The translations under genes and the position numbers were made by a program. A stretch of 64,000 nucleotides of DNA from Opitutia bacterium. GTDB taxonomy: Bacteria > Verrucomicrobiota > Verrucomicrobiia > Opitutales > UBA953. The stretch is from assembly GCA_003569165.1 (NCBI GenBank), contig BGOI01000001.1:404001-468000 (forward strand), read 5' to 3'. Under the pieces are notes generated by a model that worked only from the letters and a program-made list of their open reading frames with translations, was not told the DNA's origin and did not search any database. Shown here piece by piece: positions 1-64,000 of the stretch (the first letter of the stretch is position 1; each line of letters starts with the position of its first letter).

Positions 1-586
1 AACGATCCGTCGTGCGGGCATAACCGTCGGGGCTGTTGAGCCGGCCGATCGGCGCATACTGCGTATAGTCGACCTTCCAGGTCGCGGGGTCGGCGACGCC
101 CTCGCGCACATGGGCGAGCAAGATTTCCACGACGACCAGTCGGTTTTCGCCGTACTTACGGATGTCCAGCAAGCGGCACTCCAGGGCCACCGGACATTCG
201 ACCAGCCTCGGCACGCGCACGCGCTCCGACGGCGCCAGCGTGAAGCCTGCACGCGGCACCTCACTCACGCCGGGCGGCAACGAGCGGGCGCACTCGACCA
301 TCTTCGCCGCGACGGCCTCGTCGCAGAGATGAATAACGCATTCGGCATTAGCCGTCAGGTTGGCGGCGGTATCCTTGAGGGTGCCGTCATCGCGATCCGC
401 CGGCGCGAACACGGCGATGGCCGGCTCGGCGCCCATGACGTTGAAGAACGAGAATGGCGCGGCGTTGACCACGCCAGCGCCATCAATCGTGGTGACGAGC
501 GCGATGGGGCGAGGGACGACGAGCCCAGCGAGAAGCTTGTACGCCAGGGCGCCCGGATGGGCGGCGACGTCGAAGCGCAGGCTCAT
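1..586 (-). CDS. Flavin reductase family protein, C-terminus beyond window
   Basis: The reading frame starts at ATG 586 and stays open to the window edge (195 codons seen). The translation begins MSLRFDVAAHPGALAYKLLA and continues with RPIALVTTIDGAGVVNAAPF and SFFNVMGAEPAIAVFAP, the flavin-binding split-barrel pattern of the flavin reductase / DIM6-NTAB family (FMN-binding). Members reduce flavin with NAD(P)H or are flavoproteins of unknown substrate, so the substrate cannot be named. Its ATG overlaps the lspA stop as ATGA, so it is translationally coupled as the last seen gene of the ileS-dksA-lspA operon. A cytoplasmic location is expected because no signal peptide is visible. Confidence 0.85.
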   Translation of the reverse strand, partial: MSLRFDVAAHPGALAYKLLAGLVVPRPIALVTTIDGAGVVNAAPFSFFNVMGAEPAIAVFAPADRDDGTLKDTAANLTANAECVIHLCDEAVAAKMVECARSLPPGVSEVPRAGFTLAPSERVRVPRLVECPVALECRLLDIRKYGENRLVVVEILLAHVREGVADPATWKVDYTQYAPIGRLNSPDGYARTTDR

Positions 587-1209
587 CTGCCGGCGGGCGG
601 ATCCTCGCCGCCGTGCGAGACGATGGCTTCGCGGAGCAGGCGATCATGCCGGTACGACATGATGATATAAAGACCCACCCCGACGCAGATGCAGGAGTCG
701 GCCACATTGAAGGCCGGGAAACGATAACACGGCAGGTGCACATCGATGAAGTCGATGACGTGATCGCCGAACAGCCGGTCCCGGACGTTGCCCAGGGTGC
801 CGCCGACGAAGAGGCCGAAGGCCAGCTGGCCGCCCTGCAGTTCGCGCAGGAGCTGCTTACGCCAGCGCCAGACGAGCGCGAGCACCGCGAGCGCGAGGAG
901 AATCAGGAACGGGCGAACGTCATACTCGGCGCCCAGCCCCCAGGCGGCGCCTTTGTTGCCGACATGGACAATCCAGAACCAATCAAAGAGCATGATCGGC
1001 GGACGGGACAGATCCTGGGAGAAGTAGGTGCCGAACGGGATGTGCCGCACGACGAGTAACTTGGTGGCGATGTCCACGACAATCGCGGCCACGCAGATCA
1101 CCCAAAGGACCGATAGGCGCGGAGGCGGGACAGCATGAACCTCAGCTCGCTCAGGTGTCGCTAGGCTCGTCGTCGCCACCACCGCCGCCGGTACCAAAGC
1201 CGACTTCAT
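583..1209 (-). CDS. lspA: Lipoprotein signal peptidase (signal peptidase II)
   Basis: LspA is the inner-membrane aspartyl protease that removes signal peptides from prolipoproteins after diacylglyceryl modification. The 208-residue product has four hydrophobic segments. The family signature is clear: DIATK in the first membrane segment, GGTLGNVRDRLFGDHVIDFI with the first catalytic Asp, and FNVADSCI with the second. The ATG at 1209 overlaps the upstream dksA-like gene by 59 bases; no better downstream ATG exists, so the N-terminal 25-30 residues are uncertain. It lies in the order ileS - dksA-like - lspA, and ileS-lspA linkage is widespread in bacteria. Lipoprotein substrates are present in this window (34.7 kb and 53.4 kb). 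Confidence 0.93.
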   Translation of the reverse strand: MKSALVPAAVVATTSLATPERAEVHAVPPPRLSVLWVICVAAIVVDIATKLLVVRHIPFGTYFSQDLSRPPIMLFDWFWIVHVGNKGAAWGLGAEYDVRPFLILLALAVLALVWRWRKQLLRELQGGQLAFGLFVGGTLGNVRDRLFGDHVIDFIDVHLPCYRFPAFNVADSCICVGVGLYIIMSYRHDRLLREAIVSHGGEDPPAGR

Positions 1210-2218
1210 CGCCGATTTCGCCGAGCGGGTTGCCGCCGCGGCGCCGATGGGCGCGACGGTTGCGCTCGAGGTCTTTCTGGCCTTCGAGGGAATAGCGGGT
1301 GAAAGGAACGGCGATCAGGCGCGCGGCCGGGATCGGCTTGTTGGTGATTTCGCACGTGCCGTAGGAGCCCTTCTTCATGCGGTCGATTGCGTCGGCAATC
1401 TCCTTGAGGGCTTCCTGCTCGTTCGAGATGAGCGAGAGGGCGAAGTCGCGGTCGGCGGTGTCGGTGCCGGCGTCGGCGAGGTGCTGCGAGTAGCCAGAAA
1501 GGTCGCCGGCATCGTCTTTGCCCGACTTCTTGAGGGCTGACTCGGAATGGAAGGCGAGGCCCTTGTGCAGCGCATCGCGCATGTCGACCAACAGGCGGTA
1601 GTAGCGGCGGAACTTCTCGGGGACCTGCTTGGATTCGTCGACGAAGCCTTCGCCCTTGCGGAAGGGGTTGGAGCCGCCGAGGAGTTCGGAGATGGAAGCG
1701 GTGGCGATGTTGTTCGAACGGTTGCCCTGCGAGCGAGCGGCCGCGGCGGCCTTCTCGCGCGCCTTGCGCTCCTCGTCCGGAACCCAGACGTTGAGCTTGG
1801 TCTTGGTCTTGTTACGCTTCTCGAGGTAGACCTTCAGATCGTTGATCGTGTAGAATTGCAGCTTGGCCCGCGGCACGACCACCAGCGCATCGGACTGGTG
1901 ATGCTCGTCGCGGTGCTTGTTCAGCATCCCCTTCTGCAGGGCATGATCGACCTTGGGTGCCTTCGGAGCCTTGGCGGCTTTGACGGCCTTTCCAGGAACG
2001 ACCGGAGCAGCCTTGGCACCCTTGCCCTTGGCAGCTGGAGCCGCGGTGACCTTGGCGGCTTTGACGGCCTTGACGGGAGCGGCGGGTTTGCCTTTGACGG
2101 GAGCCACCTTGGCGATCGGCTTCGGCGCAGGCTTGGCCACGGGCTTCGCCTTGGCCTTGGCCTTAGGGGCGGGCACGGGCTTCTTGGCGGACTTCTTGGA
2201 ATCGTTTTTCTTGGACAT
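1151..2218 (-). CDS. DksA/TraR-family protein with Lys/Ala/Pro-rich N-terminal domain
   Basis: A 355-residue protein in two parts. Residues 1 to about 90 are almost entirely Lys, Ala, Pro and Val in PAKAKAKAKP-type repeats, resembling histone-H1-like or AlgP-type DNA-binding tails. The C-terminal 150 residues match the DksA/TraR fold: a helical region, then YGTCEITNKPIPAARLIAVP. In zinc-type DksA this region carries four Cys; here only the first remains, the others being Thr, Ser and Gly/Glu, so a zinc-free form is inferred. DksA-type proteins act in the secondary channel of RNA polymerase with ppGpp. It begins 12 bases after ileS and overlaps lspA, so it is probably co-transcribed with both. 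The role of the basic tail is unknown. Confidence 0.85.
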   Translation of the reverse strand: MSKKNDSKKSAKKPVPAPKAKAKAKPVAKPAPKPIAKVAPVKGKPAAPVKAVKAAKVTAAPAAKGKGAKAAPVVPGKAVKAAKAPKAPKVDHALQKGMLNKHRDEHHQSDALVVVPRAKLQFYTINDLKVYLEKRNKTKTKLNVWVPDEERKAREKAAAAARSQGNRSNNIATASISELLGGSNPFRKGEGFVDESKQVPEKFRRYYRLLVDMRDALHKGLAFHSESALKKSGKDDAGDLSGYSQHLADAGTDTADRDFALSLISNEQEALKEIADAIDRMKKGSYGTCEITNKPIPAARLIAVPFTRYSLEGQKDLERNRRAHRRRGGNPLGEIGDEVGFGTGGGGGDDEPSDT

Positions 2219-2230
2219 CGGAAAGGAGGG

Positions 2231-5050
2231 TTAGAGTTGCGGGTACTTGGAAAGGAGCGCTTCGCGGCACCGTGGAGATACCATACCAAATCTGCCGGCT
2301 TCCACAAGAGCGGGGACCCATCGCCAAGAGCGGGGGCAGCGGACGCCTTCGGCTTTGTCGACGGCGAAGGCCAAGGTGGCGCCGGCCTGCGGCTTGAGCT
2401 GGACCGAGGAGACAATCCACAGCTCGGTCAGAAGCGCCTGCTGGGCAACCAATAGGGTAAAATCGGCATCCGCCGCATCACCCGTCACGACGACCGAGGC
2501 TTCGAGGGACTGGCCGATCTTCTTGTCCTGACGCAGGCGCTCCATGGGCACATTGACCTGGGCGGCCAAGGTCTGGATACGAGCGACGGCGGCATGGGCG
2601 GCCAAGCCGGCGGCATCCTCCCAGCGGGCGTCGATCGCGGGCCAATCCTGCAAGTGGACGCTGGACGCGTCCGTATACTCGGACTTGGCGTTGAGGTGCG
2701 ACCAAGCTTCATCCGCGGTGAACGGCACGAAGGGAGCGATGAGCTTCAGATAGGCGCGGAGGACGATGTCGATCGCGGTCTGGGTCGAGCGGCGCATCGG
2801 GTCGTCAGGCGCAGTGGTGTAAAGGCGATCCTTGACCACGTTATGGTAAGTAGCGGAGAGCGTCCCGGTCGTGAAGCCGGCGAGAGCCGATGCGGCGCGG
2901 TGGAATTCATTACGTTCGCAGGCGTCGGTGACCTCGCGGACGAGCTTGGCCGTCTCGACGAGCACCCAGCGGTCGATGGCGGTCATCTTCTCCACGGGCA
3001 CGGCGTGCTGGGCGGCGTCGAAGTCGAAAAGGTTGCCTAGCTGATAGCGCAGCGAATTACGCATGCTGCGATACTGGTTTGAAATCGTCTCGAAGATCGC
3101 GTCGGAGAGCGGGATGTCGCTCTGGTAGTTCTCGGAAGCGACCCAGAGGCGCACGATGTCGGCGCCGTACTTCTTGACGGTATCGTCGGCGGTCTGCGGC
3201 TTGCCGTCGGACTTCGAGATCTTCTGGCGCTTCTCGTTCACCACGAAGCCGTGGGTGAGGACGGCGCGATAGGGTGCCGAACCCTTGACGGCGATGGCGG
3301 TCCAGAGCGAGGACTGGAACCAGCCACGATGCTGGTCGGAGCCTTCGAGATAGAGGTCGGCCGGCCAGTGCAGGTCCTTGTGCTTGGCGCAGACGGCGAG
3401 GTGACTCGAGCCGGAGTCGATCCACACATCGAGCGTGTCGGTGCCCTTGCGGAGGTCCTTCGGCCAAGCGGCAGGAACCGGCGCACCGGCGAGGATCTCC
3501 TCGACGGAAGCGGCCCACCACCAATCGCCACCGCGGGTTGCAACCTGCTGGGCGACGTGACGCACGACGGCGCCGTCGAGATAGGATTCGCCCTTGGACG
3601 GCGAATAGAAAGCCGGGATCGGCACACCCCAGGCCCGCTGACGCGAGATACACCAATCCGGACGGCCTTCGAGCGCGGCACGGATACGGTTTTCGCCGGA
3701 GGCGGGGATCCACTTCACTTCGCCGACGGCGGCGAGGGCCTTCTGGCGCAAGTCGCCGCGATCGAGGCCGACGAACCACTGGTCGAGCGCGCGGAAGACG
3801 ACGGGCGTCTTGGAGCGCCAACAATGCGGATAGGAGTGCTCGAAGCTCTGCGCCTTGAGCAACGCGCCCTTGGACTTAAGCAATTCAAGCACAGCGATGT
3901 TCGCGGGGTTCTTGCCGTCGGTCTCGAGGACGGTGATGCCCACGAGCGAAGCCGGAACCTTGCCGTCGTCGGCATAGGTGCCGTCGTCGCGCACCGGACA
4001 ATACGGCTCAAGGCCATACTTATTGCCGGTCTGGTAGTCTTCGAGCCCGTGGCCGGGCGCGGTGTGCACGCAGCCCGTGCCGGCGTCCGTCGTGACGTAG
4101 TCGGCGAGCACGATGGGCGCAGCGCGGTCGATGAAAGGATGCTGCGGCTGCAGGCCTTCGAGCGCACGTCCCTGGACCTTGAAGCCATCGGTGGCGCCTT
4201 CGAGGGCGCACGCGGCGACGAACGCCTCGCGCAGCGCGGAAGCCACGAGGAAGGAACGCTCGCCGTGACGGACCTCGACGTATTCGAGCTCGGGATGCAC
4301 GGCGATGGCGAGGTTCGCCGGCAACGTCCACGGCGTGGTGGTCCAGATGACGACGGAAAGCGGGTGCGCCGGCGCGAGCTGCTTGGCGGCAGGATTAGGC
4401 ACCGGGAACGCCACCCAGACGGAGTGCGAGCGCTTGTCCTTGTATTCGATTTCGGCTTCGGCGAGGGCGGTCTGGCAAGGGATGGACCAATACACCGGCT
4501 TCTTCGAACGGTAGACCAAGCCCTGCTCGACGAAGCAAGCGAAGCCGGCGAGGATCTCGGCTTCGTACGCCGGATCCATCGTGCGGTATTCGGACGACCA
4601 ATCGGCAAGGATGCCCAGGCGCTTAAACTGGCCCCGCTGTTTCTCGATGAAGGCGGCGGAGAACTCCGCGCAGGCCTTGCGGACGCCAAGGGCGTCGAGC
4701 GACTGCTTTTTGGCCTGCAGTTCCTTCATCACCTTATGCTCGATCGGCAGACCATGGCAGTCCCAGCCAGGGACGTAAGGCGTCCGGAACCCGCGCATGG
4801 ACTTATACCGGAGGATGGAGTCCTTGAGCAGCTTGTTGAGGGCGGTGCCGATGTGCACGTCGCCGTTGGTGAACGGCGGTCCGTCATGGAGCACGAAGGC
4901 CGGCTTGCCGGCGGCGCGGGCCTGAATCTGGCCATAGAGACCGTTGCGCTCCCAATGGGCAATGCGGACGGGTTCGCGTTCGGCCAGGCCGGCCCGCATG
5001 GGGAAGTCGGTCACCGGCAGGTTGAGGGTATCCTTGAGCTCTTCGGCCAT
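2231..5050 (-). CDS. ileS: Isoleucyl-tRNA synthetase
   Basis: This class I aminoacyl-tRNA synthetase charges tRNA-Ile in the cytoplasm. At 939 residues it is normal length for bacterial IleS. The HIGH-type motif is PPFTNGDVHIGTALNKLLKD near residue 60-75 (HIGT variant) and the KMSKS loop is KISKS near residue 612. The editing domain contains WTTTPWTLPANLAIAV. The C-terminal zinc ribbon, which usually has two CxxC pairs, is reduced to RCPRSWRW and SPRCREA, so only two of four Cys remain. It is the first gene of the operon that continues into the dksA-like gene and lspA. The start ATG 5050 gives the conserved N-terminus; no strong Shine-Dalgarno is seen. Confidence 0.97.
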   Translation of the reverse strand: MAEELKDTLNLPVTDFPMRAGLAEREPVRIAHWERNGLYGQIQARAAGKPAFVLHDGPPFTNGDVHIGTALNKLLKDSILRYKSMRGFRTPYVPGWDCHGLPIEHKVMKELQAKKQSLDALGVRKACAEFSAAFIEKQRGQFKRLGILADWSSEYRTMDPAYEAEILAGFACFVEQGLVYRSKKPVYWSIPCQTALAEAEIEYKDKRSHSVWVAFPVPNPAAKQLAPAHPLSVVIWTTTPWTLPANLAIAVHPELEYVEVRHGERSFLVASALREAFVAACALEGATDGFKVQGRALEGLQPQHPFIDRAAPIVLADYVTTDAGTGCVHTAPGHGLEDYQTGNKYGLEPYCPVRDDGTYADDGKVPASLVGITVLETDGKNPANIAVLELLKSKGALLKAQSFEHSYPHCWRSKTPVVFRALDQWFVGLDRGDLRQKALAAVGEVKWIPASGENRIRAALEGRPDWCISRQRAWGVPIPAFYSPSKGESYLDGAVVRHVAQQVATRGGDWWWAASVEEILAGAPVPAAWPKDLRKGTDTLDVWIDSGSSHLAVCAKHKDLHWPADLYLEGSDQHRGWFQSSLWTAIAVKGSAPYRAVLTHGFVVNEKRQKISKSDGKPQTADDTVKKYGADIVRLWVASENYQSDIPLSDAIFETISNQYRSMRNSLRYQLGNLFDFDAAQHAVPVEKMTAIDRWVLVETAKLVREVTDACERNEFHRAASALAGFTTGTLSATYHNVVKDRLYTTAPDDPMRRSTQTAIDIVLRAYLKLIAPFVPFTADEAWSHLNAKSEYTDASSVHLQDWPAIDARWEDAAGLAAHAAVARIQTLAAQVNVPMERLRQDKKIGQSLEASVVVTGDAADADFTLLVAQQALLTELWIVSSVQLKPQAGATLAFAVDKAEGVRCPRSWRWVPALVEAGRFGMVSPRCREALLSKYPQL

Positions 5051-5211
5051 TTTTGACGTGATAAAGTGGATCGGTGAAGGGCTTACGCACCCCTCGGGGC
5101 GGGCAGGGTGAACGGGTAAGCCTGCGTGGCAAGGGCGGAGATGGGGTCCCCACCCCCCTTCAGGCGAGGCGGGATTGACAGGGCGGACGGGAAACGCACC
5201 AATGCAACCCC

Positions 5212-5475
5212 ATGGATAACATGAAGCCCAAGCTCATCACCAAGCAGGCGGTCGTCATCGACCTCGTCCTGACGGTGGTCTTCTTCGTCTGGATCACCTC
5301 GATTCTCAAGAAGCATGTGCCCTGGTCCGAAGCCGGCGAAACCGCCGTCCTCCTGGGTGCCGCCTATTGTGGCCTTTGCCTCGCCGGCGTGTTCTGGATG
5401 GCCCTCAGCCTCTTCCGCGTGACCCTGGCCGACCAGATGCTGCCGAAGACGGTCGACGACAGGCAGTCGAACTGA
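5212..5475 (+). CDS. Small two-helix membrane protein
   Basis: An 87-residue protein with two clear hydrophobic stretches, AVVIDLVLTVVFFVWITSIL (about residues 13-32) and VLLLGAAYCGLCLAGVFWMAL-like residues 45-66, separated by a short polar loop; it is therefore an inner-membrane protein. I do not recognise a named family. It stands alone between the divergent ileS operon and the convergent trpS operon. A TTGACA hexamer lies at 5175-5180 upstream, but no good -10 box follows at the right distance. Codon use matches the neighbouring genes, which supports expression. Confidence is limited by its small size. Confidence 0.6.
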   Translation: MDNMKPKLITKQAVVIDLVLTVVFFVWITSILKKHVPWSEAGETAVLLGAAYCGLCLAGVFWMALSLFRVTLADQMLPKTVDDRQSN

Positions 5476-5489
5476 CCCGCCCTGCCCGC

Positions 5490-6566
5490 CTACTTGGCGG
5501 CCGGAACGACCACATTCATCGCGGCTTCGACTTCCCGACGCAGTTCGTCGGCCAGTTTCCGTTCCTGCTGATACTCCGCCCACAAGGCTGCGAGCTCTTC
5601 TGGCTTGGCCTCGGGGAACCGCTCCAGCCAGGCTCCGAAAGTGCGCCATGAATTATGGAAGACGGGATTCTGCCGCAGGATCTCGCGACGCAGTCCCGCC
5701 AGCCGAGCTTTGATGACGGCCTGCACCGCCGGCAGGTTGCGATACTTGGGGAGATCTTTGCCGGAAATAAGTTCGTCGCCCTGGCCGACGTCGAAGACGA
5801 AGCGCGAGATGTCGTCGAGCGACTCCGCCGACTCGAACAGCCCGAGGCTGACGGGGGCCCGGGAGAGGAGAAGTTCCGCGCGATGGACGAGCCACCATTC
5901 ATCTGGAGACTTACCCGCCGCCGCCAATAACTTGAGCACCGACTCCCCGCGGGCGGAGGCGATCAGCACCTTCGACTGCTCGGCTGGCGAGCCGAGCGTC
6001 GGGCGCAAGGCGCGCCAGAACAGGAAAGCCTCCCGCTCTGGTGCCTTGCCCGCCACAATCTCCGCTAGCGTGGAAGGAATGGCCTGACGCCCTTCGCGAT
6101 ACCAGTAATCATTCATCGACGGTCGCAGCTGCGCGCGCACCTCGCAGGCCAAGGCCTGCCGCACCCACGGCTCACTGGCGTTCGCTGGCTTCCCGGCAAC
6201 CACAGCAACCCGGGCCAGCCAAGCGCCGGCCGCCGCTTCAGCGGCGCGACCAGGAGCCACCAAGCCATCACCCAAACGAACGACGACGAGCACCGTACCA
6301 GCGGCGACCCTCGTCTCAAGCGGAGCGAAGCCAGGGATATCCGCCACTTCAAGCCGCGCGAGCGGCGGTGGGGGCGGCGGAAGGTTCAGCGCAAATTCGA
6401 GATGACTCTGCAAGGCCGCGCAGTGCGCGGCCACGAAACTAACCTCCGCCAGCTTCTCCCCGGCGACCAACGCGATGGGCGTGTCGTACGTGAAGACGTG
6501 CGCCGGCACCGGCGGCACGGGCTCGGCCGCGGCCAACCATGCGCAGGCAGCCAGGAGGCTCACCAT
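5490..6566 (-). CDS. Secreted protein of unknown function
   Basis: A longer open frame extends upstream, but the start chosen here is ATG 6566, because it gives a proper signal peptide (MVSLLAACAWLAAAEPVPP) and sits one base after the stop of the preceding gene. The 358-residue product is probably exported. The mature part is rich in Ala, Leu and Arg, has a predicted helical C-terminus, and contains FSPDEWWLVHRAELLLSR-like helical text (near residue 230) but no catalytic motif that I recognise. It is the third gene of the unit trpS - coiled-coil membrane protein - this gene. The tight junction suggests it works with the upstream membrane protein, but that is inference. Confidence 0.7.
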   Translation of the reverse strand: MVSLLAACAWLAAAEPVPPVPAHVFTYDTPIALVAGEKLAEVSFVAAHCAALQSHLEFALNLPPPPPPLARLEVADIPGFAPLETRVAAGTVLVVVRLGDGLVAPGRAAEAAAGAWLARVAVVAGKPANASEPWVRQALACEVRAQLRPSMNDYWYREGRQAIPSTLAEIVAGKAPEREAFLFWRALRPTLGSPAEQSKVLIASARGESVLKLLAAAGKSPDEWWLVHRAELLLSRAPVSLGLFESAESLDDISRFVFDVGQGDELISGKDLPKYRNLPAVQAVIKARLAGLRREILRQNPVFHNSWRTFGAWLERFPEAKPEELAALWAEYQQERKLADELRREVEAAMNVVVPAAK

Positions 6567-6567
6567 A

Positions 6568-7659
6568 TCAGACGCCGCCGAAGTGGCCTTCGTCGACCTC
6601 CAGCGGTTCGCCGCCGGAAATATGCAGAGGTTCGCCCAGCGGAGACTGGTCGTTCTTCCAGACTTCGATGGTGGCCGGAGCCTCGGGGTCGGGCGAAATC
6701 CACTGCCAGCGTCCGATGCCAAGGAAACTCATGGGGACGCCCTTATCTTGGCTCAGGCCAGGGCCGGTGCCACGGACGAACGGCTTGTTACCGATACCGA
6801 TCATGAGGTTGACGATGAGCGCGGTGCCCGTGCCGGCGGCAGCCGACACAGGGGCGGAAGGGGCGACGGGCTCCTCTTCTTCGATCTCCTCGATAACCTC
6901 GACCGCTTCCTCTTCTTCAGTCTCTTCGATTTCCGCAGGAGCTGAGGCCGCCGGAGGATTTACGCGGGCCTCACTCGCCACCGCACGGAGAGCTTCAAGG
7001 GATGCTTCGACCTTGTCGATGGACTGGGCAGCGGACTTGGCGGCCTTCTTGATCTCGTCGCGGACGGATTTCAGCTCGCTTGCGAGCGTCTGCGCAAACT
7101 CGGCCTTCGTCTTGCCGGCGGCTTCGGCGGCCTCGTCGGCATCGGCGACCACGGCGCGGACGGTGGTGGCCAACGCGTCAACCTTCTCGGTCAACTCGTC
7201 AATCGCGTCGGTGGACGAGGACGCAGCGGCAGCTTCTTGCAGCTTCTTCTCCAACGCAGCGAGGGCGGCCTTCAGGCTGTTGATCTCGGCGGAGGCACGC
7301 TGGGCGACGGCCACGGCGGAAGCCTCGGCGGCTTTTTGTGCGGACGTCTCCACCTCGGCGATGCGACGGTTGAGGGCTTCGTTGCCGGCGCGGATGTTAT
7401 CACGCTGGAGATCAATCTCCTCGGCGAGCTTGGCCCGGAGGCGGGCCGCCTCGGCTTGGCGCTCGGACTTACCCCCGCCGTCCTTCAGCACCGGAATCAC
7501 CACGATCAGCGAGGCGGCGAGGATGGCGACCATGATCAGGAAGGTGTCCAGGCCGTCGCGCTTATCCGGCATCACGACCAGGATCGCCAGCACCGCGATC
7601 AGGTCGGCGGCGACCAGGAACCATTTTTCTTTGAGCAGTTTCTCGATTTCGCGGTTCAT
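6568..7659 (-). CDS. Membrane-anchored coiled-coil protein
   Basis: A 363-residue protein with two adjacent transmembrane helices at residues 13-30 and 39-57, a central region (about 65-215) of long Ala/Glu/Lys heptads typical of a coiled coil, an acidic linker (EEIEETEEEEAVEVIEEIEE-like, about 230-260) and a C-terminal globular segment with GIGRWQWISPDPEAPATIEV and WKNDQSPLGEPLHISGG. The topology suggests a membrane-tethered rod with a folded cytoplasmic or periplasmic head. No named family is recognised. It lies 29 bases after trpS and is followed one base later by a secreted protein, so the three form one transcription unit. A structural or envelope role is only inferred. Confidence 0.72.
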   Translation of the reverse strand: MNREIEKLLKEKWFLVAADLIAVLAILVVMPDKRDGLDTFLIMVAILAASLIVVIPVLKDGGGKSERQAEAARLRAKLAEEIDLQRDNIRAGNEALNRRIAEVETSAQKAAEASAVAVAQRASAEINSLKAALAALEKKLQEAAAASSSTDAIDELTEKVDALATTVRAVVADADEAAEAAGKTKAEFAQTLASELKSVRDEIKKAAKSAAQSIDKVEASLEALRAVASEARVNPPAASAPAEIEETEEEEAVEVIEEIEEEEPVAPSAPVSAAAGTGTALIVNLMIGIGNKPFVRGTGPGLSQDKGVPMSFLGIGRWQWISPDPEAPATIEVWKNDQSPLGEPLHISGGEPLEVDEGHFGGV

Positions 7660-7688
7660 ATTAGGGGTACGGGGTAAGGGGGGTATGA

Positions 7689-8708
7689 TCAGCGCGGGCG
7701 CTCGACGAAGCCGACCTTGCGGTTGACCTTGGAGAGCGTGCGGAACGCGGTCGCCTGGGCCTGTTCGGCGCCAGACTTGAAAATTCGGTCGAGCTCACCG
7801 CGGTCCTTAATGAGTTCGTCATAGCGCAGGCGGACAGGGTCGAGCGTCGCGACCACGGCGTCGGCGACGGCCTTCTTGAAGTCGCCGTAGCCCTTGCCGA
7901 TAAACTCGGACTCGAGCGTGGCGACGGAGCGGCCCGTGCAGGCGGACATGATGGAAAGCAGGTTGGTGACGCCGGGCTTATCGGGCCCGGCATGGATATC
8001 GGCAGAAGAGTCCGTCACGGCCGACATGATCTTCTTCCGCACGTCCTCGGGGCGGTCGGTAATGAAGACCGTCGCGCTGTGATTCGGGTCGGACTTCGAC
8101 ATCTTCGCCGTCGGATCCTGCAGCGACATGATGCGCGAGCCGACCTTGGAGATTAAAGGCTCGGGCACGTTGAAGGTATCGGAGTAACGGCTGTTGAACT
8201 TCTCCGCGAGGTCGCGAGCAAGCTCGAGATGCTGCTTCTGGTCGTCGCCGACTGGCACGAGCTTGGCGTTATAGAGCAGGATATCCGCCGCCATCAGCAC
8301 GGGGTAAAAGAGCAGACCCGCGTCGATCGATTCCTGCTTGCGGGACTTGTCTTTGAATTGAGTCATGCGCTCGAGCTGGCCGAGCGGGCAGAGGCAGCCA
8401 AGGATCCAGGCGAGCTCGGTGTGGCCGATGACGTGCGACTGGACGAAGAGCCGACTCCGGGCCGGGTCCAAGCCACAAGCCACGTACTGGGCGAGACAGG
8501 AATAGGTGTTCTCACGGAGCTGGGCGGGGACATACGGCACCGTGATGGCGTGCTGGTCGACGATGCCGAAATAGCACTCATTATCGTCCTGCATCCGGCC
8601 CCAATTGAGCACGGCTCCAAGGTAATTGCCGAGGTGGAGGCGTCCAGTCGGCTGGGCGCAGGTCAACACCACGGGCTTGGCGGGCTTTTTTTCGCTAGTT
8701 TCGCTCAT
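7689..8708 (-). CDS. trpS: Tryptophanyl-tRNA synthetase
   Basis: TrpS attaches tryptophan to tRNA-Trp. The 339-residue product is standard length for the class Ic enzyme. The HIGH motif is PTGRLHLGNYLG (residues 20-31) and the KMSKS motif is PTAKMSKSDPNH around residue 200. GDDQKQHLELARDLAEKFN, the usual conserved block of the Rossmann fold, is also present. An upstream in-frame ATG at 8729 exists, but ATG 8708 is preceded by GGGGGA at good spacing and gives the normal N-terminus. It heads the minus-strand unit that continues into two envelope proteins. Confidence 0.96.
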   Translation of the reverse strand: MSETSEKKPAKPVVLTCAQPTGRLHLGNYLGAVLNWGRMQDDNECYFGIVDQHAITVPYVPAQLRENTYSCLAQYVACGLDPARSRLFVQSHVIGHTELAWILGCLCPLGQLERMTQFKDKSRKQESIDAGLLFYPVLMAADILLYNAKLVPVGDDQKQHLELARDLAEKFNSRYSDTFNVPEPLISKVGSRIMSLQDPTAKMSKSDPNHSATVFITDRPEDVRKKIMSAVTDSSADIHAGPDKPGVTNLLSIMSACTGRSVATLESEFIGKGYGDFKKAVADAVVATLDPVRLRYDELIKDRGELDRIFKSGAEQAQATAFRTLSKVNRKVGFVERPR

Positions 8709-8771
8709 TCCGGTCCCCCAGCGTGGCAAGGGGGGCGTCCCGCATCAAGCGGATTGGAGGCTCGGTGACGC

Positions 8772-8800
8772 TTGAAATACGGACGCCGTCCGCCTAGATA
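8772..8800 (+). promoter_or_regulatory. Sigma-70-type promoter for the MscS-like gene
   Basis: A -35 box TTGAAA (8772-8777) and a -10 box TAGATA (8795-8800) are separated by exactly 17 bases and lie 26 bases before the ATG at 8826. This is the best housekeeping-type promoter match noticed in the window. Transcription would start near 8807. Confidence 0.6.
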
Positions 8801-8825
8801 GCCCTTCGTCTAAATCGACCCCGTC

Positions 8826-9959
8826 ATGTTGCTTGCCCAATCTACCCCTCTCGCCACCCCCGCCTCTGTCGCCGTCCCCGTGGACCACTTCATCATCGGC
8901 GACCTCAGCAAGGTCATCGCCAAGGCCCCGGACGACTGGAGCAAGATCATCATCCACGCCATCGGCTTCATCGCGGTCGCCTATCTCATCGGCTGGGTGG
9001 CCGACAAACTGATGCGCTGGGTCTCGACGAAGTTCGGGAGCAGCCCGATCGCCGAAGCCACCGTCGCCGCCCTGGGTAAGTCACTCCCCTACATCCTCCC
9101 GGCCTATACCTTTCTTTTCCTCATCAAGGACTTCCAGGAGGCCCTCGCCTACATTGGCTGGCTGAATTTCGCCGTCACGAGCGGGACCTTCCTCTGCTCC
9201 TTGGCGCACACGGCCTCGATCTTCTATCTCGTCGCGATCCCGATCGCCTGGGCCCAGAAAATCGCCGACCAGTCGGACAACAAGTTGGATGATATCCTGG
9301 TCCCGATGTTCTCCACGGTCATCCGCATCACGGTCCTCCTCGTCGGCACCTTCAAGGCCATCTCGATCATCGACCCGAAGTCCTCGGACGCGATTCTCGG
9401 CCTGCTGGCCGGCGCCGTGGTCGGCCTGGCCTTCGCCTCGCAAGACACGATCAAGAACGTCTTCGGCGCGGTCATGCTCATCATTGACCAGCCCTTCACG
9501 CTCGGCGACACGATCAACATCGGCAGCCACGAAGGCAAGGTGGAGTCCCTCGGCCTGCGCTCCACGACCATCATCATGCTCGACGGCCAGCGGCTCGCCA
9601 TCCCCAACGGCGACCTCGCCACGCGCGCCATCGTCAACATCACGCGTCGTGACTTCATCCGCGCGCAGGACCTCGTCCACCTCGAGGCCAATACGCCGGC
9701 CGAGAAAGTCCGCGAGGCCGTCGCCATCGTCCAAGAACTGTTGGTCAATCACGAAGGCTTCGAGCCCAGCCACCCGCCCCTGGTGCACGTGACGGAGTTC
9801 TCCGACTGGGCCATCAACATCCGCCTGATGTACTGGTACCACCCCTCCACCCTGGTGAAGCAGCTCGAGTTCAATCAGCAGCTGATCATCCGCATCGCGG
9901 AGCGCCTCCAACAGGCGGGCATCCGCCTCGCCGTCATGGGCACCCCGCAATCCCGCTAA
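8826..9959 (+). CDS. Small-conductance mechanosensitive channel (MscS family)
   Basis: A 377-residue inner-membrane channel that opens under membrane tension and releases solutes on hypo-osmotic shock. Several hydrophobic helices occupy residues 40-200. The pore helix is Gly/Ala-rich (LLAGAVVGLAFASQDTIKN), followed by the MscS beta domain (LIIDQPFTLGDTINIGSHEG, then GLRSTTIIMLDGQRLAIPNG) and the alpha/beta C-terminal domain. The pore-domain text VGLAFASQDTIKNVFG is diagnostic. A good promoter is seen upstream. The ABC ATPase gene starts 10 bases after the stop, so co-transcription with the exporter genes is possible. Confidence 0.93.
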   Translation: MLLAQSTPLATPASVAVPVDHFIIGDLSKVIAKAPDDWSKIIIHAIGFIAVAYLIGWVADKLMRWVSTKFGSSPIAEATVAALGKSLPYILPAYTFLFLIKDFQEALAYIGWLNFAVTSGTFLCSLAHTASIFYLVAIPIAWAQKIADQSDNKLDDILVPMFSTVIRITVLLVGTFKAISIIDPKSSDAILGLLAGAVVGLAFASQDTIKNVFGAVMLIIDQPFTLGDTINIGSHEGKVESLGLRSTTIIMLDGQRLAIPNGDLATRAIVNITRRDFIRAQDLVHLEANTPAEKVREAVAIVQELLVNHEGFEPSHPPLVHVTEFSDWAINIRLMYWYHPSTLVKQLEFNQQLIIRIAERLQQAGIRLAVMGTPQSR

Positions 9960-9969
9960 CTTTTCCGCC

Positions 9970-10674
9970 ATGCCCCTCATTGAAGCCAAGAACTTGTCCA
10001 AATCCTACGGCGCCATCCGCGCCGTCCATGCCGTCTCCTTCTCCGTCGACCGCGGCGAAGTCGTGGGATTCCTCGGGCCCAACGGTGCCGGTAAATCGAC
10101 CACGATGAAGATGCTCACGGGTCACCTCCGGGCCGATGAAGGCGCCGCGGTCATCGCGGGCTTCGACGTCGCCGACCAGGCGGTCCAAGCCAAGCAGCAT
10201 CTGGGCTACTCGCCGGAAGGCGCGCCCGCTTACGGTGAGATGACCGTCCGCGAGTTCCTCCGCTTCGCCGCCGATCTCCGTGGCCTGGCCGATCCGGCCG
10301 AAAGCGTCCGGAAGACGCTCGATCTCTGCCGCCTCAACGAAGTCGCCGCGCAAACGATCGACACCCTCTCCAAGGGCTACCGCATGCGCGTGGGCTTCGC
10401 CCAAGCAGTCATCCACGACCCCGAGGTGCTCATCCTCGACGAACCGACCGATGGCCTGGACCCGAACCAGAAGTTCGAGGTGCGTCGCATCCTGAAGGAG
10501 ATGGCCGCCCGCAAGGCCGTCATCGTCTCGACCCACATCCTCGAGGAAGTCGGCGAGCTCTGCACCCGCGTCATCGTGATCGCGAAGGGCGAAGTCCGCT
10601 GCGACGAGTCCCGTGATAAGTTCCTCGCCCGGGGCACCGACCTCAACGCCGTCTTCCGCCAACTCACCGCCTAA
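9970..10674 (+). CDS. ABC transporter ATP-binding protein, GldA-like
   Basis: The 234-residue ATPase has Walker A GPNGAGKST (residues 36-44), a Q-loop region, a signature sequence LSKGYRMRVGFAQA near 132 (LSKGY in place of LSGGQ, common in this subfamily), Walker B VLILDEPTDGLDPNQ near 153 and the switch His in STHILEEV. It drives the ABC-2 permease encoded next, and the four genes from here to 14400 match the GldA-GldF-GldG-DUF4340 set known from Bacteroidota and widely present in Verrucomicrobiota and Planctomycetota. In gliding bacteria this exporter is needed for motility; outside them the substrate is unknown. Confidence 0.93.
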   Translation: MPLIEAKNLSKSYGAIRAVHAVSFSVDRGEVVGFLGPNGAGKSTTMKMLTGHLRADEGAAVIAGFDVADQAVQAKQHLGYSPEGAPAYGEMTVREFLRFAADLRGLADPAESVRKTLDLCRLNEVAAQTIDTLSKGYRMRVGFAQAVIHDPEVLILDEPTDGLDPNQKFEVRRILKEMAARKAVIVSTHILEEVGELCTRVIVIAKGEVRCDESRDKFLARGTDLNAVFRQLTA

Positions 10675-10684
10675 TCTTATCGTC

Positions 10685-11443
10685 ATGTCCTCTTCCGAAA
10701 AATCCCCTTCGCCCGGACTCAAGCCTTTCACGGCCATGGTCCGCCGCGAGTTCGCCGGCTACTTCCGCACGCCGCTGGCGTACGTCTTCCTCGCGGTGTT
10801 CAACGCGTTCGCGGTGTCCCTGGCGTTCTTCGTCGGCGGGCTCTACGAATCCGGCATCGCTAGCCTGGACCGGTTCTTCCTCTACCACCCATGGCTCTGG
10901 GCATTCCTCGCTCCCGCCGCCGGCGCTCGCCTCTGGGCCGAAGAACGCCGCCAAGGCACCATCGAGCTGCTCCTGACCTGGCCGATCACGGTCTGGCAGG
11001 CCGCGCTCGGCAAGTTCCTCGCCGCTTGGCTCTTCCTGGCGTGCGCACTGCTGATGACGGTTCCGGTCGCCCTCACGGTCGGCTGGCTCGGCGACCCTGA
11101 CTGGGGCGTGATCATCGCGGGCTACACGGGCTCGCTCCTCTGCGCCGGGGCCTGCCTCGGCATCGCCGCGATCGCCTCCGCCCTCACCCGCAGCCAAGTC
11201 ATCGCCTTCGTGACCGGCTTCCTCGCCTGCTTCCTCCTCGTGCTCGTCGGCTACGGCGTGTTCGACGAGCTCCTCGCCGGCCTCATTGGCTCCGCCGGCG
11301 TCGATGAAATCCGTCGCCTCGGCCTCTGGCGTAATCTCGAACCGTTCACGCTCGGCCTCGTCGACGTGCGCCCCATCGCCTACTTCCTCTCCGTCGCCTT
11401 CGCCGGCCTCGGGTTGAGCACCATCATCGTCGAACGCCGCTAA
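10685..11443 (+). CDS. ABC-2 type permease, GldF-like
   Basis: A 252-residue membrane protein with six hydrophobic segments. The start ATG 10685 is chosen because it follows the ATPase stop by ten bases and gives the short cytoplasmic lead MSSSEKSPSPGLKPF before the conserved MVRREFAGYFRTPLAYVFLA. The text LWAEERRQGTIELLLTWPIT is the hallmark of GldF-type ABC-2 permeases. It forms the membrane channel of the exporter with the upstream ATPase and lies in one operon with the GldG-like protein that follows 14 bases later. Confidence 0.92.
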   Translation: MSSSEKSPSPGLKPFTAMVRREFAGYFRTPLAYVFLAVFNAFAVSLAFFVGGLYESGIASLDRFFLYHPWLWAFLAPAAGARLWAEERRQGTIELLLTWPITVWQAALGKFLAAWLFLACALLMTVPVALTVGWLGDPDWGVIIAGYTGSLLCAGACLGIAAIASALTRSQVIAFVTGFLACFLLVLVGYGVFDELLAGLIGSAGVDEIRRLGLWRNLEPFTLGLVDVRPIAYFLSVAFAGLGLSTIIVERR

Positions 11444-11457
11444 CCGGAAACCCAGCC

Positions 11458-13362
11458 ATGAACCGCTCCCAAGCCCTGCTCGCCACCTTCGCCGTCCTCG
11501 CGGCGGCGTTCTTCGTCAACCTGATCTCCGGCGCCATCCCCGCCCGCGTCGACCTCACCGCCGACCGCACCTTCACGCTCTCACCAGGCTCGAAGCGGAT
11601 CGTCACCAAGCTCGATGAACCGGTGACGCTCGAATTCTTCGTCAGCCGCTCCGACGTAAAGCTGCGCCCATACCTCGAAAGCTACTCGCGCCGCGTCGAG
11701 ACGCTCCTCCGCGAATACGTCGCGGCCTCCGGCGGCAAGGTGAAGCTGATTGTCACCGACCCGCGCCCGGACACGAAGGAAGAACAGCGCGCCCAGCGTC
11801 ACGGCATCGCCCCGATGCGCGCCGCGCAAGGCAGCGCTTACCTCGGCCTGACCGCCCAGCAGGCCGATACGGTGAAGGCCGTGCCGATGCTCGACCCGTC
11901 GCGCGAACGCTTCCTGGAGTTCGATCTTTCCAAGCTGATCGCCTCGGCCTCGCGCCTCGACCGCCCGAAACTCGCCTTCATTAGTTCGCTTCCGATCAGC
12001 AACCAAATCCCGCAGGGCGGAGAACAGCAGCCCGGACCGGCCGACTTACTCCTCGCCGAACTCAGCCAGTCTTACGAGGTGATCACGCTCAATACCACCG
12101 CCAGCGAACTGCCGAAGGACGTCGCCGTCGTGGCGCTCGTCCACGCCCACCATATCGACGAACAACTCGCCTACGCGATCGACCAGTTCCTGCTCCAGGG
12201 CGGGTCGGTTTTCGCGGCCGTCGACCCGCTCTCGCGCATCCAAAAGTTCTCTCAAGGCAACATGCCCTTCATGATGGCGCCGATGGCCCTCACGGCCGCG
12301 AGCGATCCTGCCTTGCTCCGCGCCTGGGGCGTCAACGTCGACCTCGACGCTGTCACGGGCGATGCCGCCAGCTCGGTCTCTATTCGCAGCTCCCGCGGCG
12401 ATGCCGTGCAATACCAACCCGCCTTCGCCGCGGGTAATGCAGCATTCTCGAAGGACTCGCCACTTACATCAGACCTGCGCGAACTCGCCTTCATGGAAGC
12501 TGGCTCGATCGGCTTGATCTCCGGAGCCGAAACCCGCCTGAAGTTCGAACCGCTCGTCACGATGAGCGGCCCCGGCATGGGCGCCGTCGATGTCGGTTCC
12601 GCCAACGCCGGGCCCTTCGAGAAGGTCGCCGTGGCCTTCAAGCCCGACGGCAAATCCCGCGTGGTCGTGGCTTCCGTCTTCGGCGAATTCGTCTCCGCCT
12701 TCCCGAAGGGCGCGCCTGCCCCCGGCAAGCCTGAGCCCACGCCGCCCGGCCAGCCGCCGAAGCCCGCCGCCAAGCCCCTCCCCGGACCGCACCTAGCGAA
12801 GAGCGCTAAGCCCGCCCGCCTGTTCGTGGTCGCCGACTCCGACTTCATGATGGACCCGTTCACGGTGCGCCAGCGCCAGGTCGGCGGTCAGGCCGCGATG
12901 GAGCCGATCAACGACAACCTGGGCTTCGTCGTCAGCGTGCTCGAGACCCTCGGCGGCAGCGACGAACTCGTCAGCCTCCGCTCCAAGGGCACCTCGCTGC
13001 GCCCCTTCAAGAAGGTCCAGGAACTCGAACGCGTCGCCCAGCTCCGCTACCAGGCGAAGCTCGACGAGATCGAACGCCGCCTCGAGGAGGCCAATATGAA
13101 AATCACCGAGCTCTCCAAGCAGACCGGCGGCGTGACCGCCAAGGGCATCGTCATCACGCCCGAGATGCAGCGCGAGATCGAGAAGTTCCAGACGGTAGCC
13201 GATCAGCTCTCCGAAGAACGCCGCGTCATCCGCCGCGGTCTCAGCGAAGACGTCAACTCCCTTGGCCGTCGCCTGCAGGTGCTGAACCTGCTCGCCGGCC
13301 CGGCGCTGGCTCTTCTCTTCGGCCTGCTCTACACCTTGGCTCGCCGCCGCAAGCTTTCGTAA
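11458..13362 (+). CDS. GldG-like auxiliary protein of ABC exporter
   Basis: A 634-residue protein with an N-terminal transmembrane helix (residues 7-27), a large extracytoplasmic part and a C-terminal transmembrane helix (LNLLAGPALALLFGLLYTLA) followed by RRRK. The early conserved text RVDLTADRTFTLSPGSKRIV and the middle block with VALVHAHHIDEQLAYAIDQF match the GldG / ABC-type uncharacterised transport domain. Before the last helix there is a coiled coil (about 520-600). A Pro-rich linker (near 425-445) separates two domains. It is presumed to assemble with the GldA- and GldF-like proteins. Confidence 0.9.
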   Translation: MNRSQALLATFAVLAAAFFVNLISGAIPARVDLTADRTFTLSPGSKRIVTKLDEPVTLEFFVSRSDVKLRPYLESYSRRVETLLREYVAASGGKVKLIVTDPRPDTKEEQRAQRHGIAPMRAAQGSAYLGLTAQQADTVKAVPMLDPSRERFLEFDLSKLIASASRLDRPKLAFISSLPISNQIPQGGEQQPGPADLLLAELSQSYEVITLNTTASELPKDVAVVALVHAHHIDEQLAYAIDQFLLQGGSVFAAVDPLSRIQKFSQGNMPFMMAPMALTAASDPALLRAWGVNVDLDAVTGDAASSVSIRSSRGDAVQYQPAFAAGNAAFSKDSPLTSDLRELAFMEAGSIGLISGAETRLKFEPLVTMSGPGMGAVDVGSANAGPFEKVAVAFKPDGKSRVVVASVFGEFVSAFPKGAPAPGKPEPTPPGQPPKPAAKPLPGPHLAKSAKPARLFVVADSDFMMDPFTVRQRQVGGQAAMEPINDNLGFVVSVLETLGGSDELVSLRSKGTSLRPFKKVQELERVAQLRYQAKLDEIERRLEEANMKITELSKQTGGVTAKGIVITPEMQREIEKFQTVADQLSEERRVIRRGLSEDVNSLGRRLQVLNLLAGPALALLFGLLYTLARRRKLS

Positions 13363-13368
13363 TCCGCC

Positions 13369-14400
13369 ATGCGCAACAAGAACCTGCTCATCGTCACCCT
13401 CGTCCTCGGGCTCATCGCCTTCGCGGCCGTCCGTCTCACCCGCGAAGCGCCCAAGAGCGAAGCCGGCAAACAGCCGCTCGTCGCCGCCACCCTGCTCGAA
13501 GGCGCGAAGTCGCTGACGATCAAGGCCAATAACAAGAGCGTGACGGTCGAGAAGTCCGCCGACGGCTGGACGGTGAAGGAGAAACTCTCCCTCCCGGCCG
13601 ACATCGAGAACCGCTTGCTGCCGCTCATCCGCGGCTTGCAGAAGGCGAATAACTTCGGCCAGCTTACCGCGAACCCCAAGCGCCTCGAGAAACTCGGCCT
13701 CACCGATACCTCGCTCACGCTGGTCGGACCCGACGGGAAATCGACGACCATCCAGTTCGGCAAGCAGACGGAAGATGGCCTCGGCGCCAGCGCCCGCCTC
13801 GCCGGGCAGGAATTCGCCATCCGCACCGACTTCACGGGCTACCTGGAGAGCGATCCGCTTTCCTGGGTCGACCTCAACCTGTTCGTCGTACCGCCCGCCG
13901 AGATCAAGTCGATCGACTTCCTCTGGAAGGACGGGAAGGCATCGTTCTCCCGCAAGGAACTCGGCGCTCTCTTCGACGGCAAGGAAGGTCCCACCGTGGA
14001 GGACATCGTCATGACGCTGGCCACCGTTCGCGCCGCGGATGCCGTCGCCCTCGACGACAAAGACGCGGCCAAGGCCGCTCGCTCATCCCAAGTGAAACTC
14101 ACGCTCTTCGATGGCACGACGGTGACGCTGACGTTCGCGAAGCTCGCAGGCACGACGCCTAACGAACCGGGCAAGACCTTCGTGCGGGTCGAACATTCCG
14201 ACCCGAAGCATAAGGCCAACGCGACCGCCAAGCTTGCCGCCTTCGTCGCCGCCCCCTGGCTCGCTGAACAGGTCCCCGGGTCGCTGGCCGACTTCAAGAA
14301 AGCCCAGCAGGCGCCCGCCGCCGAACCCGCGGCAACGTCTATCCAGATACCCGGCCCGGCTCCGTCGATCATCACTTCGCCCGAGGTTAAGATCAAATAA
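13369..14400 (+). CDS. DUF4340 domain protein
   Basis: A 343-residue protein with a single N-terminal transmembrane anchor (NLLIVTLVLGLIAFAAVRLT) and an extracytoplasmic region containing the DUF4340 pattern: a repeated beta-rich unit with KSLTIKANNKSVTVEKSADG and LEKLGLTDTSLTLVGPDGKS. In many Verrucomicrobiota, Planctomycetota and Myxococcota genomes this domain directly follows GldG-like genes, as here (6-base gap). It closes the exporter operon and is followed by an intrinsic terminator. Its molecular role is unknown. Confidence 0.9.
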   Translation: MRNKNLLIVTLVLGLIAFAAVRLTREAPKSEAGKQPLVAATLLEGAKSLTIKANNKSVTVEKSADGWTVKEKLSLPADIENRLLPLIRGLQKANNFGQLTANPKRLEKLGLTDTSLTLVGPDGKSTTIQFGKQTEDGLGASARLAGQEFAIRTDFTGYLESDPLSWVDLNLFVVPPAEIKSIDFLWKDGKASFSRKELGALFDGKEGPTVEDIVMTLATVRAADAVALDDKDAAKAARSSQVKLTLFDGTTVTLTFAKLAGTTPNEPGKTFVRVEHSDPKHKANATAKLAAFVAAPWLAEQVPGSLADFKKAQQAPAAEPAATSIQIPGPAPSIITSPEVKIK

Positions 14401-14413
14401 GGGGTGATTCCGC

Positions 14414-14447
14414 AAAAGCCCTTGCCTCCCGAGGCGAGGGCTTTTTT
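14414..14447 (+). terminator. Rho-independent terminator after exporter operon
   Basis: AAAAGCCCT at 14414-14422 pairs with AGGGCTTTT at 14437-14445, enclosing a TGCCTC/GAGGC inner stem, and a T-run ends at 14447. It lies 14 bases after the DUF4340 stop. Confidence 0.85.
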
Positions 14448-14460
14448 GTCTCTATCTCCG

Positions 14461-14853
14461 ATGGCCGCCGCCGAATCCCAGTCCCTCAGCACCTACCTGC
14501 CCGCCCTCGTGCAGATCGTCCTAGGTCTCTCGATCCCCGCGATCATCCTGATTGTCAGCCACGCCTTCGGCCAGCGCGCCAAGGGCAACTACATTAAGGA
14601 TAAGGCCTACGAGTGCGGACTGCCCATGGAAGGAAAACCCCACCCCCGCTTCGCCGTGAAGTTCTACGTGACGGCGATGCTCTTCATTCTCTTCGACATC
14701 GAAGTCGTCTTCCTCGTGCCGTGGGCCCTGGTCTACCGCGAGTTCCTCGCCGCCGGCATCGCCATCACGGCCGCCACCGCGGTCTTCCTCGGCGTCCTCG
14801 TCCTCGGCCTGGCCTACGAATTCAAGCGGGGCGCGCTCGAGTGGGAGAAGTAA
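14461..14853 (+). CDS. nuoA: NADH-quinone oxidoreductase subunit A
   Basis: NuoA is a small membrane subunit of respiratory complex I near the quinone-binding cavity. The 130-residue product has the three expected helices and the family blocks YECGLPMEG (usually YECG) and ARFAVKFYVTAMLFILFDIE-like text (RFAVKFYVTAMLFILFDIEV). ATG 14461 is chosen over an upstream in-frame ATG inside the terminator. No nuoB or other nuo gene follows, so this is a solitary subunit gene. The start lies only 14 bases after the terminator T-run, so its promoter must overlap the terminator or upstream coding sequence, or it depends on read-through. Confidence 0.92.
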   Translation: MAAAESQSLSTYLPALVQIVLGLSIPAIILIVSHAFGQRAKGNYIKDKAYECGLPMEGKPHPRFAVKFYVTAMLFILFDIEVVFLVPWALVYREFLAAGIAITAATAVFLGVLVLGLAYEFKRGALEWEK

Positions 14854-14920
14854 GGCCGGCCTTGAGCAGCCCGGGCTTCTGGCTCGACTGCGGCCTGCTG
14901 CCGTCATAGGAACATCGGCG

Positions 14921-15364
14921 ATGAACTCCTCAATCGCCTCCCTCCTCGCCCAAGCCTCGGGTAATGACGCCGCCGTCGCCGCCGGCGTCATGGCCTTCGT
15001 GGCTGCCTTCGCCTTGTTCTTCATCGTCATCGGCATCGTCTGCCTGATTGGCATGTGGAAGGTCTTCACGAAGGCCGGCGAGCCCGGCTGGGCCGTCCTG
15101 GTCCCGATCTACAACCTCATCGTCCTGCTGCGCGTCGCCGGCCTCCCTTGGTATTGGGTCTTCGCGCCGTTCGTGGCGATCATCCCGATCCTCGGCTGGA
15201 TCGCCTACATCGTCTGGATCGTCTGGGTGCACCACCGCATCTCGACCCGCTTCGGCCAGGGCGTCGGCTTCACGATCGGCCTCACTCTGCTTGGCCCGAT
15301 CTTCTGGCTCATCCTCGGCTTTGGTTCCTCGAAGTACGTCGGCGAGCAGCCTGCCCAGGCCTAA
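14921..15364 (+). CDS. DUF5684-type small membrane protein
   Basis: A 147-residue protein with four hydrophobic segments. The block MWKVFTKAGEPGWAVLVPIY followed by NLIVLLRVAGLPWYW matches the DUF5684 family, whose members often precede or resemble signal peptidase I regions in Bacteroidota and Verrucomicrobiota. Function is unknown. AGGAAC lies about nine bases before ATG 14921. It follows nuoA by 67 bases and is closed by a strong hairpin shared with the convergent esterase gene. Confidence 0.8.
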   Translation: MNSSIASLLAQASGNDAAVAAGVMAFVAAFALFFIVIGIVCLIGMWKVFTKAGEPGWAVLVPIYNLIVLLRVAGLPWYWVFAPFVAIIPILGWIAYIVWIVWVHHRISTRFGQGVGFTIGLTLLGPIFWLILGFGSSKYVGEQPAQA

Positions 15365-15385
15365 GCCACCCTTCATCACCTAATT

Positions 15386-15415
15386 AAAAAGGGCGCCCAC
15401 CGGGGCGCCTTTTTT
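15386..15415. terminator. Bidirectional terminator between convergent genes
   Basis: An A-run followed by GGGCGCC, a six-base loop and GGCGCC followed by a T-run form a hairpin usable in both directions. It separates the plus-strand DUF5684 gene from the minus-strand esterase and overlaps the esterase stop codon by two bases. Confidence 0.85.
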
Positions 15416-16349
15416 ATTTGGGCTGCTTGCCCTTGAGGTGTTGATCAAAGAAGCCGGTAACCAGCGGCCGTAGGTCGCGCTGCTTGGGCTGGAGGTCGAA
15501 GGTGTGCGGGGCGTCGGGGATGACCTCGAGTAAGCAAGGGGCTCCCTTTTCCTTGGCGACCTTGAGATAAGTTTCGCTCTGGCTGAGCGGGACGGTGACG
15601 TCGGCCGTGCCGTGCACGAGGAGCATGGGCGGATCCTTGGCGTCGAGGTAGGTGATGGGCGACCCCTTCTTATAAAGATCGGGCGCCTCTTCGCGGGTCT
15701 TCGCGAACATCTTCATGTCGTGGTAGTTCATGAGGTCGACGGCGCCGTAGAAACCGACCGCGCACGCGACGCGCGCCGAGATATCCTGATAAGGCTCGCC
15801 GGCGACGGCATCGAAGCCGTCCGCCGGCCCGGTCGTGGCGAGCATCATGGAGAGATTGCAGCCGGCCGAGCAGCCGATGACGCCGATCTTCTCGGGATCG
15901 ACGCCGAGGTTAGCCGCTTCCTTGCGGAGATAACGCACGGCGGCCTTGGCGTCGTGGACGCTCTGCGGCCAAGTGACTTGGCCCTGCATGCGGCGTAGCT
16001 TGTAATTGATGCTCATACAAACGTAACCCTTGAGCGTCAGGCTCTCGCTGATGTTCAGTTCGCGACCGCGTGCCTTGTCGCCGTCATTAAAGCCGCCACC
16101 ATGAATCACGATGATGCCCGGAAGCGGCTTGGATTTGTCGTGGTCGAGCGGCGAGTAGATATCGGCCTTGTCCTTGCGGGTGCCTCCAAGATACGCGACG
16201 TCCTTCATGACGGCAACGGTCTTGGGGTAGACGGGGACTTTCTTGAGCGCGGCCGGAGTGTCTTCGGACGCAGGCGCCGCAATCGGTTTGGCGCCGGGCG
16301 TGGGCTCAGCCGCACAAAGGAAAATCGCCAGAGTAAGCATGAGGGGCAT
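15414..16349 (-). CDS. Secreted alpha/beta hydrolase (esterase, HSL/BD-FAE type)
   Basis: A 311-residue protein with an N-terminal signal peptide (MPLMLTLAIFLCAAEPTPGA). The serine hydrolase features are complete: oxyanion motif HGGG in IIVIHGGGFNDG, nucleophile elbow GCSAG in IGVIGCSAGCNLSMML, acid in HGTADVTVP and His in PDAPHTFDL. This pattern fits exported carboxylesterases that remove acyl groups from plant or algal polysaccharides. The exact substrate cannot be read from sequence. It is the last gene of the minus-strand block and ends in the shared terminator. Confidence 0.88.
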   Translation of the reverse strand: MPLMLTLAIFLCAAEPTPGAKPIAAPASEDTPAALKKVPVYPKTVAVMKDVAYLGGTRKDKADIYSPLDHDKSKPLPGIIVIHGGGFNDGDKARGRELNISESLTLKGYVCMSINYKLRRMQGQVTWPQSVHDAKAAVRYLRKEAANLGVDPEKIGVIGCSAGCNLSMMLATTGPADGFDAVAGEPYQDISARVACAVGFYGAVDLMNYHDMKMFAKTREEAPDLYKKGSPITYLDAKDPPMLLVHGTADVTVPLSQSETYLKVAKEKGAPCLLEVIPDAPHTFDLQPKQRDLRPLVTGFFDQHLKGKQPK

Positions 16350-16388
16350 GCTTTGTGGATACGCCCCCCGCCGACGTTCGTCAACGAC

Positions 16389-18032
16389 TCAGGGACCGCA
16401 GAGGCCGCAGCCGCCGGGCAGTTCGCGGAAGAAGTCGTGGCCCTTGTCGTCGACGAGGATGAACGCGGGGAAGTCGACGACTTCGATCTTCCAGACGGCT
16501 TCCATGCCGAGCTCAGGATAATCGATGACTTCAACCTTACGGATATTCTCCTGGGCGAGGATCGCGGCGGGGCCGCCGATCGAACCGAGGTAGAAACCTC
16601 CGTGCGCCTTACAGGCATTGGTGACGGTCTCACCACGGTTACCTTTGGCAATCATGACGAGCGAGCCACCGTGCTTCTGGAAGAGTTCGACGTAGCTGTC
16701 CATGCGCCCGGCGGTGGTCGGTCCAAACGAACCGGAGGCCATGCCGACGGGCGTCTTGGCGGGTCCGGCGTAGTAGACGGGATGGTCCTTGATGTACTGC
16801 GGGAGGCCTTCGCCCTTCTCGAGACGTTCGCGAATCTTGGCGTGCGCGATGTCGCGGGCAACGACGAGCGTGCCGGTGAGCGCGAGGCGCGTGGTGACGG
16901 GGTGCTTCGACAGCTCGGCGCGGATGTCCGCCATGGGACGATTAAGGTCGATCTTCACGATCTTCGTGGCGTCAGCATGCTTACGCGCGTCGGCAGGAAT
17001 GAAGCGGCCGGGATTCGTCTCGAGCTGCTCAATCCAAATACCGTCCTTATCGATTTTGGCCTTGGCGTTGCGGTCAGCGGAACAGGAGACGGCGAGGCCG
17101 ATCGGACACGAGGCACCGTGACGCGGTAGACGGACGACGCGAACGTCGAGGGCGAACCACTTGCCGCCGAACTGTGCGCCAATGCCGAGCTGATGCGCGA
17201 CCTTGAGGAGCTCGGCTTCGAGCGCGATATCGCGGAAGGCGCGGCCGTGCTCGTTACCGGACGTCGGGAGCGCGTCGTAGTAATGGGTCGAGGTCAGCTT
17301 GACGGCCTTCATGGTCGCCTCGGCGGAGGTACCACCGATGACGAACGCGAGGTGATAAGGCGGACACGCCGCGGTGCCGAGCGACTGCATCTTCTCGGTC
17401 AGGAACGCGACGAGGGCCTTCGGATTCAGGACGGCCTTAGTCTCCTGGTAGAGGTAACACTTGTTAGCGGAGCCTCCGCCCTTGGCGACGAAGAGGAACT
17501 CAAACTTCGAGCCGCTCACGGCCGAGATGTCGATTTGCGCGGGCAGGTTTGTGCCGGTGTTCTTCTCGGTGTAGAGGTCGAGCGGGGCGAGCTGCGAGTA
17601 GCGCAGATTATTCTGCGCGTAAGCCTGATAGACGCCGAGCGAGAGCGCTTCAGCATCATCGCCACCGGTCCAGACCTGCTGGCCCTTCTTGGCGGTAATG
17701 GCGGCGGTGCCGGTATCCTGACAAAACGGTAGCACGCCCTTCGCGGCGACCTCGGCATTGCGGAGCATCGCGAGCGCGACGGCGCGGTCGTTATCGCTGG
17801 CTTCCTTGTCCGCGAGAATCGCGGCGACCTGCTCGAGGTGCTCGGTCCGGAGGTAAAAATTGATGTCATGCAGCGCCTGATTGGCCAGCAGCGTGAGGGC
17901 TTCCGGGGCGACCTTGAGGACAGCCTTGCCGTCGAACTCCGCGACGGAGACATGCTCCTTGGTGAGCAGGCGATACTTCGTGGTATCGGGGCCCAGCGGG
18001 AAAGGATCCTGGTAATGGAAGGGAGAAGCCAT
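16389..18032 (-). CDS. Fumarate hydratase, class I (iron-sulfur)
   Basis: This TCA-cycle enzyme interconverts fumarate and malate in the cytoplasm with a labile [4Fe-4S] cluster. At 547 residues it matches the single-chain class I form, with the alpha domain first and the beta domain second. Key blocks are [13 protein letters not shown] with the first cluster Cys, [39 protein letters not shown] and the beta-domain [23 protein letters not shown] 18032 is chosen; ATG 18044 (MVVAMASPF) is an alternative preceded by a G-rich stretch. Longer starts would overlap ygfZ. It is separated from ygfZ by about 46 bases. Confidence 0.93.
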
Positions 18033-18078
18033 CGCCACTACCATACGGCAGGCACCCCCGCCCGCAAACGGAAACAGG

Positions 18079-18867
18079 TCAGCGCGCGGCCATCTGCGCC
18101 GGTACGCCAATCCGCACTTCGCCGAGGACCGACTCTTCGAGGAGGTCGACAGACACCAAGGCGAGTCCGACCTGACCGGCCGCTGAACGCACGGTGCCGA
18201 CGACCTTCCCTTCCGACGACTTGAGCTCCTGTCCGACCACCACCGGTCCTGAAACGCGGCGGAGGATGCGACGCAAGGACCCCATCGACTGGATGCGAGC
18301 CATGACTTCTTGGCCGAGGTAGCAGCCCTTGGTGTAACTTACCCAGGCGTCGACCCCACACTCCTGAGGAAATTCATGGGCGCCACAATCAGCCGGCACG
18401 GCCGGCACCCCGGCGGCGACGCGCTGCGCATCCAGTTCGGCGAGCGGCGCCAGCTCACCGGGAGCGGCGACGCCGATTGGCGCAAGTACATCCCACGCAG
18501 CGACGCCGTAACGCTTCGTCGCGAAGACCTTGGCTCCGGCGACCGACGGCGCATCGCCCCAGACGATCCACTTTTGCCAAAGGGCGGATTCGTCGGTCGC
18601 GACGACGTCGTCGGCGATGACGTTCGCAGTCACGACAGCGATGAGTTCGGCGGCCGGGAGATGCGGGCAGAGCAGAAGGTGCGAGCCATCGGCTTCCTTC
18701 GCGATGACCGTGTGCGCAAGCACCCGGCCCTTGCGATTGAGCCAAAGGGCGTCGGCCAACGCGACACCACGGAGATCCGCCGAACACTGCCCTTGCAGGA
18801 AAGCCGCCGCGTCTTCGCCCGTCACCCGGACGACCGCGGTGTCAGCTGGAGCGCAGCGCAGCGGCAT
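18079..18867 (-). CDS. ygfZ: Folate-binding YgfZ/GcvT-like protein
   Basis: YgfZ is a tetrahydrofolate-binding protein that supports iron-sulfur cluster assembly or repair of certain enzymes. The hallmark [13 protein letters not shown] is present at about residue 190. The N-terminal aminomethyltransferase-like fold starts with [23 protein letters not shown] 18867 overlaps the pgpA stop as TGATG, which argues for translational coupling; an alternative ATG lies at 18882. Its position next to a class I fumarase, an iron-sulfur enzyme of the type YgfZ helps, is suggestive. Length (262 residues) is slightly short for the family but complete. Confidence 0.9.
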
Positions 18868-19352
18868 CAGAGGACTTTCCAAAGTAAGGCCAAGCCTTGC
18901 AGCGCGAGGTTCGCGTAGATCGCGGCCATCACGTCATCAAGCACGATACCAAAACCTCCAGGCAGCCTCTCGAGCGCCTTGATGCCGAACGGCTTCGTGA
19001 TGTCGAACAAGCGGAACAACAGGAAGCCGAGGAGGATAAAAAGCAGGCCCGTCTTCGTCCCGCCGTGCATCGCTGGGCCCATCGGGTTGAAGAGATAAAC
19101 CAACGGCATCGCCACGAATTCATCCATGTTCACTTCTTGCGGGTCCTTCTTGCCGATGATCGCGGCGGCTACACCACAGAGCACGATGCCCATAATCACG
19201 ACGAGGGAGTCGAAGATGAGTTCGTGATACCAGCCCTTATTATATGCCATCCGCACCACCAGCGCCCACCACAGCACGCCAGCCACGGAACCCCAGGTAC
19301 CCGGCGCCTTGAGGCGGCCGAGCGGACCGAGCGTCGCGATTTGGACGATCAT
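18867..19352 (-). CDS. pgpA: Phosphatidylglycerophosphatase A
   Basis: PgpA dephosphorylates phosphatidylglycerophosphate to phosphatidylglycerol, the step right after PgsA. The start ATG 19352 gives MIVQIATLGPLGRLKAPGTW, matching the conserved APGTxGS motif. Further motifs are VNMDEFVAMP and, near the C-terminus, KALERLPGGFGIVLDDVMAA. Several hydrophobic helices place it in the inner membrane. Length 161 residues is normal. The ATG overlaps the pgsA stop as ATGA, so pgsA-pgpA-ygfZ are translated together, and two consecutive lipid steps are coupled. Confidence 0.92.
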   Translation of the reverse strand: MIVQIATLGPLGRLKAPGTWGSVAGVLWWALVVRMAYNKGWYHELIFDSLVVIMGIVLCGVAAAIIGKKDPQEVNMDEFVAMPLVYLFNPMGPAMHGGTKTGLLFILLGFLLFRLFDITKPFGIKALERLPGGFGIVLDDVMAAIYANLALQGLALLWKVL

Positions 19353-19993
19353 GAAGCGAGGCCCGGCAGATGACGACGATGCCGGATGAGATAGCTGGCG
19401 CCGGAGACCACGGTAATCAGCACCGACAGCCAGAAGAGGGCCATGATGATGACCTCCCAGTTCTGGTGCCATTCAGCGGAAAGGTTCCAATGCGTCTCAT
19501 AAGCGCGCAGGCCGATGAGGTGGCCGATCGCGATGATCTGCAGGAAAGTCTTGAGCTTGCCGAGGCCCTCGGCCTCGAGCACCTGACCCGAAGCGGCGGC
19601 GACGAGGCGCAGGCCGGTGATCAGGAATTCGCGGATGAGGATGAGCATCACGCCGAAGGAAGTGAGGAGTACCGTAGTTCCGTTTACTGCAAGAGTCTGG
19701 CCTCCGTCCCCCCATTGCCTGACGGGCAGGCAGTCAATGGCGGCGAGGCCGACGAGCAGGCCGAGGATGAAGATCTTGTCGACCAAGGCGTCCATGAGGC
19801 GGCCGAAGTCGGTCACGGCGTTCAGCTTGCGGGCGATCCAGCCATCAAAGATGTCCGTCAGGGCGGCCAGGATGAACAGAGCCAAGGCGGCGCTGGCCCA
19901 AGGGCCGGCCCAATAGGTCCAGAGGGTGATCAGGAAGATCGCTGGCAGGCGGGCAGCTGTCAGGAGATTGGGGAGATGCCTAAGAAAACGCAT
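19349..19993 (-). CDS. pgsA: CDP-diacylglycerol--glycerol-3-phosphate 3-phosphatidyltransferase
   Basis: PgsA makes phosphatidylglycerophosphate from CDP-diacylglycerol and glycerol-3-phosphate in the inner membrane. The CDP-alcohol phosphotransferase motif is intact: TDIFDGWIARKLNAVTDFGR followed by LMDALVDK, giving D-x2-DG-x2-AR-x8-9-G-x3-D-x3-D. A longer open frame exists upstream, but ATG 19993 (MRFLRHLPNLLTAARL) gives the usual N-terminus. An unusual segment of about 22 residues (DCLPVRQWGDGGQTLAVNGT region) lies between the motif and LILIREFLITGLR; it is described separately. It is the first gene of the pgsA-pgpA-ygfZ unit and is divergent from coaD. Confidence 0.93.
   Translation of the reverse strand: MRFLRHLPNLLTAARLPAIFLITLWTYWAGPWASAALALFILAALTDIFDGWIARKLNAVTDFGRLMDALVDKIFILGLLVGLAAIDCLPVRQWGDGGQTLAVNGTTVLLTSFGVMLILIREFLITGLRLVAAASGQVLEAEGLGKLKTFLQIIAIGHLIGLRAYETHWNLSAEWHQNWEVIIMALFWLSVLITVVSGASYLIRHRRHLPGLAS
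19664..19740. repeat. Palindromic segment inserted in frame in pgsA
   Basis: Positions 19712-19740 form a near-perfect palindrome (CCATTG...CAATGG with inner CCTG/CAGG), and the adjacent bases to about 19664 have codons rarely used elsewhere here (AGG, CAA, GGA, ACT, CTT, GCA, GTA). Read in the pgsA frame it adds about 22 residues without breaking the gene. It does not share the GTAG-foot hairpins found after 32.7 kb. The left boundary is approximate. Confidence 0.5.
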
Positions 19994-20047
19994 GTGGGCT
20001 TGCCGAAAGGATGTTCCCGCCCGAGAGTACGCCGCAACAGGAAAACG

Positions 20048-20548
20048 ATGTCCCGCCTCCAACGCATCGCCGTCTACCCCGGCACCTTCGACCCGATCAC
20101 GCTGGGGCACCTGGACGTCCTCCGTCGCGCCTCGCGCCTGTTCGATAAAGTCATCGTCGCCGTGGCCGCCAGTGACAGCAAGAACCCGTGGTTCGACGTC
20201 GAGGAGCGCCTCAGCATGGCCCGCCAAGCCTGCAAGGGCATCCTTAACGTCAAGGTCCTCGAACTCGACGGCCTGACGGTTGAATTCGCCCACAAACACA
20301 AGGCGGCCGCCATCATCCGCGGCCTCCGTAAATTCAGCGATTTCGAGTTCGAATTCGACCTGGCCCACGCCAACCGCCTGATGGCCCCGGAGATCGAAAC
20401 GGTCATCTTGATGCCCAGCCAGGACCAGTTCGTGACCTCCTCCAGTTTCGTGAAGGACATCGCCCGCCACAAGCTCTCGCAGGCTGCGGCCTTCGTCCCC
20501 CGGTGCGTCCTGCCCCTTCTACGCAAAAGGTTGGCCGAAAAGGCCTGA
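20048..20548 (+). CDS. coaD: Phosphopantetheine adenylyltransferase
   Basis: CoaD converts 4-phosphopantetheine and ATP to dephospho-CoA, the penultimate step of CoA synthesis. The 166-residue product has the nucleotidyltransferase motif YPGTFDPITLGHLDVLRRA (residues 9-27, TxGH), the substrate-binding RGLRKFSDFEFEFDLAHANR and the C-terminal SSSFVKDIA block. ATG 20048 is chosen; the frame stays open far upstream across the divergent pgsA but without coding features. Only 54 bases separate it from the divergent pgsA start, so both promoters lie in or near this gap. Confidence 0.96.
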   Translation: MSRLQRIAVYPGTFDPITLGHLDVLRRASRLFDKVIVAVAASDSKNPWFDVEERLSMARQACKGILNVKVLELDGLTVEFAHKHKAAAIIRGLRKFSDFEFEFDLAHANRLMAPEIETVILMPSQDQFVTSSSFVKDIARHKLSQAAAFVPRCVLPLLRKRLAEKA

Positions 20549-20653
20549 AAAGGCCTGCCTTCCGCTGTTGACCGTGGGGGGTAGTTCTATTTGCTCGGCC
20601 ATTCCCCCCACTGCGTCCGCAGACCCGGGGCCTCCCTCCTATTTATACCTACC

Positions 20654-21943
20654 ATGGACATCAAAATCCAAGAAACTAACCCGACCCGCCGCTCCGTCAC
20701 CGTGACGGTCCCCGCCGAGGCCGTCGCCGCCGCCGAGAAGGAAGTCCTCAAGGGCTTCTCTCGCGAGGCCGCCCTCCCCGGCTTCCGCCCGGGCAAGGCC
20801 CCTGAAGCCGTCGTGCGACTGAAGTACAGCAAGCAGATCGCCGACGAGGTCAGCCAGCGCCTCCTTTCCCAGGGCTACGAACGCATCCAGCAGGAAAAGT
20901 CCTTCACGGTCTACACCGTCGCCGACGTCCAGAAGGAAGCCGGCTCCGGCACCGACGCGGTCTTCCGCTACGAAGTCGACGTCGTCCCCGAGTTCAAGAC
21001 CCCGGATTGGAAGTCCGTCAAGGTCCCCGCCGAAACCATCACGGTCACCGCCGCCGACATCGACGAACACCTGAAGAAGATCCTCGAACAGCGCGCCCGC
21101 TACGAGAAGACCGAGGACGCCGCCGCCAAGGGCGACTACGTCCGCATCGGCTACGTCGGCACCGTCGACGGCAAGCCGGTCAGCGAGATCGACGCCGAAG
21201 CGAAGTCCTACGGCAGCGCCGAATCCACCTGGGAAGAAGCCGGTGCTGATAGCGCCGCCGTCGCCGTCCCCGCCATCGCCCAGGCCGTGATCGGCCTCAA
21301 GGCCGGCGCCACCGCTCAGGCTGAATACGTCTTCCCCGCCACGCATGAGCGCGAAGCCCTCCGCGGCAAGAAAGTCTCCTACGCCATCACCGCGAGCGAA
21401 GTCCGCCGCAAAGAACTCCCGAAGATCGACGAAGCCTTCTGTAAGGCCGTCGGTGTGAAGGATGAAGCCGAACTCCGCGAACAGCTCAGCAAGGGCATCG
21501 AAGGCTCGAAGAAGCAGGCCGCCGAGACCGCTCGCCGCGAAAAGGCCGTTGACGCCCTCCTCGCCGGTCAGGACTTCCCCCTCCCGGAATCCGCCATCCT
21601 CTCCGTCGCCCAAGGCCTCTTCTACCAGTACGCCGAAATGCGTCTGCGCAGCGGCACGAAGCCCGAAGAACTCGAGACCCAGCGCGACGATATCCTCGCC
21701 GAAGCCAAGAAGGCCGCCGCCCTCCGCGTCCGCGCCCAGTTCGTCCTCTCCCGCATCGCCGAAGAGCTGAAGCTCGAAGTGACCCGCGAAGAGCTCGGCG
21801 CCGCGATCATGCAGGCCGCCCAGGCCAGCCAGACCCAGCCCGAAAAGCTGGTCAAGGACCGCCAGCGCCTCGCCGAACTCCGCCGCGATGCCCTCCTCAA
21901 CAAGGCCCTCGACGCCGTCCTCGCGGGCAGCATCGCTGCCTAA
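20654..21943 (+). CDS. tig: Trigger factor
   Basis: Trigger factor is the ribosome-associated chaperone and peptidyl-prolyl isomerase that meets nascent chains. The 429-residue product has the ribosome-binding signature GFRPGKAP (near residue 44), a FKBP-like domain starting around YVRIGYVGTVDGKPVSEID, and a long helical C-terminal chaperone domain. ATG 20654 gives the standard start MDIKIQETNPTRRSVTVTVP. It is followed by clpP (45-base gap) and clpX, the common tig-clpP-clpX order. No Met start further upstream fits the family. Confidence 0.95.
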   Translation: MDIKIQETNPTRRSVTVTVPAEAVAAAEKEVLKGFSREAALPGFRPGKAPEAVVRLKYSKQIADEVSQRLLSQGYERIQQEKSFTVYTVADVQKEAGSGTDAVFRYEVDVVPEFKTPDWKSVKVPAETITVTAADIDEHLKKILEQRARYEKTEDAAAKGDYVRIGYVGTVDGKPVSEIDAEAKSYGSAESTWEEAGADSAAVAVPAIAQAVIGLKAGATAQAEYVFPATHEREALRGKKVSYAITASEVRRKELPKIDEAFCKAVGVKDEAELREQLSKGIEGSKKQAAETARREKAVDALLAGQDFPLPESAILSVAQGLFYQYAEMRLRSGTKPEELETQRDDILAEAKKAAALRVRAQFVLSRIAEELKLEVTREELGAAIMQAAQASQTQPEKLVKDRQRLAELRRDALLNKALDAVLAGSIAA

Positions 21944-21988
21944 GGTTGAGATTTCGCCCGTTCCGGGCACAGTCCCCCTCGTACCACC

Positions 21989-22585
21989 ATGTCCTACATC
22001 ATCCCTAACGTCGTCGAACGCGACGCCCGTGGCGAACGAGCCTGGGACATCTACAGCCGCCTGCTGAAGGACCGCATCATCTTCATCGGCTCGCCGATCT
22101 ACGACGAGGTCGCCAACGCGGTCATCGCGCAGCTGCTCTTCCTCCAGATGGAAGACCCGAAGAAGGACATCTCGATCTACATCAACTCCCCCGGTGGCTC
22201 GATCACCGCGGGCATGGCGATCTACGACACGATGAACTTCCTCACGTGCGAGATTAACACCTACTGCATCGGCCAAGCGTCCAGCATGGCCACGGTGCTC
22301 CTCGCCGCCGGCACCAAGGGCAAGCGCCACGCGCTCCCGAACTGCCGTGTGATGATCCACCAGCCCAGCGGCGGCGCGACGGGCCAGACTTCCGATATCT
22401 CGATCGCGGCGAAGGAAATCCTCCGCTGGCGCGACACGCTCAACCACGTCCTCGCCAAGCACACCAGCAAGACGCCCGAGGAACTGATGCGCGATTCCGA
22501 TCGCGACTTCTACATGACGGCCGAGCAGGCGAAGGCCTACGGCCTCGTCGACCACGTCGTGGCGCCTAAGGCGGTCCGCGCCTAA
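21989..22585 (+). CDS. clpP: ATP-dependent Clp protease proteolytic subunit
   Basis: ClpP forms the two-ring 14-mer protease chamber of the Clp system. The 198-residue product has the full triad: Ser99 in GQASSMA, His124 in VMIHQP and Asp173 in DRDFYMTA, offset by one from Bacillus subtilis ClpP numbering. The oxyanion segment [18 protein letters not shown] is intact. The N-terminus [20 protein letters not shown] is typical. It is cytoplasmic, in contrast to the two secreted ClpP-like proteins at 44-47 kb. clpX begins 5 bases after its stop. Confidence 0.97.
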
Positions 22586-22589
22586 GCGC

Positions 22590-23918
22590 ATGGCCGGGGA
22601 CCGCGCCGAGAGCTGCTCCTTCTGCGGCAAGCCCGCCGCCCAGGCTGGCAAGCTGATCGCTGGCCCCGCCGGCGTCGGCATCTGCGACGCCTGCGTCTCG
22701 ACCTGCGGCCGCCTCCTCGATCGCGAGAAAACCCGCGACGGCAAACCAGCGGCCTCCGCCGCCGCCGGCGGTCCCGCGATGCAGGAAGCCCCGGCCAAAC
22801 AACCGCTCGCACCGATCAAGCTAATCCCGCCCACGAAACTGCGCCTCGAACTCGACGCGCACGTCATCGGCCAGGCTCACGCGAAGAAGGTTCTCTCGGT
22901 CGCGGTCTTCAATCACTACAAGCGCCTCAACGACCGCCACACGCAGGCCACTGCGGCTCAGGCCGGCGACCTCGCCGACGTCGAGCTCGACAAGAGCAAC
23001 GTGCTGCTGATCGGCCCGACAGGCACCGGCAAGACACTCCTCGCCCGCTCGCTCGCGCGCATGCTCGACGTGCCGTTCGCGATCGCCGACGCCACCACCC
23101 TCACGGAAGCGGGCTACGTCGGCGACGACGTGGAAACGGTCATCCTGCGCCTTCTGCAGGCGGCCGACATGGATATCGAACGCGCCCAGCGCGGCATCGT
23201 GTTCATCGACGAGATCGATAAGATCGGCCGTAAGTCTGACTCTGCTTCTATCACCCGCGACGTCTCGGGCGAAGGCGTGCAACAGGCACTCCTTAAACTC
23301 CTCGAGGGCACGATCTGCAACGTCCCGCCGGCCGGCGGCCGCAAGCACCCGGAGCAGCAGTGCATCCGCGTCGACACGTCCGATATCCTCTTCATCTGCG
23401 GCGGTGCCTTCGCCGGCCTCGACCGCATCATCGCCCGCCGTGGCGGCGCGAAGTCCCTGGGCTTCGTCCCCCCACGCAACGACGCCCCTTCCCTCTCGGC
23501 CGAACAGATCATCGCCGGCCTCCAGCCCGAAGACCTTTTCTCCTTCGGCATGATTCCGGAATTCGTCGGCCGCCTGCCGGTCATCTCCGTCCTCGAGCCG
23601 CTCGACCGCGAAGCCCTCATTCGCATCCTAACCGAACCGCGCAACGCCGCGACGAAGCAGTACCGTAAGCTCTTCGCCCTCTCGGGTATGACCCTCGAAT
23701 TCACCCGCGAAGGCCTTGAGGCCGCCGCCGACAAGGCGCTCGCCCTCGGCACCGGCGCCCGCGGCCTCCGCTCCGTCCTCGAAGGCGTGCTGCTCGAAAC
23801 GATGTACGCTTTGCCCGAAGCCGCCCCTGGCTCGAAGTTCACGGTGACGGCCGAAGCGATCCGCGGCGAGAAGCCGGTCACGGTCTCGGCCGCCGCACCG
23901 AAGAAGAAGGCTTCCTGA
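22590..23918 (+). CDS. clpX: ClpX ATPase subunit of Clp protease
   Basis: ClpX is the hexameric AAA+ unfoldase that feeds tagged proteins to ClpP. The 442-residue product starts with the zinc-binding domain ([20 protein letters not shown], then ICDACVSTC). It continues with Walker A GPTGTGKT (near 140), the pore loop GYVGDDVET, Walker [12 protein letters not shown] and the sensor-2 region [18 protein letters not shown]. It lies 5 bases after clpP and 5 bases before hisA, so the protease genes probably continue into the histidine genes on one transcript. Confidence 0.97.
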
Positions 23919-23923
23919 TTCCC

Positions 23924-24655
23924 ATGCTCGCCTATCCGGCCATCGATATCCGCGGCGGTCGCTGCGTTCGCCTCAGCCAAGGTCGCGACGACGCGCGCAC
24001 CGACTACTACAAGGACCCGGTCGAGCCGGCCATCGTCTTCGCCCAAGCCGGCGCGGCGTGGATTCATGTCGTCGACCTCGACGGCGCCTTCGGCGGCGCC
24101 CCGCTCAATCTCCCGACGCTCCAGCGCATCGCCGCGCTCGGTCCGAAGATCCAGTTCGGTGGCGGCATGCGCGATCGCGCCACCGCTGAAGCCGCCTACG
24201 CCGCCGGCGCAAGCCGTGTCGTCATCGGCACGCGCGCCGCGACCGATCCCGCTTTCCTCCGCGAGATGGCCAAGGCCCACGGCCCACGCCTCGCGGTCGG
24301 TATCGATGCCAAGGATGGTCTCGTCGCCGTCAAAGGCTGGACGGCCGTCACGGCCCTCAAGGCCACGGAGTTCGCCCAGGAAGCCGGCGAGCTCGGCGTC
24401 TCGACGGTGATCTACACCGACATCGCGACCGACGGCATGCTCACGGGCCCGAATTGGAAATCCCTCGAGGCGGTCCTCAAGGTCTGCCCCTGCGGTGTCA
24501 TCGCCTCTGGCGGCGTGTCCGGCACGGAAGACGTCGTGCGCCTCGCCGAGATGGCCAAGGCCTACCCGAACCTCGTCGGCGCCATCGTCGGCAAGGCGCT
24601 CTACGAAGGCCGTTGCGACGTGGCGGGCCTGCTCAAGGCGACCGGCGAACGCTGA
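23924..24655 (+). CDS. hisA: Phosphoribosylformimino-5-aminoimidazole carboxamide ribotide isomerase
   Basis: HisA isomerises ProFAR to PRFAR, the fourth step of histidine synthesis. The 243-residue (beta/alpha)8 barrel starts MLAYPAIDIRGGRCVRLSQG with the catalytic Asp in AIDIRGG. HVVDLDGAFGG and QFGGGMRDRATAEAAYAAGA carry phosphate-binding residues, and the second catalytic Asp lies in YTDIATDGMLTGPN. It follows clpX by 5 bases. hisF and hisH are not in the window. hisD lies two genes downstream. Confidence 0.94.
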   Translation: MLAYPAIDIRGGRCVRLSQGRDDARTDYYKDPVEPAIVFAQAGAAWIHVVDLDGAFGGAPLNLPTLQRIAALGPKIQFGGGMRDRATAEAAYAAGASRVVIGTRAATDPAFLREMAKAHGPRLAVGIDAKDGLVAVKGWTAVTALKATEFAQEAGELGVSTVIYTDIATDGMLTGPNWKSLEAVLKVCPCGVIASGGVSGTEDVVRLAEMAKAYPNLVGAIVGKALYEGRCDVAGLLKATGER

Positions 24656-24722
24656 GTTCGGGAGCGGCGCACGCCCTTCCGATGCTTGCCAAGGCGGAGC
24701 CCCCGCCCAACATTTGCCATTC

Positions 24723-25481
24723 ATGGCCCTGCTTCGCCCATTCTCCGCGCTGTTCGCGACGCTCCTGCTCGCAGGACCGCTCGTGTTGTCCGCCGCCGAC
24801 AAAGCGCTGACGGTCGAGGTCGTCGTCGCCAAGGCCCGCGCGGCGCTCACCTCCGACGTCGCCACGCTGGATAAAGTGAAAGCTTTGCGCATGGAATTCG
24901 CGGCCTTCGACGACCAGGGCAAGGAGCTGAATACGACGACCCTCACGCTGGCCGCACCGGGCTACCGCCTGCAGAAGACCACCGATCGCGACCGTGGCCT
25001 CGAGGCCGCGGTCTGCGCCGGCCGCCTCGACGGCTGGACCACGAACCGCGCCGACGCGCTCGCCCGCCGATCCATCCGCTCGGTCCCCTACGAAGAATTC
25101 AAGAAGCTCCAGGACATGTCCCGCGATGACCTCGCCTTCTTCGCCCTACCCGCCGCTGGCCTCGGCACGGCGACCTACAAAGGCCCTTCCGAGATCGACG
25201 GCGTTAAGACCCAGGCGGTCGAATACGCCTACGCGAGCGGCTTCCGCATCACGCGCCACTTCGACGCCGATTCCTTCGTGCTCGTGGCCTCCGATCAACC
25301 GACCCCGAAGGGTGAACTCCAGCGCCAGAAGGTCGCCGCGCTGACCAAGGTCGACGGTATCGCCTTCCCGTCCAAGGAGACGATCTTCGTCGACGGCAAG
25401 AAGTCCGGCGATGTCACCTACGCCCAGATCCAGGTCAACCCGGCGCTGCCCGCCGGCCTCTTCGATTTCCCTTCTTTCTGA
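24723..25481 (+). CDS. Secreted LolA-like / outer-membrane lipoprotein-sorting type protein
   Basis: The 252-residue product begins with a signal peptide (MALLRPFSALFATLLLAGPL VLSAADK, cleavage near residue 25). The mature region alternates beta-strand-like stretches, LRMEFAAFDDQGKELNTTTL and later KTQAVEYAYASGFRITRHFD, in the style of the LolA/LolB-like half-barrel family, and ends with NPALPAGLFDFPSF, resembling the end of outer-membrane lipoprotein-sorting proteins. The assignment is by pattern and is tentative. It sits between hisA and hisD and ends only 4 bases before hisD, so it is co-transcribed with histidine genes although no functional link is obvious. Confidence 0.65.
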   Translation: MALLRPFSALFATLLLAGPLVLSAADKALTVEVVVAKARAALTSDVATLDKVKALRMEFAAFDDQGKELNTTTLTLAAPGYRLQKTTDRDRGLEAAVCAGRLDGWTTNRADALARRSIRSVPYEEFKKLQDMSRDDLAFFALPAAGLGTATYKGPSEIDGVKTQAVEYAYASGFRITRHFDADSFVLVASDQPTPKGELQRQKVAALTKVDGIAFPSKETIFVDGKKSGDVTYAQIQVNPALPAGLFDFPSF

Positions 25482-25485
25482 GCCC

Positions 25486-26778
25486 ATGACCCTCCTCCGC
25501 AGCAGCGACAAGGATTTCCGCAGCCAGCTCCGCGCCTTCGTGGGCTCGGGTGAAGCTGCGCCCGACGTGCGCGCGACCGTCGCCTCGATCATCGCCGACG
25601 TGAAGGCCCGCGGCGACATCGCGGTCCTGGATTACACCGCGAAGTTCGACCACGCGAAGCTCACGGTCCGCCAGATTCGCGTCCCGCTCAAGGAACTCGA
25701 GAAAGCCGCCGCCCAGTTCGACCCGGCGAAGAAGAAAGCTTTCGACGAAGCCGCGAAGTGCGTCACGGCCTTCCACGCCCGCACACTGCCCAAAGGATGG
25801 ACAGCAAAGAACCCGCACGGCGCCACGGTCGGCGAACGCCACCACGCCATCCAGCGCTGCGGCCTCTACATTCCTGGCGGCCAGGTGCCCCTCGTCTCCA
25901 CGGTGCTGATGACCGCGCTCCCCGCCAAGGTCGCCGGCGTCCCGGAACTCTGCGCCTGCACGCCCCCCGGACCGGACGGAAAAATCAATCCCGACATCCT
26001 CGCCGCGCTCTACCTCTGCGGCGTCCGCGAAGTCTACGCCATCGGCGGCGTCCAAGCCATCGCGGCGATGGCCCTCGGCACGAGCACGGTCACGGCGGTC
26101 GACAAGATCTTCGGCCCGGGCAACACCTTCGTCACCGAAGCGAAACGCCAGGTCTTCGGCCTCGTGGGCGTCGACCTCCTCCCCGGCCCGAGCGAAGTGA
26201 TGATCATCGCCGACCGCACCGCCAAGCCGGAGTGGGTCGCGGCCGATCTTTGCGCGCAGGCCGAACACGGCAGCGGCAAGGAGAAGCTCTATCTGGTGAC
26301 GGAGACCGAAGCCTTCGCCGACAAGTGCCTCGCCGCCGCGCGCGCGCAGTCCAACTCACTCACCCACGGCGAGAAAATCCGCAAGGCGCTCGCCGCCAAG
26401 GTCTGCGTCATCCTCGTTTCGAAAATCGAGGACGCGGCCGAAGCCGCCAATCTCGTCGCCCCGGAACACCTCGAACTGATGGTCGCGAAGGGTAAGCTCA
26501 AGAAGCTCTCCGCGCAGATCACCACCGCCGGCGCGATCCTGATCGGCAGCCACACGCCCACGGTGCTCGGCGACTTCACCGCTGGCCCAAGCCACACGCT
26601 CCCCACCGGCGGCACGGGTCGCTTCTTCAGCGGCCTGCGCGTTGCCGACTTCCTTCGCCGCACGAGTTTGGTGCAGTACGATCCAGCCTCGCTCAAGAAG
26701 GCGGCCGGCGTGGTCGACGCGTTCGCGCGCATGGAGCGTCTCGACGCCCACGGTCGTTCGCTAAAAATCCGTCTCTGA
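25486..26778 (+). CDS. hisD: Histidinol dehydrogenase
   Basis: HisD is the zinc- and NAD-dependent enzyme that oxidises L-histidinol to histidine in two steps. The 430-residue product has CGLYIPGGQVPLVSTVLMTA, the GPGNTFVTEAKRQVFGLVGV block, zinc-binding AEHGSG and the late SHTLPTGGTGRFFSGL. ATG 25486 is chosen because it lies 4 bases after the preceding stop and gives MTLLRSSDKDFRSQLRAFVG. It converges with the HisN-type phosphatase, whose stop is 7 bases away. Confidence 0.96.
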   Translation: MTLLRSSDKDFRSQLRAFVGSGEAAPDVRATVASIIADVKARGDIAVLDYTAKFDHAKLTVRQIRVPLKELEKAAAQFDPAKKKAFDEAAKCVTAFHARTLPKGWTAKNPHGATVGERHHAIQRCGLYIPGGQVPLVSTVLMTALPAKVAGVPELCACTPPGPDGKINPDILAALYLCGVREVYAIGGVQAIAAMALGTSTVTAVDKIFGPGNTFVTEAKRQVFGLVGVDLLPGPSEVMIIADRTAKPEWVAADLCAQAEHGSGKEKLYLVTETEAFADKCLAAARAQSNSLTHGEKIRKALAAKVCVILVSKIEDAAEAANLVAPEHLELMVAKGKLKKLSAQITTAGAILIGSHTPTVLGDFTAGPSHTLPTGGTGRFFSGLRVADFLRRTSLVQYDPASLKKAAGVVDAFARMERLDAHGRSLKIRL

Positions 26779-26785
26779 CCCGCGC

Positions 26786-27559
26786 TTACTCGCGCAGCGT
26801 CCGCATCACCTCAGCGTGCAGCTTCGGTGCGGCGGCGATGATATTGCCGGCTTTGATGGGATCGCTACCTTCCCAGGAAGTCACGACGGCACCGGCGCCA
26901 CGCAGGATGGGCAGCACCGGCACGAGGTCCCAAGGGTTCATGATCGGATCGGCCACGACGTGTGCACGGCCGGACGCCACGAGCAGATGGCCGTAGCCGT
27001 CTCCCCACGTGCGCACATGGGCGACGCTGTCGGCGAGACGATTCCAGCGAACGTCGCGATGCAGGCGGCGGACATTATCGAGGTCGGTCGAGACGACGAC
27101 GGCCTCCTTCATCGAAACTTCCGCCACGCGCACGGGGCGGCCGTTGAGTTCGCACGTCCGGTTGTCGCCGACGATGCGCTCGCAGAGAATGGGCTGGTCG
27201 ATGACGCCGAGCACGGGTTTCCCTTCGTAGCGCAGGCCGATGAGGGTGACGTAAAGCGGGACGCGGGAAAGGAACGACTTGGTGCCGTCGATGGGATCGA
27301 GCACCCAGCAATACTCGGCGTCAACGTTCTCGGGGCCGAACTCCTCGCCGAGGATACCGTGATCCGGATAAGCCTGCTTGATGGCCGCGCGCATCTGGCG
27401 CTCGGCTTCCTTGTCAGCGACGGTCACGGGCGTGCCGTCGGACTTGATTTCGACCTCGGTGTCGACGCGGGCGTGCGCCGCGACCAAGACCCGGCGGGCG
27501 ATGTCCGCGAGTTTCTCGGCGAAGGCCTTGAGCTCTTTCTGGAGGGCTTCCGGAAGCAT
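26786..27559 (-). CDS. hisN: Inositol monophosphatase family protein, probable histidinol-phosphatase HisN
   Basis: A 257-residue Mg-dependent, lithium-sensitive-type phosphatase. The family motifs are GEEFG (residues near 70), WVLDPIDGTKSF near 87-98 with metal-binding Asp residues, and NPWDLVPVLPILRGAGAVVT near 210. The text fits HisN, the IMPase-type histidinol-phosphate phosphatase, and its position facing hisD supports that role; other substrates such as inositol phosphates cannot be excluded. ATG 27559 is chosen over an upstream start because it gives the usual N-terminal helix (MLPEALQKELKAFAEKLADI). Confidence 0.82.
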   Translation of the reverse strand: MLPEALQKELKAFAEKLADIARRVLVAAHARVDTEVEIKSDGTPVTVADKEAERQMRAAIKQAYPDHGILGEEFGPENVDAEYCWVLDPIDGTKSFLSRVPLYVTLIGLRYEGKPVLGVIDQPILCERIVGDNRTCELNGRPVRVAEVSMKEAVVVSTDLDNVRRLHRDVRWNRLADSVAHVRTWGDGYGHLLVASGRAHVVADPIMNPWDLVPVLPILRGAGAVVTSWEGSDPIKAGNIIAAAPKLHAEVMRTLRE

Positions 27560-27648
27560 GTCCCAGAGGTAAGCCCGGACGGCCCCCGCTCCAAGCGAAA
27601 AGCCCCGCACAGGCTTGAATCACGGCCAATTCCGCCGACACTGCACCC

Positions 27649-29025
27649 ATGAGGCTCACCCCTTGGCTCCTTGGTCTGCTGGCCTGCGCGACGACGGGAT
27701 TCGCCGCCCAGCCTTGCCGCATCGAGATTGTCGAGAAGGGCGATGGCTGGCCGGTGTCAGGCGTCGAACTCCGCACGGTCCACGGCGCCCGCTTCATCTC
27801 CGACAACGCCGGATTGATCGCCTTCGATCTCCCCGAACTCATGGGGCGCGAGACTTGGTTCAGCGTCCACGGCCACGGCTATGGTGTAAAGGCCGACGGC
27901 TTCGGCTTCTCCGGCGTCCGCCTCACGCCCAAGCCGGGCCAGACGCTCAAGGTCACGGTCGAGCGCACGATCCTCGCCCGTCGCCTCGGCCGCCTCACGG
28001 GCGCGGGCCTCTTCGCGGAATCGCAGAAGCTCGGCGAACAGCTCGACTGGAAGGAAAGCGGCGTGCTCGGCTCCGATAGCGTGGTGACGGCAAAGCTCGG
28101 TGGAAAGATGCTCTGGTTCTGGGGCGACACGAACCTGGCCCACTATCCGCTCGGGATCTTCAACGTCTCCGCGGCGTCGACCGAAAAATTCGTACCGCCA
28201 GCGAAGCCGCCCCTGCGTCCCCCTTTCACCTACGTGAGCGAACGGAAGACCGCGCAGAGCGAACTGCGTCCGCGCGGCGTCGCGAAAGTACCTGGCGATG
28301 GCCCGACCTGGATCTGGGGCGCGATCACGCTGCCCGATGCCAAAGGCGCACCGCACCTCGTCGCCGCAGCGGTGAAGACGAAGGGCGAGATGCAAGCCTA
28401 TCGCTGGGATCTCGTCGAATGGGATCCGCATGAAGAACTCTTCCACCCTATTGACACCGTGTGGACCGAAGATGCGGCCAACCCTAAAGCCCCACCGATG
28501 CCGGAAGGTCACGCGGTGCCTTGGACGGACCCGGTCGGCCGTAAATGGATTCTGTTCTGCGACCCATTCCCGATTCTCCGGACACCCGCCACCTATGAAG
28601 GCTGGAAGAATCCGGACAACTGGAAGCCCATGCGTGCCGCGACTTCCGCCGCCACGCCGACCGGCGAGGCCATCGGCGTGCACAAGGGCCACATCGCCTG
28701 GCACCCCTGGAACCGCAAGTGGCTCGCGATCTTCACACAGAAGGCCGGCAAGCCTTCCTTTCTCGGCGAAATCTGGCTGGCCGAAGCGTCCGACCCCGCC
28801 GGCCCTTGGGGTAATGCCCGCAAGGTGCTCTCGCACGATAATTACACGTTCTACAATCCGGTGCTGCATCCGGAATTCTTCCAGGCCGATTCGCCGGTAA
28901 TCCATTTCGAAGGCACCTACACGACGATGTTCTCGGGCAACAAGCAGCCGACCCCACGCTGGGAATATAACCAGGTGCTCTACCAGCTGGACCTGTCGAA
29001 GCCGCCGTTCGCCGAGGGAAAATAA
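27649..29025 (+). CDS. Secreted protein with glycosidase-like propeller features
   Basis: A 458-residue exported protein. The signal peptide is MRLTPWLLGLLACATTGFAA. Residues about 25-115 look like a small beta-sandwich of the carboxypeptidase-regulatory type (VSGVELRTVHGARFISDNAG). The remainder has repeated Trp-rich text, LWFWGDTNLAHYPLGIFNVS, TWIWGAITLPD, GHIAWHPWNRKWLAIF and HDNYTFYNPVLHPEFF, resembling DUF4185/GH43-like five-bladed propellers. Substrate and activity cannot be assigned. It is divergent from hisN with an 89-base gap. Proteins of this style are common in polysaccharide-degrading Verrucomicrobiota and Planctomycetota. Confidence 0.75.
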   Translation: MRLTPWLLGLLACATTGFAAQPCRIEIVEKGDGWPVSGVELRTVHGARFISDNAGLIAFDLPELMGRETWFSVHGHGYGVKADGFGFSGVRLTPKPGQTLKVTVERTILARRLGRLTGAGLFAESQKLGEQLDWKESGVLGSDSVVTAKLGGKMLWFWGDTNLAHYPLGIFNVSAASTEKFVPPAKPPLRPPFTYVSERKTAQSELRPRGVAKVPGDGPTWIWGAITLPDAKGAPHLVAAAVKTKGEMQAYRWDLVEWDPHEELFHPIDTVWTEDAANPKAPPMPEGHAVPWTDPVGRKWILFCDPFPILRTPATYEGWKNPDNWKPMRAATSAATPTGEAIGVHKGHIAWHPWNRKWLAIFTQKAGKPSFLGEIWLAEASDPAGPWGNARKVLSHDNYTFYNPVLHPEFFQADSPVIHFEGTYTTMFSGNKQPTPRWEYNQVLYQLDLSKPPFAEGK

Positions 29026-29071
29026 AAGCCGGTCCGCTTGACCCACTCGGACCTCCGAGGAGGATGAGCAG

Positions 29072-29803
29072 GTGAGCGATGCCACCGACCGACTGCTGCG
29101 TGCCCGCGTCCGCCCGACGCGTCGCCCAGTCATGCGTCAGCGCTGGGACGACTTGTTCTTCCTGCATTGGGCATATGCGGCGGAGGCAATCCAGGCCCGC
29201 CTGCCGGCTGGCCTCACGGTTGATACCTTCGAAGGTAAGGCATACCTCGGCGTCGTGGGCTTCCGCATGAACGCGGTGCGCCCCCTCGGCTTACCCGCCC
29301 TGCCCTGGCTTTCGTATTTCAACGAGCTCAACGTGCGCACCTACGTGCGCGACGCCAACGGCGAACCAGGCGTGTGGTTCTTCTCGCTCGACTGCGACCG
29401 CGCCCCGGCCGTCATGATCGCCCGCGCTGGCTTTGGGCTGCCCTACGAACATGCCGCGATGTCCTTCGGCCCGGGACTCGCGCAGTCCTGCCGCCGCCAA
29501 GGCGAGCAGGAGACCGCGCGATACGCTTGGTCGGCCGTGTCGTCGCCGCAGGTCGCCGCGCCTGGCTCTCTCGAATTCCACCTGGCCGAACGTTACAGCT
29601 TTTTCTCGGTACGGGGCGGCCGACTCGTCCGCGGTCAAGTCCACCACGCACCGTATGAGCTCAGCTTGACCGACACCGCCGCCTGGAGCGACCTGCCGCT
29701 CCGCTGGGACGGCTTTGATGTGAGCGGCCGGCTTCCGGATCTCGCCCACTGTTGCCAAGGCGTGGCCATCGAGGCTTTCTCCCTGGTGCCCGCCCATGCG
29801 TAA
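29072..29803 (+). CDS. DUF2071 (YqjF-like) protein
   Basis: A 243-residue protein with the DUF2071 pattern: MRQRWDDLFFLHWAYAAEAI, RLPAGLTVDTFEGKAYLGVV, then PWLSYFNELNVRTYV and GVWFFSLDCDR. The family has an acetoacetate-decarboxylase-like fold with unknown function. The start is GTG 29072, since GAGGAGG at 29057-29063 is ideally spaced from it; the ATG at 29064 would give only a three-codon frame ending TGA that overlaps the GTG. It overlaps the downstream HAD gene by 8 bases, so the two are coupled. Confidence 0.86.
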   Translation: MSDATDRLLRARVRPTRRPVMRQRWDDLFFLHWAYAAEAIQARLPAGLTVDTFEGKAYLGVVGFRMNAVRPLGLPALPWLSYFNELNVRTYVRDANGEPGVWFFSLDCDRAPAVMIARAGFGLPYEHAAMSFGPGLAQSCRRQGEQETARYAWSAVSSPQVAAPGSLEFHLAERYSFFSVRGGRLVRGQVHHAPYELSLTDTAAWSDLPLRWDGFDVSGRLPDLAHCCQGVAIEAFSLVPAHA

Positions 29804-30446
29804 GAAGCTTACCGACTATCGTCACGCCGTCTGGGATTGGAACGGCACGCTCCTCGATGACACGTGGCTGTGCTGTGCATCGCTGAACCGTCTGTTGAAG
29901 GAAGATGGCCACCCGCTCGTCGACCCGGTCCGCTATCGCCAGATTTTCCAGTTCCCGGTCATCAAGGTCTACCAAGCGATTGGCTTCACGCCGGACGAAG
30001 CTTCCTTCCGCGCGATGTCCGTGCGCTTCATGGCCGCCTACGAGGAACGCAAGACGGAGTGCCAACTACACCCGCACGCGGAGACGTTGCTCGACGGACT
30101 CACGGCGGCCGGGCTCACGCACTCAGTACTCTCGGCCTATGAGCGTAGCCTGCTCACCACGACGCTCACGCACTACGGACTCGATCGCCACTTCATCAAG
30201 ACCTGCGGCGGCCACGACATCCACGCGGGCAGCAAGGAGGAGCGCGCGCGCCTCCACCTGTCCGACCTGGCTCATCGCCCGGAGGACGTGATCTATATCG
30301 GCGATACCGCTCACGACGCCGAAGCCGCGGCCGCGATGGGCGTCGACTGTGTGCTGGCTGCCCACGGCCACCAGCACCGCGAGCGCCTCGAAGGCCTGGG
30401 TGTCCGCGTGGTCGATGGGTTTGCGGAACTGCTGGCCGAACTTTAG
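29796..30446 (+). CDS. HAD-family phosphatase, phosphoglycolate phosphatase-like
   Basis: A 216-residue HAD hydrolase. Motif I is VWDWNGTLLDD (residues 12-22), where the second Asp of DxD is Asn, as in several Gph-like proteins. Motif II is in SVLSAYER, motif III Lys in GSKEER, and motif IV in VIYIGDTAHDAEAAAAMGVD. The cap domain fits type C1. Candidate substrates are small phosphate esters such as phosphoglycolate. It overlaps the DUF2071 gene and has a GC-rich codon pattern like its neighbours. Confidence 0.87.
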   Translation: MRKKLTDYRHAVWDWNGTLLDDTWLCCASLNRLLKEDGHPLVDPVRYRQIFQFPVIKVYQAIGFTPDEASFRAMSVRFMAAYEERKTECQLHPHAETLLDGLTAAGLTHSVLSAYERSLLTTTLTHYGLDRHFIKTCGGHDIHAGSKEERARLHLSDLAHRPEDVIYIGDTAHDAEAAAAMGVDCVLAAHGHQHRERLEGLGVRVVDGFAELLAEL

Positions 30447-30546
30447 GCAACAAACCCTGAAGGGAGGGGTCAAACTACTCACAGACCCCGCGTTTTGGTT
30501 GCCCTCCGGCGACCCGCAGGGTTCATATTCCCCACCCCACTGCCCC

Positions 30547-30672
30547 ATGGCACTCCCCTTGCAATTCGCCGAGATCAGCCCTGATATCACCGGCACTCCC
30601 TGGCTCGTCCTGGCCCTCGCCCTACTGGTCGCCTTTTCTATCTACCTCATCCTTCGCTCCAAACGTAAATAA
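30547..30672 (+). CDS. 41-residue single-pass membrane peptide upstream of acs
   Basis: This short open frame encodes MALPLQFAEISPDITGTPWL followed by the transmembrane segment VLALALLVAFSIYLILRS and KRK, giving one helix with a basic cytoplasmic end. The stop lies one base before the acs ATG, an arrangement expected for translational coupling. The positive-inside pattern and the junction support a real gene. No family is recognised. A role as a membrane anchor or partner for acetate metabolism would be speculation. Confidence 0.6.
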   Translation: MALPLQFAEISPDITGTPWLVLALALLVAFSIYLILRSKRK

Positions 30673-30673
30673 C

Positions 30674-32716
<2,043 letters not shown>

Positions 32717-32737
32717 GGCCAGCCACCAGCCTGTCCA

Positions 32738-32766
32738 AACCCCCGACCCCGTCGGGGTTTTTTGTT
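32738..32766 (+). terminator. Rho-independent terminator after acs
   Basis: AAACCCC and GGGGTTT arms with a short CGAC/GTCG inner stem, followed by a T-run to 32766. It closes the acs transcript 22 bases after the stop. Confidence 0.85.
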
Positions 32767-32775
32767 TAAAGGCAG

Positions 32776-33212
32776 AACTCAAAGGGAAACCGGAAACCGG
32801 ATGATTGGCTGGGGGTATAATTCCGGGTAACAGGTGACGGGCACGGGAGCCAGAAGTTCAGGATCTGGCCGCTCGGGAACCAGCCGCGGAAAGCCGATGC
32901 CGATGGCCGATGGCTGAAAAGCCGACCCCCGAATGGCCGATGCCCGGTGGCCGTCACCCGTCACCTGGGATAATGAATCCCCGCAGCATCCTCCCGGTTT
33001 CCGGCCTCCCTTTGAGATTGCCCCATTGGCTCTAGGTAGGGCCGAGCATCCCTGCTCGGCCGCGGCCAACCAAGGATGGTTGGCCCTACCCAATCACCCG
33101 CCCCCTGAAACAGCTATGTCGTGACGCGGTCCCGACCCTACCCAAGGCAGCCGCTTCAATTCAGCCCTCAACTCAGTCCTCCATTCAGTCATCGATCCAG
33201 TCCTCTGCCCTC
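32776..33212. repeat. Mosaic of palindromic repeat modules (locus 1)
   Basis: This gene-free stretch consists of modules that recur elsewhere: module H (AAAGGG...CCGG...) at 32776-32800 and, inverted, near 32983-33018; a 137-base inverted repeat E at 32831-32967 with GTGACGGG...CCCGTCAC ends; a double REP hairpin (family A, GTAG foot and CTAC foot) at 33036-33090; module I (GTCGTGACG...) at 33118-33136; and a degenerate YTCAGYCCTC tandem J at 33156-33212. The rest up to 33280 is pyrimidine-rich leader with no gene. Confidence 0.8.
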
Positions 33213-33280
33213 TGTCATCCGCCACCACCTTCCGACAACCCCCTCTTGCCTCCCATCATCCTCGACCCAAACTCATTCCC

Positions 33281-34408
33281 ATGCGCACCCTGCTCCTGCT
33301 GCTGCTCACGGCCACCCTTTCCGCCGCTGGCCTGAAAGTCGGCGATCCCGCTCCCGCCACACGACCGGAGTCGATGCTCCAAGGTGCGGCGGTGAAAGAA
33401 TTCAAGAAGGGCGAAATCTACGTCTTCGAATGCTGGGCGAGCTGGTGCGGCCCGTGCGTCGCCGCGATCCCGCACCTGGATGAACTCCACAAGAAGATGG
33501 GCAAGAAAGGCGTGGTCATCACCGGCGTCAACGTCTGGGAAGCCGAACGTGATGCGGCCTCCGCCCAACGCGCGAAAGATTTCCTCAAGGCCCAAGGCGA
33601 TAAGATGTCCTACCGCGTCGCCGTCGGCGGCAAAGCCTTCATCAAGGATTGGCTCGACGCCGCCGAAGTGAATGGCATCCCCATGCCTTCGTCGTCGCCG
33701 AAGGAAAAATCGCCTGGATGGGCCACCCGATGCAACTCACACCAGAAGTCATCGGCGATATCCTCACGGGCACGCCCCTCGCCGCCGCCGCACCGGTCGC
33801 CGACAAGGTCCCGCAGCGTCGCCTGAGCAAACCGGCCGTCCCCGCCTCAAAGTCATCGGGCGACCCCGAGATGCTCGCCGCGCAGGCGAAGCTCGACGCG
33901 CTTTCCGAAGCGATGGGCAACCGCGACTGGGATGCCGCGGAAAAAGCCCTACCCCGCTGCCGCGGGCGTGCTCCCGCCCAAGGAAGGCAAGGAACTCCGC
34001 GAATCCATCGAAGCCCAGATTGGCCTCGCCCGCGGCGATCCGACGAAATTCTACGCCCAGCTCAGCAAGCTGGCCGACGAAGAGTTCGACGACGCCGAGG
34101 CGATGAACGAAATCGCCTGGCGCCTACTCACGGTGCCCGGCTTCGCGAAAAACCTGAACCTCCCCCTCGCGGAAAAGTGCGCCGTGCAGGCGGTGAAGCT
34201 CACGAAGGAAGAACACCCCGATAAACTCGACACGCTCGCGCGGCTTCGCTGGCTCCAAGGGAAGAAGGAAGAAGCCATCCGCTGGCAGATCAAGGCGGTC
34301 GACAAGGCCGAAGCCGGCGCAATGAAAGCCGCCCTGCAGAAGACCCTCGATGCGCTCCTGAAGGGCACCCTCCCTCCGGCCGACGACGAGGAAGAACTCG
34401 GTCGCTGA
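33281..34408 (+). pseudogene. TlpA-like thioredoxin with C-terminal helical repeat domain, two frameshifts
   Basis: Exported thiol-disulfide protein. The first 130 residues carry a signal peptide (MRTLLLLLLTATLSAAGLKV) and the thioredoxin site CWASWCGPCVAAIPHLDELH (WCxxC). At about 33681 one C seems to be missing, after which the expected HAFVVAEGKIAWMGHPMQLT continues in another frame. At about 33948 one C seems to be gained, restoring the original frame for a helical C-terminal region that contains IGLARGDPTKFYAQLSKLAD. Both changes sit in C runs and the flanking translations are well conserved in style, so consensus error is as likely as decay. If intact it would be about 375 residues. Confidence 0.75.
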
Positions 34409-34425
34409 GCAGGCCTCCACGACAC

Positions 34426-34633
34426 GGATGCGATGTCATCGCATCCCTACCCGATACCACTCCAGCCACCTGCCACCTGAGGCTGCCACCCGCCACCTGA
34501 ATCGGCGACTTTGCCTCTAATGTGTTCCCAACCGCCAACCGCTAACCGCCACCACCCGACTTTTGCACCCTTGCACAGGCCGCAGGCCGATTTGCACTTT
34601 TGCACTTAGGACAGCACGTGGTGCTGTCCCTAC
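34426..34633. repeat. Mosaic of palindromic repeat modules (locus 2)
   Basis: Order on the plus strand: REP family C hairpin (GGATGCGAT/ATCGCATCC) at 34426-34446 with a CTAC foot; module F (CCACCTGCCACC-type) about 34463-34501; module K (repeats of CCAACCGC) 34527-34556; module G (TTTGCAC repeats around a GGCCG/CGGCC-like core) 34561-34606; and REP family B (GGACAGCAC/GTGCTGTCC) 34609-34629, again with a CTAC foot. No gene is seen between 34409 and 34664. Confidence 0.8.
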
Positions 34634-34664
34634 CCCAACCCCTACCCCTGCCCCTCTTCAGCCC

Positions 34665-35923
34665 ATGCTCCCCCGCCGCGACTTCCTGAAACTCTCCGCC
34701 CTCGCTTCCCTCGGCGCGCTCGCCGGCTGCGCGTCGGCACCAGCGACGGCCCGCATCCGGCCGATCACGCGCGGGCCGAAGTTCCACTGGCGCGGCTACT
34801 ACGATAAGTTCCTTTTCTCCGCCGATGATCGCTTCGTGCTCGCGAACGAGACGAGCTTCGAAGGCCGCTCGCCGACGAAGGCCGACTCGATCCGCGTCGG
34901 GATGGTCGACACACAGACAGCGACCGCTGGATCGACCTCGGCGGCTCCAACGCCTGGAACTGGCAGCAAGGCTGCATGCTCCAATGGGTCCCGGGCTCGG
35001 ATCGTGACGTAGCTTGGAATGACCGCGAGGACGGCCAGTTCGTCACGCGCATCCTTGATGTGAAATCCGGCCGCACCCGCACACTGCCGCATCCGTTCTA
35101 CACCTTCAGCCCCGACGGCAAGACGGCCTTTGCGCCCGACTTCGCACGACTCGACGTCACCCGCCCAGGCTACGGCTACGCCACGGGGGCCGAACGCGAT
35201 ATCTGGAAGCTCAAGCCGGCCCCTGACGATATCGGCATCTGGAGCATGGACGTCGCCACGGGCCAGCAGCGCCTGCTCTTCTCGCTCGCCGAGGCGGCGA
35301 AGATCCCCTTCACCGGCCCGGCTAACCTCGCCTTCAAACCAGGCGCGATCCATTGGTTCAATCACCTGCTCTGCAATACGGACAGCACGCGCCTCTTCTT
35401 CCTCCACCGCTGGCGCAATCCCGGAGACAAGGGTAGCTTCCGCACGCGGGCGCTGACGATCGATGTCGACGGCGGCAAGGTCCACGTGATGGACCCCAAC
35501 GGCGGAACCTCGCACTTCGTCTGGCGCGACCCGCAGCACATCTTCGCCTGGGCCTGGCACCCTTCACACGGCGAGCGCTTCTACGTCTACACGGACCTCT
35601 CCGACGAGGTCACCGTCGTCGGCAAGGAAGCGATGCCGAACAACGGCCATAACACCTACCTGCCGAACACGAATAACGAGTGGGTGCTCAACGACACCTA
35701 CCCGCAGGGCAAGGACCGCCTGCAGAATCCCTATCTGTATCACATCCCGACGAATCGTCGCGTCCCGGTCGGAGCCTTCCCCGCCCCGCCCGCCTACACG
35801 GGCGAATGGCGCTGCGACACGCACCCGTCGGCCAGCCGTAGCGGACACCAGTTCTGCTTCGACTCCGCCCACGCCGGCGGGCGCCAAGTCTACGTGGCCG
35901 ACATCGCCGGGCTGCTGGGCTGA
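34665..35923 (+). pseudogene. Tat-exported lipoprotein with beta-propeller features, frameshifted
   Basis: The N-terminus MLPRRDFLKLSALASLGALA followed by GC is a twin-arginine signal with a lipobox, so a Tat-exported lipoprotein is predicted. Residues to about 80 are in one frame. Near 34908 an extra AC in ACACAC shifts the frame; the expected RWIDLGGSNAWNWQQGCMLQ then continues in the second frame to 35923. The C-terminal part has repeated blocks such as HPFYTFSPDGKTAFAPDF, GTSHFVWRDPQHIFAWAWHP and NGHNTYLPNTNNEWVLNDTY, like WD40/TolB-type propellers found in secreted proteins of this phylum. Function unknown; if intact about 419 residues. Sequencing error is likely. Confidence 0.75.
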
Positions 35924-35988
35924 GCCGTCACGGTTCTGTCACTCAATCACGCTTCCCATCGGCGGTGGCGTCCTGCATAGTGCCCCCG

Positions 35989-37412
35989 ATGCCTACCCGT
36001 AGCGCACTCGAGCGAGCCCGCTCCGCCTCCATCTTCGCCTCCTGGCCGCCCAGCGCCGCCTGGTCACGAAGCAGCAGAGCGCGGTGATCGTCATCGGCGG
36101 CTGCGACCGCCTCGCGGCCTCCGCGCTCGCCAATCAGCTAACGGAATGGTTCGACTCCCGCACGGTCCGCATCTGCGCTCCGGATGCCGCCTCCATCGAC
36201 GGTCGCCCCTTCCTCTGGCCTTATTGGCAGGAGATGCCGGCCAAAGGCCGCCTGACCATCGTGGTCGGCGATTGGCTCACCCGCACGGCCGTCGAGGTCG
36301 CCTCCCATGAAATTTCTGGTGACGCGCTCCGCGCCCGCCTGAAATCCCTCCGCACGTTTGAAGAACTCCTCGCCGCCGACGGCACGTCGGTGGTCAAGGT
36401 CTGGCTAGAGACGTCGGAGAAGACGCTGCGCAAACGCCTCCGCGACGCCGAGGATACCGACGCCGAGGGCTGGGTGGTCACGGAAGAAGACCTCCTGCTC
36501 GCCAAGCACAGCAGCCTGACCCTCTGTCGCGCACTCCGCAGCCAAGGCAGCGGCAAGAATCTGCCCTGGAAGGTTGTCATGGGTGGCGCCGAGACGAAGC
36601 ACCGCGACCTTAGTGCTGGTCTGGTCATCGCCGCTCAGATGGGTCAGGTCTCGCGACGTCGCCCCGCGGTCCCTGCGAAGAAGCCGAGTGGCCGTCCGCG
36701 CGGTTTGCTCGAAAGCGCCACGGCCCATCCGACTTTGGACAAGAAAGGCTACAGCCAACAGATGGTGAAGCTGCAGACCCGCCTCGGTCGCCTGACGCGG
36801 ATCGCCGCGCAGAAGGGACTCTCGACGATGGTTGTCCTCGAAGGCCCCGACGCCGCCGGCAAGGGCGGCGCAATCCGTCGTCTCTGCGGCCTGCTCGACG
36901 CCGCCCATTACCAAGTCTTCCCGATACCGGCCCCGACGCCGGAAGAAAAGGCCCGACACTACCTCTGGCGCTTCTGGAATAAGGTGCCCGCCCCGGGCCA
37001 CCTCGCAGTCTTCGACCGCTCCTGGTTCGGCCGCGTGATGGTCGAACGCGTCGAGGGTTTCGCCAAGGACGCCGAATGGGCCCGCGCCTACGCGGAGATC
37101 AATGACTTCGAAGCCCGCCTCGCCGAAACGGGCATGGTGGTGCTCAAGCTCTGGATCAATATCTCGAAGGAAGAACAGCTGCGCCGCTTCCATGCCCGCG
37201 AAATCTCTCCGCACAAGCGTCACAAGATGACGAAGGAAGATTACCGCAACCGTAAGAAGTGGGATGCTAACGTCCGCGCAGCCGAAGATATGATCGCGCG
37301 CACCGATACGCCACACGCCCCGTGGGTGGTGGTCTCTGGGGACGATAAGCGCTACGCGCGCGTGGCGACCCTCAAGGCCGTTTGCCGCGCGCTGTCCGAC
37401 CGCCTCGACTAA
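35989..37412 (+). CDS. pap: Polyphosphate:AMP phosphotransferase, two-domain PPK2 (start region frameshifted)
   Basis: Two tandem PPK2 domains, as in class II/III polyphosphate:AMP phosphotransferases. The C-terminal domain has Walker A EGPDAAGKGGAIRRL near residue 250, the Walker B region FDRSWFGRVMVERVEGF and the lid HKRHKMTKEDYRNRKKWD. In the N-terminal domain Walker A is degraded to VIVIGGCDRLAAS, as known for the inactive copy. Translation from ATG 35989 (MPTRSALERARS) needs one added C near 36021 to continue into LRLHLRLLAAQRRLVTKQQS; otherwise it starts at GTG 36084. The 3' end overlaps convergent mutY by 41 bases. It would make ADP from AMP and polyphosphate. Confidence 0.85.
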
Positions 37413-38438
37413 GCCACTCGCCGAGCCAGCGACGATGCGGCCCGCTCAGCGCGGCCCCGTCGAGCGCTTCCGCGGCCACCCACTCGAGTTCACCGTCCTT
37501 CGCCCAACGACGGATCTCCACGACCTTGGGCTCGAGCGCGTGCAGTTTCTCTTCGTAAGTCACGGTGCCGATGGTGCGACGACGCACGAGCGCGGGCTCG
37601 CCCGCCGGCTCGACGCCAAGCGATGACAGCACAGGAATCTCGGCCATCCCCGCGAGGCGCTTGGCAGTGTGCGGATTACGGCGCAGCAGGATCTTCCCTT
37701 CGCGGGTGATGAGCGCGCGTTCGACGACAGCTTCCTTGCGCTCCTTGGAGACGAAGCGTGGCAGGGCTTGGGCGTCGCCGGCCTTCTGCGCGTCGCACCA
37801 TTCGGCCAGCGGACACTTCGCGCAGTCCGGCACACCTTTGCGGCAAACGGTGGCACCGAGCTCCATCATGGCCTGATTAAAGTCTCCTGGCTGCTTGGGT
37901 CCACGAGTTCATCGGCTCGCGTGGTGAATAGCTTGGCGGCCGACGACGCGTCGCGTAATTTGGAGCGGACGCCATCGAGACGGGCCAGCACGCGTACGAC
38001 GTTACCGTCGACGACTGCGACGGGCTCGGCGAAGGCGATACTGGCGATGGCGGCGGCGGTGTAAGGCCCGACGCCTTTGAACTCGCGCCACTCGGCGGTA
38101 GTCCGCGGCGGCGCCTTCAGCGCGGCGACCTGCTTCGCAAGGTTGAGGAGATTACGCGCGCGGGAGTAATACCCGAGACCGGCCCACAGCGCGAGGACCT
38201 CGGACTCTTCCGCTTTGGCGAGATCCTTGAAGTCAGGCCACTTGGCGGTCCACCGTTCGAAATACGGGATGACGGTCGCGATCTGGGTCTGCTGGCACAT
38301 GAGCTCCGACACCACGGTCCGGTAAGCCGAGACTTTCTCCCGCCACGGCATCGGCCGGCGATTCCGGGCGAACCAGGCCAAAAGCGCCCGGCGCATCGCG
38401 GAGATGCTGGCATTACGGGCGGGTTTCGCGGCGGGCAT
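37372..38438 (-). pseudogene. mutY: A/G-specific adenine glycosylase MutY, frameshifted
   Basis: MutY removes adenine mispaired with 8-oxoguanine. ATG 38438 begins MPAAKPARNASISAMRRALL. The catalytic Glu lies in SELMCQQTQIATVIPYF, and the helix-hairpin-helix with catalytic Asp is GVGPYTAAAIASIAFAEPVA followed by VVDGN. Near 37899 one base (probably A) is missing: the frame reads LVDPSSQETL to a stop, while the shifted frame gives QPGDFNQAMMELGATVC. The [4Fe-4S] loop C-x6-C-x2-C-x5-C (CRKGVPDCAKCPLAEWC) and the NUDIX-like C-terminal domain follow intact. With the base restored the gene is complete, so a consensus error is likely. Confidence 0.88.
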
Positions 38439-38484
38439 GGATGGGGCTGGATTTGGACGCCAACTACGGTAGACCTTGGGACTC

Positions 38485-39495
38485 ATGGCACGAAAGGCAA
38501 AGCAGGACTCCGACGACGAGCCGAAGAAGGTGGCGATGCACACGCTGAAGCTCGACGCTGCCCAGGCCGCGAAGCTCCGCTCGATCCTGGTCGCCAAGGG
38601 CTGGGTCTCCTTCCCCGTCGACCACGCCGCCTTCGCCTTCAAGGGCGAGAACCTGAACATCGTCCACTACAAGTCCGGCAAGTGCGTCATCTCGGGCAAG
38701 GGCACCGAAGACTTCGTGAAATTCACGCTGGAGCCCGACGTCACCGGCCAGGCGGTCCTCGGCTACGAGGCGGAGAACAATCCGGAGTGGTTCGAAGAAC
38801 ACGCCGGCCTCGACGAATCCGGCAAGGGCGACCTTTTCGGTCCAGTGGTCTCGGCCTGCGTCATTGCGACGGGCGAAATGACCCGCGAATGGATCGAACT
38901 GGGTATCAAGGATTCCAAGAAACTCACGGACACCAAAATCGCCGAGCTCGACCGCATCATCCGCTCCACCCCCGGTGTGGCGGTGAAGACGACGTTCATG
39001 CGCATGGCGAAGTATAACGAGCTGCACTCGCGCTTCGGTAAGAACCTCAACCGCCTGCTGGGCTGGATGCACGCGACCTCCTGCGAGGAAGCCCTCAAGG
39101 ACTTCGAGCTACAGCACCAGCGCCGACCCAAGTGGGGCCTGCTCGACCAATTCACCGAAGAGCCCCTTGTGCAGAAGGAGCTCGCCCGCAAAGGCGTGGA
39201 GTTCGACCTCCGTATGCGCACCAAGGCCGAATCCGACCCGGTCGTCGCCGCGGCTTCCATCGTCGCCCGCGCGGCCTTTGTCCGCGAGATCGACCGCCTC
39301 TCGCAGGACGGTGGCGTCCAACTCCCCAAGGGTTCCGGCTCCGAAGCCAAGAACGCCGGCATCGAACTCGTCGGCCGCCTCGGTCCGGCAATCCTCGTCA
39401 ATTTCGCCAAGCTCCACTTCAAGACGGCCTACGAGGTCCGTGGGCTCGAGCCACCGGCGACCAAACCGTTCGTCCGCCGCAAGAAGGCGGAATAA
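38485..39495 (+). CDS. rnhC: Ribonuclease HIII
   Basis: RNase HIII cleaves the RNA strand of RNA-DNA hybrids. The 336-residue product has an N-terminal TBP-like substrate-binding domain of about 95 residues and then the catalytic domain, starting HAGLDESGKGDLFGPVVSAC with the active-site DESGKGD that distinguishes HIII from HII. Further acidic residues lie in GIKDSKKLTD and GLLDQFTEE, and KAESDPVVAAASIVARAAFV is conserved. ATG 38485 is chosen over an upstream TTG. rnhB follows after 3 bases. The tail PPATKPFVRRKKAE is basic. Confidence 0.93.
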   Translation: MARKAKQDSDDEPKKVAMHTLKLDAAQAAKLRSILVAKGWVSFPVDHAAFAFKGENLNIVHYKSGKCVISGKGTEDFVKFTLEPDVTGQAVLGYEAENNPEWFEEHAGLDESGKGDLFGPVVSACVIATGEMTREWIELGIKDSKKLTDTKIAELDRIIRSTPGVAVKTTFMRMAKYNELHSRFGKNLNRLLGWMHATSCEEALKDFELQHQRRPKWGLLDQFTEEPLVQKELARKGVEFDLRMRTKAESDPVVAAASIVARAAFVREIDRLSQDGGVQLPKGSGSEAKNAGIELVGRLGPAILVNFAKLHFKTAYEVRGLEPPATKPFVRRKKAE

Positions 39496-39498
39496 GCC

Positions 39499-40248
39499 GT
39501 GGCCTCACTGGCATCATTCGACCGCAAGAAAGGTGCCGACCGTCCGGGCATCGCGGGAGTGGATGAAGCTGGCCGTGGGTCGCTCTGCGGGCCGGTCATC
39601 GCCGCGGCCGTGCTGCTCGACGCCGGCTTCTACGGCGAGCCCGCCTGGCTGCGGAAGCTCTCCGGCGCAAATGATTCCAAGAAACTGACGGCCGAGAAGC
39701 GCGCGGAACTGCGCGAGGCCATCGCGAAGATGGAAGTCGAAGGGAAACTGAAGACCGCCTGGGCCGCCGGCTCGGTGATGGAGATCTCGGCGCACAACAT
39801 CCTCGGGGCCACGCGCCTCGCGATGGCTCGCTGCATCGCCAAGCTCGCCGTGGGGCACATGGCCCCCCTCTTCGCCGCCGCGGGCACGGAGGGCGAACTC
39901 TTCGGCCGCACCGATGCGCGCACGTTCCTCGTGCTCGTCGACGGCCTGCCTCTACGTCCGTTCGCCTGGGCGCATGAATCGGTCAAAGGTGGCGACGGCA
40001 AGAGCCTCGCCATCGCCCTTGCGTCGATTGTGGCCAAGGTCGAACGCGACCGCATGCTCGTCGAAATGCACGCGCGTTATCCCCAATACGGTTTCGCCAC
40101 GCATAAAGGCTACGGCACGCCCGAGCACGTCGAAGCCCTGCGGGCGCATGGCCCTTGCGCCGAGCACCGTGATCTCTTCGTCCGCAGCATCCTCGCCGGC
40201 GACCCTCCGCCGCCCGAAGCCACGGACGGAGAGTTTAGTTTTGAGTGA
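39499..40248 (+). CDS. rnhB: Ribonuclease HII
   Basis: RNase HII nicks DNA at embedded ribonucleotides. The start is GTG 39499, three bases after rnhC. The catalytic motif GIAGVDEAGRGSLCGPVIAA lies at residues 17-36, and NDSKKLTAEKRAEL, VLVDGLPL and SIVAKVERDRMLVEMHARYP complete the family pattern. At 249 residues it is standard length. Tandem rnhC-rnhB genes, both apparently functional, are uncommon because many bacteria keep only one of these. Downstream lies a palindromic repeat region. Confidence 0.94.
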   Translation: MASLASFDRKKGADRPGIAGVDEAGRGSLCGPVIAAAVLLDAGFYGEPAWLRKLSGANDSKKLTAEKRAELREAIAKMEVEGKLKTAWAAGSVMEISAHNILGATRLAMARCIAKLAVGHMAPLFAAAGTEGELFGRTDARTFLVLVDGLPLRPFAWAHESVKGGDGKSLAIALASIVAKVERDRMLVEMHARYPQYGFATHKGYGTPEHVEALRAHGPCAEHRDLFVRSILAGDPPPPEATDGEFSFE

Positions 40249-40257
40249 GTAAGGTAG

Positions 40258-40656
40258 AAGCGGTTTGCGGTTTGCGGATGGCGGTTGGGAAAACGTTTGA
40301 GATGCCCCCAGCATCCTTCCCGGTTTCCGGTCTCCCTTTGAGTTCTTACCTCTGTCTTGGGTAGGGCCGAGCATCCCTGCTCGGCCGCTAGGTAGGGGCG
40401 CGACGGCGTCGCGTCCGTTCGCAGGAACCCGAAGCCGATGGCCGATGGCTGAAAGGCCGACCCCCGAGCGGCCGATGCCCCGGTGGCTGTCACCCGTCAC
40501 CTGAATCAATGATATGCCCACAGCATCCTTTCCTGTTCCGGTCTCCCTTTGAGTTAGCCTGTATTTGGTAGGGCCGAGCATCCCTGCTCGGCCGCGGCCA
40601 ACCAAGGATGGTTGGCCCTACCCGATACACCTATGTCGTGACGCGGTCCCGACCCT
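40258..40656. repeat. Mosaic of palindromic repeat modules (locus 3)
   Basis: Modules in order: K (inverted) 40258-40292; H 40306-40345; single family A hairpin 40361-40388 with GTAG foot; REP family D hairpin (GTAG plus GGGCGCGACG/CGTCGCGTCC) 40391-40416; half of E 40421-40503; H again 40519-40556; full double A element 40568-40622; and I 40635-40653. E-H-A-I appear in the same order as in the locus at 32.8 kb. No gene fits this stretch. Confidence 0.8.
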
Positions 40657-40663
40657 ACCCACA

Positions 40664-40689
40664 CAAAAAAGGGCGCCGCTTGGCGCCCC
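40664..40689 (-). terminator. Rho-independent terminator of the propeller/cytochrome operon
   Basis: On the minus strand a GGGCGCC/GGCGCCC stem with a four-base loop is followed by a run of six T. It lies 47 bases beyond the stop at 40736. Confidence 0.85.
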
Positions 40690-40735
40690 TCTTAAATTAC
40701 CTGTCCCTAGCCCTGTCCCTGTCCCTCCGCGAAGC

Positions 40736-42271
40736 TCACTTCGCGGCGGGAATCTCATTCAGCGTATACCATCCTTCGCTGTGCCACAGGGTCTCGCCGG
40801 CCTTCGACTTAATATCACCGAGGGCGAGGTGGTGGACGTTACCGCGGACGAGACCGTCGACGATGAGGCGGACCTTGAGTCCGTCCGCGGAGACGGTGGC
40901 GGACTTGATGGTGGGCGTGGTCTGGTCGACCTCGGGGCTGCCGTAGCTCGACTGATAGATATAGGTGAAGGTATCCATGGTGTAGTTCGCGACGTCGGCG
41001 GCCGCGGCGGCGTCCACGGGGTGCGTGAACGTCACTTCGAAACCATCATTGCGCGCGGAGATGTTGTGCATCTCGAACGGCACCTTGCCCTTGAAGCGCA
41101 CGCGCTCGAAGGTGAAGTTCTTGGAGCCGCGCGAACCCCAGCCACGATTGGAACCACCGACGAAGAGCGTGCCGTCTTCCTGGTCCATGCGGACCGGGAT
41201 CAGGCCGGCTTCGAAGCCGCCAAGGAAGTGGAAGACCGCGCCCTGATAGAGGCCGTTGACGACCTCGAGGTTGGCGCGCTGGACCTGCGATGCGGTCTGC
41301 TCGCCGATGAGCATATGGCTTTCCCACGGGCCGAACTTGCCCTTGGACATATCGCACGCGACGCCGGACGGAGAATTGCCGACCTTACCGTGCGGCAGGA
41401 TGAGCGCCGGCGGCACGTACTCAGGGAACTTCAAGCGCTCAGCGAGGGTGCGCGAGCCGCTGGTGGGCTCGGGAGGCGCGGGGAAGTTCGCGAGGGCGGC
41501 CGACTTGTTGCCAGTGGGATTACCCTGGAACGATCCGGCACGCAGCCACTTGAGCGAAGACGAGCCGTTCCAGACGCCCTGGTTGTCGGTGTAGAAGAAG
41601 TCACCCTTGTCGTTGTGGCCGATGCCGCCCGGCGAGCGGATGCCGGAGGCCACGGGGATGAACTTCCCTTCGGGCGTGATCTTGGCCGCCCAGCCGCGCC
41701 ACGGAGCGTGGGCATGGAAGGAACCGGTCAGGCAGAGGACCATCCAGACGTCCCCGTTCTTGTCCGGGTCGGAGCCGAAGGCGTATTCATGGTAGTCGCC
41801 GCTCACGCCCCACTGGGAGCTGACGGTGTCGAAGCTGTCCGCGCGGCCGTCGCCATCCTTGTCGGTCAGGCGGGTGAACTCCGGACGCTGCATCGCGTAC
41901 ATGGAACCTTCCTTCCAGAACATGCCGAGCGGCTCGTGCTGGTTGGAAGCGTACTTGGTCCACTTGATCTTGGAGAGGTCCGCATCGTAGGCGCCTTCGG
42001 CGACCCAGATGTCGCCGCGGCGGGTGCCGATGGCGACCTTCTTGCCGGGGAGTAGCGCGATCGAGGAGACCTCGGTCACTTCGCCCGCGGGCGTGGGGAT
42101 CTCGACGCGTTCGTAGAATTCGTTCTGGCGAGCTTCGGCGACGCGAATGGAGTCAACCGTCGCGAGCTTGCCAGACTTGGCAGCCTTGGCGGCTTTGGCA
42201 GCTTTTTCAGGAGCGGCCGACACGCCAACGGCGAGTCCGACGAGGGCGAGGATGAGGGAGAGGTTCTTCAT
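40736..42271 (-). CDS. Secreted PQQ-type sugar dehydrogenase-like beta-propeller protein
   Basis: A 511-residue exported protein with signal peptide MKNLSLILALVGLAVGVSAA and a Lys/Ala linker. Propeller-style blocks include VSSIALLPGKKVAIGTRRGD, EPLGMFWKEGSMYAMQRPEF, TRLTDKDGDGRADSFDTVSS (Ca-binding-like DxDxDG) and IRSPGGIGHNDKGDFFYTDN. These match PVC-group membrane-bound dehydrogenase / glucose dehydrogenase-type propellers. A C-terminal beta-sandwich follows (DGFEVTFTHPVDAAAAADVA). It lies 24 bases after the cytochrome c-PA14 gene and ends at a terminator. Together they suggest periplasmic oxidation passing electrons to cytochrome c; the substrate is unknown. Confidence 0.82.
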   Translation of the reverse strand: MKNLSLILALVGLAVGVSAAPEKAAKAAKAAKSGKLATVDSIRVAEARQNEFYERVEIPTPAGEVTEVSSIALLPGKKVAIGTRRGDIWVAEGAYDADLSKIKWTKYASNQHEPLGMFWKEGSMYAMQRPEFTRLTDKDGDGRADSFDTVSSQWGVSGDYHEYAFGSDPDKNGDVWMVLCLTGSFHAHAPWRGWAAKITPEGKFIPVASGIRSPGGIGHNDKGDFFYTDNQGVWNGSSSLKWLRAGSFQGNPTGNKSAALANFPAPPEPTSGSRTLAERLKFPEYVPPALILPHGKVGNSPSGVACDMSKGKFGPWESHMLIGEQTASQVQRANLEVVNGLYQGAVFHFLGGFEAGLIPVRMDQEDGTLFVGGSNRGWGSRGSKNFTFERVRFKGKVPFEMHNISARNDGFEVTFTHPVDAAAAADVANYTMDTFTYIYQSSYGSPEVDQTTPTIKSATVSADGLKVRLIVDGLVRGNVHHLALGDIKSKAGETLWHSEGWYTLNEIPAAK

Positions 42272-42295
42272 AAAGGTGGGTTCCGGTGATGAGGG

Positions 42296-43876
42296 TTAGC
42301 GGAAGGAGTAGCCCAGCACGGCGGTCTCGCCGGGCTTGAGGGTGAGCGTGAGGCTCTTGTCGTTGGCGTTGGCCTTCGGGGCCGGGCCGCTGACGGCGCG
42401 CACCAGCAGGCCGCCGGCGATCTCGGCGACGCCGTCGCTCGGACCGCTGACCGCGAGGTCGCGAGCCAGCAAGATCGTGACGGCCTTATCGCCGGTCACC
42501 TTGAGCGTACGGGAGAGAGCGGCCTTGCCGGAATGTTCTTCGGGCAGCCAAGCGTCGGAGAGCGCGAAGCCTTCACCCGCGGAACGGAAGGTCGGGTTGC
42601 CGGCCTTATCGAGGTCGTAGCCCTTGAACTCGGCCGCGACCTTGACCGCGGAGAACTTCCATTCCTTTTCGTCCTTCTCGCGGACGAAGCGAACGACGTC
42701 GCCGGCGGAGCCTTCGAGCAGAACGCCCTGGCTGGAGGAGAGCTTGATGACGTTCGTGCCCGCGGGCGGCTCGTTGCCGGCGCCGCGGTCGGTCCAGTGG
42801 TGGCCGCCGTCCATGAACTTGCCGTTCCAGAAGAGCTCGGCGGCGAGGTTGTCGGCGCTATAGGCGATGTTCAGTCCATTCGGGAAACCGATGCCGATGG
42901 CGCGCGGGGAAATGTTATCGATGAAGTTACGGTAGATTGCGGCGACACCGTCCTTGGGCTGGATCGGGATGAAGACCCTCACCTTGGCGGGCTTACCAGC
43001 CTTGCCGCCCTTGGACTTGGAGAGCCACTTGTAGTCCTTATCCTTCGGGCCCTTGTAGCCGAGCACGACGACTTCCTGGCCAGCGAACTCCACGTATTCG
43101 ACGCGGAGGGGCGTAAGGCCCTTCTTCAGGATGACCGGCACTTCCTTGGCGCGGCCACCGACGGGTCCGATGCCCTTGACCTCAGCGATACGTTCGCCGC
43201 CGACATAGAGGGCGCCGAAATCGTCGCAGTCGAAGAGGAAGGTGTACTTGCCCTCCACCGGGGCGTCGAACTGACCGGTCCAGACCATCGCGAAAGCGTC
43301 CTTCAGTCCGGACTGGTCGGGGTCGATCACGCCGACGTTGAAATCTTCGATCAGCGCAGGCTTGAGCGCGGAGAAGTCAGGCATGACCTTCCACTCGCCC
43401 TTATACATCGTACCGACGAGGTTCTTCAGCGCGGTCTTGGCGGGCGGGAAAGGATGGTCCTTGAGCAGCTCTTCGGCGGTCCAAGGCGTGGCGCGCTGGG
43501 CAGTCGCGGCACGCACGACTTTAACTTCATCGGGGGTGACGGCACCGGCACCGCCCGCGAAGGCTTTGCGGACATACGTGAGCGCGGCGGCAATCTTCTC
43601 GTCGCTGAGCACGGCACCCTGCGGGGGCATGACGATGTTGTAGCTCTTGCCGGCAACTTCGACCGGACCTTCCATACCGTTGAGCACGATCTTGATCGAG
43701 CGCGCGGCCGGGCCCTTGGGCCAGTCGCTGCCGACCAGGGGCGGCAGGCCATTGAGTCCTTTGCCGTCGGGGCCGTGGCAGGCGACGCAGAGGGTGTTAT
43801 AGACTTGGGCGCCGTCTTCGGCCGCCGTCACGAAGACAAGCGAAGCCAGAAGGGCGAGGAGCGACGGGGTGCGCAT
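42296..43876 (-). CDS. Secreted cytochrome c with PA14 domain
   Basis: A 526-residue exported protein. ATG 43876 gives the signal peptide MRTPSLLALLASLVFVTAAE. The mature protein starts with a class I cytochrome c domain: VYNTLCVACHGPDGKGLNGL (haem site CVACH) and the axial Met in YNIVMPPQGAVLSDEKIAAA. The middle region WTGQFDAPVEGKYTFLFDCD followed by DFGALYVGG is a PA14 domain, a carbohydrate-binding type. The C-terminus is beta-rich. It is the first gene of a pair with the propeller protein and probably carries electrons in sugar oxidation. Longer upstream starts read into repeat sequence and are rejected. Confidence 0.87.
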   Translation of the reverse strand: MRTPSLLALLASLVFVTAAEDGAQVYNTLCVACHGPDGKGLNGLPPLVGSDWPKGPAARSIKIVLNGMEGPVEVAGKSYNIVMPPQGAVLSDEKIAAALTYVRKAFAGGAGAVTPDEVKVVRAATAQRATPWTAEELLKDHPFPPAKTALKNLVGTMYKGEWKVMPDFSALKPALIEDFNVGVIDPDQSGLKDAFAMVWTGQFDAPVEGKYTFLFDCDDFGALYVGGERIAEVKGIGPVGGRAKEVPVILKKGLTPLRVEYVEFAGQEVVVLGYKGPKDKDYKWLSKSKGGKAGKPAKVRVFIPIQPKDGVAAIYRNFIDNISPRAIGIGFPNGLNIAYSADNLAAELFWNGKFMDGGHHWTDRGAGNEPPAGTNVIKLSSSQGVLLEGSAGDVVRFVREKDEKEWKFSAVKVAAEFKGYDLDKAGNPTFRSAGEGFALSDAWLPEEHSGKAALSRTLKVTGDKAVTILLARDLAVSGPSDGVAEIAGGLLVRAVSGPAPKANANDKSLTLTLKPGETAVLGYSFR

Positions 43877-43937
43877 AAGGGGGTATCCGACCATCAAGCC
43901 GCCTATTTCCGACGGTGCAAGTCGGATAGGTTCGGGA

Positions 43938-44166
43938 GGTAGGGACAGCACCACGTGCTGTCCTAGGTGCAAAGGTGCAAACCGGCCTACGGCCTGTGCA
44001 AAGGTGCAAAAGTGGATGCAAGTTTCGGGTGGCGGGTGGCAGCCCCGGGTGGCGGGTGGCGGGATCTGTCATTCCCAACCGCCAACCGCCAACCGCTTCC
44101 ACCTGACATGGGTAGGGCCGACCATCCTTGGTCGGCCGCGGCTGACCGAGGCGGTCAACCCTACCT
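43938..44166. repeat. Mosaic of palindromic repeat modules (locus 4)
   Basis: Modules in order: REP family B with GTAG foot 43939-43963; G 43966-44015; F 44028-44063; K 44072-44100; and a double family A element 44111-44165. This is broadly the reverse order of the locus at 34.4 kb. The A copy has changed stems (GGCCGACCA/TGGTCGGCC, and GGCTGACCG/CGGTCAACC) but keeps pairing. No gene is seen between 43877 and 44249. Confidence 0.8.
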
Positions 44167-44182
44167 TATGATGCCTCTCAAC

Positions 44183-44208
44183 AAAAAAGGCCGCCCCTCA
44201 GGCGGCCT
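44183..44208 (-). terminator. Rho-independent terminator after secreted ClpP-like genes
   Basis: On the minus strand GGCCGCC pairs with GGCGGCC around a five-base loop, followed by six T. It lies 42 bases beyond the stop at 44250. Confidence 0.85.
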
Positions 44209-44214
44209 TCGCTA

Positions 44215-44235
44215 GGACAGCACGTGGTGCTGTCC
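44215..44235. repeat. REP family B hairpin
   Basis: GGACAGCAC/GTGCTGTCC hairpin followed directly by CTAC at 44235-44238, placed between the terminator and the stop codon of the secreted ClpP-like gene. Confidence 0.8.
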
Positions 44236-44249
44236 CTACCTTAGGATAC

Positions 44250-45614
44250 TCACCGCGCGCGATACAATCCCTGCGGATCGTAGAGCCACCAGGCGTCGAA
44301 GGGATTAGCGAGAGCAGGGAGTTCGAAATACGGACGGCCTTTATCATCGACGCGCGAGGTCACGCCCGAGATCTCGGTGCGGGTGGGCGGCAGCGGCATG
44401 GGCATGGCGGTCGGCGCGACGGGCACGGGAAGGAGATCGAGCACGGCGGTCTCTTCGATGCGGTCGATGACGTTGTCGACCCACTTGAGCTCCTTGGCCT
44501 TGTCGCCAAAGGCCTGCCAGTCGCCGCTGGAATCGTTGGCGTACATCTGCTTCACGAATTCCGGGAGCGAGATGCCCATCTTCTTGGCGACGGGGGTGGC
44601 GAGGCGGTCGAACCACTGGTTGGTGAAATCAATCTGCTCCTTGAGCACGGTCATGTTACCGCGGACGACGTTCGAGGCCTGGTGATGCAGGAGGATGGTG
44701 TTCGGGTAGCAGTAGGAGCGCTCGGCGAGGGTGCAGATGACGGCGGTCATCGAGGCGGCGAAGCCCTTGACGACGACGTGCACCGGCGCCTTGGAGGCGG
44801 CCATGGCCTTCTGGATCTGGTAGCCGGCGGCGACGGAGCCGCCGGGGGAGTTGTCGACAACGATGAAGATCGGGAACTCGGACGACTGGTTGTTATAGAA
44901 GGAGATGCGCGTGCAGACGTAGTCGGCGAGCTGCTCGGTCACAGCACCATTGAAGGAGATGCGGCGATCGCTGATATACAGGACGCCATCGACGAGGGGA
45001 TCCTTGAGATACTTCGGCTTGGCCTTGCTGGCAATTTTGCGGGCCTCGTCTTCCTTCTGGAAGCGCTGGATCTCATTGGAGAGGCGGGCGATGGTGTTAG
45101 CGGCTTCGAGCTGGAGTTGCTTGGCTTCGGCTTCGAGTTCGCGGATCTTGTTGGAACGCTCCGTCAGGCGGGCGGTGGAACGAGCGGCTTCGAGGCCGGC
45201 CTGGCGCTCGAGCTTGGTGCGCTCGTCTTCAAGGGCGGCGGCTTCGGCGGTAGCCTTGGCGAGGCGGAGCGCACGCTCGGCAGTCAGGCGGGCGACCTCG
45301 GCGTTCAGCGGGGCGAGTTCTTCGGTGCGCTTGGCTTCGGCGAGAGCGAGCTCGGCGTCGATGCGGGCCTTCTCGCCGCGCATACGGTCGGCTTCCTTCA
45401 TCGCGGTCTTCTGCTCGGGCGTGAGCTCATCGCGCGGGATCGGCGCGCCCGGGGCGATGGTGGTCGGCGCGGCGACCGGTGCGGCCGCGGGAGCCGCGGC
45501 GGGCGCGTCGGCGGCCGGAGCGGCGGCGCGCTTGGCCTTGGTCTGCTGGGCGAACACGGGCGCAACCGTCAGAACGGTGAGGGCGAGGACGCGGAGGGAG
45601 GTGCGGAGATGCAT
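44250..45614 (-). CDS. Secreted ClpP-like serine protease with N-terminal coiled coil (paralogue 2)
   Basis: A 454-residue protein with signal peptide MHLRTSLRVLALTVLTVAPV ending FAQ, a Pro/Ala linker, then a coiled coil of about 120 residues (Ala/Glu/Arg/Leu-rich). The C-terminal 240 residues show the ClpP fold: KDPLVDGVLYISDRRISFNG, NSPGGSVAAGYQIQKAMAAS, nucleophile KGFAASMTAV near 289 and His in ILLHHQAS near 311. The Asp of ClpP aligns with SGDWQAFGDKAKELKWVDNV. All three catalytic residues are retained, yet the protein is exported and has no ATPase partner nearby. It follows its paralogue by 20 bases. ATG 45614 is chosen to give the signal peptide. Confidence 0.82.
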   Translation of the reverse strand: MHLRTSLRVLALTVLTVAPVFAQQTKAKRAAAPAADAPAAAPAAAPVAAPTTIAPGAPIPRDELTPEQKTAMKEADRMRGEKARIDAELALAEAKRTEELAPLNAEVARLTAERALRLAKATAEAAALEDERTKLERQAGLEAARSTARLTERSNKIRELEAEAKQLQLEAANTIARLSNEIQRFQKEDEARKIASKAKPKYLKDPLVDGVLYISDRRISFNGAVTEQLADYVCTRISFYNNQSSEFPIFIVVDNSPGGSVAAGYQIQKAMAASKAPVHVVVKGFAASMTAVICTLAERSYCYPNTILLHHQASNVVRGNMTVLKEQIDFTNQWFDRLATPVAKKMGISLPEFVKQMYANDSSGDWQAFGDKAKELKWVDNVIDRIEETAVLDLLPVPVAPTAMPMPLPPTRTEISGVTSRVDDKGRPYFELPALANPFDAWWLYDPQGLYRAR

Positions 45615-45634
45615 GAGGGTGTTTTGGTTTAAAG

Positions 45635-46828
45635 TTAGCGGAGGACGAATTCGACGGTGGGGTCGTACATCCACCAGAGATCGCACGGACCGAGAGGCGG
45701 GAGCTGCTGGCGGACGCGTCCGTCCTGGGCCTTGCCGGCATTGAAGCCGTCAGGGTTGGGTTCGGCCTGGATTGGCGGGACCGCCGTGGCGTTGAACAGG
45801 GAGTCTTCGGCCATCCGGTCGACGACATCGGTCACCCACTTGCGGCGGCCGGCCTCGTCACCGAGGATCTTCCAGTCGCCGGTCGAGGTGCCCTTATACA
45901 TCTGGGCCACGAAGTCGTCGACGTCGGTACCGATACGCGCGGCGACCTTCACGAAGATACGTTCGCACCAGACCTTGCTCCACTTGAGCTGCTCCTTGAG
46001 CTGGGTGACGTTACCGGCCAGGCCCACGGAGGCCTGGTGGTGCAGCACGATGGTCTGCGGGTAGACAAAGGAGCGCTTGGCGAGGGTGGTGATGATCGCG
46101 GCCATCGAGGCGGCGTAACCCTTCACGACGACGTAGACCGGAGCCTTGGAGGTCTCCATGGCCTGGAGCATCATGTAGCCCGACATCACGGAGCCGCCCG
46201 GTGAACGGTCGATGACGATGAAGATTGGGGCTTCGCTATCGATGGCGTTATAGAAGGCGATGCGGCCGCAGACGAACTGGGCGAGCTTGTCGTCGACGCG
46301 ACCGTTGAACGGGATGCGGCGATCGGAGATATGCAGGACGCCGTCGATGAGCGGGTCCTTCGGGTAGCTCACCAAGGCGCCACTCGCGATATCGGCGGCC
46401 TTGGCCTGGAGGCGGGCAATCTGGGCGACGGACGAGACCTTGGCGTATTCGACGGAGACTTCGGCGGTAACGAGGCGAGCCTGCACTTCGAGTTCGGCGC
46501 GGGCGCGATCCTTGTCGGCAGAAGCGACGGCGGCCTTGGCGGCGGCGAGCGCTGCATCGAGTTTGAGCTTCGCCTGCTCAGCGTCGACCGGAGCAGCGGC
46601 GGCATCGGCGCGGGCGGCGCGGAGGGCGGCTTCGGCTTCGAGCTTACGGAGTTCGAGGGTCTGCGTTAGCGCGGCGAGACGACGTTGCGAAGAAGCGAGG
46701 TCGAGGCGGGCGCGGATGACGTCGGTCTCGATCTCGGCCTGGATGGTCTCGGGGGTCTTCTTGACGGGCCCCTGCTGGGCCATGACGAGCGCTGCGAAGA
46801 GAAGAGGGACAAGGGCCAGGCGCGACAT
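45635..46828 (-). CDS. Secreted ClpP-like serine protease with N-terminal coiled coil (paralogue 1)
   Basis: A 397-residue protein with signal peptide MSRLALVPLLFAALVMAQQG and an Ala/Leu/Glu-rich coiled coil (about residues 30-140). The ClpP-like part contains KDPLIDGVLHISDRRIPFNG, DRSPGGSVMSGYMMLQAMET, nucleophile KGYAASMAAI near 241 and IVLHHQAS near 264, with the third catalytic residue in STGDWKILGDEAGRRKWVTD. It is about 40 percent alike by eye to the adjacent gene and shares its domain order, so the two arose by tandem duplication. It is divergent from psd. Both genes end in WWxYDP text near the C-terminus (LWWMYDP; AWWLYDP), a shared tail motif of unknown role. Confidence 0.82.
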   Translation of the reverse strand: MSRLALVPLLFAALVMAQQGPVKKTPETIQAEIETDVIRARLDLASSQRRLAALTQTLELRKLEAEAALRAARADAAAAPVDAEQAKLKLDAALAAAKAAVASADKDRARAELEVQARLVTAEVSVEYAKVSSVAQIARLQAKAADIASGALVSYPKDPLIDGVLHISDRRIPFNGRVDDKLAQFVCGRIAFYNAIDSEAPIFIVIDRSPGGSVMSGYMMLQAMETSKAPVYVVVKGYAASMAAIITTLAKRSFVYPQTIVLHHQASVGLAGNVTQLKEQLKWSKVWCERIFVKVAARIGTDVDDFVAQMYKGTSTGDWKILGDEAGRRKWVTDVVDRMAEDSLFNATAVPPIQAEPNPDGFNAGKAQDGRVRQQLPPLGPCDLWWMYDPTVEFVLR

Positions 46829-46894
46829 GGGGGTAAGGAGTGTATTGACAGATATATGGTTCCCTTGAAGCCCATTTTTAGCAAATCTGCCCGC

Positions 46895-47800
46895 ATGGAA
46901 GCCGACGCCCCTATCACCCTGCTCAATCGCCATACCGGCCGCATGGAGACCGAACAGGTCTACGGCGAGGCCTGGCTGCGTCGTATCTACGGCAACCCGC
47001 TCGGCAAGCTGACCCTCCACGCCGTGGTCAAACGGGGCCTTTTCTCCAAGCTGTACGGCTGGGCCATGGATCGCCCGAGCAGTGCGCGTCGCGTTGCGCC
47101 CTTCGTGAAAGCCTTTGGCCTGGACCCGGCCGAGTTCGCGGACTCCGACCTGAACTCGTATCGGACCTTCAACGACTTCTTCTACCGCAAACTCAAGGAC
47201 TCCGCCCGGCCGGTCGACCCGCGCCCTGAGATGGCCGTATTGCCGGCGGATGGCCGTCACCTCGGCTTCCCGGACGCCTCGCGCGTGAAAGGCATCTTCG
47301 CCAAGGGCCAGACCTTCGACATCGCAGCGCTCGTCGCGGATCGTACGCTTGGTGAACGCTACGCCCGCGGCACCGTCGTCTGCTCGCGCCTCTGCCCGGT
47401 CGACTACCATCGGTTCCACTTCCCTGTCGCCGGCGTGCCCGGTGAACCCGTGCTCGCGAAGGGACAGCTCTACTCCGTCAACCCGATCGCCCTGCGTCGT
47501 AGTGCCGCGTATCTCTGGCAGAACAAGCGCCAGCGCGTGACCATCGACGCGGGACCGTTCGGCCTCGTCACCATGGTCTCCATCGGCGCCACCAACGTCG
47601 GCACCATCATCGAGACCTATCAGCCCGGCCAGGCTGTCGCCAAGGGCGACGAGAAAGGCTACTTCCGTTTCGGCGGATCGTTCGTCGCGACGATTTTCGA
47701 GCCCGGCCGTATTAAGTTAGAGGACGACCTCATCCACGCCGGCGAAACCGCCGTGGAAGTGTACGCCAAGGTCGGTTCGCCCCTCGGCCGCCTCGCCTAA
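46895..47800 (+). CDS. psd: Phosphatidylserine decarboxylase
   Basis: Psd converts phosphatidylserine to phosphatidylethanolamine. The pyruvoyl-forming cleavage site is GGS in YFRFGGSFVATIFEPGRIKL near the C-terminus, with CPVDYHRFHFPVAGVPGEPV in the catalytic region. ATG 46895 (MEADAPITLLNRHTGRMETE) is chosen because homologues start shortly before NRxTGR; ATG 46856 is an alternative. The 301-residue length fits the group with an N-terminal extension. The protein self-cleaves into alpha and beta chains at the membrane. pssA is not in the window. Confidence 0.93.
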   Translation: MEADAPITLLNRHTGRMETEQVYGEAWLRRIYGNPLGKLTLHAVVKRGLFSKLYGWAMDRPSSARRVAPFVKAFGLDPAEFADSDLNSYRTFNDFFYRKLKDSARPVDPRPEMAVLPADGRHLGFPDASRVKGIFAKGQTFDIAALVADRTLGERYARGTVVCSRLCPVDYHRFHFPVAGVPGEPVLAKGQLYSVNPIALRRSAAYLWQNKRQRVTIDAGPFGLVTMVSIGATNVGTIIETYQPGQAVAKGDEKGYFRFGGSFVATIFEPGRIKLEDDLIHAGETAVEVYAKVGSPLGRLA

Positions 47801-47847
47801 GCGCTTGCCTCCGCCGTCCGACGCGCAAACCTCGTCTCACAGGTTTC

Positions 47848-47928
47848 GCTCGGGTGGTGGAATGGCAGACACACCAGATTTAGGTTCTGGCGCCGCAAGG
47901 TGTGCGGGTTCGACCCCCGCCCCGAGCA
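47848..47928 (+). tRNA. tRNA-Leu (anticodon UAG)
   Basis: A class II tRNA with acceptor stem GCTCGGG/CCCGAGC, anticodon stem CCAGA/TCTGG (47874-47878 with 47886-47890), seven-base loop TTTAGGT with anticodon TAG at 47881-47883, a short variable arm and a T-arm containing GGTTCGA. The discriminator is A at 47928; CCA is not encoded in full. It decodes CUA and other CUN codons. Confidence 0.95.
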
Positions 47929-47933
47929 CCCTG

Positions 47934-47958
47934 TTCGCGAACGCAAAGCGTTCGCGAA
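47934..47958. repeat. Perfect 11-bp hairpin just downstream of tRNA-Leu
   Basis: TTCGCGAACGC and GCGTTCGCGAA flank an AAA loop. No T-run follows, so it is not a standard terminator; it could mark the 3' trailer for processing or weak termination. Confidence 0.75.
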
Positions 47959-48090
47959 AGAGGACTGAGTCGATGACTGCGTAGAGGACTGAATAGAGTG
48001 CTGAATCGATGAGATGCAGAACTCAAAGGGAGACCGGAAACCGGAATGTTTGCTGCGGGCCTTAGGTAGGGGCGCGACGGCGTCGCGTCC
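47959..48090. repeat. Repeat modules downstream of tRNA-Leu (locus 5)
   Basis: Positions about 47959-48016 hold the inverted copy of the degenerate J tandem (GAGGACTGA-type units), then module H (AACTCAAAGGGAGACCGG) at about 48012-48043, then a REP family D hairpin with GTAG foot at 48065-48090. No gene is seen here. Confidence 0.75.
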
Positions 48091-48128
48091 GCTCTTGCCC
48101 CTTGCCTTGCCGTCCCTACCGTCGGGTC

Positions 48129-48677
48129 ATGTTCGCGTGGCTTCGTTCCCTCTTCGCCCCGAAGACGCCCGCGCCTGACCTCAGCCAGGCGCCGGACGAA
48201 CCTGTGCCGTCCGAACGCGCCCCTTCCACCCGCCCGTCCAACCAGCAGGGCTGGATCGGCGTCGACCTCGACGGCACGCTGGCCGAAGCTACCCCTTGGC
48301 AGGGCATGAGCCATATCGGTCCTCCCGTGCCGCTGATGATGCGCCGCGTCCAGCAGTGGCTCCAGAAGGGCCTCCGCGTGAAGATCATGACGGCCCGTGC
48401 CGGCGACCCCGAAGGCATCGCCGCCACGCAGGCTTGGCTGAAAGCCCATGGCCTCCCGGAACTCGAGGTCACGGACAAGAAGGACTTCGGGATGATCGAG
48501 CTCTGGGACGACCGCGCCATCCAGGTGGTGCAGAACCGCGGCATCTGCTTCCTCGGTACTTCCTATTTCGCCCGTCCGAAGGCCCCGATCCTCCCAGATG
48601 AGGTTGCGGAACGCACCTTCATCCTCGTAGGGTCAGAACCGAAAGCCCCTCCCCAGGGTCCCAAGCACAGCGCATGA
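48129..48677 (+). CDS. HAD-superfamily hydrolase
   Basis: A 182-residue cytoplasmic protein. After a basic N-terminal start (MFAWLRSLFAPKTPAPDLSQ) the HAD motif I is WIGVDLDGTLAEATPW near residue 40, motif II in VKIMTARAG and the motif IV region in FGMIELWDDRAIQVV. The fold suggests a small phosphatase without a large cap; the substrate is unknown. ATG 48129 is chosen over an upstream start in repeat sequence. The last four bases overlap the start of the Rrf2-type regulator, so the two genes are coupled. Confidence 0.82.
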   Translation: MFAWLRSLFAPKTPAPDLSQAPDEPVPSERAPSTRPSNQQGWIGVDLDGTLAEATPWQGMSHIGPPVPLMMRRVQQWLQKGLRVKIMTARAGDPEGIAATQAWLKAHGLPELEVTDKKDFGMIELWDDRAIQVVQNRGICFLGTSYFARPKAPILPDEVAERTFILVGSEPKAPPQGPKHSA

Positions 48678-49087
48678 AAGCCTCCCTCAAACTCGAGTAC
48701 TCCCTCCGCGTCCTCTCCCAGCTCGCCCGCCGTCACCGCGGCACGGCCGTCACGCGCATCGAGGAACTCGCCAAGCTCGAGGATATCCCGGCCAATTACC
48801 TCGTGCAGTTGCTCAACGAACTCCGCGAAGGCGGACTCGTCGTCTCGAAGCGCGGCAAGACTGGCGGCTACCGTCTGGCAAAAGACGCCGAAGATATCTC
48901 TCTGAAACAGGTGCTCGCGGTCGTGGAACCGGAGCTCGTCGAGACCAAAATCACGCTCAAGGGCGCGTCCGGACCTCAGGTCGCGGCGCTCTGGCGCGAA
49001 GTCTCGAAGCGTTTCGACAAATCGCTCACCGGCTTTAACGTCGCGCAGTTGGCGTTGTCGGAGTCCGGTACAGATTTCGAGATTTGA
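48674..49087 (+). CDS. Rrf2-family transcriptional regulator
   Basis: A 137-residue winged-helix protein starting MKASLKLEYSLRVLSQLARR, the usual Rrf2 start. The wing region RGKTGGYRLAKDAEDISLKQ is diagnostic. The three Cys that bind an iron-sulfur cluster in IscR/NsrR/RirA are absent, so it is not an iron-sulfur sensor of that kind. Targets are unknown; it may control the upstream HAD gene with which it overlaps (ATGA). A large palindromic repeat stretch follows. Confidence 0.88.
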   Translation: MKASLKLEYSLRVLSQLARRHRGTAVTRIEELAKLEDIPANYLVQLLNELREGGLVVSKRGKTGGYRLAKDAEDISLKQVLAVVEPELVETKITLKGASGPQVAALWREVSKRFDKSLTGFNVAQLALSESGTDFEI

Positions 49088-49116
49088 GCGCGACGGCGAA
49101 GTAGTGAGTTCATTCT

Positions 49117-49444
49117 CGGGTGACGGGTGACGGGCACGGGAGGCTGGAGTTCCGGATCCGGCCGTTCGGGAACCAGCCGCGGGAACCCGAAGCCGATGGC
49201 CGATGGCTGAAAAGCCGACTCCTGAGAGGCCGATGCCCCGATGGCCGTCACCCGTCACCTGAAGCAATGAGTATCCCCAGCTAATCGTCCGGTCTCCGGT
49301 TTCCCTTTGAGTTTTAAACTCCCGCCACCTGCCACCCGGGGCTGCCACCCGCCACCTGAAACGATGCCTTTCACCTTTGCACTTTTGCACAGGCCGCAGG
49401 CCGATTTGCACCTTTTGCACTCAGGACAGCACATGGTGCTGTCC
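49117..49444. repeat. Mosaic of palindromic repeat modules (locus 6)
   Basis: Modules in order: the long inverted repeat E 49117-49261 (TGACGGGTGACGG...CCGTCACCCGTCA ends), H 49272-49316, F 49320-49360, G 49372-49420 and REP family B 49424-49444 with CTAC foot. F-G-B repeats the order at 34.46-34.63 kb, and E-H the order at 32.8 kb. No gene is found between 49088 and 49500. Confidence 0.8.
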
Positions 49445-49500
49445 CTACCTCCCATTTGCCTTTCCCCGCCTTCCCCCCACTCTAGCTCTATCTTCTCCCC

Positions 49501-49884
49501 ATGCTCTCCCGCCGTCTCCTGACCCTCTACTTCATCCTCGTGCTCGTCGCCATGACCTGGGTGTCATGGTACGCCTGCACGGCCCCGTCGATCACCTCGC
49601 TGCCCGAATACGCCGGCAAGGGTCTCAACGTCATCGGCGGTTACGTGACGGTCTGCTCTGAGCCATGGGGCCTAGCCACGATGTTCGACGCCTACTTCGG
49701 CTTCCTCGCCTTCTGGCTCTACGTCGCCTGGCGCGAACAGACCATCGCCTCGCGCCTCAGCTGGTTCGTCGCGCTGATGCTCCTGGGTAATTTCGCCATC
49801 GCCGCCTATGTCCTGCTCTGCCTGAAGCAGTCCGGCGACGAGACCGACCTCGGCAAGGTGTTCTTCACGCGTAAGGTCGCCTGA
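49501..49884 (+). CDS. DUF1475-like membrane protein
   Basis: A 127-residue protein with three hydrophobic helices (residues 6-23, 58-77 and 88-108). FDAYFGFLAFWLYVAWREQT is the best-conserved block and resembles the DUF1475 family. Function unknown. It begins a tight plus-strand operon; the DUF2062 ATG follows its stop with no gap. Lipid-related neighbours suggest an envelope role, but this is inference only. Confidence 0.75.
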   Translation: MLSRRLLTLYFILVLVAMTWVSWYACTAPSITSLPEYAGKGLNVIGGYVTVCSEPWGLATMFDAYFGFLAFWLYVAWREQTIASRLSWFVALMLLGNFAIAAYVLLCLKQSGDETDLGKVFFTRKVA

Positions 49885-50364
49885 ATGGGACGCGTCTCCG
49901 ACTGGCTGCGCCGCCGAGTACGTGATCCGCTCGTCGCGGAACTCCGCCAAGGCGCAACCCCGGAGGCCGTCTCGGCCGCGGTCGTGGTCAGCTTCGCCAT
50001 CGCGATCTTACCCTTCATCGGGTTGACGACCCTGCTCTGCCTCGTCGCCGGCCGTCTCTTCCGCCTCAATCACGTGGTGATGCAGATCATCAACCACACC
50101 GCCTTCCCCTTGCAGGTCCTGCTCATCGTACCGTTCGTCCGCCTCGGCGAGACGATCTCGGGATCGCGGCATTTCGCCCTCACCCCGAAGGCGATCATCG
50201 ACGAATTCACCCGCTCCATCCCTGATTTTCTGGAGAAATTCTGGCTGACGGGTCTCCATGGGCTCATCGGCTGGGCTGTGACGGTCCCGCTCGCCTGCTG
50301 GCTGCTACACGTTATCCTGCGTCGCACGTTCCATCGCCTCACCCCCAAACCTTCCGCCCCATGA
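49885..50364 (+). CDS. DUF2062 membrane protein
   Basis: A 159-residue membrane protein. The N-terminal amphipathic region (RRRVRDPLVAELRQGATPEA) leads to the DUF2062 core VSFAIAILPFIGLTTLLCLV and LNHVVMQIINHTAFPLQVLL, with two or three helices. The family's function is unknown; members often occur near glycosyl- or lipid-modifying genes. It abuts the DUF1475 gene and its stop overlaps the next start as ATGA, so it is co-translated. Confidence 0.85.
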   Translation: MGRVSDWLRRRVRDPLVAELRQGATPEAVSAAVVVSFAIAILPFIGLTTLLCLVAGRLFRLNHVVMQIINHTAFPLQVLLIVPFVRLGETISGSRHFALTPKAIIDEFTRSIPDFLEKFWLTGLHGLIGWAVTVPLACWLLHVILRRTFHRLTPKPSAP

Positions 50365-51173
50365 ATCCCCTCTTCGAACTCGGCCTCGATTTCCTGATCC
50401 TTCTCGGCGAAGCCTGCGTCTTCTTCGCGCTCTGCTGGCTCATCGCCAAGAAGATCGATAACTGGTCCATCGTCGACGTCGCCTGGTCCTACGGCTTCGC
50501 CCTCGTCGGCCTGCAAATGCTCGCCATCCACTTCTGGGTCTTCCCGCTCGGCGGCCAAGGGGTGTTGATGGCTGTCGCCACGGTGCTCTGGAGCCTGCGT
50601 CTGGGCACGCACCTCGCGGGCCGCGTCCTCGGGCACCTCGACCAAGAAGACGGGCGCTACCTCAAGATGCGCGCCGAACACGGTGACCGCATGCCGGCGC
50701 AGATGGCGTATTTCTATTTCATCCAGGCGCTCGTCCTCGCAATCCTCTGCCTGCCGCTACTCTCTTCGAATCCCACCGGCGCTTCCGGACCGGCCCAGAC
50801 CATCCACTGGGTCGGCCTCGCCGTGGTCGCCCTTGCCCTGCTCATCGAGACGATCGCCGACACGCAGCTGGCGGCCTTCAAGAAGGACCCGACCAACAAG
50901 GGCAAGGTCTGCGAACTCGGACTCTGGGCCTGGAGCCGCCACCCCAACTACTTTGGCGAATGGCTCGTGTGGGTCGGCTTCCTGTTGATGAGCTATAATA
51001 GCACCTACCGCGGCGTCCCGGGCCTGCTCTGCGTCGGGGTGATGTATTATTTCCTGACGCGCGTGACCGGCATCCCGCTCACCGAACAGCAGCTCCTGAC
51101 GTCGAAGGGGCCCGCCTACGCCGACTATCAGGCGCGCGTGCCGGCCTTCTGGCCCCGTCCGCCCCGGCGCTGA
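50361..51173 (+). CDS. DUF1295 steroid-reductase-like membrane protein
   Basis: A 270-residue protein with six or more helices. Conserved blocks are DVAWSYGFALVGLQM, LWSLRLGTHLAGRVLGHLDQ, EDGRYLKMR, then WAWSRHPNYFGEWLVWVGFL and PAYADYQARVPAFWPRPP. This is the DUF1295 family with a C-terminal steroid 5-alpha-reductase / ICMT-like fold that binds NADPH or SAM-like cofactors. Members commonly lie beside CFA synthase-like genes, as here. A role in modifying a fatty-acyl chain is plausible but unproved. Confidence 0.88.
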   Translation: MNPLFELGLDFLILLGEACVFFALCWLIAKKIDNWSIVDVAWSYGFALVGLQMLAIHFWVFPLGGQGVLMAVATVLWSLRLGTHLAGRVLGHLDQEDGRYLKMRAEHGDRMPAQMAYFYFIQALVLAILCLPLLSSNPTGASGPAQTIHWVGLAVVALALLIETIADTQLAAFKKDPTNKGKVCELGLWAWSRHPNYFGEWLVWVGFLLMSYNSTYRGVPGLLCVGVMYYFLTRVTGIPLTEQQLLTSKGPAYADYQARVPAFWPRPPRR

Positions 51174-51219
51174 TTTTCCACCGCGGTGGATTGCCAGCGG
51201 CCCGGTCACCGTGCACAGT

Positions 51220-52266
51220 ATGGGCATGCCGCTGATCGATACCCTCATCGAAAAAGACGTCCTGCCGGACAGCGTGATCCGCTGGGGCATCCGCCGTCTG
51301 CTCAAGCAGCGCCTCGCGGACGAACGTCCAGAGTCCGCCGCCGCGCGCTTCGCGAAGGTCGACGCTTTTGCGGCCGAACTCCGCACCCTGCCGGTGGCCA
51401 TCGAGACCAAGGCGGCGAACGAACAGCATTACGAAGTCCCCGCGGCCTTCTATAAACTCTGCCTCGGACCGCGTCTGAAATATTCCTCCTGCTATTATGA
51501 GTCCGGTAGCGAGACCATCGGCGAAGCCGAGGAGACCATGCTCGCCCGCACGTGCGCGCGCGCGGAGCTCGCGGACGGCCTCGAGATCCTTGAGCTCGGC
51601 TGTGGCTGGGGTTCGCTCACGCTCTGGATGGCCGAGAAATACCCGAACGCCCGCATCACCGGCGTCTCGAACTCGGCCTCCCAGCGCGCCCACATCGAAG
51701 GCGAATGCGCCCAGCGTGGCTTCAAGAACGTCCGCATCATCACCTGCGACATGAACATCTTCGCCGCCGAGGCTTCGCGCTTCGACCGCGTGGTGTCGGT
51801 CGAGATGTTCGAGCACATGAAGAACTGGGGCGAGCTCATGCGCCGCATCGGCGGCTGGCTCAAACCCGGCGGCAAGCTGTTCTTCCACGTCTTCACGCAC
51901 AAGGACATCGCCTACCATTTCGCGGCCAAGGACTCGTCCGACTGGATGTCGCGCCACTTCTTCACCGGCGGCATCATGCCCTCCAACTGCCTCGCCAGCC
52001 GCTTCCAGGCCGACCTGAAGCTCGAGCAGCAGTGGGAGGTCGAAGGCCGCCACTATGGTCAGACCTCGGAGCATTGGCTCCAGAACACCGACCGTCATCG
52101 CGAGGAGATTCTGCGGATCTTCGCGCAGACCTACGGCGAGGATCGGGCGAAGGCCTGGCTGGCCAACTGGCGCGTGTTCTTCATGGCCTGCGCCGAGCTC
52201 TGGAACTTCCGGGGCGGTGCCGAGTGGATGGTCTGCCACTACCGCTTCGCCAAGCGCGCGGGCTAA
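51220..52266 (+). CDS. Cyclopropane-fatty-acyl-phospholipid synthase-like methyltransferase
   Basis: A 348-residue SAM-dependent methyltransferase. The SAM site ILELGCGWGSLTLWMAEKYP lies near residue 125 and the following SNSASQRAHIEGECAQRGF matches CFA synthases. VVSVEMFEHMKNWGELMRRI and GGKLFFHVFTHKDIAYHF are further family blocks. No N-terminal substrate-binding domain of the full CFA type is seen, so it is the shorter form. Such proteins beside DUF1295 may make branched or furan-type fatty acids. ATG 51220 is chosen; GTG 51211 or ATG 51226 are possible. Confidence 0.87.
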   Translation: MGMPLIDTLIEKDVLPDSVIRWGIRRLLKQRLADERPESAAARFAKVDAFAAELRTLPVAIETKAANEQHYEVPAAFYKLCLGPRLKYSSCYYESGSETIGEAEETMLARTCARAELADGLEILELGCGWGSLTLWMAEKYPNARITGVSNSASQRAHIEGECAQRGFKNVRIITCDMNIFAAEASRFDRVVSVEMFEHMKNWGELMRRIGGWLKPGGKLFFHVFTHKDIAYHFAAKDSSDWMSRHFFTGGIMPSNCLASRFQADLKLEQQWEVEGRHYGQTSEHWLQNTDRHREEILRIFAQTYGEDRAKAWLANWRVFFMACAELWNFRGGAEWMVCHYRFAKRAG

Positions 52267-52309
52267 GTCCGCGTTTGCCTCGGGCCGTCCGCGTCGTTTG
52301 CTCTGCCTC

Positions 52310-53239
52310 ATGCAGAGCTACGAAGAGAACGGCGTGCCCATGGAACGATGGAAGGTCGGCGCTTCGACCTACGAGACGTGCCTGACGCGCGGCGCCCGCC
52401 TGCTCCGTTGGAAGCTCGACGTCCCTTCCGGCCACCGCGAGATCCTCTTCTGGCCCGAAGGTGCGCCGATGGACCTCGACAAGATCGGCCCCGTCCGCGG
52501 CGGTAACCCGATTCTCTTCCCCTTCATGGGCCGCAACTACGCCGACGGCGAGAAGTTCGCCTGGAAGGCCGCCGACGGCGTCAAACGCCCGATGCCCCAG
52601 CACGGCTTCGCCCGTGATTCCGCCTTCGAGATTGTCGAGAGCGGCCCCAAGCACGCGGTGGTCCGGATGATCCAGGACGCGCGCGGCCGCAGTTGTTATC
52701 CCTTCGCCTACGACTTCCGGATTCGCTTCGACTTCCTCGAGCTCTTCCTGCGCATCACGTTCGAGTTCGAGAACCGCGACGCCCAGCCTCTACCGTGGTG
52801 CGCCGGCCATCATTTCTACTTCACGCTGCCGTGGCACCCGGGACTCAGCCGCCGGGACTACATCGTGAAGATCCCGTCGAAGAAACAGTGGCGCCACGCC
52901 GCCGACGGTAAACTGATTCCGTTCGCGGAGCTCAAAGGCGCCGAGGCCATCAGCTTCGACAACCCGCACCTCTCCGACTGCATCTTCACCAACCTCAAAT
53001 CCGCCACGCTCAGTTTCGGCCCGAAGTCAGGCGAAGAGGACATCACCCTCAAGGTCGGCGAAGAAGCGATTCCCGGCAGCTGGGCGAGCGTCGTCACGTG
53101 GACGCCCGATCCCGAGGCGCCGTACTATTGCGTCGAGCCATGGATGGGCCCGCCCAACAGCCCTGAACACAAGAACGGGCTCCGTTTTGCGGAGCCCGGT
53201 CAGATCGACACTTTCGTTACCGAAGTGTCGTTGATGTAA
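52310..53239 (+). CDS. Aldose 1-epimerase-family protein
   Basis: A 309-residue beta-sandwich protein of the galactose mutarotase superfamily. ATG 52310 gives MQSYEENGVPMERWKVGAST. Blocks include GGNPILFPFMGRNYADGEKF, MPQHGFARDSAFEIV (with His), WCAGHHFYFTLPWHPGL (catalytic-type His) and YYCVEPWMGPPNSPEHKNGL (Glu). The pattern resembles hexose-6-phosphate epimerases and related enzymes; the exact sugar is unknown. It follows the CFA-like gene by 43 bases. A GC hairpin inside the last 70 bases is coding. Confidence 0.85.
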   Translation: MQSYEENGVPMERWKVGASTYETCLTRGARLLRWKLDVPSGHREILFWPEGAPMDLDKIGPVRGGNPILFPFMGRNYADGEKFAWKAADGVKRPMPQHGFARDSAFEIVESGPKHAVVRMIQDARGRSCYPFAYDFRIRFDFLELFLRITFEFENRDAQPLPWCAGHHFYFTLPWHPGLSRRDYIVKIPSKKQWRHAADGKLIPFAELKGAEAISFDNPHLSDCIFTNLKSATLSFGPKSGEEDITLKVGEEAIPGSWASVVTWTPDPEAPYYCVEPWMGPPNSPEHKNGLRFAEPGQIDTFVTEVSLM

Positions 53240-53249
53240 GCCGTGCGGC

Positions 53250-53488
53250 TTACTTGCTGCTGTTGCTGTTGAGGGGCAACTTGCCCTTAGACTTGGTCGG
53301 AGCAGCCTTCTTGGTCGGGGCCGGAGCAGGCTCGGGCGTCAGAACCGGCGTCACGTTGACCGGGCCCGCGGAGAACGGAACGAGGTCCGAGGCGGCGCCA
53401 TCGGTGACGGGGACGGACCCTTTTCAGGGCCCATGCAACCGACGATTGCGAAGGAAAGGAGGGAGAGAACGAACAGATTGCGTACCAT
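53250..53488 (-). pseudogene. Small lipoprotein with one-base frameshift
   Basis: The start ATG 53488 gives MVRNLFVLSLLSFAIVGCMG, a signal peptide with lipobox IVGC, followed by GPEK. The frame then reads to an early stop. Restoring one A in the A-run (TTTT at 53421-53424 on the plus strand) gives GSVPVTDGAASDLVPFSAGP and a Pro/Ala/Lys-rich tail ending NSNSSK at TAA 53250. With that base, about 79 residues would form a lipoprotein anchored in the envelope. The change is in a homopolymer, so a sequencing error is likely. It lies between the epimerase and the phosphatase gene. Confidence 0.65.
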
Positions 53489-53523
53489 GGCAGTGAGGTT
53501 AGGTTGCGGGGACTCTACCCGCC

Positions 53524-53985
53524 ATGCCCCACCGCACAAGCGCAGATTCTGGCCCCCTCACCCTCTTCGTCTGCACGGGGAACTTCTACCGCAGCCGCCA
53601 TGCCGAGGCCCTTTTCAACTGGCATGCCGCCCGTATGGGGCACCCCGCCCGGGCCTTTTCCCGCGGCCTCCTGACCTCTCTGGTAGCGGATGAACCCACC
53701 CTCATTTCCCGTGACACCGAGAGGCGCCTCCGCGAGCTCGGCATCCCCCTCGACTTGACCGGCCCCGCGCCCACCCAGCTCCGCCGGGAGGACCTGGAAC
53801 GGGCCCATCGGACCATCGCCCTCAAGAAGGACGAGCACCACGCCATGATGCTCCAGTCGCACCCCGAGTGGGCCGACCGCATCGAATATTGGACCGTGCA
53901 CGACATCGACTTCGCCCATCCGGACGACGCCCTTCCTCAGATCGAGGCTAAGGTCCTCGAACTGATTCAGGGGCTACGGTCCTAA
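53524..53985 (+). CDS. Low-molecular-weight protein-tyrosine-phosphatase-like protein
   Basis: A 153-residue cytoplasmic protein. The P-loop LFVCTGNFYRSRHAEALF matches C-x5-R-S with Cys17 and Arg23. The acid loop may be VHDIDFAHPDD, where the DP pair differs from the usual DPY of LMW-PTPases. The fold also covers arsenate reductases and arginine phosphatases; the substrate is unknown. It converges with the desaturase gene, whose stop is 11 bases away. Confidence 0.87.
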   Translation: MPHRTSADSGPLTLFVCTGNFYRSRHAEALFNWHAARMGHPARAFSRGLLTSLVADEPTLISRDTERRLRELGIPLDLTGPAPTQLRREDLERAHRTIALKKDEHHAMMLQSHPEWADRIEYWTVHDIDFAHPDDALPQIEAKVLELIQGLRS

Positions 53986-53996
53986 GCGATCGAAGC

Positions 53997-55196
53997 TTAG
54001 GCCGCCGAACCGGCGTCGGCGCGACGCAGGGCCTCGAGATGCGAGGCCGCCTGGTTGAGCAGGCCACGCAGTTCGACCATCGTTTCCTGAGCGACTTCGG
54101 CCTTGGTCGAAGCCGCTTCCTTGAGGGCTTCGGCGCGGAGCGCGAGTTCCTTGGCGAGCTCGTGGGCGGCGGCGATCGTCTTGGCCTTGAGCTCGCGGGA
54201 ACGGGCGTCGAGGCGGGCGGCGAGGGAGTCGATATCGCGACCGAGGGTGCGGCTCTTTTCCTTGAGCTCGGCGGCCATGATACGGGAATCCGGCACACGG
54301 CGGAGATCTTCGGTCATGCCGACCTTGGAGAGCGTCCAAATGATCCACTTGGTCGGATCGAACTGCCAGGGCTTCACGCCATTGCGGTAGTCGTGCTGGA
54401 ACTCGTGGTGGTAGTTATGGTAGCCCTCGCCGAAGGTGAGGAGCGCGACGGCACCGCTGTCACGGGCGCTGTGGTCCGTGGAGTAAGGCTGACGGCCGAT
54501 CATGTGGCAGAGCGAGTTGATGCAGAAGGTGCCCTGCTGGACGACGACCGTACGGAGGAGGCCGGCGATGAGGAAGGCGGCGAGCGCGGTCATCCACGGA
54601 TTGGCGTTGAGCTCTGCGGGGACGAAGAGGACGCAGTAAGCATAGCCGAGGACGGCCGGCATCACGAAGCCCACGAAGGCGCCGATCCACTGGACGTAGC
54701 GGTGCTGCCACATGACGAGGGGGTCGGCCTCGAGGTCCTTGACGTTGGTGATGGGTGCCGGCGGCTTGAGGCGGAAGAGGAGCCAGCCGATATGGGCGTA
54801 AAAGAAGCCCTTCGAGATATCGTACGGGTCTTCGTCTTCATCCACGTGCTTATGGTGGATACGGTGGTCGGCACACCAGTCATGGGCCGAATTCTCGAAA
54901 GAAGCGGCGCCGAAGAGCAGGACGAAGAGCTTCACGGGCCACTTGGCCTTGAAGGAAATGTGGGAAAATAGGCGGTGGTAGCCCAGGGTGATGCCGAAGC
55001 CGGTCGCGTAGTAATAGAACACGAACATGGCCCAGATGAAGCCCCAGCCGTGGACCTTGTTGGCAGCGTCAGCCGGCAGGGTGTACTGGGTCCAGAGGAA
55101 CCAAGGTACGACGGTCAGCGAGAGGAGGGCCGTCAGGATCAGAAAGGTGGAGGTCACCCATTCGATACGGTAGATAGGGAAGTTTTTGAACTTCAT
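53997..55196 (-). CDS. Acyl-CoA / fatty-acid desaturase with C-terminal coiled coil
   Basis: A 399-residue membrane di-iron enzyme that introduces a double bond in acyl chains. Three His boxes are present: GYHRLFSH, DHRIHHKHVDEDEDP and GEGYHNYHHEFQHDYRNGVK, the third followed by KPWQFDPTKWIIW. This is the delta-9 acyl-CoA desaturase type. Residues about 310-399 form an Ala/Glu/Lys/Leu-rich coiled coil not present in standard desaturases. ATG 55196 gives MKFKNFPIYRIEWVTSTFL. It shares membrane-lipid context with psd and the CFA-like gene in this window. Confidence 0.9.
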   Translation of the reverse strand: MKFKNFPIYRIEWVTSTFLILTALLSLTVVPWFLWTQYTLPADAANKVHGWGFIWAMFVFYYYATGFGITLGYHRLFSHISFKAKWPVKLFVLLFGAASFENSAHDWCADHRIHHKHVDEDEDPYDISKGFFYAHIGWLLFRLKPPAPITNVKDLEADPLVMWQHRYVQWIGAFVGFVMPAVLGYAYCVLFVPAELNANPWMTALAAFLIAGLLRTVVVQQGTFCINSLCHMIGRQPYSTDHSARDSGAVALLTFGEGYHNYHHEFQHDYRNGVKPWQFDPTKWIIWTLSKVGMTEDLRRVPDSRIMAAELKEKSRTLGRDIDSLAARLDARSRELKAKTIAAAHELAKELALRAEALKEAASTKAEVAQETMVELRGLLNQAASHLEALRRADAGSAA

Positions 55197-55327
55197 AGTA
55201 GGGGGAGAAAGTAGAGCAACCCCCCCTTGAGGCGAGAGCAATCAACCGCCCTAAAACGCCTAAAAAGCGGTTCTTAATTCGCTTTTTCCGTAACCTTATT
55301 ACCGCAAATGACGCGGAACCGATTCGC

Positions 55328-55765
55328 TTAGTCGCGACGACGGCGACCGATCGAATTCTTCACCGGAATAATCCGCACAGGCTCGCGGGTCTTGATCCAG
55401 AGATCACTCTCCTTGAAAAGCTTTCCGGAAATGCTCTGCACCGCGTCGCCGAACGACTCAACGGGCACGCGTTGTCCCTTGGGCGATTCGTTGAAGGCCT
55501 TGGCGACCTCGACGATCTTGGCAGAGACTTCCTTGGGGTCATCGTCCTCGAGCAGCTGGACGACCCAGCCGGTGAGATCCTTAGGCAGGCCTTCCTCGGG
55601 TTCGCTGACCAGGACGAGCATCTGCTTCTTGGCAGGCTTCTCGCGCTCGACGGCGTCCTCGGCCACGACATCACGCAGCTGGTTGAGGATCTCGGCGGCG
55701 AGGCGTACATCAACGCCGCTCGACTTCAGGATCTTCTGGACGGTTTCGAGGTCTACTTTGGCCAT
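55328..55765 (-). CDS. Conserved small protein of unknown function
   Basis: A 145-residue cytoplasmic-looking protein. ATG 55765 (MAKVDLETVQKILKSSGVDV) is chosen because the upstream extension reads into repeat sequence. The rest contains QLRDVVAEDAVEREKPAKKQ, then KDLTGWVVQLLEDDDPKEVS and IKTREPVRIIPVKNSIGRRRR. The basic end may bind nucleic acid. I do not recognise the family. No operon partner is present; it is divergent from trmB. Confidence 0.65.
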   Translation of the reverse strand: MAKVDLETVQKILKSSGVDVRLAAEILNQLRDVVAEDAVEREKPAKKQMLVLVSEPEEGLPKDLTGWVVQLLEDDDPKEVSAKIVEVAKAFNESPKGQRVPVESFGDAVQSISGKLFKESDLWIKTREPVRIIPVKNSIGRRRRD

Positions 55766-55835
55766 AGACCCCCAAGAGACTCCAACCACCCCAGCGAGGG
55801 AAGCCGGAGTTATTCCCAGCAGGGTAAAGCCAGCA

Positions 55836-56125
55836 TTTTCAGGTCCCAGGTCTCGGCTACAGGTTCGGGCATGGGCGCCAGGTTCGGGCGCGGGAATCAG
55901 GCCTGGGACCTGTACCCGAACCTGAACACCTGAACCTGATACCCGACGGCCGAGACCCGAGACCTGAAACATGACCCCGCCACCTGCCACCCGGAGCAGC
56001 CACCGGCCATCCGTGACAGCATCATCCATTCAGCCCTCCATTCAGTCCTCAACTCAGCCCTCAACCCAGCCCTCCATTCCGCCCTCAACTCCCCCTATAC
56101 TCCATACTCTATACTCCATACTCTC
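55836..56125. repeat. Repeat modules between divergent genes (locus 7)
   Basis: About 55836-55968 is a long imperfect inverted repeat (arms CAGGTCCCAGG... and ...CCTGGGACCTG, with further CAGGTTCGGG-type units). A fragment of module F follows at 55979-56000, then the degenerate J tandem 56026-56092 and a TACTCCATACTC-type tandem 56094-56125. The J block and the following pyrimidine-rich leader match the order at 33.16-33.27 kb. No gene is seen from 55766 to 56195. Confidence 0.75.
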
Positions 56126-56195
56126 TTCATCCGCCCTCTTGCCTCCCACTCCCCTTTCCCTCTTAACCCCCCTCGTGCCGGAACATACCAAAGTC

Positions 56196-56783
56196 ATGGG
56201 CAAGGATTGGGCGGACGCCCGACGAGCCGCCAACGTGGCCCGCTTGGCCGCGACGCTGGCCACCGCCTTGGCCGGTCGGACGGACATCACCTTCGAGCTG
56301 GGTTGCGGCCACGGTCACTGGCTGGCCGCCTACGCCGCGGCGCATCCGCAAGAATTCTGCGTGGGCATCGACCTGATCACGCACCGCGTCGAACGCTCCG
56401 TGCGCAAGCAGACGCTGGGTAAACTGGACAACGTCATCTTCCTGAAAGCCGAGGCAACGGAGTTCCTCGAAGCGCTCCCGCCCGCGGTCGTACTCCGCAA
56501 GATCTTCATCCTCTACCCGGATCCGTGGCCGAAGAAGAAGCACCACAAGAACCGCTTCATCCAAACCGCCAGCCTCGACCTCCTCGCCCAGCGCGCCGTC
56601 GCCGGCGCTCACCTGCACTTCCGCACCGATGACGCGGATTACTTCGAATGGACGCGCACGCTCCTTGCCGAACACGCCGCCTGGAACCTTAAGGCGGAAA
56701 CCACGTGGCCATTCGAGCAAACGACGTTCTTTGAGGAGCGCATGACGGCCAAGCGGGACCTCGAAGCGGAAAGAGTGCCGTAA
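56196..56783 (+). CDS. trmB: tRNA (guanine-N7-)-methyltransferase
   Basis: TrmB makes 7-methylguanosine at position 46 of tRNAs using SAM. The 195-residue product has the SAM site ITFELGCGHGHWLAAYAAAH and the diagnostic FILYPDPWPKKKHHKNRFIQ. ATG 56196 (MGKDWADARRAANVARLAAT) is chosen; GTG 56175 would add seven residues. FRTDDADYFEWTRTLLAEHA is a further conserved block. It stands behind a repeat-rich leader and 75 bases before pyk. Confidence 0.93.
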   Translation: MGKDWADARRAANVARLAATLATALAGRTDITFELGCGHGHWLAAYAAAHPQEFCVGIDLITHRVERSVRKQTLGKLDNVIFLKAEATEFLEALPPAVVLRKIFILYPDPWPKKKHHKNRFIQTASLDLLAQRAVAGAHLHFRTDDADYFEWTRTLLAEHAAWNLKAETTWPFEQTTFFEERMTAKRDLEAERVP

Positions 56784-56858
56784 AATCACCCATTTGTGCC
56801 GATTGCTAGGGCGTTCTTTCCCTTGCGTCTCCACCTTTCATAAGTTGTCATAAACGCT

Positions 56859-58298
56859 GTGAAGTCCTTCCGTCACACACGCATCACGTTCACCATCGGT
56901 CCGGCCACGGAGTCGGAGGCCCAACTAGAAGCGATCATCCAGGCCGGAGCCAACGTGGTCCGACTCAATATGGCCCACGCTGACCATGCCTGGGTCCGCG
57001 CCACCGTCGAACGCGTCCGGCTCGTCAGCCGCCGCATGAAGAAGGAGCTCGCGGTGATGATGGACATCAAAGGCCCGGAAATCCGCACCGGCGCCCGCAA
57101 GGAGGCCACCCAGCTTACCGTCGGACAAGTCGTCGACGTCACGGGCTCCGACGCGGCCCAGGCCGAAGGCGACATCCTCGTCATCCCCACCAATTACCCA
57201 AAAATGATCAGCGCCGTGCCCGTGGGCGGCGTCGTCTTGGTCGACAACGGCCTGATCCAGCTCCGCGTCCTCGCGCAGAAGCAGGACCGCCTCCGCTGCA
57301 AGGTCGAGCAGCCCGGTCCCCTCGGCAGCCGCCGCCACATCAACCTCCCCGGTGTCAAGGTCGACCTCCCTGCCCTCACCGACAAGGACCGCGCCGACGT
57401 GGCCGTCGGCTGCGAGGTCGGCGTCGACTTCTACGCCCTCTCGTTCGTCCGCGAAGCGGCCGACGTCTACGCCCTGCGCACTCTTCTCGCCCAGCATGAG
57501 TCGAAGGCCCACATCATCTCAAAAATCGAGGACCAGTCCGCCATCGAGCACCTCGGTTCTATCCTTGAAGCCACCGACGCCCTGATGGTCGCCCGCGGAG
57601 ACCTCGGCATCGAAATCCCTTACGAGACCTTGCCGCTCATCCAGCGTCGCGCGGTCGCCATGGCCATCGCCTGCCGCAAGCCGGTCATCGTCGCCACGCA
57701 CATGCTCGAGTCGATGATCCAAAACCCGGTCCCGACCCGCGCTGAAGTGACCGACGTCTCCAACGCCGTCCTCGAGATGGCCGACTCGGTGATGCTTTCC
57801 GGCGAGACCACCACGGGTAAACACCCCATCCGCTGCGTCGAAGTGATGAAACGGATCGCCAAGACGACCGAGAACGAACTGCCGCGCGTGCTTTCGCCTG
57901 AGCAGCCGAACGAGACCCCGAAGATCAAGCTCCTCCGCGCCGCCGCTGGCCTCGCCCAGGATCTCGGCAACACGGGCATCATCGCATTCACGCGCAATGG
58001 CGACGTGCCCCGCACCCTTTCCTCCCTCCGCTCGGTCGGCTGCCCGATCTATGCGTTCATGGAAGAAGAACACGTCCACCGGAAGATGAGCCTTCTCTGG
58101 GGCGTCGAGTCTTTCCAGATGAAGTTCGAGCCCAAGGCCGAGGATAATATCACGCTGGCGCTCATCCGACTACGCGACGAAGGCTACTGCGTGCCTGGCC
58201 AGATGCTCGTCATCGTGACCAACGTTATTCTGGGTCCGACCGTTATCGATTCCGTCCAGCTCCGTATTGTCCCGGCCATCGAAGCACCGAAAGTTTGA
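56859..58298 (+). CDS. pyk: Pyruvate kinase
   Basis: Pyk makes pyruvate and ATP from phosphoenolpyruvate. The 479-residue product begins at GTG 56859 with MKSFRHTRITFTIGPATESE. Key blocks are MMDIKGPEIRTGARKEATQL, KDRADVAVGCEVGVDFYALS, IEDQSAIEHL, MVARGDLGIEIPYETLPLIQ (metal- and PEP-binding) and ATHMLESMIQNPVPTRAEVT. The C-terminal regulatory domain contains AFTRNGDVPRTLSSLRSVGC. Length fits the standard enzyme. It is followed by a repeat region. Confidence 0.95.
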   Translation: MKSFRHTRITFTIGPATESEAQLEAIIQAGANVVRLNMAHADHAWVRATVERVRLVSRRMKKELAVMMDIKGPEIRTGARKEATQLTVGQVVDVTGSDAAQAEGDILVIPTNYPKMISAVPVGGVVLVDNGLIQLRVLAQKQDRLRCKVEQPGPLGSRRHINLPGVKVDLPALTDKDRADVAVGCEVGVDFYALSFVREAADVYALRTLLAQHESKAHIISKIEDQSAIEHLGSILEATDALMVARGDLGIEIPYETLPLIQRRAVAMAIACRKPVIVATHMLESMIQNPVPTRAEVTDVSNAVLEMADSVMLSGETTTGKHPIRCVEVMKRIAKTTENELPRVLSPEQPNETPKIKLLRAAAGLAQDLGNTGIIAFTRNGDVPRTLSSLRSVGCPIYAFMEEEHVHRKMSLLWGVESFQMKFEPKAEDNITLALIRLRDEGYCVPGQMLVIVTNVILGPTVIDSVQLRIVPAIEAPKV

Positions 58299-58324
58299 AG
58301 GGTGGCAGGTGGCGGGATAGGGTG

Positions 58325-58634
58325 GGATGCGATGACATCGCATCCGCCTGCATCTAGGTAGGGCCGAGCATCCCTGCTCGGCCGCGGCCAACCAAGGATG
58401 GTTGGCCCTACCCGTATTCATTCTCAGGTGACGGGTGACGGCCACCAGGGCATCGGCCCCTCAGGAGTCGGCCTTTCAGCCATCAGCCATCGGCTTCGGG
58501 ATCCTGCGGCCGGCTCCCGAACGGCCGCAGCATCCTTCCCGGTTTCCGGTCTCCCCTTGTGGCTATCCTCTGCATCGGGGTAGGGCCGAGCATCCCTGCT
58601 CGGCCGCGGCCAACCAAGGATGGTTGGCCCTACC
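58325..58634. repeat. Mosaic of palindromic repeat modules (locus 8)
   Basis: Modules in order: REP family C hairpin 58325-58345; double family A element 58358-58411; an inverted half of E from 58424 to about 58515; H 58527-58559; and a second double A element 58579-58634 with GTAG and CTAC feet. No gene fits 58299-58636. Confidence 0.8.
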
Positions 58635-58636
58635 AA

Positions 58637-59500
58637 TTAGATCTGAAAATACCTTCGCGCCAGCGCCTGCGTGCCGGCGTCGCCTTCGCCGGCGGCGACG
58701 ACGTCGCCGTAGAGTTTCGCGGCGAGTTCGAGGCCTGGCAGTTTGATGCCCTGCTCTTTGCACACATCGAGCGAAAGGCCGATATCCTTCACGAAATGCT
58801 TCACGTAAAAGCCCGGGGCGAAGTCGCCCTTGAGCACACGCGGAGCGAGGTTCAGCAGCGCCCAGCTGGACGCGCCGCCGCCCGAGATCGAACGGAGCGT
58901 GGTCTCGAGGTTGAGGCCCGTGGCGTGCGCGAAAGCCAGAGCTTCGGACATCGCGATCATGCCGGAAGCGATGCCTATTTGGTTGGCGAGCTTGCAGAAC
59001 TGGCCCGTGCCGGGACCGCCCTGGAGGACGATTGTCTTGCCCATCGCGGCGAACAGCGGCGCGGCGAAATCAAAATCCTTCTGCGCACCGCCGACCATGA
59101 TGGTCAGCGTGCCTTCGCGCGCGCCGCGATCGCCACCCGAGACCGGAGCATCCAGCGGGCCGAAATCTTTGGCAGCAGCCTCGGTAGCCAGCGAACGGGC
59201 GAGGGCCGGGCTCGACGTTGTCATGTCGATAAGCACACAGCCGGGCTTGGCGGTCGACATGAAGCCCTGCGGTCCGCGCCAGACTTCTTCGACGTCGTTC
59301 GGATAGCCCACCATCGAGATCACCGCGTCGACGCCCTTGGCCGCTTCGGCCGGTGAGGCGGCCCACTTGGCGCCGAGCGCAAAGAGGTCATCTGCCTTGG
59401 ACTTCGTGCGGGTGTAGACCGTGACCTCATGGCCCGCCTTGAGCAAGTTGGCCACCATGCTCTTACCCATCACTCCTGTGCCCACGAATGCGATTTTCAT
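58637..59500 (-). CDS. 3-hydroxyisobutyrate dehydrogenase / tartronate semialdehyde reductase-like protein
   Basis: A 287-residue NAD(P)-dependent beta-hydroxyacid dehydrogenase. The N-terminal Rossmann motif is IAFVGTGVMGKSMVANLLKA, followed by LIDMTTSSPALARSLA and the substrate-binding DAPVSGGDRGAREGTLTIMV. The catalytic Lys lies in GQFCKLANQIGIASGMIAMS. The family includes GarR and MmsB; substrate choice cannot be read. ATG 59500 gives MKIAFVGTGVMG; an upstream extension reads only repeats. It ends directly beside a REP copy. Confidence 0.9.
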   Translation of the reverse strand: MKIAFVGTGVMGKSMVANLLKAGHEVTVYTRTKSKADDLFALGAKWAASPAEAAKGVDAVISMVGYPNDVEEVWRGPQGFMSTAKPGCVLIDMTTSSPALARSLATEAAAKDFGPLDAPVSGGDRGAREGTLTIMVGGAQKDFDFAAPLFAAMGKTIVLQGGPGTGQFCKLANQIGIASGMIAMSEALAFAHATGLNLETTLRSISGGGASSWALLNLAPRVLKGDFAPGFYVKHFVKDIGLSLDVCKEQGIKLPGLELAAKLYGDVVAAGEGDAGTQALARRYFQI

Positions 59501-59537
59501 GAGGGGAGTGAAGGCGGAACGCGTCCGATGGCAAACA

Positions 59538-59772
59538 GGTAGGGATGCGATGACATCGCATCCGCCTGTATCGAGGTAGGGACAGCACCACGTGCTGTCC
59601 TCGGTGGAAAAGTGGATGCAAACTTCAGGTGGCGGGTGGCAGCCCCGGGTGGCAGGTGGCGGGATAGGCAGGGATGCGATGACATCGCATCCGCCTCTCT
59701 TTAGGGTAGGGCCGAGCATCCTTGCTCGGCCGTTCGCTCAACCGCGCCCGACCAAGGATGCTCGGCCCTACC
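59538..59772. repeat. Mosaic of palindromic repeat modules (locus 9)
   Basis: Modules in order: REP C with GTAG foot 59538-59562; REP B with GTAG foot 59575-59599; F (inverted) 59628-59665; REP C 59672-59692; and a variant double A element 59705-59772 with a longer spacer between its hairpins. Three GTAG-foot families occur here within 240 bases. No gene fits 59501-59813. Confidence 0.8.
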
Positions 59773-59813
59773 AACCGCTTGCCCTCCGCCTCCGAATCCT
59801 CGAACCTACCGCC

Positions 59814-60998
59814 ATGTCCTCAGCGCCCCTCACCGTCAGCGAGCTCTCCGATGTCCTCAAGGGCACGGTGAACCGCATCGGCACGGTCGAGGTCGTCGGC
59901 GAAATCTCGGGCTATAAGCACTACTCCTCGGGACATCATTACTTCTCGATCAAGGACAGCGGCGCCACGCTCGCCTGCGTTCTTCTCAGCTACCAAGCCC
60001 GCTGGGTGAAGTTCCCGCTGGGCGATGGCGTGAAGGTCATCGTCAAGGCCAAGGCTGATATCTACGCGCCGTCCGGCAAGCTCTCGCTGATGGTCGATTC
60101 GATGAAGCCGGCCGGCGAAGGCGACCTCTTCCAGAAATTCAAGGTGCTGCAGGAGAAACTGAAGGCCGAAGGGCTCTTCGACGAAGCGAACAAGCGTCCC
60201 CTGCCCGACTTCCCGAAGGTCGTCGCGTTCGTCACCTCCGAAAGCGGCGCGGTCTGGCACGACTTCACCGAAGTACTCAAGACCCGTGGATGGAGCGGCA
60301 CGGCCTGGCTCGTGCCGGCGCGCGTCCAGGGCGAAACCTGCCCAGGCTCGGTGGCCAACGGCCTCAAGCTCGCCAACGCCATCCCGGGCATCGACCTCAT
60401 CGTGGTCGGCCGCGGCGGAGGCTCGATGGAAGATCTCTGGGGCTTCAATGACGAAGGTCTCGTGCGCGCCGTGCGCGCCAGCAAGACGCCGGTCATCTCG
60501 GCCGTCGGCCATCAGACCGACTTCACGTTGTGCGACTTCGCGGCCGACAAGCGCGCCGAGACCCCGACCGCCGCGGCCGAACTCATCGTCTCCGGCCAGA
60601 TCAAGCTGCGCGAAAAGCTAAAGCTCCTCGCCGCCGAACTCGCCCGCCACTCTCCCAAGGCCAAGCTGCAATCACTGTACCAGGATCTCGATCTGCTGAA
60701 CGAACGCCTCGATGGCGCCGCTCAGGAAGTCGTCGCGGAATATCGCCATCGCCTCTCCGAGCTCGGCAGCGAACTCCATCGCCTCTCGCCCAAGGCCCGT
60801 CTCGGCGTCACGCGCGAGAAGCTTAACCAGCTCGGCCATCGCCTCCGCTCGGCCGGCTTCGAATCCATCCTGTCCCGCGGCTACTCCATCGTCCGCGACG
60901 CCGACGGCACCGTCATCTCGACCAGCAAGGGCGTGACCAAGGGCCGCAAACTCCGCCTCAAGTTCAACGACGGCGAAGCCGACGCGACGGGGGGGTAG
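59814..60998 (+). CDS. xseA: Exodeoxyribonuclease VII large subunit
   Basis: XseA is the catalytic subunit of ExoVII, which degrades single-stranded DNA. The 394-residue product starts at ATG 59814 with MSSAPLTVSELSDVLKGTVN. An OB-fold domain contains VEVVGEISGYKHYSSGHHYF and SIKDSGATLACVLLSYQARW. The nuclease domain has AFVTSESGAVWHDFTEVLKT, LIVVGRGGGSMEDLWGFNDE and VISAVGHQTDFTLCDFAADK. The coiled-coil C-terminus is present. The small subunit gene xseB is not adjacent. The stop lies 6 bases before the tandem REP array. Confidence 0.94.
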   Translation: MSSAPLTVSELSDVLKGTVNRIGTVEVVGEISGYKHYSSGHHYFSIKDSGATLACVLLSYQARWVKFPLGDGVKVIVKAKADIYAPSGKLSLMVDSMKPAGEGDLFQKFKVLQEKLKAEGLFDEANKRPLPDFPKVVAFVTSESGAVWHDFTEVLKTRGWSGTAWLVPARVQGETCPGSVANGLKLANAIPGIDLIVVGRGGGSMEDLWGFNDEGLVRAVRASKTPVISAVGHQTDFTLCDFAADKRAETPTAAAELIVSGQIKLREKLKLLAAELARHSPKAKLQSLYQDLDLLNERLDGAAQEVVAEYRHRLSELGSELHRLSPKARLGVTREKLNQLGHRLRSAGFESILSRGYSIVRDADGTVISTSKGVTKGRKLRLKFNDGEADATGG

Positions 60999-61003
60999 TT
61001 AAC

Positions 61004-61305
61004 CTGCCTCGGGTAGGGCCGGGCATCCCTGCCCGGCCGCAAGCTGCCTCGGGTAGGGCCGAGCATCCCTGCCCGGCAGCGTGCTGCCTCGGGTAGGGCC
61101 GAGCATCCCTGCTCGGCCGCAAGCTGCCTCGGGTAGGGCCGAGCATCCTGCTCGCCGCAAGCTGCCTCGGGTAGGGCCGAGCATCCCTGCTCGACCGCAA
61201 GCTGCCTCGGGTAGGGCCGAGCATCCCTGCTCGACCGCAAGCTGCCTCGGGTAGGGCCGAGCATCCCTGCTCGGCCGCGGCCAACCAAGGATGGTTGGCC
61301 CTACC
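61004..61305. repeat. Seven-unit 40-bp tandem array of REP family A
   Basis: Units begin at 61004, 61044, 61084, 61124, 61162, 61202 and 61242. Each has CTGCCTCGG, then GTAG, then a GGCCGAGCA/TGCTCGGCC hairpin, then GCAAG. The fourth unit has lost two bases; units 5 and 6 share a G-to-A change. The last unit is a complete double element ending CTAC near 61304. The array lies next to the RAYT gene, between it and xseA. Confidence 0.9.
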
Positions 61306-61320
61306 TTAGCTAACCCTACC

Positions 61321-61761
61321 TTAATAGGTAAAAGGCCAATCAATCGGCTCAGCGCATAACCCTGCCCTCACCGGATTATTCCGGACGTACCGACATTTTT
61401 CCGCGACCTCGTGCTCCCCTCTTAGCCGGTGATCAAAGAATCCTTTCTGCCAGGAAACGCCTGCGTGTCTGGCTAAGTGTTGCTTCAAGTCTGCAACAGT
61501 CTTCGGCATTCCTTTACGGTGATCGAATTGCGCGATGATATGCAGGTGATCAGGCATCAGGACGCTGACCACGGGCCTGATCAGCCCCTTGGACTCATAG
61601 AACGCCAACGCTCCACGATAAACCGCGGCCGTCACCGGGTTTGCCAGCTGATTCAACCCTCGCGGCTGACAGCAAATCGTCACGAACCACTTATCTTTCT
61701 CATCAACCCAGGACGGGATGGCGTGATAAAGACGATCCCGGGTCGGCAAAGGCATCGACAA
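61321..61761 (-). CDS. REP-associated tyrosine transposase (RAYT), IS200/Y1 HUH type
   Basis: A 146-residue single-strand DNA transposase. The HUH motif is PDHLHIIAQF with His72 and His74. The catalytic Tyr is most likely Tyr125 in CRYVRNNPVRAGL, and WQKGFFDHRLR is a RAYT signature. ATG 61761 is chosen; ATG 61755 is possible. Length is typical and no key residue is missing. REP copies flank it: the seven-unit array ends 16 bases beyond its stop, and further copies lie about 70-210 bases upstream. RAYTs bind GTAG-type REP hairpins in other bacteria; there are no IS ends typical of IS200. Confidence 0.92.
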   Translation of the reverse strand: MSMPLPTRDRLYHAIPSWVDEKDKWFVTICCQPRGLNQLANPVTAAVYRGALAFYESKGLIRPVVSVLMPDHLHIIAQFDHRKGMPKTVADLKQHLARHAGVSWQKGFFDHRLRGEHEVAEKCRYVRNNPVRAGLCAEPIDWPFTY

Positions 61762-61831
61762 AAGATGGCAAGCTCCACGTCTTCACCAAAGCAGGAGAGC
61801 CATCAGCCCACGCATAGGTTTAATACTCTAA

Positions 61832-61971
61832 CGGCCGACCAAGGATGGTTGGCCCTACCAACTCACTGCCTTGGGTAGGGCCGAGCATCCCTGCTCGGCC
61901 GCAAGCTGCCTCGGGTAGGGCCGAGCATCCCTGCTCGGCCGCGGCCAACCAAGGATGGTTGGCCCTACCCA
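61832..61971. repeat. REP family A copies upstream of RAYT
   Basis: A half element (GGCCGACC...TGGTTGGCC, CTAC foot) at 61832-61859, one single GTAG-foot hairpin at about 61875-61902, and a full double element 61915-61969. The remaining 61762-61831 holds no feature beyond the RAYT leader. Confidence 0.85.
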
Positions 61972-61974
61972 AGC

Positions 61975-64000
61975 TCAGGCCTTGGCCTGAGTCTTGCGTC
62001 GCCGCCGAATCGCCGCGGCGGCGAGGGCCAGCGCACCGAGGCCGAAGCCGTAGGTGGAAGGCTCGGGCACAGCGGTGAGGGTGATCGCGCCGTTCGCCTG
62101 ATTCCAGTCGAGCGACCAGAGGCCGGCGTTGGAACTGCTGCCGTCGGTATACTTGAAATCGCCGACGGTAATGGTGAAGGCGTCGTTGATGTTGGTGTTG
62201 GAACCGAGGTTCAGCGAGCCGACGGTGGCGAAGGTGAAGGTCCGGATGGACGAGACCCCGGCAGGCGGGCCGAAATTCAGCGGATTACCGAGGGCAGTGC
62301 CGTTGCCGTTACCGGCCAGCGAGGAGATATTGAGGATGATTCGGTTGCCGGAACTCGCGCCAGAGAGATCGAGTGCATTCGTGACCGTGAGGGTGTCGTA
62401 GCCCGTGCCCGCGGCACCGGTGGCGTTCTGGACCTGCCATTCGAAGGTCGAGCCACCGAACATGGCCAGCGTAGAGGCGGTCAAAGTACCTGGCGAATTG
62501 CCAGGGCCGATCGTCGAGTTGGAAGCGGCCGTAACGGCCCCGACGAAGCCTTGGCCGCCAAGGGTCGCGCCTGCGCCGAGGGTGACATTGCCCAGCGAGC
62601 TGTTGACGACCAAGGTGCCGTCGGTGACCGTGACGTTGAGGTTGGCGTTATTCCCCGCCGCGATGGTTAACTTGCCCCCGCCTTCCTTGGTGAGGGTCGC
62701 GGTGCTCCCAGTACCGGCGGTGACGGCCAGCGCCGAGTTGAAGGTGACGTTGTTGTTCCCGAGATCGAGTTTTCCGGTGGTGCCGGCGACGAGGCTGAGC
62801 TTACCCGAAAGGTCGTCGGTGTTGCCCGCTTCATAGCGCACGCGTGCGTTGTTCGCCAAAGCGATGACGACGCTGGTGCCGGCGCCGCTGGGCAGCGCGC
62901 CGGATTCGAGGCCGATCGTACCGCCGGCGACGTCGACGCGGATATCTCCCTTAAAGCGGTTGGAGTTACCCCCGATGACCCAGGTTCCAGTGCCGTCGAT
63001 GGTGAGGGCCGAAAGGCCTCTGCCCGCGTTGATATCGTCGGTGGTCAGGCCAGCGCGGAAGACGTTGGTGACGGAGTTATTGGCGGTGAGCGCCAATGCA
63101 GGAGTCGCACCCGAGAGGGCGATCTTCGCATCGGCGTTGAAGGTAAGCCCGCCCGCGCCAACGGCGGTGGTGATACCCGCCGAGTCCGCCAGGGTAAAGC
63201 TGCGCGTGCTGATGGTAGTGGTCGCCCCTGTGAACTCGAGCACCGCGCCCGCGCCGAGTTGAAGTTTGGTCGGGTCGGACAAGGTGCCGGCGCCGAGCGA
63301 ACTGCCCGTATCGGCCAAGTGGCTGGCCTTGATGACCACCCCGGCCGTATTGGCCACGGTCGCACCCGTGTGGTAATGGGGCGTACTCAACGTCAGGGTA
63401 CCCGCGGTGGTCTTGGTCAGGTCGGAGGCCCCGGTCAGGATGTCGGTGACCGCGACCGAACCGGCCGTGTTGGCGGCCGAGGCGACGGCCCCGCCGATGA
63501 CCGAGCCGCTGGTGACGGTGATGACGTTGGTGATCTGAGCGATATTAGTTGTGTTGAGGTCGAGCGTGCCGCCATTGACGGTGACCGCGCCCGTACCGAG
63601 GGAACCGGCGTGTCCCAATACGAGGATACCGTTATTCACGGTAGTGCCGCCGCCGAAGGTGTTGGCGCCAGAGAGCGTCAGCGTGCCGGCGGAAGCCTTG
63701 GTCAGGCTGCCGGTGGCGCCCGAGATGACACCGGCGAAGGTGCCGTCGTTGACCGTCAGGGCCGTCGTGCCGAGGTTCACTGTACCAGCCGTCAGCGTGC
63801 CGATAGAGGACGTGGCGCCGTTGAGGTTGATCGTACCCGTCGTGAGAGTCGTGATGTTAGCCACGCCGCCCACGGTGGTCGTGCCGCCGTTGACGGTCGT
63901 CACGGTCGCGGCGCCCGTGATCGTGTTGGTTCCGCCGGTGACGGAGGAAGAGGAAAGGGATCCGAGGGCGTTGGTGCCCAAGGTAATCGCACCGGTCAGG
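61975..64000 (-). CDS. Autotransporter-associated beta-strand repeat protein with PEP-CTERM signal, N-terminus beyond window
   Basis: At least 675 residues of a much longer, Gly/Thr/Ala/Asn-rich surface protein. It is built of repeated beta-strand units such as GTLTLSGANTFGGGTTVNNG and LVLGHAGSLGTGAVTVNGGT, the pattern of autotransporter-associated repeats that form a beta-helix. The C-terminus has VPEPSTYGFGLGALALAAAA followed by IRRRRK, a PEP-CTERM sorting tag (PEP, hydrophobic helix, basic end) used by the exosortase pathway. The frame stays open at 64000. Exosortase itself is not in the window. The gene stop is 4 bases beyond a REP element. Confidence 0.9.
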   Translation of the reverse strand, partial: LTGAITLGTNALGSLSSSSVTGGTNTITGAATVTTVNGGTTTVGGVANITTLTTGTINLNGATSSIGTLTAGTVNLGTTALTVNDGTFAGVISGATGSLTKASAGTLTLSGANTFGGGTTVNNGILVLGHAGSLGTGAVTVNGGTLDLNTTNIAQITNVITVTSGSVIGGAVASAANTAGSVAVTDILTGASDLTKTTAGTLTLSTPHYHTGATVANTAGVVIKASHLADTGSSLGAGTLSDPTKLQLGAGAVLEFTGATTTISTRSFTLADSAGITTAVGAGGLTFNADAKIALSGATPALALTANNSVTNVFRAGLTTDDINAGRGLSALTIDGTGTWVIGGNSNRFKGDIRVDVAGGTIGLESGALPSGAGTSVVIALANNARVRYEAGNTDDLSGKLSLVAGTTGKLDLGNNNVTFNSALAVTAGTGSTATLTKEGGGKLTIAAGNNANLNVTVTDGTLVVNSSLGNVTLGAGATLGGQGFVGAVTAASNSTIGPGNSPGTLTASTLAMFGGSTFEWQVQNATGAAGTGYDTLTVTNALDLSGASSGNRIILNISSLAGNGNGTALGNPLNFGPPAGVSSIRTFTFATVGSLNLGSNTNINDAFTITVGDFKYTDGSSSNAGLWSLDWNQANGAITLTAVPEPSTYGFGLGALALAAAAIRRRRKTQAKA

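Follow-up and report, generated by a model that had tools for sequence, protein, structure and literature searches.

The intergenic mosaics of this 64,000-nucleotide stretch of an Opitutia bacterium genome (referred to as the window) are mobile DNA of a known kind: they represent a variant of the REP/RAYT system that is unusually diverse and fast-changing. They very probably consist of GTAG-type REPs accumulated from their cognate RAYT (REP-associated tyrosine transposase) lineages together with longer palindromes, in gene gaps that are rewritten quickly.

The initial annotation had described eleven gene-free stretches built from one common set of palindromic modules, and the modular construction is borne out: eleven clusters lie between 32.7 and 62.1 kb (32776–33193, 34424–34634, 40274–40659, 43938–44240, 47960–48090, 49118–49449, 55841–56123, 58300–58634, 59538–59772, 61012–61305 and 61831–61969). 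The exception to "gene-free" is the 61.0–62.0 kb region, where a RAYT gene that had been missed sits between the last two stretches. The features are as follows.

32776–33016, plus strand: E palindrome whose center holds a nested M (E arms 32776–32814 and 32983–33016; M arms 32825–32838 and 32953–32966)
33035–33090, plus strand: tail-to-tail pair of REPs (REP A dimer)
33118–33142, minus strand: REP K (GGTAGGGTCGGGACC)
33162–33193, minus strand: module I (12-nt quasi-repeats)
34424–34451, minus strand: REP C
34465–34605, minus strand: F (34465–34498), H (34530–34549, called on the plus strand) and G (34559–34605)
34609–34634, minus strand: REP B
40274–40344, minus strand: H (40274–40286) and E half (40306–40344)
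40360–40418, plus strand: REP A, then REP D
40489–40659, unstranded: M arm, E half (40519–40555), REP A dimer (40567–40622) and REP K (40635–40659)
43938–44096, plus strand: REP B, G, F and H
44111–44165, plus strand: REP dimer with stems CCGAC and TTGAC
44215–44240, minus strand: REP B
47960–48090, plus strand: I (47960–47991), E half (48020–48058) and REP D (48065–48090)
49109–49449, unstranded: M (49109–49272), E half (49275–49313), F (49324–49357), G (49373–49415) and REP B (49424–49449)
55834–56123, unstranded: J, a long inverted repeat (55834–55970), T arm (55979–55992), I (56031–56062) and Q (56098–56123)
58300–58634, unstranded: T arm, REP A dimer (58357–58412), T arm (58426–58439) belonging to an M copy, E half (58525–58559) and REP A dimer (58579–58634)
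59538–59772, unstranded: REP C, REP B, F and a REP A pair (59705–59733, 59746–59772)
61012–61305, plus strand: REP A array, seven direct copies with a period of about 40 nt, then one inverted copy (CCAAC stem)
61324–61755, minus strand: RAYT gene, 144 aa (NF047646 match, translation, flanking A arrays, tree)
61831–61969, plus strand: second REP A array, beyond the RAYT gene (inverted, direct, direct, inverted)

Altogether, the 32.7–62.1 kb region holds 68 module copies (R 36, T 14, E 7, G 4, I 3, H 3, Q 1), and the same census gave just one copy between 1 and 32.7 kb. F, M and J were treated as one class because of their common arm pattern, RGGTNNCRGGTNNC; H, for which a one-seed nhmmer search gave no matches, was counted by pattern; and two degenerate REP C copies seen by eye (at about 58.32 and 59.67 kb) were left out. 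Note that H and I of the initial annotation were taken as M and K of the present analysis. A second count of the region, based on unmerged pattern matches with a stricter REP stem rule and with E left out, gave 31 REPs, 18 T arms, 6 I, 5 H, 4 G and 3 Q, against means of 0.01, 0.32, 0, 0.03, 0 and 0, respectively, over 100 dinucleotide-shuffled versions of that sequence; the E profile had no match in 20 shuffles. A tRNA was the sole match in an Rfam scan of the window. The wider census of the same genome covered 231 kb of 2.03 Mb, in stretches picked for having matches; stretches of kin were picked for orthology or close kinship, and the copy numbers are not genome totals. Of 417 modules of every kind, 25 fell inside genes as called by a rough gene caller with visible errors. 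The modules are present across the genus.

Five of the families (A, B, C, D and K) belong to the GTAG-type REPs, each consisting of the head GGTAGGG and a class-specific stem. In the 231 kb, a 9-bp stem with at most one mismatch comes directly after 190 of 348 GGTAGG heads; when the head letters are put in any of the 29 other orders, 3 of 3717 occurrences have such a stem. In addition, 31 distinct perfect stems occur across the stretches from this genome and its kin. The stems covary: among 18 rows selected for perfect stems, there were 49 double-change cells versus 10.8 in shuffled data and the covariation score was 0.882 versus 0.182, neither value being reached in any of 500 shuffles. Two of the five measures used did not go beyond the shuffles, namely pairs changed on both sides (7 versus 5.4, reached by 43 of 500) and further pair types (16 versus 14.0, reached by 96 of 500). 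Covariation was counted on stems with 4-nt loops only (alignment A2), because alignment A1 misplaces 3-nt loops. The REP model (R1) has matches in 54 of 55 genomes. A conserved motif ahead of the head was considered and dropped as a defining feature, being weak (position −1 is a purine in 316 of 359 REPs, and position −7 is G or T).

Judged by its sequence, the gene at 61324–61755 is a RAYT and the predicted cognate of REP family A. Its open frame carries an HxH motif (PDHLHI) and scores 82.2 bits with the NCBIfam model NF047646 (REP_Tyr_transpos), against a cut-off of 80; two paralogues, C3:71k and C32, fall under this cut-off with 71.4 and 69.1 bits, and no Pfam match at E 0.001 was obtained with a frame of this gene that is a little longer. 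More generally, a GGTAGGG REP lies within 350 nt of the RAYT, on at least one side, at all 43 loci examined among 55 RAYT places (41 by scan and two, both of family K, by eye). In a maximum-likelihood tree, all 11 stem classes represented by at least two rows form single RAYT clades with bootstrap values of 98–100, the class labels being set by eye and many classes combining two stems. With labels set in this way, 18 RAYT-linked stem classes were found in the genus. All five REP families of the window have a cognate RAYT in the genus; in the genome studied here, a cognate was found for A and for B only.

REP abundance follows the presence of RAYTs, with a median count of 77 in 28 genomes with a RAYT versus 27 in 27 genomes without (p 9e-5; at most 125 candidates were scored per genome, and the p value overstates independence because the genomes are related). 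REP-rich genomes in which no RAYT was found (G061, G012 and G039, with 118, 106 and 81 matches) call for RAYT loss, missing contigs or another route. Loci of B-type RAYTs share flanks at 77–86%, and RAYTs of one class often keep one locus across species, so that the RAYT itself usually looks vertically inherited.

The contents of the gaps, in turn, differ strongly between species. In seven orthologous gaps compared with the relative G015, 14 of 57 module slots are kept; this exceeds the mismatched-site null of 8.1 (P 0.005), indicating that turnover is incomplete, and a further comparison with relatives gave 13 of 49. At 48.0 kb, an E half and REP D are kept in this genome, G015 and G007; at 49.1 kb, E-F is kept in G015. 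The center of an E is occupied by M here and by half a J at the corresponding place in G015, and neighboring modules change separately. A whole RAYT–REP unit has been replaced between near-identical flanks in G002 versus G060 and G053. A 6136-base segment shared by G060:C32 and G002:C81 (99.25%) contains no gaps and hence no turnover. Empty and filled versions of one site, which the initial annotation had suggested looking for, exist at 55.8 kb: among ten genomes, there are gaps with and without E, M or J, two having no recognized module and two more a single REP. In this comparison, G007 displays a tandem duplication of a block comprising a REP dimer, H, half a J and an E half. Besides, a REP C in this genome and a REP A in G004 begin at the same base.

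Could such changes occur with no current transposition, the modules being old repeats reshuffled mainly by recombination or template switching between common arms? Constant arms around changed centers, such as the E just mentioned, the REP C and REP A sharing a start base, the duplication in G007 and the REP-rich genomes with no RAYT found all fit this idea. We nevertheless consider it rather unlikely, given that REP counts track RAYT presence, that class-specific REPs adjoin every RAYT examined and that the common arms are only about 16–40 nt long. Conservation of the modules as RNA hairpins (terminators or 3′ end stability), with mobility being secondary, appears improbable. Strong folding and a higher frequency in convergent gaps (23 of 31, versus 35 of 82 tandem and 11 of 21 divergent gaps, with the rough gene caller) agree with such a role, but the module-free and single-REP gaps at 55.8 kb and the large change between species do not, and longer gaps may simply collect repeats.

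The order of the modules is non-random, largely owing to REP dimers and to nesting in E. Tail-to-tail REP contacts number 55 versus 19.8 expected and, in the stretches from this genome, contacts of the E outer end with a REP head 18 versus 8.6, and contacts of G with an F arm 8 versus 1.5, the latter being absent from the top kin contacts listed. The recurrent orders reported initially can be recognized: E-H-A-I corresponds to E-(M)-E-A-A′-K at 32.8 kb and M-E-A-A′-K at 40.5 kb (reported at 40.4 kb), and F-G-B to F-(H)-G-B at 34.5 kb, F-G-B at 49.3 kb and the reversed B-G-F at 43.9 kb. These orders and contacts, the fact that E was never found without REPs (0 of 42 genomes), the correlation of E and REP counts across genomes (rho 0.70) and the block duplicated in G007 would suit a composite cassette or integron-like process shifting modules together in fixed order. 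Such a process is quite improbable, however: neighbors change separately at orthologous sites, the order largely reflects dimers or nesting, and 12 of 54 REP-bearing genomes lack E, although only two of them (G039 and G048) have more than 20 REP matches. REPs thus occur without E but not the reverse, so that separability is one-sided. The co-mobilization of the whole set put forward initially is not supported, relatives keeping few module slots at any one site; cassette-like events are seen as single cases, i.e. the replaced RAYT–REP unit, the exchanged E center and the G007 block. Finally, an artefact of metagenome bin assembly is extremely improbable: the named genomes are draft bins and the sites repetitive, but both flanks are kept at 55.8 kb in ten bins, the 48.0 kb arrangement is common to separate bins, and the modules are shorter than usual read pairs.

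E is a palindrome in whose center M, J or REPs can be nested; in the stretches from this genome, 9 of 11 complete pairs are empty and 22 of 44 halves are unpaired. Viewed as a candidate MITE, E has 22-bp arms that fold, and seven full copies inspected by eye displayed no obvious target-site duplication. In TIRtrons, a tyrosine transposase lies between long inverted repeats (PMC3733652), and a likeness to them would make E or J terminal repeats of another such transposase. The RAYT profile search gave 19 additional weak hits (E 8e-8 to 6e-4), mostly ORFs of 306–333 aa, and the 12 loci that hold 14 of these 19 distant Y1 hits contained neither E nor an autonomous partner for it, unlike TIRtrons; the candidate was dropped. 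GGTAGGG occurs at 3 of these loci, its distance to the ORF being at least about 240 nt. Neither for E, which was sought at these 12 loci, nor for M/J/F, G, H or I was a transposase found. One idea, which we regard as unlikely, is that E acts as a dedicated landing hairpin, whose loop is entered by single-strand-acting elements (REP dimers, M and J) that are exchanged in it while its arms persist; gene gaps would then carry exchangeable hairpin tips. REPs within palindromes are known, but a common docking site at which elements of different classes replace one another does not appear in the excerpts of PMC3733652, PMC3686654 and PMC8266576.

We favor a scenario in which GTAG-type REPs and longer palindromes pile up in the gene gaps of this freshwater Opitutae genus, each REP class, with its constant head and own stem, deriving as a non-autonomous element from a RAYT lineage of its own. 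What moves would most likely be a tail-to-tail REP pair (REPIN), or a RAYT between two outward-headed REPs, mobilized by the RAYT and cut as a single-stranded hairpin by analogy with characterized RAYTs. As RAYT lineages come and go, a genome would hold REPs of its current RAYTs along with those of RAYTs known only in relatives. A second layer, made of E and of the M/J/F elements that it often harbors, would spread by some route. Insertions, deletions and recombination among copies, occurring time and again, may then rewrite the gaps quickly, which would account for common modules, local order preferences and differing combinations at orthologous sites. With a single constant head combined with 18 RAYT-linked stem classes, and with species alignable at both gap flanks, the genus could become a comparative test bed for RAYT recognition (head, stem or loop) and for the speed of gap rewriting; a further lesson is that, in genomes of this sort, the DNA between genes can evolve far more rapidly than the genes themselves.

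E. coli BIMEs and Neisseria intergenic regions are mosaics of REPs and other motifs, and Opitutus terrae belongs to the same class as the present genus. Mosaic intergenic regions have been described (PMC2817692, PMC3733652), and what the present case adds to BIMEs and Neisseria mosaics is comparative evidence of module replacement between species. The initial annotation saw this grammar as richer than ordinary REP/BIME clusters; the coexistence in a genome of multiple REP families with their specific RAYTs, palindrome-nested dimers and mosaics are already published (PMC3733652, PMC3686654). O. terrae, described as "highly enriched in GTAG repeats", has several coexisting REP families (PMC3733652); by that description, it resembles our genus in its several GTAG families and in dimers 1–2 bp apart, whereas RAYT clades are matched here with stems within one genus. 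REP dimers inside longer palindromes, as in GTAG-15 of A. variabilis and GTAG-23 of T. roseum (PMC3733652), parallel the REPs found here in the center of a longer palindrome, except that E also occurs empty and also holds M or J. The dissemination of REPs is called poorly understood (PMC8266576). The GTAG REPs and REPtrons of Stenotrophomonas maltophilia, with REP classes SM1–SM13, share with our system a GTAG head adjoining an 8–9 bp perfect stem, inverted doublets, class-specific RAYTs, several classes per group and class turnover with RAYT loss (PMC3686654, PMC8266576). The present genus differs from S. maltophilia by a GGTAGGG head with two constant G–C pairs at the stem base, by its 18 RAYT-linked stem classes in a single Verrucomicrobiota genus and by the interleaving of REPs with E, M, J, F and G palindromes.

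The modules and module orders quoted in the initial annotation were confirmed by repeat search and by reading. In a fixed-rule count, the region 32.7–62.1 kb of the window (C1:404001–468000 of the source genome, a 2.03 Mb draft) holds 68 module copies in 11 clusters and the region 1–32.7 kb a single one, and module matches are almost absent from shuffled sequence. With positions 1–32700 nearly module-free (the sole match is a T arm, the arm shared by modules M, J and F) and the second half dense, the modules are clustered along the contig. Short quasi-tandem words also occur near gene starts (TATACTCCATACTC, ATTCAGCCCTCC and CCCCTACCCCTGCC at 56098–56123, 33156–33222 and 34635–34666), and those at the 55.8 kb site vary between species. 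Two adjacent ClpP-like genes on the minus strand (44250–47419), stretches of which are 72–74% alike and one of which has a weak NfeD match, look like diverged copies.

GGTAGGG opens the hairpins of all five families (A, B, C, D and K). In 231 kb of DNA from the source genome, comprising the window and 20 stretches picked for hits, 190 of 348 GGTAGG heads lead into a 9-bp stem carrying no more than one mismatch, compared with 3 of 3717 heads in which those letters are rearranged. The stretches from this genome and its relatives contain 31 distinct perfect stems. Covariation was counted on 18 stems whose loops are 4 nt long: of the nine pairs, seven vary on both sides and the two at the base are constant G–C; double-change cells number 49 versus 10.8 in shuffles and the covariation score is 0.882 versus 0.182, two of the five measures not being clearly above shuffles (7 versus 5.4 pairs; 16 versus 14.0 types). 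As these rows were picked for perfect stems, their 100% pairing holds by construction. The REP model matches 54 of 55 genomes of the genus, and the exact REP A pattern retrieves 67 stretches in named records, nearly all of them bins that carry the label Opitutae, Opitutia, Opitutales, Opitutus or Verrucomicrobia, in some cases together with a lake name. Two contigs with exact REP A (L021, L027) are labelled Akkermansia muciniphila, a suspected naming error. One genome, G060, has further REP stems (GGCGGGTTG, GGACGGCTG and GGACCGCTG; L161 7568–7849, L156 1093–1128) to which no RAYT was assigned among the loci examined.

The open RAYT gene between the last two clusters of the window (61324–61755, minus strand) matches profile NF047646 with 82.2 bits (cut-off 80). 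A protein search of the 55 genus members gave 55 RAYT places in 28 genomes, four of them in the source genome; one place (G007:C73:1251–1667) contains an in-frame stop codon. At 43 of these places the flanks were examined: a scan placed REPs within 350 nt at 41, and reading revealed family K at the remaining two. Locus L096 begins at a contig end. The REP stem class agrees with the RAYT clade: all 11 classes with at least two rows form single clades (bootstrap 98–100), in a scheme of 18 RAYT-linked classes whose labels were assigned by eye and many of which unite two stems. The cognate RAYTs of families A and B are in the source genome and, among the RAYT places found, those of C, D and K only in relatives. 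Genomes with a RAYT have a median of 77 REPs versus 27 in those without (p 9e-5), the genomes being related by descent and the counts, like those of E below, being lower bounds from a limited number of candidates scored per genome. Several bins in which no RAYT was found are nonetheless REP-rich, which bin incompleteness or RAYT loss could explain.

The long module E is a palindrome of ~87 nt (fold z −9.1). Of its 44 halves in stretches of the source genome, 22 make up 11 pairs, with an empty centre (7–14 nt where read) in nine, M in one and a REP dimer in one; two of the six pairs in relatives have an empty centre. The arm RGGTNNCRGGTNNC is common to M, J and F, and 12 of the 24 inverted arm pairs of this class span 140–147 nt. 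E matches 42 of the 55 genomes and its counts correlate with those of REPs (rho 0.70); in 12 genomes REPs are present but E was not found, and two of these are rich in REPs (G039, at least 81; G048, at least 83), while E without REPs was found in none of the 55. Neither the RAYT profile search nor 12 loci covering 14 of its 19 distant Y1 matches yielded a transposase for E. A second group of Y1 transposase-like ORFs is present in genus members (L168, L169, L171–L179; 308–333 aa from stop to stop, 221 in L172), and no E lies near them in the stretches read.

We compared module contacts with those obtained after shuffling modules among clusters and randomising orientations (source genome, 99 clusters and 276 contacts; relatives, 60 and 151). 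Tail–tail REP contacts exceed expectation in both sets (55 versus 19.8; 29 versus 9.9), as do contacts between the E centre and M/J/F arms (11 versus 2.2; 11 versus 1.4) and between the outer end of E and REP heads (18 versus 8.6; 9 versus 5.0, P 0.04). Head–head REP contacts are depleted in the source genome (2 versus 19.8), and G–F arm contacts, enriched there (8 versus 1.5), are absent among the contacts listed for relatives. Given this pattern, and since part of the counted contacts fall within a single element, the module grammar proposed initially is non-random but consists mainly of REP dimers and nesting.

We delimited seven orthologous gaps ourselves and compared them with two relatives, G015 (matched to bin UBA953 by identical sequence over 3.9 kb) and G004 (matched in the same way, over 8 kb, to the bin of CAIWNE010000070.1). 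Only 14 of 57 module slots are kept in G015 (mismatched-site null 8.1, P 0.005) and 13 of 49 in G004 (null 5.7). Flanking blocks match G015 at 87–98%, dropping to 82 and 68% in the gene to the right of the last site. They match G004 at 84–90%, with 71% in the last block, which contains the RAYT. At 49.1 kb, a nearly identical E–F block is bordered on the left by M in the source genome versus half a J plus H in G015, and on the right by G and B versus K. The 55.8 kb gap measures 114–839 bases in ten genomes (within the frame compared), its modules being identified by eye. Gaps both with and without recognised modules occur at this site, G040 and G018 having none. In G060 and G053 the gap contains a single degenerate REP of the GCAGC stem class and no E, M or J. 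E combined with M is seen in G015, G011 and G050, although no right E arm is recognised in G011 or G050. G007 carries M but no left E arm, and additionally a tandemly duplicated block of modules; J is present in the source genome and G004.

A B-type RAYT flanked by two B REPs in G060 and G053 is replaced in G002 by a GCAGC-type RAYT flanked by GCAGC REPs in the opposite orientation, with a B REP stub at the right. The adjoining flanks of G002 and G060 are 98–100% identical. Because this flank matches the B-RAYT loci of the source genome, G047, G004 and G011 (80–85%), we read the G002 state as derived. G060 and G053, 93–96% identical in their main blocks, differ from each other in modules as well.

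The best reading of these sequence comparisons is class-specific mobilisation of REPs by RAYTs, combined with recombination and a palindrome layer. Each REP would be mobilised by the RAYT of its own class, RAYT lineages would be gained and lost, copies would recombine with each other, and the palindromes, to which no transposase was matched, would form a separate layer.

Several of these features have precedents. In Nunvar et al. (2013; PMC3686654), RAYT proximity defines 22 REP classes in fluorescent pseudomonads and 13 in stenotrophomonads, and RAYTs at one chromosomal place can bear different REP classes. Corneloup et al. (2021; PMC8266576) show that cleavage by the S. maltophilia RAYT requires GTAG and the loop and is impaired by stem mismatch, stem sequence having milder effects. 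Di Nocera et al. (2013; PMC3733652), the only match with REP terms among those listed for REPs in Verrucomicrobia or Opitutus, describe Opitutus terrae as highly enriched in GTAG repeats, REPtrons as specific to their repeats, REP dimers within palindromes and Neisseria intergenic regions as mosaics. In light of this prior work, we regard the mosaics of the window as a variant of the REP/RAYT kind with unusually high diversity.
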